Positions 1-30,941 of a stretch of DNA of 30,941 nt are shown piece after piece. The notes beneath the pieces were generated by a model that had not been told where the DNA came from, made no database searches, and saw nothing but the letters and a program-made list of their open reading frames with translations. The stretch spans positions 1 through 30,941 of the IMG/VR virus record IMGVR_UViG_3300023179_000349; one strand, written 5' to 3'. Position numbers and translations under genes: made by a program. This DNA is from a virus. Numbering within the stretch: the first letter of the stretch is position 1; the number at the start of each line of letters is the position of its first letter.

Positions 1-321
1 CCTTTTCAAAAGAAAGCTGGTAAATCTAAAAAGGGTGGCCTTAATGAAAAGGGCCGTAAATCTTATGAAAAGGCACATCCTGGTTCTGACCTAAAAGCTC
101 CTGTAAAGTCGGGGGATAATCCTCGTAGAGCATCATTCCTGGCTCGTATGGGCGGTATGCCTGGTCCTGAGCGTAAGCCAAATGGTGAACCAACTAGACT
201 TCTGCTATCATTGCAGGCTTGGGGTGCGTCCTCAAAAGCTGATGCTAAGAAAAAGGCTGCGGCTATGTCAAAGCGCTTAGAAAGCAAGAAGAATGGTTCC
301 AAAAAAGCAAAATCTAAATAA
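1..321 (+). CDS. DUF6321-like small basic protein (5' truncated)
   Basis: The frame is open from base 1 to the TAA at 319-321, giving 106 residues; the start lies left of the window. The protein is basic and carries the run GGLNEKGRK near the start, then NPRRASFLARMGGMPGP, PNGEPTRLLL and an AWGASSKADAKKKA tail. This pattern (GGLN..GR, NPRR.SF.ARM.GM, W....A) matches my memory of the DUF6321 family found in T4-like and other large phages. Its function is unknown; the charge suggests nucleic-acid or virion association, which is inference. The next gene overlaps its end by 29 nt. Family assignment is from memory of the motif, not a search. Confidence 0.8.
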   Translation, partial: PFQKKAGKSKKGGLNEKGRKSYEKAHPGSDLKAPVKSGDNPRRASFLARMGGMPGPERKPNGEPTRLLLSLQAWGASSKADAKKKAAAMSKRLESKKNGSKKAKSK

Positions 322-472
322 AGCTGCTGCTGCTAGAAGTAAGGTAGAATCTGCTGAATTGCACAAGATTATGGGCAAATTCAAAACCGGTGAGCACCAA
401 AACCCTGCAACTAAGCGAACTAGAACCCGGTCAGCGGCTAAGAAAAAAGCTGTTGAAGACTTTAAGGAGTAA
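293..472 (+). CDS. Small basic conserved phage protein (59 aa)
   Basis: An ATG at 293, inside the 3' end of the preceding gene, opens a 59-residue frame ending TAA at 470-472. A weak AAGAAG precedes the ATG. The protein starts MVPKKQNLNK, contains ELHKIMGKFKTGEH and ends AAKKKAVEDFKE. The KFK.GE...K....A pattern is reminiscent of DUF6496-type small phage proteins, but this is only a resemblance. It sits between two other small basic genes and probably belongs to the same transcript, which ends at the 786-813 terminator. The function is unknown. An internal ATG at 371 would give only 33 aa and is less likely. Confidence 0.6.
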   Translation: MVPKKQNLNKAAAARSKVESAELHKIMGKFKTGEHQNPATKRTRTRSAAKKKAVEDFKE

Positions 473-480
473 GAACAATA

Positions 481-546
481 ATGCCCGAGTGTAAATGTGA
501 TAATTGTAAGTGTCGAAAGGATCAGACAAATGGCGATGCACGCTAA
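481..546 (+). CDS. Possible 21-aa cysteine-rich micro-ORF
   Basis: ATG 481 to TAA 546 encodes MPECKCDNCKC followed by a short polar tail. Four cysteines in a CxCxxCxC pattern within the first 11 residues could bind a metal. An AAGGAG lies about 12 nt upstream, a rather long spacing. Its 3' end overlaps the next gene start at 530 in another frame, so it might act as a leader that couples translation. It is too short for composition to decide; a chance ORF is possible. Confidence 0.35.
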   Translation: MPECKCDNCKCRKDQTNGDAR

Positions 547-769
547 AAAGAACGCAGCAAATAAGAGCAAGAACCCTTGGTCAGGCTCTAAGGCTGATGA
601 AAAGGCTGACAAAAAAGAAATGCAGGGCATGAGCCCTAAGCAGAAGGCAGCTTTTAAGAAGGCAGACAAGAAGATGGACAAGAAGAAGCCATCCAAGGCT
701 GCTGACATGAAGATGGATAAGGCTCTAGCCGCTAAGGTTAAGAAGAACGTTCCTGCCAAAAAGAAGTAA
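530..769 (+). CDS. Lys-rich histone H1-like small protein (79 aa)
   Basis: I chose the ATG at 530 because AAAGG lies 9 nt upstream; an in-frame TTG/ATT region upstream has no ribosome binding site. The product begins MAMHAKKNAANK and ends KNVPAKKK. By my count 26 of 79 residues are Lys, with Ala, Asp and Met making up much of the rest and no hydrophobic core. Such Ala/Lys-rich, low-complexity proteins resemble histone H1 tails and may bind DNA or RNA by charge; this is inference. It is the last gene before a rho-independent terminator and is preceded by other basic small genes, so it may be made with the virion structural set. Confidence 0.75.
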   Translation: MAMHAKKNAANKSKNPWSGSKADEKADKKEMQGMSPKQKAAFKKADKKMDKKKPSKAADMKMDKALAAKVKKNVPAKKK

Positions 770-785
770 TTAAATTAAAAAGTTT

Positions 786-813
786 AGCCCTGCGGAAGCG
801 GGGCTTTTCTTTT
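786..813 (+). terminator. Rho-independent terminator
   Basis: The stem AGCCCTGC/GCGGGGCT closes on a GGAA tetraloop and is followed by TTTTCTTTT. It lies 17 nt after the stop of the Lys-rich gene and separates the small basic genes from the neck/tail genes. Confidence 0.9.
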
Positions 814-886
814 ATCCTAGAAGTGGCCCTATGCGAGGGTTGATTCAAATTTGCGTTGTATTTTGCTTACTCCAATGGAGACTGAC

Positions 887-1036
887 ATGTCAAGTATTGA
901 CAAGGACGATAAGTCTAAGGTATCTAAACCTTCAGACAAGAAGTTCCTTCTAGGTTTTTCGGATAGTTCTGCATTACCTCGCGAAAAATGGATGTTAGCC
1001 GCTTTTTTGAGTGCAGCGATACGGCGTAAAAAATGA
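887..1036 (+). CDS. Small hypothetical protein (49 aa)
   Basis: The frame is open from a TTG at 851, but the best start is the ATG at 887, with GGAG 6 nt upstream inside ATGGAGACTGACATG. The product begins MSSIDKDDKSKVSKPSDK, a charged N-terminal third, then LGFSDSSALPREKWMLAAF and ends AAIRRKK. I see no signal peptide or known domain. It is the first gene after the terminator, so a promoter is expected between 814 and 886; I see no convincing -35/-10 pair. Its stop overlaps the next start (ATGA), suggesting translational coupling to the neck/tail-completion genes. I do not recognise it. Confidence 0.6.
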   Translation: MSSIDKDDKSKVSKPSDKKFLLGFSDSSALPREKWMLAAFLSAAIRRKK

Positions 1037-1359
1037 CAATAAATATTATTTCTGACGCCCCTAAATCCTTAAAAGGTATTAATTCTCAGCTTACTAGACT
1101 GCTACGGCAGGATGCTCTCGAAGCCGAATGGCCTAATAACATCGTAAAAAATCTTAAGGTGTCTATTGACGGCGTTAATATAGTTATTAACTATCCAGAT
1201 AAGCTTGCTACATCTATTGAGGACCTAGAGTACGGCACTCCTAATGAGTCTCCAAAGCCTATTTTTAGAAGATTTATTAACCGTCATGGTAAGTTTATTG
1301 CCCAAAATCTGAGGGAATGGTCCGTTGATTATCTAGTAGACCAGGGGATAATTCCATGA
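1033..1359 (+). CDS. Putative neck / head-tail joining protein
   Basis: The product has 108 residues and starts at the ATG of an ATGA overlap with the preceding gene. The segment around residues 67-90 (LEYGTPNESPKPIFRRFINR) resembles the EYGT...P.PFLRPA signature of HK97-gp10-like tail-completion and head-tail joining proteins; the resemblance is short. Position supports the call: it lies two genes before the sheath, where myoviruses carry neck and tail-terminator genes. It would act at the junction between capsid connector and tail during assembly. It overlaps the next gene by 4 nt. A generic small virion protein is the alternative. Confidence 0.5.
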   Translation: MTINIISDAPKSLKGINSQLTRLLRQDALEAEWPNNIVKNLKVSIDGVNIVINYPDKLATSIEDLEYGTPNESPKPIFRRFINRHGKFIAQNLREWSVDYLVDQGIIP

Positions 1360-1973
1360 GTTTTATCTTAAGTGAAGACTTAGCCCTTAAAACATTGCTC
1401 ACTGGAATCACAGTGGTTGATGATAAAAACGCTTCTAGAGCAGTTGGTGTTTGGTTTGCTAACCCTGACGTAGAGTCCAGAGCCCAAAGCTATCCTTACA
1501 TCACCATCGAATTGCTGGATTTTGATCCAGCTACATATCGCCAGCACTCTGGTTTATTTCAGGATAACGACCTACAGGGCACCGTGGCTCCTAGCGGTAA
1601 TACTACCTACACTTATGAAATCCCTATTACTTGGGATTTAACCTATCAAATTACTACCTATGCCAGACATCCTAGGCATGATAGAGCTATTATTGCTTAC
1701 CTTTTAAATAGGGTATTTATATCAAAACGCGGCTATTTGGCCGTGCCTAACGACCTGGGTACTGAGACAGGTTATAGGCATTTGATACTCGAAGAGTTTA
1801 CTAAACGTGATACCATTGAAGATAACCGCCGGTTATACCGAAATGTATTCACCGTGACAGTAAGTAGCGAAGGTACTGTGGCCTCGTCCGTAACGACCGG
1901 AAACACTGTATCTACTGTAAAGATTAACAAAGCGACAACAGCCGACATCCCATCTGGACAACAACCTATTTAA
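1356..1973 (+). CDS. Putative tail terminator / neck protein
   Basis: The product has 205 residues; the ATG is inside an ATGA overlap, with GGGGATAATTCC upstream. There is no signal peptide or membrane segment. The central part (ITWDLTYQITTYARHPRHDR, then YLLNRVFI) looks like the beta-strand plus helix pattern of small tail-terminator or completion folds, and the C-terminal about 35 residues are Ser/Thr/Val-rich and probably flexible. It lies immediately before the sheath gene, the usual place of the protein that caps the tail tube and sheath at the capsid end. The assignment rests mainly on position and size; I do not recognise a named family. Confidence 0.5.
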   Translation: MSFILSEDLALKTLLTGITVVDDKNASRAVGVWFANPDVESRAQSYPYITIELLDFDPATYRQHSGLFQDNDLQGTVAPSGNTTYTYEIPITWDLTYQITTYARHPRHDRAIIAYLLNRVFISKRGYLAVPNDLGTETGYRHLILEEFTKRDTIEDNRRLYRNVFTVTVSSEGTVASSVTTGNTVSTVKINKATTADIPSGQQPI

Positions 1974-2012
1974 TATTTGTTTACCCCCAACTAACCCCAA
2001 GGAGAAAATCTT

Positions 2013-4778
2013 ATGGCGACTTATAACCGCCCTGGAGTATACCTAGAAGAAGTAGCCTCTTCCGTACCGGTATCTTCTACCCCTACTTCTACAGTAGCCA
2101 CATTCATGGGCTATTTTGCTAAAGGCCCTCTTGACGCTACTCTAGTATCGTCATGGAGCCAGTTCACGTCTTTGTATGGCGACATTTCTGCTAACTCTGC
2201 AGATGCGGATGCTGCTACTGCGGTTTACCTATTCTTTGCTAATGGTGGAAGCCAGTGCTATGTTCAGCGTGTAATGGTTACTGTAACCGCAGTATCTAAC
2301 ACAGCTACATCAGCTAGCACTACTTTGACCATTGTTTCAGCAAGCAGCCTTGCTACATCAGATGGTGGCTCTACTGGAACAATCACTGCTGCTAACGCAA
2401 TTGGAGCAACTATTACCGGTAACGGTATTTCTGCCGGAACCATTATCACCAACGTTGCGTCAACTACACTTACCCTAAGTAAGACCGCTACCGTACCTTC
2501 TGGAACTTCGCTTACAATTACTAGCGCAACTGCTTCTAAGGTAGACATCAAGGGTAACACTACAGCAGTAGTTGGAGCCCAAACTCCATCTGTTAGCGGA
2601 ACTAGCGTTACTCTCGTTACTGGTGCTAGCACTGCAATTAGCAGCGCTACAGTTTCTTATACTAGCCCTAATACCACAATTACTGCTGCTGGAACCACTT
2701 TCGTAGCCGGTAACACATACACCATTACGGGATGTGCTCCTGCTGGTTATAACGGAACATGGACTGCTCAAACAGGTTCAGGTTCAGGTTCTTTGATTAT
2801 TAACGTTGGTACTACCAGCTTGGGTAACTTCACTACTCAGGGAACAATTACCACTAACACTGCTCACAGCATTAAGCCTGGTCAAACAGTAACTATTGCT
2901 GGTACAGCGTCTTCTGGTTCTACCCCATCTACAATTTACAACGGTAACTTTGTAGTAACCGCTACTCCTACAGCATCTAGCTTTACTGTAGTAAACACTC
3001 AGTCGCCTTCCTCAGCTATTACAACAGCTGGTACAGTGACCGGACAAAGCGCAACAACAGAACTTACGCTTACTGCTAAGAGCCCAGGTGTTTGGGGAAA
3101 CAGCCTTTATTACGACATCTCAAGCTCTACAGCTAGCTCAGGCTACCCAGGTAAGTACTTTAACTTGGCTATTTACTCGGGTGGAACAAGCGCTGGATAC
3201 ATTGTTGAACGCTTTAGCGACATCACCATGTTGGCTAGCGATCCTGCTTACGCGGTAACTGTTATTAACTCTTCATCTAACTATGTAGTAGCTACTGACC
3301 CTAACGCAGCTAACCACACAACTGCTAACTTCTTAACCACAATGACTCCGCTAAGCACTGCACTAGTAGGTCAGACAGCCACTTCGACTGGGGCTCTTGG
3401 CTCTTCTACATTGGTTAACCTAAGCAGCGTGTCATCTGCAATTAACGCAGGTATGTACGTAGCCGGTAGCGGTGTTACTAGCGGTACTACAGTTACTAGC
3501 TATGGCGCTACTCCGTCCATCATTAACATCCAGACTCCTACTTATGCAGCTCCAAATATTACGTTGTCTACTGCTAGCGCACACAACATCGCTGTTGGCG
3601 CGACTGTAGTTGTGTCTGGTGTTACCCCAACAGGTTACAACGGTACTTGGACAGCACAGTCAGGTACAACGGGTACAACACTTGTAATTAACGTAGGTTC
3701 AAACCCTGGTGCTATTACAGCAATCGGTACTGTAACATCTAACACTGCTGTACTAAGCGCAGCTATGACTATTCCTGCATCTACTAACTTGGTGTTCTCA
3801 AACACCCCGTTGATTTCTGGAGCAGATGGTCTTTTTGCTACTAACACCTCTACAGCAAATAACACTGCAATTGCTGCTGCTACATCTCTAGCAAAGCTAG
3901 ATGCAATTAGCCAGCCTATCTTGCTAAATGCTTGTGGTGTTACTGCTGCCACTGACGTAAACGCTATGCTAACTTACGCCTACAACCGCGGTGACGTGTT
4001 TGTACTGATTGACCCTACGCAGGCAAGCCTGGATGTATCAGGTCAGCTAGCCCTAGCTAACGCTTACACTGGTGGTACTGCTGGTTCTGGAGCCCTTGCG
4101 TTTGGTGCGGTTTATTATCCCAACTTAACAATTCCGAGCCCTACATCAAGCGTGCCAGGTGCTACTGTTACCGCCTACCCAGGTGGAGCAGTTGCAGCTA
4201 AGTATGCTACAACCGACGCTTCTAGAGGCGTATTTAAATCTCCTGCAGGTTTAGATGCTCGTCTATCAGGTGTTCTATCTGTAGCAAGCTTAACTAACAC
4301 CGAACTTGATTACCTAAACAACGGTACTACTAGCCTAAACACGTTCTCTACTTCTACACCAGTAAACGCTATTCGCTACATACCTGGTTCTGGAATCGTA
4401 GTTATGGGTGCTCGTACACTTAGCAGCACATACAACAACCGCTACATTTCGGTTCGTAGAAGCCTAATTTACTTACGCAAGACCCTTACAGACGCAACTG
4501 CATTTGCCTTGTTTGAGTCAAACGATGAGCGTCTATGGAACCGTTTGCAGACTACCTGTGAAGCAATCCTGATTAACTTCTGGCAATCAGGAGGTCTAAA
4601 GGGTAGCACATCATCAGACGCTTTCTACGTAAAGGCAGACAGCTCTATCAATACTTCAGCTAGCGTAGCTGCTGGTGAAGTTCACCTAGAAATCGGTGTA
4701 GCGCTTCAGCGCCCTGCTGAATTCGTAGTTATCCGTATTAGCCAGTACGACAGTGGTTCTGTTGTAACAGTCCTATAG
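2013..4778 (+). CDS. Contractile tail sheath protein with two large inserted regions
   Basis: The product has 921 residues and forms the contractile sheath around the tail tube. The N-terminus MATYNRPGVYLEEV is the classical sheath start, followed by SQCYVQRV near residue 85. The conserved LTAKSPGVWGNSLYYDIS follows at about 350-367, SGADGLFA near 600, and the C-terminal RRSLIYLRKTL...FALFESND...RLQTTCEAILINFW domain ends with EFVVIRISQ. Ordinary sheaths have roughly 400-650 residues. The excess lies in two Thr/Ser/Gly-rich beta-type insertions at about residues 91-349 and 446-599, which probably decorate the outer surface. The ribosome binding site is AAGGAG 9 nt before ATG. The tube gene follows 12 nt later. 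The sheath call is secure; insertion boundaries are approximate. Confidence 0.96.
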   Translation: MATYNRPGVYLEEVASSVPVSSTPTSTVATFMGYFAKGPLDATLVSSWSQFTSLYGDISANSADADAATAVYLFFANGGSQCYVQRVMVTVTAVSNTATSASTTLTIVSASSLATSDGGSTGTITAANAIGATITGNGISAGTIITNVASTTLTLSKTATVPSGTSLTITSATASKVDIKGNTTAVVGAQTPSVSGTSVTLVTGASTAISSATVSYTSPNTTITAAGTTFVAGNTYTITGCAPAGYNGTWTAQTGSGSGSLIINVGTTSLGNFTTQGTITTNTAHSIKPGQTVTIAGTASSGSTPSTIYNGNFVVTATPTASSFTVVNTQSPSSAITTAGTVTGQSATTELTLTAKSPGVWGNSLYYDISSSTASSGYPGKYFNLAIYSGGTSAGYIVERFSDITMLASDPAYAVTVINSSSNYVVATDPNAANHTTANFLTTMTPLSTALVGQTATSTGALGSSTLVNLSSVSSAINAGMYVAGSGVTSGTTVTSYGATPSIINIQTPTYAAPNITLSTASAHNIAVGATVVVSGVTPTGYNGTWTAQSGTTGTTLVINVGSNPGAITAIGTVTSNTAVLSAAMTIPASTNLVFSNTPLISGADGLFATNTSTANNTAIAAATSLAKLDAISQPILLNACGVTAATDVNAMLTYAYNRGDVFVLIDPTQASLDVSGQLALANAYTGGTAGSGALAFGAVYYPNLTIPSPTSSVPGATVTAYPGGAVAAKYATTDASRGVFKSPAGLDARLSGVLSVASLTNTELDYLNNGTTSLNTFSTSTPVNAIRYIPGSGIVVMGARTLSSTYNNRYISVRRSLIYLRKTLTDATAFALFESNDERLWNRLQTTCEAILINFWQSGGLKGSTSSDAFYVKADSSINTSASVAAGEVHLEIGVALQRPAEFVVIRISQYDSGSVVTVL
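2283..3059 (+). repeat. Sheath insertion 1: beta-module repeats
   Basis: Codons for about residues 91-349 lie between the sheath motifs CYVQRV and LTAKSPGVWGN. They encode a GTTVTxV/LSKTATVPSGTSLTI module (about 95-175), a module with PAGYNGTWTAQ near residue 245 and a third with IYNGNFVV near 308 ending AITTAGTV. Related modules recur in the second sheath insertion, the gp6-like protein and the large fibre. Boundaries are by eye. Confidence 0.65.
3348..3809 (+). repeat. Sheath insertion 2: nested beta-modules
   Basis: Codons for about residues 446-599 lie just before the sheath motif SGADGLFA. They encode the first half of a GMYVAGSGVTSGTTVTSYG module, then a complete YNGTW module (PTGYNGTWTAQSGTTG near residue 541), then the second half of the first module (LSAAMTIPASTNLVFSN). 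One module therefore appears to be inserted in another. Confidence 0.6.
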
Positions 4779-4790
4779 GAGGAAATATAA

Positions 4791-5420
4791 ATGGCACAGA
4801 GCGCAATCTCACGCTATTCAAAATTAGCAACTGACCCTTTAAGAAATTTTAGGTTTATTGTTGATTTTCGTGTAACCGGAGACACCGGTGTACCAGGCTC
4901 ATCTGCTGCTGGTATAAACAGCTTCTTGAAGTTTAAGGGCGGGTTTACCTCAGTTCAGGGCCTTACAATGTCAATTGACCCAATCAGCTACCGTGAAGGT
5001 GGTATGAACACATCCTTGCACATGGTTCCTGGACGTGTCACTTTCCAGCCAATTACTTTGTCTCGCGGTGTTATCCTAGGCCAAAGCGAAGCTATCCAGT
5101 GGTTTAAGCAACTATTTGCTGCATCTTCTGGTGAAGGTATTGCTGGTGTAGACGGTTCATCTTTCCGCTGTGATTTGGACATCTATGTTCTAGACCACCC
5201 AATCACCGGTAGCCCAAACATTAGCGCTTCAGACATCGTTAGCAAATCTGCTTACAAGATGAAGTTCATTATCCACAACGCGTTTATTACCAGCCTTAGC
5301 TATTCTGACCTAGCTGCTGGAGGTAACGAGATTCTATCTGAAACAATGACTTTGGTTCATGAGGGAATGTCAGTTCAGCTAGCTAACTTTGGTTCAAACG
5401 TACCTGCAACACTGACATAA
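4791..5420 (+). CDS. Tail tube protein (T4 gp19-like)
   Basis: The product has 209 residues, matching the family of T4 gp19-type tube proteins, which stack as hexamers to form the inner tail tube. The N-terminus contains DPLRNFRFIVDF, typical of the family, followed by a VQGLTMSIDPISYREGG segment. In gp19-like proteins the xVxGlxxxxxxxxYReGGxN motif is characteristic. The segment ITLSRGVILGQSEAIQWF is also typical (L.RG...s.....W). The start has a strong GGAGGAAATATAA ribosome binding site. It lies directly after the sheath, as in nearly all myoviruses. No odd features; it lacks the beta-module insertions seen in its neighbours. Confidence 0.95.
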   Translation: MAQSAISRYSKLATDPLRNFRFIVDFRVTGDTGVPGSSAAGINSFLKFKGGFTSVQGLTMSIDPISYREGGMNTSLHMVPGRVTFQPITLSRGVILGQSEAIQWFKQLFAASSGEGIAGVDGSSFRCDLDIYVLDHPITGSPNISASDIVSKSAYKMKFIIHNAFITSLSYSDLAAGGNEILSETMTLVHEGMSVQLANFGSNVPATLT

Positions 5421-5437
5421 TTTAATAATTAAAAATC

Positions 5438-5446
5438 TGGTAAAAT
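5438..5446 (+). promoter_or_regulatory. Extended -10 promoter candidate
   Basis: TGGTAAAAT lies 26 nt before the chaperone ATG at 5472, in an AT-rich gap between tube and chaperone. It is a TGn-TAAAAT extended -10 without a good -35. The same TGGTAAAAT occurs in the stronger promoter near 30826-30834, which supports it. Confidence 0.45.
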
Positions 5447-5471
5447 AGCTATATCTAATTAGGAGTATTAA

Positions 5472-6272
5472 ATGACGAACAACATAAGCGATGACCCAAA
5501 TCTAATCTCAAAGTATGCTGAAGAGTTTACTAAGGAACCTGAAGTTGAAATTAAGACGGTGGCTCCTTCTAACTCAAATGTATTTCTTCCAGGCGGCTTT
5601 ATTGCTAAAGATGGGTCTTTGATTAAATATGGTGAAGTTAGAGAACTTACTGGTATAGACGAAGAGGCTATATCAAAAGCAGGTTCTCCGGGTAAAGCCC
5701 TAGCCGCAATGCTTAATCGCGGTGTAACAGCTATTGGTTCGTTGATGGTAGACAGAACTGATTTAGACCAGCTTCTTAGCGGGGATAGAGATGCTCTACT
5801 GATTGGAATTCGCAGAGTTACTTTTGGTGACACAATTGAATTTGAGTTCCCATGCCCACACTGTAAAACCGAGCTAGAGGTATCTGTGGACCTTGTAAAA
5901 GATGTCCCAGTTAAAGAACTAGAGGACCCTATTAACGATAGAACGTTCACATATAACTCTAAGAAAAATGGAGTGATAGTTGTGGGTCTGCCTACTGGAG
6001 CGGTTCAGAAAAAGCTTGTGGAAAACTCAGATAAGACTAGCTCTGAGTTAAATACTATTTTACTTGCAGGATGTTTAAAATCTGTTAATGGAGAGCCTGC
6101 ATTAGGTGCCAGCACTGCGCTAAACTTAGGTATGGCTGACCGTGACGGCGTCATTAACGAGATTCTTGCACGTAACCCGGGCCCACGCCTCGGGGAGGTG
6201 AAGACGACTTGCGAGGCTTGTGGTGAGGATATTCCTCTACCACTGTCGTTAGCCGACTTGTTTCGTCTATAA
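5472..6272 (+). CDS. Tail assembly chaperone / baseplate gp26-like protein
   Basis: The product has 266 residues. The core LDQLLSGDRDALLIGIRRVTFGDTIEFEF followed by CPHC matches T4 gp26-type baseplate/chaperone proteins, whose hallmark is LL.GDR.ALL.ALR...YG...F...CP.C. Two Cys pairs, C128-P-H-C131 and C247-E-A-C250, look like a split zinc site. Position between tube and tape measure is the tail-chaperone slot of myoviruses; such proteins keep the tape measure soluble while the tube polymerises around it. Start: ATG with AGGAG 6 nt upstream. The gene probably also yields a longer product by +1 frameshifting near its 3' end into the ORF at 6253-6408. Confidence 0.8.
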   Translation: MTNNISDDPNLISKYAEEFTKEPEVEIKTVAPSNSNVFLPGGFIAKDGSLIKYGEVRELTGIDEEAISKAGSPGKALAAMLNRGVTAIGSLMVDRTDLDQLLSGDRDALLIGIRRVTFGDTIEFEFPCPHCKTELEVSVDLVKDVPVKELEDPINDRTFTYNSKKNGVIVVGLPTGAVQKKLVENSDKTSSELNTILLAGCLKSVNGEPALGASTALNLGMADRDGVINEILARNPGPRLGEVKTTCEACGEDIPLPLSLADLFRL

Positions 6273-6408
6273 AGAAAAAGACTACGAACAACTACTCGAC
6301 CAATATGAAGCACTATCTAGATCATTTCCTGGCTGGACACTTTCAGATATAAGAAATCTGTCCGTAAGAGAACGTAAAAACTGGTTGTATCGCACAACCC
6401 GGAAATAA
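6253..6408 (+). CDS. Frameshift extension of the tail chaperone (+1 frame)
   Basis: The +1 frame relative to the chaperone opens after a TAG at 6250-6252 and stops at TAA 6406-6408. It has no ATG, GTG or TTG near its beginning, so it cannot easily be translated alone. It encodes YEALSRSFPGWTLSDIRNLS followed by VRERKNWLYRTTRK, the helical pattern ending in RER..WL common in second tail-chaperone products. A shift anywhere in 6253-6269 would fuse it; the most attractive site is TTT C at 6261-6264, where tRNA-Phe can slip from UUU to UUC. That would add 47 residues after Phe264, about 311 in total. The exact site is inference. Confidence 0.7.
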   Translation, partial: PTCFVYKEKDYEQLLDQYEALSRSFPGWTLSDIRNLSVRERKNWLYRTTRK

Positions 6409-6417
6409 AGGTAGAGT

Positions 6418-8574
6418 ATGGCGAGTGTAAAAAGCTCTTTTGGTTTAGGCGGAGGCACATCTAAAGCCCGCCTTGTCGCCGACCTTACCGAAGAATACAA
6501 AAAGCTTAATAACGTTCTTAAAGAAACTGAGAAGCTATCTAAAAGTATTTCCGGTAGTCTAAGGGGCGGAAAAGGCGGAACCGGTAACAGCTCTGTAGAC
6601 GCCATGTCTCAAATGACTGGTCCTTCAGGACCTCCTGGTCCACCCGCTCCTCCAGCCCCACCTGCTCCGCCTGCACCGGGAGCTCCTGGCTTCCCTGGCG
6701 GCGGCGGAAGTAGCAGCGCTGCTAGCAGCTCTTGGTCAGCCATGAAAGCTATGGGCCTGACTGCAGTAACTGCACTTGCTTCGGGCATAGATGCTGAACA
6801 ATATATTCAAAACGATATAGCTCGTCGTCGCTTTGGTTTCTTCTCTGGGGTATACAGCAGAAAAAATGATAACATTGGCACCATAGCCGGTATGTCTGCT
6901 TTTAAGGCCATGGCCGATATGGGTACTGCTACTAGTGCTATGGACGCCGCTAACGCTGCTATGGCCGGTAATTCCATGGGCTTAATGAGTGGCCTTAAAA
7001 ACTATAGTACCATCATGAGAAGCACAGCTGGTATTTCTAACGTAATGCCGGGTGTTGGTCTTGAAGCCAGCATGGGTGCTGTAGGTGCGCTTAACCAAGG
7101 TGCAAGTGTTAATAAGCTTCGTATGATTGGTATTAACGTGCGTGATGCCAAAGGATTTATGCGTGATGTTGAAGACATTGCTCGCGACCTTTGGAACTCT
7201 CTAAACAGAAATAAGTCTGGTAGAGGCATGATAACTGAGTCTGACCTCTCGTTCTCTTTGCAGCCTGGTAACTCAATTGCGATGATGCTTGACCAGTATT
7301 TTGGTACTGATGCTGTATTAAAGCAAGCGGTTATTTCTTACCTATTCCAGTTTGCTAAAAACAATGGGGCAAAAGTTGGTGGAGGCTATACTAGCGAAGC
7401 CGGTAGAGCTGAGCTTAATACTACTGGAGCAAACCCTGGAATTACTCAGAGCATTGGTCGTAGAAACGCCGCGGGTACGGCTAACGTAAATGCGTACACT
7501 TCCTCCGGTGTTATTGGTATTCAAACTGCAAATGACATAATTGCTTCAACTACAAGATTAGCTACCGCAATCATGCCTCTTGCTGAAATTTTTGTCGGAG
7601 CTACAACTGCTGCTCAAACCCTTGGTGGAGCAGGTAACGGTACTGGCGGTATTTTAATTAAGGGTGCTCTTGACGCCGCAAAAGGCGCTCAGGATATTAT
7701 TACTGGTGCAATGGGTGCGGTACTAAAAAGCCCTACTGGTTTAGCTATTATTGCAGCAGCTCTAGGCACTACGGCTATTGTTCGCAACGCTACTCAACAA
7801 CAGGATGAGTATTGGGCGCAATTAATAAGTCAAGGAAAGTTAACTCCAAATGATAGCGCCCCTAGCTTATTTAGTATGCCCGGAGTTATACCGGACCCAA
7901 ACCCTTATTTTGGAAGAAATCCAAATGCTCAAGGTGGCAGCACCGACCCTGGTAGCACGGGCACTGGTACTACTGGCACTGGAAATGGTGGTATGAGTGG
8001 TAGCCATCAGGGTGTAAAGCCTGTTAAACCTATTACCCACAAGCCATCAGACCTACAAAATCAAAAGATTCATCCTAAAGGATTTGTGCAATCTAGCGAT
8101 ACTGTTGTCCAATGGGCGGGTAAAGTTCTTAAACAGCTGGGTGCTCCAGTAACTGGAACTAACTTAGCTGCCATGCTTTCATGGGTCAACGCGGAAAGTA
8201 CTTCTAATAATAACTATCAAACTTGGAATAACCCGTTAAATACAACTCGTTCGTATAACGGCTCTATTTCTAAAAACTATGCTGGTGTACAGGAATTTGC
8301 TACTGAAGCCGACAGCGTTGCTGCAACTGTAGCTACTATTAAGCAGGATAATTTTAAAGACATCTATAATGCGCTTGTAAAAGATAAAGGTTTAGATGAC
8401 TTAAATGTGGCTGTAAAAGCTGATAAGTGGGGAACTGGGAATATTGGTGTTGCTAGAAATATCACTATTAACGTTAATGGGGCACAGGACACTATGAGCA
8501 TTGTGGAAGCTATTAAACAGTATTTAACAGAACAAGCAATTATGGATAATGCAACCGGTGGAGGAGGTCATTAA
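6418..8574 (+). CDS. Tape measure protein with C-terminal lysozyme-like domain
   Basis: The product has 718 residues; it follows the chaperone and precedes the baseplate genes, the tape-measure position. Residues 1-50 include a helical ADLTEEYKKLNNVLKETEKL. Residues about 67-99 are a Pro/Gly/Ala-rich collagen-like stretch. Ala/Gly/Met-rich hydrophobic helices follow, including TAIMPLAEIFVGATTAAQ and a hydrophobic LAIIAAALGTTAIV. Residues about 559-690 form a lysozyme-like domain: VQWAGKVLKQLGAP, SWVNAES with a candidate acidic residue E593, NNPLNTT, and YAGVQEFATEADSVAATVATI. This pattern is familiar from actinobacteriophage lysins and tape measures. The domain probably digests peptidoglycan during DNA entry. 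The ribosome binding site is AAGGTAGAG. The catalytic assignment is tentative. Confidence 0.8.
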   Translation: MASVKSSFGLGGGTSKARLVADLTEEYKKLNNVLKETEKLSKSISGSLRGGKGGTGNSSVDAMSQMTGPSGPPGPPAPPAPPAPPAPGAPGFPGGGGSSSAASSSWSAMKAMGLTAVTALASGIDAEQYIQNDIARRRFGFFSGVYSRKNDNIGTIAGMSAFKAMADMGTATSAMDAANAAMAGNSMGLMSGLKNYSTIMRSTAGISNVMPGVGLEASMGAVGALNQGASVNKLRMIGINVRDAKGFMRDVEDIARDLWNSLNRNKSGRGMITESDLSFSLQPGNSIAMMLDQYFGTDAVLKQAVISYLFQFAKNNGAKVGGGYTSEAGRAELNTTGANPGITQSIGRRNAAGTANVNAYTSSGVIGIQTANDIIASTTRLATAIMPLAEIFVGATTAAQTLGGAGNGTGGILIKGALDAAKGAQDIITGAMGAVLKSPTGLAIIAAALGTTAIVRNATQQQDEYWAQLISQGKLTPNDSAPSLFSMPGVIPDPNPYFGRNPNAQGGSTDPGSTGTGTTGTGNGGMSGSHQGVKPVKPITHKPSDLQNQKIHPKGFVQSSDTVVQWAGKVLKQLGAPVTGTNLAAMLSWVNAESTSNNNYQTWNNPLNTTRSYNGSISKNYAGVQEFATEADSVAATVATIKQDNFKDIYNALVKDKGLDDLNVAVKADKWGTGNIGVARNITINVNGAQDTMSIVEAIKQYLTEQAIMDNATGGGGH

Positions 8575-9947
8575 TGGCTGGAAATACTAGTAGTGCTTCA
8601 AGCGCACGTTCCATGGGATACATATCTGAAACTAATGCGGATAATACTATTGTAAATGTTTATGTAGATAGCGCTTTATATGGTAATGGAAGTACATCCG
8701 TTACTCAATCTGCTGCAATAAACTATGAAACAAGTCCAGGTTTAACTACCTCAGTTAAAAAGTCATATAAGTATGTCCCAACAGTTCCAGCAGTTACGGG
8801 TAAGTTTGCATTTGATTCAGTCACTCCTGGAATATCTATTAAAGGCGGACCTTCTTATCAAAACATTGGTTCCCCGGTTAAGCTAACCAAGGGCTCTGGG
8901 TCAGCCTCTTCAGGTTCTACATATGGATACATATTTAAATCTATTCCAAGATTTGATCAAAAATCAAGCGTAACTTCTGATAATAAGTTTGCCGCTAAAG
9001 TCCCAACGGCTCCTGGAAACCCTGGGGATTACCAATGGAACCTACCGCCGCACAAATGGAGTATGCCGAGAGTCGCTGCTTCAGACCCTAATAACATGCC
9101 TTCTGAAAATCGTAAACCTGCTTCAGACGACCGTTATCGCAGAGGCCGTATTTGGTGGAGAGCTACTGATACCTCTCTAAGCACTGTTGATGGAAACGGT
9201 AAAACTACAAAAATTGATAACTCTGACCGCAAATATGGTTTTCAGTTTTTGTGGAACCCAGCCAATTTCTCTACTGCTGTGTCTGTTCAGATGGATGCCA
9301 CCCCTAACGTAAATGACAGATTCTTAGGTCAGGTCGGTGCGTTTCCTGCTACTGAGACCATTTCATTCACTATTGAAATAAATAGAGTTAATGACTTTGC
9401 CTGCGCAAACGCTGCATTCAAACGCCCTACCAATATTGGTGGAGCGTTAGGTAATGGAACATCTAATAATTTTATTACAGTTGCAGATGTAGCTAAGTTT
9501 GTTCCTTACTATTCTAACAATGGTAGTTTTACCGCATCTTTGTTGAAAAACGGTAAAAAGAAAAGCGTTGAACAAAAGCTTGTAGATTTATTCCAGCGCG
9601 GAACTCTTGCAGATATTGAATACTTATATACAGCTATCAATGGTCCTGGCCCAGGCGCTACGGCTTCGGGCGGAGACCACTGGAAAAATGGTCGTGGTAT
9701 AATTACTGCTGACATCGGTTTCTTAATGCCTAGCCTTTTAAATATCGATATAGGCCCTTTATCATATTTAGGCTATGTGACTAACATGTCAGTGATTCAC
9801 AATATGTTTACACAGGATATGATTCCGATTCAAAGCACAGTTCAAGTCTCATTTAACTTGCTGGCTACTGCTGGTTTAAGCGGACAGTCTACAGGTTCTA
9901 TAGATGAAAACGGCTACCTTACTAATGATTATCACGGCCCTCACTAA
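8574..9947 (+). CDS. Putative baseplate / tail-tip structural protein
   Basis: The product has 457 residues; the ATG overlaps the tape-measure stop (TAATG) with GGAGGAGG upstream. The N-terminal about 190 residues are Ser/Thr-rich and low complexity. The C-terminal half contains YGFQFLWNPANFSTAVSVQM, FPATETISFTIEINR, a GTLADIEYLYTAING helix and VTNMSVIHNMFTQDMIPIQS ending in beta-rich VQVSFNLLA. In many myophages and actinophages a protein of this kind sits between the tape measure and the LysM/hub genes and joins tube to baseplate. I infer that role from motif feel and position; no exact family name is claimed. It is followed 18 nt later by the LysM gene. Confidence 0.6.
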   Translation: MAGNTSSASSARSMGYISETNADNTIVNVYVDSALYGNGSTSVTQSAAINYETSPGLTTSVKKSYKYVPTVPAVTGKFAFDSVTPGISIKGGPSYQNIGSPVKLTKGSGSASSGSTYGYIFKSIPRFDQKSSVTSDNKFAAKVPTAPGNPGDYQWNLPPHKWSMPRVAASDPNNMPSENRKPASDDRYRRGRIWWRATDTSLSTVDGNGKTTKIDNSDRKYGFQFLWNPANFSTAVSVQMDATPNVNDRFLGQVGAFPATETISFTIEINRVNDFACANAAFKRPTNIGGALGNGTSNNFITVADVAKFVPYYSNNGSFTASLLKNGKKKSVEQKLVDLFQRGTLADIEYLYTAINGPGPGATASGGDHWKNGRGIITADIGFLMPSLLNIDIGPLSYLGYVTNMSVIHNMFTQDMIPIQSTVQVSFNLLATAGLSGQSTGSIDENGYLTNDYHGPH

Positions 9948-9965
9948 AGGATATGGAGGTAAATA

Positions 9966-10250
9966 GTGGCTGCACCGTCAAACGATTCTAGATACTATGA
10001 TTCTCTCATAGACTACATTGCCCCTAAAAAAGATGGGGAAAACGTCCCTGTTATTTTCTATGATTTTAGTGAATTAGGTACTGTTAACTACATCAACTAT
10101 CAGTGGAAGCAGGGAGACCGCATAGATGCTTTGGCTAGTAAGTTTTTCCTATTTCCATCCAGATGGTGGATAATTGCTGAATTTAATCCAAAAATTGATG
10201 ACTGGTTGAATGTTCCTGCTGGAACATTGGTTAGGATTCCACGTGTCTAA
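9966..10250 (+). CDS. LysM-like baseplate protein (gp53/gpX type)
   Basis: The product has 94 residues and starts at a GTG with GGAGGT 6 nt upstream. The second half (YQWKQGDRIDALASKFF, SRWWIIAEFNP, VPAGTLVRIP) is a LysM-type fold: W..GDrlD.IA..f.g....WW.Ia..N......l.pGt.lriP. Phage tail proteins of the P2 gpX and T4 gp53 kind carry this fold. It probably binds the central hub or peptidoglycan and serves at the baseplate centre. The next gene begins within its last codons, at the GTG at 10243. Confidence 0.85.
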   Translation: MAAPSNDSRYYDSLIDYIAPKKDGENVPVIFYDFSELGTVNYINYQWKQGDRIDALASKFFLFPSRWWIIAEFNPKIDDWLNVPAGTLVRIPRV

Positions 10251-11553
10251 TTACGTAAGCGTGTATTTTCCGACCAGTTCGCAACAGCCTAAACGTATTT
10301 ATAAGGTGAACTACAAGCAAGAAGTGTTTGCCCATGACTACGCTATAGTTGAGCTTAGAGACTGGAACCTAGACCCTTTAAATATCAAACCAGGTTCGTT
10401 AATGGTATTGACTATTAAGAACAAAGAGTACAACGGATATGTACATGATATTCGTAACGTTCAATCTGCTAATGAGCACTTTACAAAAATTGGATTTATT
10501 GGTGCATCTTACGTAATGAAACAATCTAGTCAGAAGATTTACCGCAATATGTCGGCTGACCAGATTGTGGCAGAAATAGCTAAAAAGTATAACTTTGCTT
10601 ATAAGGTTACTCCGCATCCTCGTATCTACCCGCAGGTATCTCAGGCGGGGATGACAGACTGGGAGCTTATGGTTCGCCTGGCTAAACAGTCTGGATACTT
10701 TCTTAGAGCAGAAAATACCGAATTATACTTCCAACCACTGACAGAAGACTTTACGGATTTAATCACAGAAGCAGTTAGCTTTCAAAAAGCTGAAGGTGGA
10801 TTTAAGCCTGTAAATCCTATTTATTCATTTAAACCAGTTATCAGTGAGACAATAAGACATTTAGGGTTTAAAAAGGCCGCTACTTCAGTAGCCGGTATCG
10901 ATCCTGTAAGCGGTCAGGTATTTAAGATAACCACACAAAACTCATTCTCACCCAGCAGACAGTTTTCAAATCAAGAATTTTTTGATGACCATGAAACGGG
11001 CGCTGTGGCAAATGATTACGACACTGCCCTGTTTTTAGCCAATGCTTCGGATGAGTATAGTAGATTTCCATACGCAGCTGATGTCCAGACCATAGGAGTT
11101 TCTTCGATGAGACCGGGACTTCCTGTGTACCTTAAAAATGTTGGCACTGAGTATTCCGGCTACTGGACCGTGCTTAGTATTACGCACCAAGTAGTAGAAA
11201 AAACTTTAAACCAGCAAATGTATGTATGCGATATGAAAGTTGCTTCTGACTCTTTGGGTAGAGCATCAGACCCTAGAATTCCAGAAGTACCGGCAGCAAA
11301 CCCTACTAGACGCATTATTCCTAATCAAAAAAATAAAAACATTAAACCTAAGAGCATTATTTATTTACCGGCTGTTACCTCAAAAAGATATCAACAAACT
11401 GAATTGGTTGATAGAATAAACCGAGCTAACCAGACTGGACCTTTTGTTGCTACGTCTAGATGGGGCTCTACCCATAGAGATTTAAGTTACAACTTGCCTG
11501 ATGAGCGTATGCCTCAAGCGGTTTGGGATAAGTTGAGGTCAAATGCAATCTGA
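10243..11553 (+). CDS. Baseplate hub protein (gpD/VgrG-N/gp27-like)
   Basis: I prefer the GTG at 10243 (MSNYVSVYFP), which overlaps the LysM gene by 8 nt; an in-frame ATG at 10210 would overlap by 41 nt and add residues encoded by the LysM tail. The product is 436 aa. The sequence shows the hub pattern of P2 gpD-like proteins: beta-rich N-terminus with IVELRDWNLDPLNIKPGSLM and YNGYVHDIR, then IYRNMSADQIVAEIAKKYNF, TDWELMVRLAKQSGYFLR and LYFQPL. Such proteins form the trimeric hub between tube and spike. It is followed by an 11-nt overlap with the OB-fold spike gene, its expected partner. Confidence 0.85.
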   Translation: MSNYVSVYFPTSSQQPKRIYKVNYKQEVFAHDYAIVELRDWNLDPLNIKPGSLMVLTIKNKEYNGYVHDIRNVQSANEHFTKIGFIGASYVMKQSSQKIYRNMSADQIVAEIAKKYNFAYKVTPHPRIYPQVSQAGMTDWELMVRLAKQSGYFLRAENTELYFQPLTEDFTDLITEAVSFQKAEGGFKPVNPIYSFKPVISETIRHLGFKKAATSVAGIDPVSGQVFKITTQNSFSPSRQFSNQEFFDDHETGAVANDYDTALFLANASDEYSRFPYAADVQTIGVSSMRPGLPVYLKNVGTEYSGYWTVLSITHQVVEKTLNQQMYVCDMKVASDSLGRASDPRIPEVPAANPTRRIIPNQKNKNIKPKSIIYLPAVTSKRYQQTELVDRINRANQTGPFVATSRWGSTHRDLSYNLPDERMPQAVWDKLRSNAI

Positions 11554-12310
11554 CATTAAATATCATGGTGTTTATCGTGGAGTTGTAGTTAATACAAATG
11601 ACCCTGCAAATTTAGGCCGTGTTACCCTAAAAGTCCCTCAAGTTTCTGGTGTAGAAGTTACAAACTGGGCATACCCAGTTATTGGTGTACCTGAAAATAG
11701 GAAAGTGCCATACGGCTCTTTCTATGACTACACTGACCAATATGCAGGTAGCCTAACCGCTACGGCAAACACTAGCGCTGGCGGTGCAGTAGCAAATACC
11801 CCGATTGCTATGCGTCTCAATACCACCGATACTAACTCGACCCAGTTTATCTATGTAGATGGTGGAAATAATACTCAAATTACTTTTAAGAAAACAGGCA
11901 TTTATAACGTTCAGTGGTCAGCTCAATTTGAAAACTCTAACGTAGCAGACCAAGACGTATCTGTATGGATGAGACAAAATGGCACTGATATTGACGGCTC
12001 TACCGGACTTGTGTCAATTCCAAGCAAACATGGTACAACTAATGGACACTCTATTGTGGGGTGGAACTTCTTTGTAAATGCTAGAGAAGGAGATTACGTA
12101 GAACTGTGGTGGACTACAAGCCATGAAAACGTTTATATTGCTCACTATCCAGTGAATACCAGTCCTGCGTATCCCTCTACGGCTTCTGTAGTAGCTACTG
12201 TAGACCTTGTAGGTGGATTTATACCCAGCTCTGGAGATAATTGCTGGGTAATGTTTGAGGGCGGGGACCCTAATTTCCCATTATGGCTAGGAGCATTTAA
12301 TGTCAATTAA
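11543..12310 (+). CDS. gp5-type OB-fold spike with inserted jelly-roll domain
   Basis: The product has 255 residues. Residues 1-57 (YRGVVVNTNDPANLGRVTLK, VPQV.., NWAYPVIG) and 226-255 (GFIPSSGDNCWVMFEGGDPN, FPLWLGAF) are the two halves of the gp5/VgrG OB-fold that plugs the baseplate hub. Between them about 165 residues form a different beta domain: TQFIYVDGG, FKKTGIYNVQWSAQFEN, VSVWMRQNGTDI, REGDYVELWW, resembling C1q/jelly-roll domains in phage fibres. No lysozyme domain is present, unlike T4 gp5. The inserted domain may bind a surface ligand or alter tip shape. The gene overlaps the hub before it and gp25 after it. Confidence 0.85.
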   Translation: MQSDIKYHGVYRGVVVNTNDPANLGRVTLKVPQVSGVEVTNWAYPVIGVPENRKVPYGSFYDYTDQYAGSLTATANTSAGGAVANTPIAMRLNTTDTNSTQFIYVDGGNNTQITFKKTGIYNVQWSAQFENSNVADQDVSVWMRQNGTDIDGSTGLVSIPSKHGTTNGHSIVGWNFFVNAREGDYVELWWTTSHENVYIAHYPVNTSPAYPSTASVVATVDLVGGFIPSSGDNCWVMFEGGDPNFPLWLGAFNVN

Positions 12311-12725
12311 CGTACTTAATTATCCATTTTCTTTCGGTACTAACACTTCCGGTACCTATATCACTACCCTATCGTCTACGTCTGACCTTAGAAAAATTTG
12401 GCAAGATAGGGTGCTGTTAGTTTTGGGTACCAGACCCGGTGAGCGTGTAATGCGCCCAGATTTTGGAAGCAATCTTTATAGTGTTGTTTTTGAACCTGAG
12501 TCTACTGCCGGACAAATAGCTAAAGACAGTATTACCCAGGCATTTACTGACTGGCTTCCAGCTTTAGATTTAAGAGAAATAAACCCTACATTTGACAAGC
12601 TAAACGGTGTTTTAACGGTAAGTATTGTCTATGGTCTGCCCAACGGGGAAGTAGATAGTGTTACAATTAATACTGGAATATTCAACCGTTCTGGTGACTT
12701 ACTTCAGGAGATAAACAATGGCTAA
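12300..12725 (+). CDS. Baseplate wedge protein gp25-like
   Basis: The product has 141 residues, a normal size for the gp25/gpW family, whose members nucleate sheath polymerisation from the baseplate. Key motif: LRKIWQDRVLLVLGTRPGER followed by VMRPDFGSNLYSVVFEP, the EPR-like core (here GTRPGERVMRPDFG) typical of the family. The C-terminal part (LDLREINPTF, SIVYGLPNGEVDSVTI) completes the small alpha/beta fold. The ATG overlaps the spike stop by 11 nt, and its own end overlaps the baseplate-J start by 8 nt, consistent with one translationally coupled baseplate operon. Confidence 0.95.
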   Translation: MSINVLNYPFSFGTNTSGTYITTLSSTSDLRKIWQDRVLLVLGTRPGERVMRPDFGSNLYSVVFEPESTAGQIAKDSITQAFTDWLPALDLREINPTFDKLNGVLTVSIVYGLPNGEVDSVTINTGIFNRSGDLLQEINNG

Positions 12726-14976
12726 TACAGTTAGCGTCACTAAAAACTATATTCCGCAAATTGATTACGTATCAAGAGACTATACTGCAATTTTAGCGGA
12801 TTTGACTACGGTCGCTAAGCAGTTTAACCCTACCTGGGCTGTAAGCGACCCTACAGATATTGGTGTTGCATTACTAGAAACCTTTGCTTATCTAGGTGAT
12901 ATTCTAAGCTTCTACACAGACCGTATGGCTTCCGAAGGGTTCCTAGGAACAGCCAGCCAACGCTATAGCGTATTGCAGATTGCGGCTATGCTAGGATATA
13001 CCCCAACCCCAAGTAGCGCTGCTACCGTATCCTTGTCCGTAAGAAACAACAGCTCTACTGCCTCTGTCACCATTCCCGCTAAAACTCAAATTTCTTCAAC
13101 TTCAGTAGTTAACGGGCAAAGTACACAGGTAACTTTTGAAACCGATTCTGATTTAACTTTGGCAGCAAGTGCTACTGGAAGCGTGAGCGCTACTCAGGGA
13201 GTAACTACTACTTTAGAGTCTCTTGGAACTTCTAATGGTACCCCTAGTCAAGCATTCAAGATTTCACAGACTGGTGTTATTATTAATAGCAGCGGCAGCA
13301 ACATTCAGGTATATGTCGGCGGTGCCCAATATACTTATAGCTCATCTTTAGTAGATAACAGCGCTTATGATTCCGTTTTTACAACCACTATGGATGCTGA
13401 TGGGTTTACTTACATCCTATTTGGTGACGGTGTTTCAGGTAAGATTCCACCTGCTACATACACAGTTACAGTTACATATAGGGTGGGTGTAGGAGCTGCT
13501 GGAAACGTTGCAGCCGGTACTCTGGCCCAGACTTTCAACGGGAGCTATAACGTAACCGTTACTCAGGTTGGTGCTGCTACCGGTGGTGCAGACGCAGAGT
13601 CTACTGACTCCATTAGAGTTAATGCTCCTAGAGCCTTGCGTACATTACGCCGCGCAGTTTCTCTAAAAGACTACTCGTACTTAGCCCTTCAAGTATCTGG
13701 TGTTTCTAAAGCTAACGCCGAAGCGGCAGTATGGTCTAACGTAAACCTATACGTTGCTCCTTTTGGAACTAGCGCAACTAGCTCTACTACTATTGGTCCT
13801 TCATTAAGCTTTAGCGGTGTGGCCATTACAGCTAGCGATGGCACAGCTGGTAGCGGATACTTAACCTATACCGCTTCATCTGGAACACCATTTAGCGGAC
13901 TAACTGCTAACACTAGCTATGTAACAATTACAGGCGCTGTGCCAGTTATGTATAACGTCTATGTTCCTACACTCGTAACAAACGTTGGTGGAGGTGGTTC
14001 ATCCTTCACTATAGCTACGGATTACGTTTCCCCGCTGCTTCCGGCTTTCTCTACATCCGGATCAAGTAACTTGGTTATTAGCGCGGTTGGAACAAACACC
14101 GCTGCGTTTAATACGTTAAAGAGCAATGTTATTAATTATTTTACAGACAAAGTTGCTCCTAACGTATCTTTGACAGTTAATCCGCCTGTGTATGTTCCTG
14201 TAAATCTAGAGATGACCTTGCACGTTCTTCCGCAGTATAACCAAGGAAGCGTAGTTACTCAGGTCCAAAACGCATTAACTAACCTGGTATCTTACAACAA
14301 CTCTTTCTTTGCTGACCGCATTCCGCCTCACTTTATTTTGAATGCGATTACAAATATTGACGGTGTTGACTACGCTACAGTTGAGCACTTACGTAAAAAC
14401 TCAAATGAGCAAATTTATACTGTCAGCAGCTGGAGCAGAACTACCAGCACTGCTACGTTTGTAGTCCCATATACCCACAGCATTATTCCCGGTCAAAATG
14501 TTCGTATTTATAACGTCAATGCTGGAATTGATGGAACATATGGTGTAGTCTCTACTACAAGCCAAAGCATAACTATTAGCGTACCTACCGGCTCTGCTAG
14601 CGCAACTGGAGTAACAGTCACATCTACCACAAGCCCTGGAGCAACATCTCTACCTGTGAGCAGCGTATCTGGAATATCTGCTGGAATGTACGTGACAGTA
14701 CCTTCTGTCTCTAGCCCATTCTCAGCGACTACTGTTACTGTCACTAGCGTAGGTACTAGCTCAATTAACATCAGTAGCACAGTAAACAACGTTATTGCTA
14801 TAGGTTCTGCTGTTCTATTTTCATATGCACCTACTGGAACAGACAACTACATTAAAGCAATTGGATTAGACTCAACAACCTCGGCTGGTATTACCAGCTA
14901 TGGAGTTAGTTGTAACTCAAATGAAATTCCTGTTAAGGGAACCTTTATCATTACCGCTACTGGCGGACTTTCTTAA
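12718..14976 (+). CDS. Baseplate wedge gp6 / baseplate-J-like protein with inserted modules
   Basis: The product has 752 residues. The N-terminus (IDYVSRDYTAILADLTTVAK, DPTDIGVALLETFAYLGDIL) and middle (FGDGVSGKIPPATYTVTVTY, RVGVGAAGNVAAGTL, ALRTLRRAVSLKDYSYLALQ) are the baseplate-J core that builds the wedge ring. About residues 350-465 form a Ser/Thr-rich insertion after NVNLYVAPFGT. Near residues 575-705 two beta modules, one with GIDGTYGVV and one with GMYVTVPS, interrupt the C-terminal region before the family-typical end NEIPVKGTFIITATGGL. Typical gp6-like proteins without insertions are roughly 400-660 aa. The start overlaps gp25. Confidence 0.9.
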   Translation: MANTVSVTKNYIPQIDYVSRDYTAILADLTTVAKQFNPTWAVSDPTDIGVALLETFAYLGDILSFYTDRMASEGFLGTASQRYSVLQIAAMLGYTPTPSSAATVSLSVRNNSSTASVTIPAKTQISSTSVVNGQSTQVTFETDSDLTLAASATGSVSATQGVTTTLESLGTSNGTPSQAFKISQTGVIINSSGSNIQVYVGGAQYTYSSSLVDNSAYDSVFTTTMDADGFTYILFGDGVSGKIPPATYTVTVTYRVGVGAAGNVAAGTLAQTFNGSYNVTVTQVGAATGGADAESTDSIRVNAPRALRTLRRAVSLKDYSYLALQVSGVSKANAEAAVWSNVNLYVAPFGTSATSSTTIGPSLSFSGVAITASDGTAGSGYLTYTASSGTPFSGLTANTSYVTITGAVPVMYNVYVPTLVTNVGGGGSSFTIATDYVSPLLPAFSTSGSSNLVISAVGTNTAAFNTLKSNVINYFTDKVAPNVSLTVNPPVYVPVNLEMTLHVLPQYNQGSVVTQVQNALTNLVSYNNSFFADRIPPHFILNAITNIDGVDYATVEHLRKNSNEQIYTVSSWSRTTSTATFVVPYTHSIIPGQNVRIYNVNAGIDGTYGVVSTTSQSITISVPTGSASATGVTVTSTTSPGATSLPVSSVSGISAGMYVTVPSVSSPFSATTVTVTSVGTSSINISSTVNNVIAIGSAVLFSYAPTGTDNYIKAIGLDSTTSAGITSYGVSCNSNEIPVKGTFIITATGGLS

Positions 14977-14988
14977 GGAGAATAAATA

Positions 14989-15726
14989 ATGGCTACAGCT
15001 GTATACCCAGGTTCCGTAAAAACCTATACAGATAAAGTAAATGGCGTTAACATCGTTGATGCCGCTGATATTAACAGCGTTCAGGCTGAAGTTACAGCAA
15101 TAGAAACCGGTGTTGGTACTTCACCGGCTACTACAACCCTTGGCGCAAGCGTGGGTTCATTTACTACAACTCCAGCAGCATCATTGACTGCTAGGGTATC
15201 TAACCTAGAAGCTGGGCTTACCTCAGACATTACGTCTACTACATTTGCAGGTGCCACTGATGGTTCTCACGTAGGATACACGCTACTGTACACAGGAAAC
15301 TATACTTCTGCCCCGGGTGCTCTTAGCATTAGCGGCGCATCTTATGCGAAAATTGTAGTGGTTGTTAGGATAACTACCATTGGTTCCGGTACCGGTGTTA
15401 CTTTAAACGTAAATAACGCATCAACAGTTAAGTACGGATTTTTTAACTACACTACGGGTGTGCCTACTGCAGGTGGTGGGTCCACAGCTGGTGGTTCTTT
15501 TCCTATTAGTAACGTACTTACTCCAGCATCTGGTGACACTATTACAGCTGAAATCTATAACGTAAACGGTACAGGAGCTAAAACTTGTACTTGGGTAAAT
15601 GGTGCCGGTTTTGGTTCCGCTATTGCTACTGCTGGTGGAACGATTACTTCTGCAGTTACTACTCTTACATTACAATCAAGTGCTTATCCTTCAGCAGCCA
15701 CTTACGCAATTTATGGTGTTAAGTAA
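14989..15726 (+). CDS. Putative tail fibre protein
   Basis: The product has 245 residues; AAGGAG precedes the ATG. The N-terminal part (VYPGSVKTYTDKVNGVNIVD, AADINSVQAEVTAIETGVG) matches the short attachment motif of many phage fibre and receptor-binding proteins (t.k.dg....A.dvN.lq.ei.aiE..lG). The C-terminal part from about residue 95 is beta-rich, with repeated Gly/Thr/Ser and the ending TYAIYGVK, resembling jelly-roll fibre tips. It follows the baseplate-J gene, where P2-like phages place gpI/fibre genes. Receptor binding is inferred. No chaperone is recognisable next to it. Confidence 0.7.
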   Translation: MATAVYPGSVKTYTDKVNGVNIVDAADINSVQAEVTAIETGVGTSPATTTLGASVGSFTTTPAASLTARVSNLEAGLTSDITSTTFAGATDGSHVGYTLLYTGNYTSAPGALSISGASYAKIVVVVRITTIGSGTGVTLNVNNASTVKYGFFNYTTGVPTAGGGSTAGGSFPISNVLTPASGDTITAEIYNVNGTGAKTCTWVNGAGFGSAIATAGGTITSAVTTLTLQSSAYPSAATYAIYGVK

Positions 15727-15737
15727 GGATTAATTAA

Positions 15738-18700
15738 ATGGCTGTTTATGGTAATAGATTTTATGGTGCATTTAGGTATGGCTCAGCTGCCACTACTGAC
15801 ATTAGCGTTTACCCGTTTAGTGCACAATCATTAGACTATTGCTCAATTAAACTGTCTTGGGTTTATCCTACTAGCTCTGAATACACAAAATTCTTAATTG
15901 TTAGAAGCGCATCTGGCTTTCCAGTAGTTCCTGATTCTGGTGATGTTATTTATACAACTACTAGAACCACACTATTAACTGCCGGTACAGGTGGTACATC
16001 TTTGCTAGGTACTACTGGTACACTGACTGATACCGGGGCCTTTTATGACCCTATTACCGGAGCTGCAACCCCCACATATACTTCTGTAATAACTACTGCT
16101 GTCAATGACGCGACATCCGTTACCTTAACTGCTGCAAATCCTAACATCGCGGTAGGTCAAAGAGTTACATATATTTCTACTGGAAACTTAACTGGGGCTA
16201 ACTCTGGAAGCGGCATTATTGGTGGCACTACAGTAAAAGCAATTAATGGAACCTCTTTAACTTTAAGCAAACCTGCTACTATTCCAGACGGTACTACATT
16301 AACTTTTTCAGCTAATCCACTTACCCCAGGTAAAAGTTATTATTACTCTGCTTTTGTACTTACTACCGCCGATATTTGGCAAAGAGTTGGTACTGCGCTA
16401 GGAACGTCTATCAAAGACTATAGTACAACTAATGCAATGTATGATTCTTTGCCTTACTTATATAAGGCGTCATTAGTATCTTATGGTTCAAACAACTTTA
16501 ACAAGAATAATGATTTATACAACTTCTTGAGAGTCATCGGTCTTCAATACGATTTAATTAAGACCAAAGTAGAAAACGCTAAAAATAGATATGATGTAGC
16601 AAACCTTGACGGAAAATTAATTCCGGCTTTGATGGACCAAATGGGCCTTAACTATGAGAGTGGTTTGGGGCTTCAACAGGGTAGAAGACTTCTTACAAAT
16701 ATAGATAATATCTATTTAACTAAAGGCTCTAACCTAGGTTTTAAAAAGTTTTTAACAGCGTTTACTGGATATTCTTCTACGATACTATCAAACAAAAATC
16801 TATTTTTAACTTTAGATTGTTCTTCTTTTGAATACGGCGAAGGTTTTTGGAATACAGTTAGCACAGGTACAGCAACCCTACTTGCTACAAACACCACTAT
16901 TGAAGGTGGGTCACCAATTCCATATGCAGAGACTAGTTCACCCAGCGGGTTCCCTAATAGTCAACTAGGGTTCTTAAAAGTAACTGCTACAGGTAGCACA
17001 CCTGAATTTTCATACGGAAACTCTCCAGATACTTTGACCGTATCTAATAACGCCCCTGTAGGTATGACTTCTATAAACGCTTCAAATATTTATACTGGAT
17101 ATGTTACAGTAACCACTGATACAGACCACGGATTAAGTATTGGGCAATATGTAAACCTTCAAGGATTTACAACAAACGGTAATGGGGTGTATAAAGTAAT
17201 TGGAATACCTAATTCTAAGAGTTTTATTTACTACAACAGCAACTATGCTTCGCCTTTTGGCGGAACTGTAAGCCTTGCTGTAACTAATACGATTCCAGTT
17301 CAATCAACATCTACAAGCGCCTCTATAGCTATTCAGTCAATAAGCGGAACAAGCTTTACTGGAGTAAACTCTTCTTCAAATATATTCACAGTATCTAGCA
17401 CTACTAACGTTAGCGTTGGCCAAACAATAACGGTTACTTCTGGAACAGGTACTTTAAGCGCAGTTACTAAAGTCACTGGTATAGTAAGCAGCACCCAGTT
17501 TGCCGTAGATAACGTACCTACTGTAGCTTTATCTGGGGCTACTATAGCTTTAAATGGCCCTACTAACGTCTCAATAACCACGGCCTCTCAGTCATTTGCT
17601 GTAGGTCAATATGTAAAAATTTCTAACGTTGTGCCTGCTGCGTATAACGGAACCTGGCAATTACAGACTGGAACTACATCTACAAAAATTGTTATAAATA
17701 TGAATGCCAACCCTGGTAACATAACCACAGCTGGCACAGTATCTGCTACAAGCGGCTCCAACGCAACAATAACTACAGGTACCACACATAGCTTTGTCCC
17801 TAACCAGCCAGTAAATATTTCGGGAGTTGTTCCATCAGGTTACAATGGAACTTGGATTGCTCAGCCTGGAACTACTGGAACATCGTTAGTTCTTAATTTG
17901 CCTACTGTCCTTGGCCCTATAACCACAGCTGGTTCTGTAAAGTCTTTGGCTACTGTAAATGTGTATGACCCAACCCTTTATGGAATACCTGTAACAGGCG
18001 GAAGTTCATATGTATTTAGCATCGCTAGCTATGCAAAAACCACGTATAGAAGCATACGTTTGGGTACTAGATGGTACGACAAATTAGGTAATCCGATTCT
18101 TCCTGTTAGCTCTGTTTTAATATCTAACGCAGTTGGAACTTGGACAGCCTTAAATAAAGCTTCATCAACCGCATTTACGGCTCCTAGTACCGCTGCTTAC
18201 GCTGTGCCATATATTCAAATTACATCTCCGTCTGTAGGAGAAATTCACTACTTTGATGCCGCACAATTTGAGCAAGCTTCTATCGCAACTACTTACGCTG
18301 ACAGTAGAAGAGTAGACATTTATTTAAACGCTAATCGTATAAACCAAATTATAAATCCTGGGTTTGAGTCTACTACAAACAACTGGATAGCCACAGGTAC
18401 AAGCGGATTTGCCCCTGAAACAGGTGCATCAAATGTTTATCCTACTAGCTCAGTTGGTTTAGGAAACTCGGTTAGCACGCAATCAGCAAAGCTTACAGCT
18501 AATGCTAGCAGCTCTGTTCTTACTAACGCAGTTACACTTGCTAGCGTAAGCAGCAGTTCTACAACCTTTACTTTAGGTTCTGGAGATACTTCTGCACTAT
18601 ACGTAGGACAAAGACTGGCTGTCACATCTGGTACAGGTACTTTGAATGGAACTACAGTTATCACGGCTATAACTAATAGCACTCAATTTACAGTCAATAC

Positions 18701-19250
18701 TGCGCCTACGGTAGCTTTATCTGGAGCTGGCGTAACCGCAACAGGAACTACAGTAGCGGCATCTACAAGCTACTACCTAAGCGCATACATTAAGGGTGCG
18801 GCTACTAATACAGCTACTATAAAAATTGATTGGTACACATCTGCTGGTGTTGCTTGTAGCCCTGTAGCATCCGCTTCATCATCTGCTACTACACTTTCCA
18901 CTTCGTTTACTAGAGTATCTGTAAGCGCTGTGTCGCCTTCTGATGCTGCTATTGGGGTAGTGACCATAACCATAACCGGAGCTATCGGAAATAATTATTA
19001 CGTAGATTCTGTATTGCTTGAGGCATCTAGCACTTTAAATAACTATTTTGACGGCTCTACTGGCTATGGTGTACTAGACGATACGGTGTGGGAGCAGAAT
19101 ACCTTGCTAAATAGAGGAACAGCTAGCAATGCTAGAAGTGACTATTATCCTAACCGTATCCTGACGTTTACTAGGCTAAACTCAGTACTGCCGGACTACC
19201 TCCCGCTAGGAAGTAACTGGGCTATATTTACGGCCATATCCCCTACTTGA
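15738..19250 (+). CDS. Large mosaic baseplate/fibre protein (gpI-like, Fn3-like and CBM-like domains)
   Basis: The product has 1170 residues. Residues about 30-215 form an Fn3-like domain (SIKLSWVYPTSSEY, FLIVRSASGFPVVPDSGDVI, then LTPGKSYYYSAFVLT), split by a beta module at about 115-193. Residues 230-345 (MYDSLPYLYKASL, LYNFLRVIGLQYDLIKTKVE, LIPALMDQMGLNY, GFKKFLTAFTGYSS) resemble P2 gpI-like tail proteins that link baseplate and fibres. Two CBM4_9-like domains begin near 358 (FEYGEGFW) and 873 (NPGFESTTNNW). Each is interrupted by Thr/Ser-rich modules: several YNG types at about 448-741, and a TSGTGTLNGTTVIT type at about 930-1010. It probably binds host surface sugars. Its TGA overlaps the next promoter's -35. 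Confidence 0.8.
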   Translation: MAVYGNRFYGAFRYGSAATTDISVYPFSAQSLDYCSIKLSWVYPTSSEYTKFLIVRSASGFPVVPDSGDVIYTTTRTTLLTAGTGGTSLLGTTGTLTDTGAFYDPITGAATPTYTSVITTAVNDATSVTLTAANPNIAVGQRVTYISTGNLTGANSGSGIIGGTTVKAINGTSLTLSKPATIPDGTTLTFSANPLTPGKSYYYSAFVLTTADIWQRVGTALGTSIKDYSTTNAMYDSLPYLYKASLVSYGSNNFNKNNDLYNFLRVIGLQYDLIKTKVENAKNRYDVANLDGKLIPALMDQMGLNYESGLGLQQGRRLLTNIDNIYLTKGSNLGFKKFLTAFTGYSSTILSNKNLFLTLDCSSFEYGEGFWNTVSTGTATLLATNTTIEGGSPIPYAETSSPSGFPNSQLGFLKVTATGSTPEFSYGNSPDTLTVSNNAPVGMTSINASNIYTGYVTVTTDTDHGLSIGQYVNLQGFTTNGNGVYKVIGIPNSKSFIYYNSNYASPFGGTVSLAVTNTIPVQSTSTSASIAIQSISGTSFTGVNSSSNIFTVSSTTNVSVGQTITVTSGTGTLSAVTKVTGIVSSTQFAVDNVPTVALSGATIALNGPTNVSITTASQSFAVGQYVKISNVVPAAYNGTWQLQTGTTSTKIVINMNANPGNITTAGTVSATSGSNATITTGTTHSFVPNQPVNISGVVPSGYNGTWIAQPGTTGTSLVLNLPTVLGPITTAGSVKSLATVNVYDPTLYGIPVTGGSSYVFSIASYAKTTYRSIRLGTRWYDKLGNPILPVSSVLISNAVGTWTALNKASSTAFTAPSTAAYAVPYIQITSPSVGEIHYFDAAQFEQASIATTYADSRRVDIYLNANRINQIINPGFESTTNNWIATGTSGFAPETGASNVYPTSSVGLGNSVSTQSAKLTANASSSVLTNAVTLASVSSSSTTFTLGSGDTSALYVGQRLAVTSGTGTLNGTTVITAITNSTQFTVNTAPTVALSGAGVTATGTTVAASTSYYLSAYIKGAATNTATIKIDWYTSAGVACSPVASASSSATTLSTSFTRVSVSAVSPSDAAIGVVTITITGAIGNNYYVDSVLLEASSTLNNYFDGSTGYGVLDDTVWEQNTLLNRGTASNARSDYYPNRILTFTRLNSVLPDYLPLGSNWAIFTAISPT
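16080..16316 (+). repeat. Beta module inside the Fn3-like domain
   Basis: The codons encode about residues 115-193 of the large fibre: VGQRVTYIS, GTTVKAINGTSLTLSKPATI then PDGTTLTF. The closest relative in the window is the sheath segment around 2400-2530 (LTLSKTATVPSGTSLTI). It separates the Fn3-like half ending TGAFYDP from the strand LTPGKSYYYSAFV. Confidence 0.6.
17080..17960 (+). repeat. Tandem YNG-type modules inside the first CBM-like domain
   Basis: The codons encode about residues 448-741 of the large fibre. At least three related units are visible: one with TNGNGVYKVIGIPNSKSF, one with PAAYNGTWQLQTGT near residue 634 and one with PSGYNGTWIAQPGT near 701, plus a VGQTITVTSGTGTLS unit between them. 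Matching units occur in both sheath insertions. Confidence 0.65.
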
Positions 19251-19274
19251 CGTTTATTATTTTTTCTGTATACT
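19247..19274 (+). promoter_or_regulatory. Sigma70-like promoter of the replication operon
   Basis: TTGACG (19247-19252), a 16-nt spacer and TATACT (19269-19274) form a good promoter 27 nt before the ATG at 19301. The -35 overlaps the TGA stop of the fibre gene. A strong GGAGGTAAAT ribosome binding site follows. No terminator separates it from the tail operon. Confidence 0.8.
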
Positions 19275-19300
19275 GATACTTCCGTTCATAGGAGGTAAAT

Positions 19301-19927
19301 ATGAGACGAGTAACCATCGCGGTTATGGGTAATGGTAAAACAACCCGGGCTAACGTAGAGGCCCTTATTGGCGATATTGTAGATTCAGTTGATGAAGCAG
19401 CTATTGCCGCAGTCTATGATAAAGAAAAGTCTGACGGGGTAACTTGGGCCCAACAGTATGCTCTTGATAAAGAACTTCCTTTTCTAGATTATTCCGGGAA
19501 TAATTATGAAGAACTTTTAGTTAGTAATACTGTAGAAGAAATTAGATTCTTCGTTTTGTGGGATGATGACGACTCTGAGTGCCAGTCAGCTGCAGCAATA
19601 GCTCAAAAAAATAACATCCCAATGTACGACCTTACAAATGGTCTTGTACTAATTCCCTTAAGTCAAACCCCAATCGCTAGCCCTACTAGGGTAGTGATGC
19701 CGGTGGTAGAGTCACAAACAACTGAACATGTTGAAGCTATTAAAGAGCTTGTTGACTCTATGGCAGAGACATTATCTGAAGATAAAGACGATGATGATGA
19801 CGAGGGTAATCCAGACTACGACAGCGAGTATGACCTTGAGGAAACCTTAACTATACTAGTCTCTGAAATGGGTAGAATATTTGCCCGTTCATTTGCTAAA
19901 GAGTTTAAGAGAATTATCAAGGAATAG
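19301..19927 (+). CDS. SLOG/Rossmann-like protein with acidic linker
   Basis: The product has 208 residues; the ATG follows GGAGGTAAAT. Residues 1-130 alternate strands and helices: RRVTIAVMGNGKTTRANVEA, IAAVYDKEKSDGVTWAQQYA, IRFFVLWDDDDSECQSAAAI then AQKNNIPMYDL. This pattern (conserved G-N-G near strand 1, ...LWD.....c..a...A...gip..dL) resembles the SLOG/DprA-type Rossmann fold that binds nucleotide-like ligands. Residues about 155-180 are highly acidic (KDDDDDEGNPDYDSEYDLEE), followed by a basic helix RSFAKEFKRIIKE. It is the first gene of the operon. The fold is inferred; the function is unknown. Confidence 0.55.
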   Translation: MRRVTIAVMGNGKTTRANVEALIGDIVDSVDEAAIAAVYDKEKSDGVTWAQQYALDKELPFLDYSGNNYEELLVSNTVEEIRFFVLWDDDDSECQSAAAIAQKNNIPMYDLTNGLVLIPLSQTPIASPTRVVMPVVESQTTEHVEAIKELVDSMAETLSEDKDDDDDEGNPDYDSEYDLEETLTILVSEMGRIFARSFAKEFKRIIKE

Positions 19928-19928
19928 T

Positions 19929-20801
19929 ATGTCAGTCAAGATCAGTAGGCAGGCTCGGGACTGCCTCGCTTTCCTATATCTAAACCCGACTATTACAATA
20001 AATCACCGTACCCTGATGGAGCACTGCGGATTAAGCAGGCGTAAAAGCGCATCTGTCCTACAGGAACTACGAGAAGCAAACTGCCTCAAAATGACTAGGT
20101 TAGTCGGAGGTGGGACCAAAACTAAAGTGGTATTGTCAGAAAGTACCAAATCGGTATTATCTGGTTACCGCTATATAGCAGTACAGCAAGTAAGCAGTAT
20201 TTACAATAGCTATACAGCTGGTACTGTAAATATAGCTACAAATAAATTCCTCGACGGAGTCGAGGGGAAGGAAAAACAAGTGGGTTATGAGTTCTTTGAA
20301 AAAACTTCATCTCCGGATGATGACATTCTGGTGGAGCGTGCAAAGCACATGGCCGCTAAGAAAGCTGAGTACGCGGAGATTCGCGAAGCAAAGGCGCAGA
20401 AACGCAAAGACCAGCATCGCTCAAATATCGCCCCAATCAACTGGACCTGCAAGGACGTTGCCTACGAGTTCGGAGACAGGATGGCAGACCTCTGGTCAAT
20501 CAAGCCGTTTAGTATCACTGAGTCCCGGTTTGTACAGGCACTCTCGGTATTCCGGAAACAGCATGATACGAACGGTGAGCTGGAACTCAAGCTCATTGAA
20601 CTATTCTTCACCACCCTCAAAGCCGAAAAGTATACAGACGGAAACCACCTTTGGAGAGCCTTCCTCTACAAAGCCCCCAGTTTGCTAATGCAGGCTCGTG
20701 AGAGTATCATCACAGTAGAGCAAAGGGAAACGAACATTATTCGTGACCAAGAACTAACTAACCGTAAGCTTGCTCTGCTAGACGAGGATGAAAATGTATA
20801 A
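19929..20801 (+). CDS. Winged-helix replication initiator-like protein
   Basis: I use the ATG at 19929 (MSVKISRQARDCLAFLYLNP), preceded by AAGGA; the frame extends upstream to 19881 inside the previous gene without a ribosome binding site. The product has 290 residues. Residues 5-60 form a winged HTH (ITINHRTLMEHCGLSRRKSA, SVLQELREANCL) with a basic wing. The middle (140-180) is charged and helical (AAKKAEYAEIREAKAQKRKD). The C-terminal half has KDVAYEFGDRMADLW and HLWRAFLYKAP, reminiscent of helicase-loader-associated proteins. Just upstream of a DnaC-like ATPase it probably recognises the origin. Downstream of about 20280 the gene looks richer in G/C than its first third. Confidence 0.6.
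   Translation: MSVKISRQARDCLAFLYLNPTITINHRTLMEHCGLSRRKSASVLQELREANCLKMTRLVGGGTKTKVVLSESTKSVLSGYRYIAVQQVSSIYNSYTAGTVNIATNKFLDGVEGKEKQVGYEFFEKTSSPDDDILVERAKHMAAKKAEYAEIREAKAQKRKDQHRSNIAPINWTCKDVAYEFGDRMADLWSIKPFSITESRFVQALSVFRKQHDTNGELELKLIELFFTTLKAEKYTDGNHLWRAFLYKAPSLLMQARESIITVEQRETNIIRDQELTNRKLALLDEDENV
20249..20265. repeat. Perfect inverted repeat inside the initiator-like gene
   Basis: CCTCGAC-GGA-GTCGAGG is a 7-bp perfect stem with a 3-nt loop, directly after an AT-rich stretch (20200-20248). That stretch has two related words, ATAGCTATACA and ATATAGCTACA. Lambda-like phages place the origin inside the initiator gene, so this is an origin candidate. Confidence 0.35.
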
Positions 20802-21480
20802 GCCAGACGATTTGCCGGCCCGTAGACGGACTTGGGTGAAGATTGCGAGTATCCCCCCAGCCAAGCTCGGTTGGACCCTGGAGGACTGTTCAGACGTCTC
20901 TACGGACGTAATGACAGCTGCTACTAAGTGGCTATCTGCAGTTACTTCAAATAAGGTTATTAGAGCTGAGGGTAAGCAGACTTGCGGGCTTGGCTTAATG
21001 CTTTACGGTCTACCAGGTCGAGGCAAAACCACAATGGCTAACACCCTAATCCAAGAGGTACTGCGCACAGCTGCTCCAGAAATCCTTGGAATGGAGCCAG
21101 GTAAAACCGTTTCCCGCCCTTGCTATTTCATTACCTACAACGCCCTACTTGACTTAAAGGGCGCAATCATGGAAGACCACGACAATGATGACGAGTTGCT
21201 GTACAACGGTATTCTTGGAGAGGCTTATGATGACGCCTACAACGTTCGTGTACTTGTTCTAGATGATGTAGGCAAGGAACACGCCAGCGCGTCTGGTTGG
21301 CAAAAGAATATGCTGCACCATGTGCTTCGTACACGTTTCAATAACGGGCTTCCTACGATTGTCACCACAAACATCAAAATTGATGATTGGGAAGCTCACT
21401 ACGGCTCTGCTACACAGTCGTTTGTCCACGAGGCGTTCATTTACGTAAACATGGATTCCTCTACTGACTTGAGGAAATAA
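20794..21480 (+). CDS. DnaC-like AAA+ helicase loader
   Basis: The ATG at 20794 has GAGG 6 nt upstream and overlaps the previous stop by 8 nt; an ATG at 20788 is too close to that GAGG. The product has 228 residues. Walker A is GLPGRGKTT (residues 72-80), Walker B is VLVLDDVGKE (about 153-162), and TIVTTN marks sensor 1. The order and size fit DnaC/IstB/phage P-type loaders, which use ATP to place the DnaB helicase on DNA. The neighbouring winged-helix protein and the DnaB gene three genes downstream support this. The C-terminus ends soon after SFVHEAFIYVNMD; a short C-terminal region is normal for phage versions. Confidence 0.85.
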   Translation: MYKPDDLPARRRTWVKIASIPPAKLGWTLEDCSDVSTDVMTAATKWLSAVTSNKVIRAEGKQTCGLGLMLYGLPGRGKTTMANTLIQEVLRTAAPEILGMEPGKTVSRPCYFITYNALLDLKGAIMEDHDNDDELLYNGILGEAYDDAYNVRVLVLDDVGKEHASASGWQKNMLHHVLRTRFNNGLPTIVTTNIKIDDWEAHYGSATQSFVHEAFIYVNMDSSTDLRK

Positions 21481-21481
21481 G

Positions 21482-21784
21482 ATGGCAGAAAATCAAAGAC
21501 TACTACAGATATTCTTAAGTCACAGATCAGACAGCCCGGGTCCAGGTATATTTGAAGTGAACGCTACCGCAAATAAATTACTTAACTGTAACTGCCCTGG
21601 CTTTGCTTCAAAGAATACTTGCAAGCATACCGCTTTAGTAGAACGCAGGATTGAAGAGAATAATGGACTATATCCATTTGACTTATCAGAAAAAGCCAGC
21701 ACTGCTCAAATGGTTGAGGCTATGAAAAGCGAAAAACATTTTCGTGAATTTGTGATTAAGTATGCAAAAGTAGAGGTGTACTAA
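21482..21784 (+). CDS. Small SWIM-type zinc finger protein
   Basis: The product has 100 residues; GAGGAAATAAG precedes the ATG. Residues 34-50 (LNCNCPGFASKNTCKHTAL) give C36-x-C38...C47-x-H49, the CxC...CxH ligand set of SWIM zinc fingers. These mediate DNA or protein contact and are usually part of larger SWI2/SNF2 or transposase proteins. Here the finger stands nearly alone, with a beta N-terminus (SDSPGPGIFEVNA) and a helical C-terminus. Between loader and helicase, and in the same operon as a SNF2 helicase lacking such a finger, it may act as a DNA-binding adaptor; this is inference. Confidence 0.8.
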   Translation: MAENQRLLQIFLSHRSDSPGPGIFEVNATANKLLNCNCPGFASKNTCKHTALVERRIEENNGLYPFDLSEKASTAQMVEAMKSEKHFREFVIKYAKVEVY

Positions 21785-22191
21785 TGCAGGGTAATGACAT
21801 TAGCAATGCCTTGCCTAAACGCATGATTGTAACTGCAGATGTTATTGTGGATGTTTATGAGGAAAATAAAAAAGTCCTCGGGTTTGTGCCAGTTAAAAAG
21901 AAGCGTAAGGAATATAACAGATTGGTTCTTAGCCATCTGTATATGACTTCGCTTAAACGAGGCATTACAATGGAGCTTGTTAGCTTTACTCACTCTGACG
22001 AAGAGATGGTAGAGTTAATGCTTCATTTAGATAAAGTCGGAACGAACCCGTTTCGTTACGGCTCGTCTTACAAATCGGTAGATAAGTTAGTTGCAGAACT
22101 TCCTTATAGACCAGAGGTTATCGGTGTAATAGATATTCCATCGCGCCTACTTCGGTATGGTCGATGGGGGATGGATTTTCCTTCATTATGA
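21784..22191 (+). CDS. Conserved-looking protein of unknown function (135 aa)
   Basis: The ATG overlaps the preceding TAA (TAATG). The product shows KRMIVTADVIVDVYEENKKV, a helical NRLVLSHLYMTSLKRGITME, LDKVGTNPFRYGSSYKSVDK and a Tyr/Arg/Gly-rich end PYRPEVIGVIDIPSRLLRYG then RWGMDF. The alternation of hydrophobic strands and helices and the DIPSRLLRYG tail suggest a compact alpha/beta fold, perhaps HAD-like, but the DxD nucleophile motif of HAD enzymes is not present. It is coupled to the DnaB gene by an ATGA overlap and lies in the replication operon. I do not assign a function. Confidence 0.6.
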   Translation: MQGNDISNALPKRMIVTADVIVDVYEENKKVLGFVPVKKKRKEYNRLVLSHLYMTSLKRGITMELVSFTHSDEEMVELMLHLDKVGTNPFRYGSSYKSVDKLVAELPYRPEVIGVIDIPSRLLRYGRWGMDFPSL

Positions 22192-23414
22192 GTACAGAAA
22201 CAAAACTAATTGGCGCAGCCATACGTATCCGCGACCTATCTCCACTATTTGAGCGTGGGGTATCAGACAACTGGTTTTCTAACGAAGACGATAAGCGTGT
22301 CTGGACATTTATGCGAACTCACTTTTCAAAGTACGGTGAGTCGCCTAGTGAAGAAGTAATTGCAGCTAATTTTCCTACCTATCGTGTAGCAGAATTAACA
22401 GACTCTATAGATTTCTTGCTAGATGACCTTATTGATAAGCGGCGCAAACTTTCTATTACGCATACGCTGCGCCAAGCTGTTGACGAAATCCAACTCAACA
22501 AAGACCATGAAGCTGCCTTGCTTCTTATGCAAAGCGGTCTTGTAAAGCTTGAGGAAGAGGGTCTTAATAAAACTTCGGATATAAACCTTATCCAAACCAC
22601 AGAGTCGCGATGGGAAGACTACTTATTCCGAAAGAATAACCCTGGCTTACTTGGAGTCGCTACTGGCTTTCCTACAATTGACGCAGTAACTAATGGTCTA
22701 CAAAAAGGTCAGCTAATCGTTATCGTAGCTACCCCTAAAACTGGTAAGTCAACGTTAGCCCTACAGATTGCAAACAACGTCCATAAACAGACTTTGTCTC
22801 CAATGTTCCAGTCTTTTGAGATGACTAACCGTGAACAGCAAAATCGATACGACTCTATGCGTGCGCTAGTTTCACATAATCGTCTTATCTCAGGTACTTT
22901 GACTAAAGATGAAGAGGCTAGATTCCAAGAGTCTTTGCTAACTATGGCTGATGATCCTACTAACTTTTGGTTAGTAGATGCGGCTCATGGAATTACCGTA
23001 TCCGCTATTCAGAGCAAGATTCAAACACTGAACCCAGATGTCGTGTTTATTGACGGTGTGTACTTGATGCTAGACGAGCAGACAGGAGAGTCAAACACTC
23101 CACAGGCCTTGACCGGCATTACCCGTTCGCTGAAACGTCTAGCACAGCGTACAAACAAGCCAATCGTTATTACTACGCAAGCACTTAACTGGAAAACTAA
23201 AAAGGGTAAAGTGTCCACAGACTCTATTGGTTACTCTTCATCATTCCTACAAGACGCTGATGTTGTATTCGGTCTTGAACGTGAGGACGAGAACGTAGAT
23301 GATACTAGAACCCTAAAGGTTATGGCTGCCCGTAACAGCGGTAACGTAGAGGCCTCTTTGATGTGGGACTGGGCTAGCGGCCTATTCCGTGAAATGAGTA
23401 GTGACGACGTATGA
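22188..23414 (+). CDS. dnaB-like: DnaB-like replicative helicase
   Basis: I use the ATG at 22188 (MSTETKLIGAAIRIRDL), which overlaps the previous stop as ATGA; the upstream in-frame ATG at 22164 lies within the previous gene. The product has 408 residues. The N-terminal domain (1-130) is helical. GVATGFPTIDAVTNGLQKGQ precedes Walker A ATPKTGKST (181-189); Walker B is DVVFIDGVYLM, and PIVITTQALN with DADVVFGLERED completes the RecA-like core. It unwinds DNA at the fork, loaded by the DnaC-like protein and coupled to the primase encoded next, with an ATGA overlap. It is compact compared with bacterial DnaB (about 450-470 aa). Confidence 0.92.
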   Translation: MSTETKLIGAAIRIRDLSPLFERGVSDNWFSNEDDKRVWTFMRTHFSKYGESPSEEVIAANFPTYRVAELTDSIDFLLDDLIDKRRKLSITHTLRQAVDEIQLNKDHEAALLLMQSGLVKLEEEGLNKTSDINLIQTTESRWEDYLFRKNNPGLLGVATGFPTIDAVTNGLQKGQLIVIVATPKTGKSTLALQIANNVHKQTLSPMFQSFEMTNREQQNRYDSMRALVSHNRLISGTLTKDEEARFQESLLTMADDPTNFWLVDAAHGITVSAIQSKIQTLNPDVVFIDGVYLMLDEQTGESNTPQALTGITRSLKRLAQRTNKPIVITTQALNWKTKKGKVSTDSIGYSSSFLQDADVVFGLEREDENVDDTRTLKVMAARNSGNVEASLMWDWASGLFREMSSDDV

Positions 23415-24361
23415 GAATAGACGAAATGGAAAAAGTACTGGCTCGTCTCGATATCGAGCCAGTAAACATGCGGGGCTCAGAAATACTTGCTTTATGTCCA
23501 GGCCATAAAGAGATGACCGGTAAGGAAGACAGAAACCCATCATGGTGGATTAACTCCGAGACCGGCGCACACATCTGTTTTTCGTGTGGGTTTAAAGGCA
23601 ACCTGTGGTCACTAATAGCTACCGTGCAGGGATATAGAGATGCAAACGGTTTACTAGACTATGCAGATGCTAAAGACTGGTTGTACTTATCCTTTGACAA
23701 TATCCAGCTAGGTCCGTCCGAGGAAGACCAAGAACAAGAGTCTGTGTTTAAAGAAGTGACTATGATTACTGAGTCGCGTCTTGCTCTTTTCACCCTACCT
23801 CCAGCCCACGCTTTAGCAGCTAGAGGGTTTACAATCCAAGCGGCGGAAAAGTATCAGCTACTGTGGGATACTGTTCATTCAAATTGGATTACTGTAATTA
23901 GAGACCCGCATTCAAATAAATTATTAGGATGGCAGGAGAAAGGGTTTTCTCGTCGTTATTTCAGGAATTACCCGCAGGGGGTAGAGAAGTCAACGACACT
24001 ATTTGGGTTTAATCAATATACTGGAGGTCGAATGATTGTCGTAGAGTCTCCGCTAGACGTAGTTAGATTAGCCTCTGTAGGTATTCAAGGCGGCGTTTCT
24101 ACGTACGGCTCAATTATTTCTAACACTCAACTGGAGCTAATAAAAGAAGCCGATGAAATATTATTCGCACTTGATAATGATGAGTCTGGGTTAAAAGCGT
24201 CTAAAACTATGCTGGACCAGGGATTTGAATCTTGGTTCTTTAATTATTCACAAACAGATATGAAAGATATAGGGGCTATGAGCAAATCTGAAATCCTTAA
24301 TGGACTAAGTACTGCTAAGCACTCTGTAAATGGATTAGGAGCACTCACATGGGATTTGTAG
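23411..24361 (+). CDS. DnaG-type primase (CHC2 zinc finger plus Toprim)
   Basis: The product has 316 residues. The zinc-binding site is C29-P-G-H32 and C56-F-S-C59 within residues 25-75, with NPSWWIN between, as in CHC2 primases. The Toprim core follows: VVESPLDVVRLASVGIQGGV with catalytic Glu near 212, then ALDNDESGLKA with D255-N-D257, and DMKDIGAM. It makes RNA primers for phage replication. The linker between zinc finger and Toprim is short, so the protein is nearer phage T7-type primase domains than full-length DnaG (about 580 aa). No helicase-binding C-terminal domain is visible. It overlaps the helicase gene before it (ATGA) and the SNF2 gene after it (13 nt). Confidence 0.92.
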   Translation: MRIDEMEKVLARLDIEPVNMRGSEILALCPGHKEMTGKEDRNPSWWINSETGAHICFSCGFKGNLWSLIATVQGYRDANGLLDYADAKDWLYLSFDNIQLGPSEEDQEQESVFKEVTMITESRLALFTLPPAHALAARGFTIQAAEKYQLLWDTVHSNWITVIRDPHSNKLLGWQEKGFSRRYFRNYPQGVEKSTTLFGFNQYTGGRMIVVESPLDVVRLASVGIQGGVSTYGSIISNTQLELIKEADEILFALDNDESGLKASKTMLDQGFESWFFNYSQTDMKDIGAMSKSEILNGLSTAKHSVNGLGALTWDL

Positions 24362-25932
24362 GAACATTACTTCCCTATCAGCCGGAAGCTGTAGAAAAGA
24401 TGACCAAGAGAGGTAAGATGCTTGTCGCATATGACCTAGGCCTTGGTAAAACTGTTTTAACTATTGCTGCAATTGAAGAGCTAATGGATGATAATAAGAT
24501 AACTGAGCCAGGGTTAATCATTTGTTTATCTAGCCTCAAATATCAATGGGAAGCTTCTATTACAAAATTTACTAATGGTTCTAAAGCCATAGTTATTGAC
24601 GGTACTCCTGAGCAAAGAAAAAAGCAATATGACAGAGCTATGAGATGGCGAATGTCAGGGGTTGATTATATAATCATGAACTATGAGCAGGTAGTAAATG
24701 ACTGGGAATATGTAAAAAAACTTCCTAGAGGCTTCATTGTTCTTGACGAAGCAACCGCAATTAAATCATTTAGATCAAAACGAGCTAAAGCAGTTAAGAA
24801 GTTAGCTACGTGTGAGTATAGGTTTGCTCTTACCGGAACCCCTGTAGAAAACGGTAAACCGGAAGAATTGTTCAGCATCATGCAGTTTGTAGACGATAGC
24901 GTTCTAGGCAGATTTGATAAATTCGATATGACCTTTATTGTTCGCAATACTTGGGGTGGCGTAGACCGTTATCGTAATCTACCTACTCTACATGAGCGTA
25001 TGAAAGAGGCTTCTGTTCGTAAGGCTCAAAAAGACCCAGACGTTGCGCCATTCCTACCGGCAACTATTCATAAAGACCCTATCTATGTAATGATGGATAG
25101 AAAAACTGCAAAACTATATAAACGAATTGCAGATGACCTACTTCTAGACTTAGATAACGCTCAAACACTATTTGGCAGTAATTTTAACGTACTGGCTCAT
25201 TACGGGTTTGAAAAGTCTTGGGGCGGACCAGCAGATGAACTACGTGGACAGGTCATGGCTAAAGTGGGCTGCCTTAAGATGCTCACCTGCTCTCCAGAAC
25301 TTCTTAAGATAAGCGCTAAGAAGTTTAGGGAAGGCAACGGCGAAGGTTCATCTTATGCCGCTCAATTAGATGATGAAGAGTTACTGGATAATTTATCAAA
25401 TCCTAAACTGGATGCTTTTGTAAGTTACGCCAAGGACTTTTTAGAGCAAGATGAAAACAATAAGTTAGTTGTATTTTGCTCTTATGTAGACATGGTGGAT
25501 ATTATCGCTGACCGTCTTGGACGAGACATAAGCGTTACTTATACAGGCCAGTTAGACGCAAAAACCAAGGAGAAACATAAAAATGCTCTTAATACCGACC
25601 CTACTATTCGTGTTTTCGTCAGTTCTGATGCTGGTGGTTACGGTGTTGATTTACCAGCGGCGAATATGCTCATTAATTACGACCTCCCTTGGTCTTCTGG
25701 TCTTGCTACTCAGCGTAACGGTAGGATTCGTCGTGCTTCTTCTGAGTGGAAAACCATAGTTATTCAAGACATCTTGGTCACAAACTCTATAGAAGTACGC
25801 CAACATCAGGCCCTTCAACAGAAGAACGCTGTTGCAGCCGCTGTGATTGATGGAGAAGGAATAAACGATAAAGGTGGCGTTGATTTAACTATTGGCACTC
25901 TTCGTGGATTCCTTCTAGATATGTCAGTTTAA
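24349..25932 (+). CDS. SNF2-family DNA helicase / translocase
   Basis: The product has 527 residues, overlapping the primase gene by 13 nt, with GGAG before the ATG. Motif I is YDLGLGKT (K34), Ia LIICLSSLKYQWE, II VLDEATAIKS (D133-E134), III ALTGTPVENG, V VFVSSDAGGYGVDL and VI QRNGRIRR (about 455-462). Both RecA-like lobes are complete, as in phage SNF2 helicases, which move along double-stranded DNA and are thought to aid replication restart or strip proteins. Nuclease or SWIM domains are not fused; a separate SWIM protein is encoded upstream. An ATP-dependent motor role is secure, the exact process is not. Confidence 0.92.
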   Translation: MGFVGTLLPYQPEAVEKMTKRGKMLVAYDLGLGKTVLTIAAIEELMDDNKITEPGLIICLSSLKYQWEASITKFTNGSKAIVIDGTPEQRKKQYDRAMRWRMSGVDYIIMNYEQVVNDWEYVKKLPRGFIVLDEATAIKSFRSKRAKAVKKLATCEYRFALTGTPVENGKPEELFSIMQFVDDSVLGRFDKFDMTFIVRNTWGGVDRYRNLPTLHERMKEASVRKAQKDPDVAPFLPATIHKDPIYVMMDRKTAKLYKRIADDLLLDLDNAQTLFGSNFNVLAHYGFEKSWGGPADELRGQVMAKVGCLKMLTCSPELLKISAKKFREGNGEGSSYAAQLDDEELLDNLSNPKLDAFVSYAKDFLEQDENNKLVVFCSYVDMVDIIADRLGRDISVTYTGQLDAKTKEKHKNALNTDPTIRVFVSSDAGGYGVDLPAANMLINYDLPWSSGLATQRNGRIRRASSEWKTIVIQDILVTNSIEVRQHQALQQKNAVAAAVIDGEGINDKGGVDLTIGTLRGFLLDMSV

Positions 25933-25933
25933 T

Positions 25934-26104
25934 ATGCCTACGTATGAGTACCGTTGCCCAAAGTGCAACAAAAGCTATAATATAGAACATAAAATGGATG
26001 AACATCCAAAACCTGCTTGTACAGACTGTGTAAAGCCTCTAGAACGAGTTTTTAGAATTGCCGGGCTGTCATTCAAAGGCGGAGGGTGGGGAAGTAGCAG
26101 ATGA
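25934..26104 (+). CDS. FmdB-type zinc ribbon protein (56 aa)
   Basis: ATG 25934 (2 nt after the SNF2 stop) to TGA 26104. The sequence MPTYEYRCPKCNKSYNIEH, a second pair CTDC, and AGLSFKGGGWG match the FmdB-family zinc ribbon: MPtYeYrC..Cg..fe......p...CP.C.....r........f.GsGwy. The four Cys probably bind zinc. Bacterial FmdB proteins are small presumed regulators; phage copies are common and of unknown role. It overlaps the next gene by 4 nt (ATGA). Confidence 0.85.
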   Translation: MPTYEYRCPKCNKSYNIEHKMDEHPKPACTDCVKPLERVFRIAGLSFKGGGWGSSR

Positions 26105-26337
26105 CATTTGAAGAGTGGCTACAGTACGGTCTTACACAAGGTTGGTGTGGCCCATCTGTATGTGAAATACATGATGGATTACCTATGAGCCTTGAAGAAG
26201 AAACAGCTTATGAACAGGGAGAAGACCCTTGCGTTCATATCATAAGGCTTTACGAAACTCAGTTAGATAAAGCTGAAGTAGAGAAAAATCATCCACCAAG
26301 CACCTGGAGAGCAACTAACTCTGGGTATGAACTATAA
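26101..26337 (+). CDS. Small conserved phage protein (78 aa)
   Basis: The ATG overlaps the FmdB stop. The product begins MTFEEWLQYGLTQGWCGPSV followed by CEIHDGLPMSLEEE, DPCVHIIRLYE and HPPSTWRATN. The combination of GWC.P..C..HDG.pM...E and DPC.H..RLY is a pattern I associate with small proteins in actinobacteriophages and actinobacteria; three Cys and two His could bind a metal. No catalytic function is assigned. It lies at the end of the replication operon. Confidence 0.65.
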   Translation: MTFEEWLQYGLTQGWCGPSVCEIHDGLPMSLEEETAYEQGEDPCVHIIRLYETQLDKAEVEKNHPPSTWRATNSGYEL

Positions 26338-26346
26338 GGAGAAACA

Positions 26347-26475
26347 ATGGCAAAAGGAAAGCCAGCACCAGCACCAGTTAAATCAACTAACAGCCGTAAT
26401 AACGGTAAAGCACCAAAAAAGCGTCCAAAGATTTTTGATGCAATTAAGCGCAAGCTAGTTACAAAAAAGGATTAA
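26347..26475 (+). CDS. Small basic protein (42 aa)
   Basis: AAGGAGAAACA precedes the ATG at 26347; the stop is TAA 26473-26475. The product begins MAKGKPAPAPVKSTNSRNNG and ends FDAIKRKLVTKKD. It is rich in Lys, Pro, Ala and Asn, and only the C-terminal helix looks structured. It is the last gene before a strong terminator. I do not recognise it; the strong ribosome binding site and position make it likely to be real. Confidence 0.65.
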   Translation: MAKGKPAPAPVKSTNSRNNGKAPKKRPKIFDAIKRKLVTKKD

Positions 26476-26477
26476 AG

Positions 26478-26510
26478 AAAAACCCCCTGCCTAATTAGCA
26501 GGGGGTTTTT
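26478..26510. terminator. Bidirectional rho-independent terminator
   Basis: AAAAACCCCCTGC-CTAATTA-GCAGGGGGTTTTT: an 8-bp GC stem with A and T tracts on either side. It ends the plus-strand replication operon and the minus-strand lysis operon converging from the right. Confidence 0.95.
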
Positions 26511-26519
26511 AGTTAGAAA

Positions 26520-26885
26520 TTAAGCCAGTGGCTTTTCTTCTTCATCATCGTCAAGAGCATCTAGCTCGTCAACGTCACCAAAATCAGACATGTCTGGGGC
26601 ATCCTGAGCTGATGTAGACAAAGCTTCCTTGACCTCTTTAGAGTCAGCAGACTGCTTTGCAACAGCTGCACGGAATCCCTTTTCAATGTCTTCGTCTGAG
26701 ATGTGAGCATCCCAAGCTAGCTGAACACCGAAGTAGATGATAATTGATGAGAACACGGTCATAACACCGTTTAGTGCACCAAGTAATGGGCCAATGCCTG
26801 AAGCGGCACCAGTAGCCATACCTGGAATAGCAGCGAACATAATAACACCGATTGTTCGCTTTAGTAAATTAAGAAGGGCTTTCAT
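26520..26885 (-). CDS. Small membrane protein, holin candidate (121 aa)
   Basis: The product has two hydrophobic segments (TIGVIMFAAIPGMATGAA and ALNGVMTVFSSIIIYFGVQL) after a basic N-terminus MKALLNLLKR. A soluble tail follows, ISDEDIEKGFRAAVAKQSAD, ending strongly acidic (DDDEEEKPLA). The ISDEDIEKGFRAA piece parallels the KLTMNEINAAFQQ piece of the membrane protein at 29617-29904, suggesting a shared architecture. Its start overlaps the M23 gene stop by one base and a GGAG lies upstream, so it is co-translated with the endolysin. A holin role, making pores that release the M23 enzyme, is inferred. Confidence 0.65.
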   Translation of the reverse strand: MKALLNLLKRTIGVIMFAAIPGMATGAASGIGPLLGALNGVMTVFSSIIIYFGVQLAWDAHISDEDIEKGFRAAVAKQSADSKEVKEALSTSAQDAPDMSDFGDVDELDALDDDEEEKPLA

Positions 26886-27427
26886 TATTTAATCTCCTGT
26901 TTGCAAGTCTCGCAAATTTTAGGTGCAACGGCTTGTACAGGAGTTTGGGATACGACTGGTTCTTTTTTAGGGGTTTTTGGTGCTGCTTTTTTGGCAGCCT
27001 TTTCTTCAGCAATTTTCTTTAAAAGGAAAGCATGGGCATCATATACCTTGCCTGTGATTCCTCCTCCAGAAACTGTAGATAGCGTAAAGTGTAGGTGAAC
27101 TCCGCTACTAGCACTACCTGATGTTCCAGCTCCACCTACAGTGTCACCAGATTTAACCTTAGTGCCAACCTTAAGAGGAGACTGCTTGTTCATGTGGCAG
27201 TATAGGAAAAAGTGCTTTCCTACTTTAAGCTCAATGACCCATCCAAGGACATCAGTCCATTTGTTTAGGGTAATTTCGCCATCTCCAACGGCAGGAAGTG
27301 GAGTTCCAGCTTTAAAACCGTTGTAATCTACGCCACGGTGTGGGCCCAAACCCATAGCTTTACGCTGGGCTGAGTGTGAGCCAAATGGGTCTGCCACTTT
27401 AGGAAATGGCAAGCGATAATTAGACAT
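26885..27427 (-). CDS. M23-family peptidoglycan endopeptidase (endolysin)
   Basis: The product has 180 residues. Zinc ligands are visible: H30-R-G-V-D34 in GPHRGVDYNG, and H111-L-H113 in SSGVHLHFTLS, with H78 in LYCHM as the usual third catalytic His. LPAVGDGEI and KVGTKVKSGDTVGGAGTSG are typical LytM/M23 strands. There is no signal peptide, so release needs a holin. The C-terminal 45 residues are Ala/Lys/Pro-rich and end CETCKQEIK, a half zinc-knuckle or a wall-targeting tail. The enzyme cuts cross-bridge peptides of the wall at lysis. Upstream: AAGGATTAGT ribosome binding site and a palindrome at 27456-27469. Confidence 0.9.
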   Translation of the reverse strand: MSNYRLPFPKVADPFGSHSAQRKAMGLGPHRGVDYNGFKAGTPLPAVGDGEITLNKWTDVLGWVIELKVGKHFFLYCHMNKQSPLKVGTKVKSGDTVGGAGTSGSASSGVHLHFTLSTVSGGGITGKVYDAHAFLLKKIAEEKAAKKAAPKTPKKEPVVSQTPVQAVAPKICETCKQEIK

Positions 27428-27455
27428 ACTAATCCTTTCAGTACAGTTCTATTGT

Positions 27456-27469
27456 GCCGTATTTACGGC
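27456..27469. promoter_or_regulatory. Palindrome upstream of the endolysin gene
   Basis: GCCGTA-TT-TACGGC is a perfect 6-bp inverted repeat 29 nt before the M23 start. On the minus strand it includes TAAATA, a possible -10, so it could be an operator over a promoter for the endolysin gene; no clear -35 is seen. Confidence 0.35.
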
Positions 27470-27481
27470 TACTTTACAGGG

Positions 27482-27527
27482 GATAAAGAAAAACCCGGGC
27501 ACTTGCACTACGCAAATACCCGGGTTT
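27482..27527 (-). terminator. Minus-strand terminator
   Basis: On the minus strand AAACCCGGG...CCCGGGTTT forms a 9-bp stem around a 19-nt loop and is followed by TTCTTTATC, so with the stem end the strand reads TTTTTCTTT. It follows the 48-aa acidic gene and separates it from the M23 gene, which therefore needs its own promoter. Confidence 0.85.
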
Positions 27528-27534
27528 AGGCAGA

Positions 27535-27681
27535 TTATTCAGCGTCAGCTGCGTCTTCTACAGCCTTCTCAGCTTCAGCTTCAACTTCAGCTTCAACTTC
27601 AGCCTCTTCTACGACTTCAAGTTCAGCCTCAAGTTCAGCCTCAGTTGCTTCTACCGCGTCTAGGTCTAGTTCATCAGACAT
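27535..27681 (-). CDS. Extremely acidic 48-aa peptide
   Basis: Minus-strand ATG at 27681, TAA at 27537-27535; AAGGAAA lies upstream. The sequence MSDELDLDAVEATEAELEAE is followed by repeated EAEVEAEVEAEAE and ends VEDAADAE. By my count 17 Glu and 5 Asp in 48 residues, with one Lys. Tandem 12-nt codon repeats (GTTGAAGCTGAA) are visible. It probably forms a long charged helix. The position is between holin-like genes and a terminator. The role is unknown; DNA mimicry or binding to basic proteins are possibilities without direct support. Confidence 0.65.
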   Translation of the reverse strand: MSDELDLDAVEATEAELEAELEVVEEAEVEAEVEAEAEKAVEDAADAE

Positions 27682-27730
27682 AAGGGTATTTCCTTTACTT
27701 TTGTGGGGTGGGGGACATTTTTATTATGAC

Positions 27731-27895
27731 TTAATCATCACGATTACGCAGTGGAAACGTAATAATCCAGATAACTAAAGAAATAATAATACACCAACCG
27801 ACTACTGCTTTAGCAGAGCCTTCAAGCACAATCCAGGCTACAAACATGCCCAAAAGGGTCCATATTTGGCCAATAAGGTCGTTTAAAAATTTCAT
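27731..27895 (-). CDS. Two-helix membrane peptide, holin-like (54 aa)
   Basis: ATG at 27895 (minus), TAA at 27733-27731. The product MKFLNDLIGQIWTLLGMFVA continues with hydrophobic residues to about residue 24. A short polar loop LEGSAKA and a second hydrophobic span VVGWCIIISLVIWIITF follow, ending LRNRDD. Two transmembrane helices, a small size and a charged end fit class II holins. The start overlaps the stop of the gene before it (TAATG), so it is coupled. It is the best canonical holin candidate of the cluster, but three neighbours are also membrane proteins. Confidence 0.7.
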   Translation of the reverse strand: MKFLNDLIGQIWTLLGMFVAWIVLEGSAKAVVGWCIIISLVIWIITFPLRNRDD

Positions 27896-28125
27896 TATTC
27901 CTTCTTTCGAGTAGAACCTGAAGAACTTGAGCCTGCACTAGCAGCAGCTGCGCTAGCGGCACTTTGAGCAGCCATAGTAGCCGCCTGTGTTGCAACCTGT
28001 GTAACAATAATGGCAGAAATTACGACTTTTTGGGCCTTTTCTCTAACTGCGGGAGGTAAATCTGCACCAATGTTACTTAAGGCGTTAAGCGCATCAGATA
28101 ACCCCTGAAATACTGCCCCCAACAC
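27895..28125 (-). CDS. Ala-rich membrane-associated protein (start uncertain)
   Basis: The first canonical start is a GTG at 28125 (MLGAVFQGLSDALNALSNIG), giving 76 residues, without a ribosome binding site. The frame is open further to an ATT at 28173-28171 that overlaps the stop of the preceding gene as TAATT, which would add IPPKDFSDNNPIAAVPV and give 92 residues. The middle is amphipathic (LPPAVREKAQKVVISAIIV) and leads into an Ala/Ser-rich hydrophobic stretch, then a GSSSSGSTRKKE tail. One membrane segment is likely. It is coupled at both ends within the minus-strand operon. The function is unknown, possibly a lysis accessory. Confidence 0.55.
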   Translation of the reverse strand: MLGAVFQGLSDALNALSNIGADLPPAVREKAQKVVISAIIVTQVATQAATMAAQSAASAAAASAGSSSSGSTRKKE

Positions 28126-28172
28126 TGGAACTGCTGCGATAGGGTTGTTATCGCTAAAGTCCTTTGGGGGAA

Positions 28173-29633
28173 TTATTTTGGGTTAGGTACGAATGTTGCT
28201 CTCGGAAGATATGCACCATCAGCAAAATACTTAGCTGCTGTTTTCTTTGGTTTACGTTTATCCGATGCAGTTGGTTTAGGTATGTTTGCTAAATCAATTT
28301 TTGCTTGAGCAAGTTGTTTTTCTAAGTTATCAACTTTGGTTACAGCAGCTTCAATACCTTCAAAAGTTGTTGCATATTCTGCTTTTAGGTCACGAAGATT
28401 TGCGGCCGCTACTGCGTTAGCATCACTGCAGTTTTGCCAGTTGATTTCAGAATCATTCATAACTAACTCATATCCGCTAAGTGTGCCGCGTTTAGCTGCT
28501 AAATCTTGGCTCAGCATTGCATAAGTTAAGTATTTGCCATCGTAATTTGTTTCAGAAGCTAGATAGACCTGGTTAGCTTGTTCTTCAGCGGCCACTGCCT
28601 GAACGTAAAGAGCAGTCTTAGCATCCAAGATGACCTTTAGTGCTGGGTCTTTAATCATGGTAACTGCCGCAGTCTGACTGAATAGTGAAGCAGGGGCTAT
28701 GCTCCAAGAACCACCTAGAGGCTGGTAGTAAAGAGTAGAACAAGCACCACCAGTCCATTCGTAGAACCAAGCGTCAATAGCATATGACTTACCACCGGTG
28801 AAAGAGAACATACCAATTGAGTTTGCTCCACAGCCCTTTAATGACCAGTCATTGATTACCTGAGTGCCGTTTATAGACATATAGAAACCATCATCGGCTT
28901 GGTTCTGGAAATAAACCTTAGTAGTGGTTGGGTATGTAATGTAGCCCTTGTAGTGCAGCATAATGTACTCAGAGCCACAGCCTAGAATGTCTCCACCACC
29001 CCAGTTAGCCTGAATGTTGCTAACTGTGGTTGTCTTACATTTTGTATAGACATTATCTGACTTTGAAGGGGGATTACCATTTCTGTTAATTCCTGTATAA
29101 ACATCTACTGTCAAACCAGGGGTAGTTCCCTGACCACCGGAATTAATAAGCTTGGTGTCGTAGTCATTTTGGGCCTGGTTCATATTCGCTTGAGCAGCGT
29201 CTGCATTTTGCTGTGCTATTGCATAATCGTTATATGTGCTATCCACTAAATCAGCAGCAATGTTTACATCATCAATCGCTACGGCTACTGCCTGTTCGGC
29301 AGAAGATACCTGTGTAAAATATTGGTCATAAGCAGCCTTATTTGAGTTGTAAGTTGCTTCAGCAGCATCTAGTGCCTCTTGGGCTTCCATGACAGCGGTT
29401 TGAGCAGTATTAATTTGGTTTGCTTGCTCATTTGAAGAGTTTGTCCAGCTATCAAGATCAGCTTGAGCAGCGTCAAGTTGAGATTGAAGGTCATTAATTT
29501 TAGCTTGGGCCTCTGCTACTTTATTGTTGTAATCAGTAGTGCTGTCTGCCAGAGCAGGACTTGCTGAGAAAAACGCAAACAAGATAGATAAACCTGCAAA
29601 ATAAATAGCAAATAATTTACTTAGTCTTTTCAC
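28173..29633 (-). CDS. Secreted coiled-coil / PA14-like protein
   Basis: The product has 486 residues. The signal peptide MKRLSKLFAIYFAGLSILFA ends with the likely cut ALA29|D30. Residues about 34-165 are a long Ala/Gln/Asp-rich coiled coil (KINDLQSQLDAAQADL). Residues about 172-325 look like a PA14 domain: LTVDVYTGI, YITYPTTTKVYFQNQADDGF followed by YMSINGTQVINDW, then GKSYAIDAWFYEWTGGA. Four Cys (YTKCK, LGCGS, KGCGA, GACST) could form disulfides. A second helical region (about 335-455) and a basic, Pro-rich tail end the protein. PA14 domains often bind glycans. Exported in a lysis region, it may act at the cell wall or on the host surface; the role is unknown. Confidence 0.8.
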   Translation of the reverse strand: MKRLSKLFAIYFAGLSILFAFFSASPALADSTTDYNNKVAEAQAKINDLQSQLDAAQADLDSWTNSSNEQANQINTAQTAVMEAQEALDAAEATYNSNKAAYDQYFTQVSSAEQAVAVAIDDVNIAADLVDSTYNDYAIAQQNADAAQANMNQAQNDYDTKLINSGGQGTTPGLTVDVYTGINRNGNPPSKSDNVYTKCKTTTVSNIQANWGGGDILGCGSEYIMLHYKGYITYPTTTKVYFQNQADDGFYMSINGTQVINDWSLKGCGANSIGMFSFTGGKSYAIDAWFYEWTGGACSTLYYQPLGGSWSIAPASLFSQTAAVTMIKDPALKVILDAKTALYVQAVAAEEQANQVYLASETNYDGKYLTYAMLSQDLAAKRGTLSGYELVMNDSEINWQNCSDANAVAAANLRDLKAEYATTFEGIEAAVTKVDNLEKQLAQAKIDLANIPKPTASDKRKPKKTAAKYFADGAYLPRATFVPNPK

Positions 29634-29904
29634 TCTTATCCTCCTCTACATTTTTTAAGGCCACAGTTTGTTGGAAAGCCGCGTTGATTTCATTCATGGT
29701 AAGCTTTCCATCTTCCAAGAAAGCCAGAGCCAGCAGTTCAACTACTTTAGCTACTGCCATTACACCGCCCATTACGGCACTAAACCAAATAGGGATTTGC
29801 ACGCCGCTCATAGAGCCTGCGACTGTTCCTGCACCGATTACGCCCAGTGCTGAGGCGACAAATGTTGCGAGTACGCGCAACATGACATTTCCAAAAAGTT
29901 TCAT
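29617..29904 (-). CDS. Small membrane protein, holin candidate (95 aa)
   Basis: The product begins MKLFGNVMLRVLATFVASAL. The hydrophobic segments FVASALGVIGAGTVAGS and IPIWFSAVMGGVMAVAKVVE are followed by FLEDGKLTMNEINAAFQQ and a charged tail ending EDKSEKTK. The DGKLT..EIN.AF piece is a motif I associate with small membrane proteins near lysins in actinobacteriophages. Its 3' end overlaps the secreted PA14 gene by 17 nt. The ribosome binding site upstream is weak (GAAAAGCATT). It is the first well-supported gene of the minus-strand block. Holin function is inferred. Confidence 0.65.
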   Translation of the reverse strand: MKLFGNVMLRVLATFVASALGVIGAGTVAGSMSGVQIPIWFSAVMGGVMAVAKVVELLALAFLEDGKLTMNEINAAFQQTVALKNVEEDKSEKTK

Positions 29905-29962
29905 AATGCTTTTCTAAACTAGGGTTTATAAGGGAGTTTAGGTATGGGAACGCGGATGTTAA

Positions 29963-29974
29963 GCAGTTAACTGC
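29963..29974. promoter_or_regulatory. 12-bp perfect palindrome in the divergent region
   Basis: GCAGTTAACTGC lies 59 nt upstream of the minus-strand lysis block start. The 245-nt gap 29905-30149 between the divergent genes holds this palindrome, a second inverted repeat at 29984-30000 and a doubtful minus ORF. A repressor or activator site is possible. Confidence 0.4.
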
Positions 29975-29983
29975 GCGATTAAT

Positions 29984-30000
29984 TTGACAAATAGGGTCAA
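29984..30000. promoter_or_regulatory. Inverted repeat TTGAC-N7-GTCAA
   Basis: TTGACAAATAGGGTCAA is a 5-bp inverted repeat with a 7-nt spacer in the intergenic region between divergent units. It also supplies a perfect TTGACA on the plus strand, but no -10 at proper distance is present, so an operator is likelier than a promoter. Confidence 0.35.
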
Positions 30001-30002
30001 TA

Positions 30003-30131
30003 CTATTCTCCACCATCCAGGTGTGTTTTTTTGGCTAAACGTTGCTTACGGCTGTATTTCTGTGCTAGGGTTTTACCTATAACTGAATAGAATGTCACTT
30101 CGACAATAAACGACCCCAGTACTAAAGCAAT
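30003..30131 (-). CDS. Possible small membrane protein without a canonical start
   Basis: A minus-strand frame ends TAG at 30005-30003 and is open back past 30131. It reads IALVLGSFIVEVTFYSVIGK then TLAQKYSRKQRLAKKTHLDG, a plausible transmembrane segment with a basic cytoplasmic tail, preceded in frame by FHLATLPF. There is no ATG; possible starts are ATT 30131, CTG 30119 or GTG 30098, and no ribosome binding site is obvious. It would be the first gene of the lysis block. It could be chance; the protein character is what makes it worth listing. Confidence 0.3.
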   Translation of the reverse strand: MALVLGSFIVEVTFYSVIGKTLAQKYSRKQRLAKKTHLDGGE

Positions 30132-30149
30132 GAAAGGTAAGGTCGCTAA

Positions 30150-30677
30150 ATGAAAAAGTACGTAATAGTAACTAGTATTTTATTAATGCTAGCCGGTTGT
30201 TCTGCGTCTACAGCAGTCGCTGTAGATCAGGAAACCAAAATAACAAAACACCATGTAGTAAAATCGTTAACTTTAGTTCAGACAGCAAAAGCACATCGCA
30301 ATACTGCTCATATGAAAAAAGTTGTTAACTACCTAAAGACCCGTGCAGGAAAAACATCTTATGTATTTTCAGGGTCCAGTCCTCGTGGATGGGACTGTTC
30401 CGGTATGGTCCGCTGGGCCTACGAACAATTCGGACTCGAATTACCACACTCAGCTGATGCTCAAGGGCATCTTGGAACACGTGTTCACACCCCTAAATTA
30501 GGCGATATAGTCGTGTTTGCCTATACGGGTAGAACGGACTTTTATCACGCCGCTATTTACATCGGAAACGGCAAAATCATTAACGCTAACCGTGAATATG
30601 GAACTACTGTAATTGAGCCTTTATCTAACTTCAAACGAAGCCAGATTCGGTTTATTAGGGTAGTGCCTACGCTATAA
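30150..30677 (+). CDS. Lipoprotein NlpC/P60 peptidoglycan hydrolase
   Basis: The product has 175 residues. The N-terminus MKKYVIVTSILLMLAGCSAS is a lipoprotein signal with lipobox L14-A-G-C17. Residues 55-175 are an NlpC/P60 domain: TSYVFSGSSPRGWDCSGMVR with nucleophile C83, LPHSADAQ, LGDIVVFAY, FYHAAIYIGNGKIINANR with His133 and the third residue probably Asn145. It should be anchored on the outer face of the membrane and cut wall peptides (gamma-D-Glu bonds in this family). The ribosome binding site is AAGGTCGCTAA before the ATG. It is transcribed away from the minus-strand lysis block. Being lipidated it may act without a holin. Confidence 0.88.
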   Translation: MKKYVIVTSILLMLAGCSASTAVAVDQETKITKHHVVKSLTLVQTAKAHRNTAHMKKVVNYLKTRAGKTSYVFSGSSPRGWDCSGMVRWAYEQFGLELPHSADAQGHLGTRVHTPKLGDIVVFAYTGRTDFYHAAIYIGNGKIINANREYGTTVIEPLSNFKRSQIRFIRVVPTL

Positions 30678-30688
30678 TAAAAACACAA

Positions 30689-30721
30689 GACTGGCCCAAG
30701 CTTAATGGTGCAGGGCCAGTC
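30689..30721 (+). terminator. Stem-loop after the NlpC/P60 gene
   Basis: GACTGGCCC...GGGCCAGTC is a 9-bp perfect stem with a 15-nt loop, 11 nt after the stop codon. The downstream ATTTG is a poor U-tract, so termination may be partial. It may also protect or help process the 5' end of the tRNA that follows 4 nt later. Confidence 0.6.
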
Positions 30722-30725
30722 ATTT

Positions 30726-30798
30726 GCCCCTATAGCTCATCTGGTAGAGCGACGCACTTGTAATGCGTAGGTGACGGGTTCAAGTCCTGTTGGGGGCT
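30726..30798 (+). tRNA. tRNA-Thr (anticodon TGT)
   Basis: A full cloverleaf can be drawn. The acceptor is GCCCCTA/TGGGGGC (one G-T pair), D arm GCTC...GAGC, anticodon stem ACGCA/TGCGT with loop CTTGTAA (anticodon TGT at 30759-30761), T arm ACGGG-TTCAAGT-CCTGT and discriminator T. CCA is not encoded. It reads ACA and, by wobble, ACG, codons used heavily in the Thr-rich tail proteins. Confidence 0.93.
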
Positions 30799-30805
30799 CT
30801 TTGTA

Positions 30806-30834
30806 TAGACAATATGTATAGTTTTTGGTAAAAT
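30806..30834 (+). promoter_or_regulatory. Sigma70-like promoter with extended -10
   Basis: TAGACA (30806-30811), a 17-nt spacer and TAAAAT (30829-30834) preceded by TGG. GTATAG occurs at 30803-30808 and 30816-30821 and its inverse CTATAC at 30835-30840, so the promoter is framed by possible operator half-sites. It should drive a gene beginning beyond the right edge. Confidence 0.7.
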
Positions 30835-30841
30835 CTATACA

Positions 30842-30929
30842 GGTACGCCAATTGGGTACCGTAAATAAATACTGTGCTACGGGCAGTAAAAAACCTCCCA
30901 GGTGCGCTTCTACGAGAGGCGAGGGAGGT
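30842..30929 (+). other. Structured RNA leader with a sequestered Shine-Dalgarno
   Basis: The transcript from the upstream promoter would start near 30841. Hairpins visible: GGTAC..CC-AATT-GG-GTACC (30842-30860), a weak ACTG...CAGT (about 30871-30887), and AACCTCCC (30892-30899) pairing with GGGAGGTA/T at 30923-30930. The last pair hides a perfect GGGAGG ribosome binding site. On the minus strand the same stem plus TTTTTT looks like a terminator for a gene coming from the right, so the two readings compete. Confidence 0.45.
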
Positions 30930-30941
30930 ATTGTTAACTAT

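Follow-up and report, generated by a model that had tools for sequence, protein, structure and literature searches.

Beta-barrel modules inserted within virion proteins of an uncultured phage and its relatives: putative accessory adhesion domains

Introduction

Ig-like domains are small beta domains that occur on unrelated virion proteins of tailed phages, including the major capsid, tail tube and sheath proteins. They are horizontally exchanged and surface-placed, with binding to cell-surface glycans shown in some cases and supposed in others (PMC9230969, PMC13033339). For example, the Ig-like domains of Douge bind mycobacterial glycans (PMC9230969, PMC13033339). In lactococcal 936 phages, carbohydrate-binding modules (CBMs) of the BppA type, with demonstrated host-specific binding, are likewise distributed over several different virion proteins of the group, namely the evolved Dit, the major tail protein and the neck passage proteins, and one of them is an insertion within the Dit arm (PMC6669499). 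Furthermore, protein-fragment shuffling in phages includes domains that were recently exchanged in proteins of the tail and baseplate and in receptor-binding proteins; the word "sheath" has no occurrence in the main text of that study, and the passages of it available to us describe no nested insertion of a single module family into loops (PMC10684548). At the level of fold, the endosialidase barrels of phages K1F and phi92 are single-copy parts of a tailspike enzyme, and the K1F barrel has a polysialic acid binding site that is a hotspot of host discrimination (PMC12632334). The decoration protein of Arthrobacter phage Bridgette is a separate capsid protein of about 125 residues.

Here we describe related decoration in an uncultured phage, represented by 30,941 nt of the IMG/VR virus record IMGVR_UViG_3300023179_000349 (hereafter the window). 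Module B (about 65-75 aa) has three copies in the tail sheath protein and three in the large fibre, and module A has two copies in the sheath and one in the fibre. A third family, module C, which the original prediction had overlooked, has two copies in the fibre. These modules resemble the known decoration of virions by Ig-like domains and CBMs. They differ from Ig-like domains in that B is predicted to be an FCCH-type barrel and A is decoration-protein-like, in that they lie almost always in internal loops, and in their nesting. The 936 CBMs have another fold and do not involve a contractile sheath. Unlike the endosialidase barrel, B occurs in non-enzymatic virion proteins and in many copies, whereas A, unlike the Bridgette protein, forms part of the sheath and fibre chains as an internal domain. 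Our literature search on FCCH together with phage found nothing relevant.

Results

The modules had been predicted from the DNA to lie at 2283-18765, which is correct for the module-bearing region; all features below are on the + strand. The tail sheath protein (2013..4778, 921 aa) was recognized by Pfam Phage_sheath_1C at aa 810-909 and by PHROG tail sheath matches of 1e-28 to 2e-36. In VIA comparisons, aa 807-900 matched a contractile-system sheath (Z 10.9) and aa 23-88 matched T4 gp18 (Z 6.8). Module A1 (aa 88-172, 2274..2528) is missing from the sheaths of relatives L009, L014 and L134. B1 (aa 205-280, 2625..2852; HMM match at 219-279, 9e-14) is an extra B immediately upstream of the resident B2 (aa 278-342, 2844..3038; HMM 2e-15). 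B1 is missing in L008, L009, L011, L012, L014 and L017, and its position holds other B copies in L004/5/7, L125 and L131-133. B2 is found in all close sheath relatives and is missing from L134 and from Streptomyces phage LuckySocke, whose sheath has a different segment at this position. This segment appears FN3-like from its sequence and was not flagged as FN3 by Pfam. The second sheath insertion had been read as an A adjoining a B; instead, B3 (aa 499-578, 3507..3746; HMM 6e-25) lies between strands of one A domain, A2, with the first half of A2 at aa 465-498 (3405..3506; HMM 5e-11) and the second at aa 579-596 (3747..3800). B3 is present only in the window, L004, L005, L006 and L007 and is missing in L008/9/11/12/14/17; where it is missing, the A2 halves are contiguous. 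Nesting of B inside C was seen in L004 (in a 1091-aa protein) and L057.

The insertion-free relatives with which the original prediction proposed a comparison do exist, and their empty sites are clean. Among sheath relatives with 63-87% identical cores, the modules were cleanly present or missing, the proteins ranged from 510 to 921 aa, and the 510-aa sheath of L134 carried no modules at all. The modules are therefore true, discrete insertions at fixed sites among close relatives, and their presence and absence shift on short branches. The sheaths of L012 and L004 differ at 31 of 846 nt in the C core and 9 of 225 in the N core. In the A2 block the same pair differs at 99 of 219 nt, compared with 31 of 219 between L012 and L011, and the module block of L012 is unlike that of L004 and B-free. 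A core near-identical to that of L004 combined with a different, B-free module block indicates a recombinational swap. At the insertion boundaries inspected, we could not detect any repeat, target duplication or other recombination junction signature. Conserved DNA at the linker was considered as a recombination site and rejected, because its codons are at background usage.

The large fibre (15738..19250, 1170 aa) has P2 gpI-like and CBM_4_9-like regions; in the fibre relative L033, Tail_P2_I (E 0.0027) and CBM_4_9 (E 0.0052) were both under the curated cut-offs. Search profiles were built from the sheath copies alone, with composition-matched shuffles as controls. Fibre module A (aa 125-191, 16110..16310), which is missing from LuckySocke, scored 25.8 bits against 5.7 for the top shuffle. 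The B modules at aa 609-668 (17562..17741) and aa 675-734 (17760..17939) scored 44.4 and 46.1 bits, respectively, against 9.5 for the top shuffle (n=400), and the latter is missing from L033. A divergent B (aa 456-505, 17103..17252), kept in the fibre relatives L021, L032 and L037, scored no higher with the sheath profile than the top shuffle (9.5 bits each) and had an HMM value of 1e-10 after iteration. Plain blastp of sheath against fibre gave 39% over 122 residues (E 2e-10). Alignment of the copies, as had been suggested, thus revealed cross-protein similarity far above shuffled controls, and B copies across unrelated carriers showed 69% mean column identity. Treating A and B as a single family was rejected, with a profile comparison probability of 2.6%, despite MAFFT aligning A with B. 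Modules C1 (aa 546-607, 17373..17558) and C2 (aa 940-1003, 18555..18746), the latter inside the CBM-like region, are 53% identical (E 1.4e-16). The fibre insertions vary among the window, L021 and L033: C1 was not seen in L021/L033, and C2 is missing from both, where its flanks are directly joined.

The Baseplate J/gp6-like wedge protein (12718..14976, 752 aa; Pfam Baseplate_J 6.5e-11, PHROG baseplate wedge 1.8e-40) was the third carrier originally proposed for both A and B. For sheath and fibre the proposal was confirmed by profile, and for the gp6-like protein it holds in a weaker form. Its degenerate B (aa 578-633, 14449..14616) and degenerate A (aa 634-708, 14617..14841) were not significant against the sheath-only profiles (B -2.3 bits; A no match). 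Both became significant only through relatives, in profile-profile comparisons of the gp6 family (B, E 6e-7 over 35 columns at 92% probability; A, E 3.5e-9 at 96%). Other members of the gp6 family have full-strength B, at another loop in L011/L047/L058 and in the C-terminal region in L020/L062/L063. The B site of the window protein holds two intact copies in L020 and is empty in LuckySocke, module A is missing in L021, and the gp6 B insertion of L011 has empty sites in L004/L009/L014. The window copies are decayed or very divergent.

We interpret A, B and C as small beta-barrels that each fold as a separate domain, the fold being predicted for B and A1. When A2 with its nested B was modelled by AF2, B3 formed seven strands at pLDDT 88-96 (about 95), and the A2 halves were mostly below 50. 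Structure prediction, another of the proposed checks, thus placed B as an independent barrel outside the sheath fold. In VIA, the B model matched the FCCH domain of UBA6 at Z 9.9 and many E1 entries at Z 8.0-9.9 (9qim_B, 78 residues at 2.1 A; 4p22_B, 76 at 2.4 A), followed by the endosialidase barrels of phi92 (4hiz residues 255-338, Z 8.4) and K1F (1v0e residues 423-506, Z 7.2); none of the matches listed was an Ig entry. B is therefore predicted to be a ubiquitin-E1 FCCH barrel, which has the same fold as the endosialidase beta-barrel. E1 FCCH (PF16190) is both the best fold match and the best Pfam match of B, the latter sub-threshold: against a cut-off of 29.5 bits, the window fibre scored 13.7 and the top carrier 17.5, and 3 of 27 B copies matched at E up to 0.1 (lowest 0.025). 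End_beta_barrel (PF12195, cut-off 35 bits) was matched only by the B of the tail-tube carrier L077, at 14.8 bits (E 0.028); this B also matches Pfam E1_FCCH at E 0.0043 and splits PF18906. The E1 domain belongs to a eukaryotic enzyme, and the likeness of B to it implies no ubiquitin chemistry. A direct search of B against the sequences of solved structures returned nothing of note.

A full-length AF2 model of the sheath with 24 relatives had a pLDDT of 50 and was usable for A1 (mostly 85-91) and parts of the core. A1 matched the Bridgette decoration protein (8eci_1) in VIA (Z 8.2, 72 residues, 2.1 A, 38% identity), and the A1 profile matched the 8eci chain at E 0.0066 and 26 bits with heavy bias correction; module A thus matches this capsid protein by fold and weakly by sequence. 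The two A2 halves together matched one JBD30 baseplate domain (VIA Z 7.0). Because the full sheath model is poor, surface exposure of the modules is something we infer, and their outward placement rests on the literature on sheath insertion domains (PMC9230969).

Module B was found in 113 distinct carrier proteins from many phages, forming 24 clusters that include a second sheath family (phrog_205), tail tube and head proteins (phrog_3287). With this range of carriers and its presence or absence among relatives, B is an optional add-on in unrelated virion proteins, as is Ig-like decoration. In complete carrier ORFs, 115 of 118 B copies were flanked on either side by 40 residues or more; their placement is thus internal, as had been claimed. 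Repeated placement in virion proteins of one phage had been regarded as unusual, which was not borne out: many of the larger B-bearing viral records have B in 2-5 ORFs. No other protein in common with the window was found in 39 of 91 B-bearing loci. A tblastn search of 50,697 deposited phage genomes with B and A1 found none, indicating that the sequence relatives are metagenomic; the exceptions are proteins of cyanophages and rhizobial phages that matched at the level of fold. In bacterial genomes, a first scan found no B and a second found four weak loci within long proteins.

Discussion

We consider it reasonably probable that the modules are loop-inserted beta-barrels that were spread by recombination and that contribute weak, multivalent adhesion. 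Modules would have entered by rare illegitimate recombination, at loops where the two chain ends of the barrel are near each other. Recombination between homologous, conserved gene segments on either side could then have spread them among relatives, tandem duplication could have multiplied them locally, and selection at the protein level would have kept them. The sheath protein is present in many copies per virion, and modules on it would form an outward-facing array. This array would most likely bind polysaccharides of the host surface or the environment weakly and multivalently and thereby promote adsorption. The modules are thus probably an add-on surface decoration for cell attachment, with putative accessory adhesion as their function. 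The original idea of protein-level mobile decoration at surface loops is supported, provided that "mobile" refers to the module and to long timescales and that the surface position is taken as presumed.

The main alternative to adhesion is virion reinforcement. In this case the modules would have a mainly structural role and no ligand, acting as cement that strengthens the sheath and other parts of the virion or as spacers that fix the distance between subunits. The closest solved relative of module A being a capsid decoration protein points in this direction, as does the proposal that additional sheath domains stabilise sheath disks (PMC9230969); the strong conservation of B over unrelated carriers would suit a generic scaffold. 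The B residues P-x-x-YNGTW, common to different kinds of phages, also speak against adhesion; they may be structural, and in a host-specific adhesin one would expect greater variation of the loops. However, close relatives lacking each extra copy have 88-100% identical flanking cores, so that assembly does not depend on any one copy. Modules are also found in fibres and in head proteins, where their neighbours are quite different, and the polysialic acid binding of the K1F barrel, which has the fold of B, counts for adhesion and against a purely structural role. The Bridgette relative fits stabilisation and adhesion equally. On balance we regard reinforcement as somewhat unlikely. It is improbable, in our view, that the modules are near-neutral insertions persisting without function in loops that tolerate barrels. 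The changes of presence on short branches and the decay of the gp6 copies would agree with this, but the B3 copies of the window and L004 share 59 of 65 residues and only 35 of those 59 have identical codons, which indicates strong purifying selection.

The adhesive, recombination-spread reading also has to be set against a mobile element of homing or transposon-like type, jumping in frame into virion genes. The extended motif xTQTPTGTTNIT...GTV is near-identical among unrelated proteins, and a few cross-protein pairs have excess codon identity (top, L022 against L059, 33/42 codons, z 5.8). However, at nearly all positions with conserved residues codon homozygosity is close to that of background usage, codon sharing between the sheath and fibre copies of the window is not above expectation (z about 0), and the junctions lack repeats and duplications. 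The scanned proteins included no identifiable nuclease or transposase, the conserved "linker" belongs to the barrel fold, and recent DNA-level copies with defined ends, as in a DNA mobile element, were not found. Synonymous sites are saturated between unrelated copies, indicating that the module family is old, is selected at the protein level and is exchanged by recombination, and that it is not a young DNA element; such an element is thus very improbable. It is hardly credible that the regions simply belong to the sheath, gp6 and fibre folds and resemble each other through Thr/Ser/Gly-rich composition. They are compositionally biased, and the gp6 copies of the window fail on their own against shuffles, but the sheath and fibre scores lie far above shuffles, B is predicted to fold by itself (pLDDT about 95), and the module-free L134 sheath with the clean empty sites refutes this explanation.

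There is perhaps an even chance that FCCH-type and Bridgette-type barrels form a further widespread, promiscuous class of virion decoration, distinct from Ig-like domains and classical CBMs, which colonises loops of almost any virion protein, nests, and gives sheaths an exchangeable adhesive coat that changes by recombination between near-identical phages. Tail sheaths are generally regarded as conserved contractile machines. Gain and loss of surface barrels nevertheless takes the sheaths of close relatives from 510 to 921 residues. If the modules bind glycans, the sheath would offer an adhesion surface that can be tuned, and modules outside the receptor-binding proteins might help to determine how uncultured phages interact with their hosts. 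Empty and filled sites in near-identical phages furthermore offer a natural experiment on domain insertion into intact essential proteins. Naming the fold also aids annotation, because what a sub-threshold "ubiquitin E1" match conceals is a common phage decoration domain.

Module copies and their carriers

The original prediction held that two families of small beta-modules, A and B, are shared by the sheath (2013-4778), the baseplate J/gp6-like wedge protein (12718-14976) and the large fibre (15738-19250) encoded in this fragment (30,941 bases), which comes from a metagenomic myovirus. Profiles were built from the sheath copies only, and the remaining proteins were searched with shuffled sequences as control. 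Alignable similarity was evident: in the fibre, module B scored 46.1 and 44.4 bits (top of 400 shuffles, 9.5) and module A 25.8 bits (top shuffle, 5.7). However, the gp6-like copies of A and B in the window did not rise above shuffles with these profiles. Their support comes from profile-profile comparison of the gp6 family, with B at 92% (E 6e-7) and A at 96% (E 3.5e-9), and the sharing was clear for sheath and fibre but reached the gp6-like protein only by that route. Iterated profiles placed module B at aa 219-279, 278-342 and 514-574 of the sheath, 456-505, 609-668 and 675-734 of the fibre and 578-632 of the gp6-like protein; module A was placed at sheath aa 102-170, at fibre aa 125-191 and as a split sheath copy running from 465 to 596. 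Another module, C, occurs at fibre aa 546-607 and 940-1003 (53% mutual identity, E 1.4e-16). The tail genes of Streptomyces phages LuckySocke and BRock are syntenic with those of the window, and in the sheath core the identity to the window is about 38%. The fibre relative L033 has a weak Tail_P2_I match followed by a weak CBM_4_9 match (both below Pfam cut-offs), which suggests that the window "fibre" is a wedge protein resembling P2 gpI, extended by a fibre part.

Insertion, nesting and exchange

Judged by alignment, the modules are insertions and not sheath core. Among sheath relatives from viral contigs, the core aligned nearly gap-free and the differences were whole modules. The first A copy (A1) was absent from L009 and L014, and the extra B1 and the B3 nested in the split A copy (A2) were absent from L008, L009, L011, L012, L014 and L017; L133 carried three B copies at the second sheath site. 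The comparison with relatives lacking the insertions thus gave clean empty sites, and the L134 sheath (510 aa, core identity 64%) had no module at all. In LuckySocke the A2 site was empty and a different beta-rich segment lay around the first two sites; that segment (L034:11251-11592, at the A1/B place) looked FN3-like by eye, without confirmation by Pfam. In the sheaths of L060, L061, L076 and L082, a lineage farther removed, B lay in yet another loop. Among gp6 relatives, L011 had a clean B insertion at a place where L004, L009 and L014 had none, and L020 had two intact B copies at the site of the window's degenerate one. The L033 fibre had fewer B copies than the window's, the L021 fibre had one where the window's has an empty site, and the second C copy of the window was absent from both.

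B3 sits between the strands of A2 in the window and L004-L007; the A2 halves are contiguous in other relatives and together match one JBD30 baseplate domain (Z 7.0, from a low-confidence sheath model). B is likewise nested within C in a 1091-aa upstream structural protein of L004 and in L057 (L004:2821-6093; L057:506-4255), a second module-in-module case.

L012 differed from L004 at 9/225 nt of the N-terminal core, 21/273 of the middle and 31/846 of the C-terminal core, but at 99/219 nt of the A2 block; against L011, the A2 block differed at 31/219 nt and the C-terminal core at 98/846. Since the core of L012 resembles L004 and its A2 block L011, the pattern is that of a module block swapped through homologous recombination within the conserved flanks. 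On a core tree of 22 sequences, B3 needs three changes, most branches being weakly supported.

Unrelated B copies shared 69% mean column identity in amino acids with codons near background frequency, and between the window's sheath and fibre copies codon identity did not exceed expectation (z about 0). A modest excess (z 3-4) was seen for some copies of the same protein, and a larger one for a few cross-protein pairs (L022/L059, z 5.8); these scores are over-dispersed (sd 1.5), so that only the largest are to be trusted. From such excesses, local duplication and occasional transfer probably continue within B, an old, selected module family. The pair L059:5950-6162 and L022:2524-2736, with identical codons at 33 of 42 shared residues and different carrier clusters, is a candidate for the recent movement of a module from one protein to an unrelated one.

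A B-profile scan of viral contigs gave 162 confirmed stretches, of which 80 were kept. In all loci retrieved, 155 copies fell in 113 distinct proteins of 24 clusters. Assigned carriers included sheaths of phrog_17610/23 and, as a family apart, phrog_205; baseplate wedge and minor tail proteins; the head-associated phrog_3287; and a tail-tube carrier whose PF18906 domain is split by the module. Placement inside proteins rather than at their ends, as predicted, was borne out by 115 of the 118 B copies in complete ORFs. Many of the larger records had B in several ORFs, and 39 of 91 B-bearing loci had no other protein similarity to the window. A tblastn search found no B in deposited phages, and scans of bacterial genomes found almost none.

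Predicted folds and possible function

Structure prediction with AF2 modelled B as a confident seven-strand fold (pLDDT 88-96) that includes the conserved "linker". The nearest solved folds were FCCH domains of E1 ubiquitin-activating enzymes (Z up to 9.9), followed by the endosialidase barrels of phi92 (Z 8.4) and K1F (Z 7.2), with Foldseek in agreement; B of the tail-tube carrier gave weak sequence matches to E1_FCCH and End_beta_barrel. Among viral models, the fold occurred in baseplate J-like, wedge and fibre proteins. In K1F, polysialic acid binds at this barrel, which is also a host-discrimination hotspot (PMC12632334); its residues S460, S468 and G504 lie inside the range aligned to B (423-506). 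By fold, the A1 model (pLDDT mostly 85-91) matched the Arthrobacter phage Bridgette decoration protein at Z 8.2 and 38% identity; the profile match of module A1 to that protein had E 0.0066, under a strong bias correction. Lambda gpJ was matched more weakly on both counts.

We favour weak adhesion as what the modules may serve, because of the glycan-binding fold kin, the CBM-like region in the fibre relative and the Ig-like decorations of mycobacteriophage Douge, which bind glycan (PMC13033339). Stabilisation of the virion is the main alternative: the kin of module A is a capsid decoration protein, and the B core is near-invariant. The sheath modules would likely point outward, because sheath insertion domains have been reported away from the tube (PMC9230969). 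Small beta domains (Ig-like domains, CBMs) decorating virion proteins are already known; in the open papers searched, we found no description of the two barrel families A and B, their nesting or the present/absent polymorphism in contractile sheaths of near-identical phages.

Other features of the window

In the gpV-like baseplate protein (11543-12310), a beta-rich insertion of about 180 aa separates the halves of the OB domain and weakly matches the BclA C-terminal domain (E 0.00043, below cut-off). The L004/L006 counterpart has 76 aa with the OB halves joined directly, so a domain of a different type has been inserted into a loop here as well. A 486-aa protein (28173-29633, minus strand) has a PA14 domain (6.7e-6, above the Pfam cut-off); by eye, it also has stretches like coiled coil and probably a signal peptide. 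It is secreted-looking, which is unusual for a phage, and its gene is flanked by those of an M23 peptidase and an NlpC/P60 lipoprotein-like protein. At its right end, the fragment carries a tRNA-Thr gene (anticodon tgt; 30726-30799).
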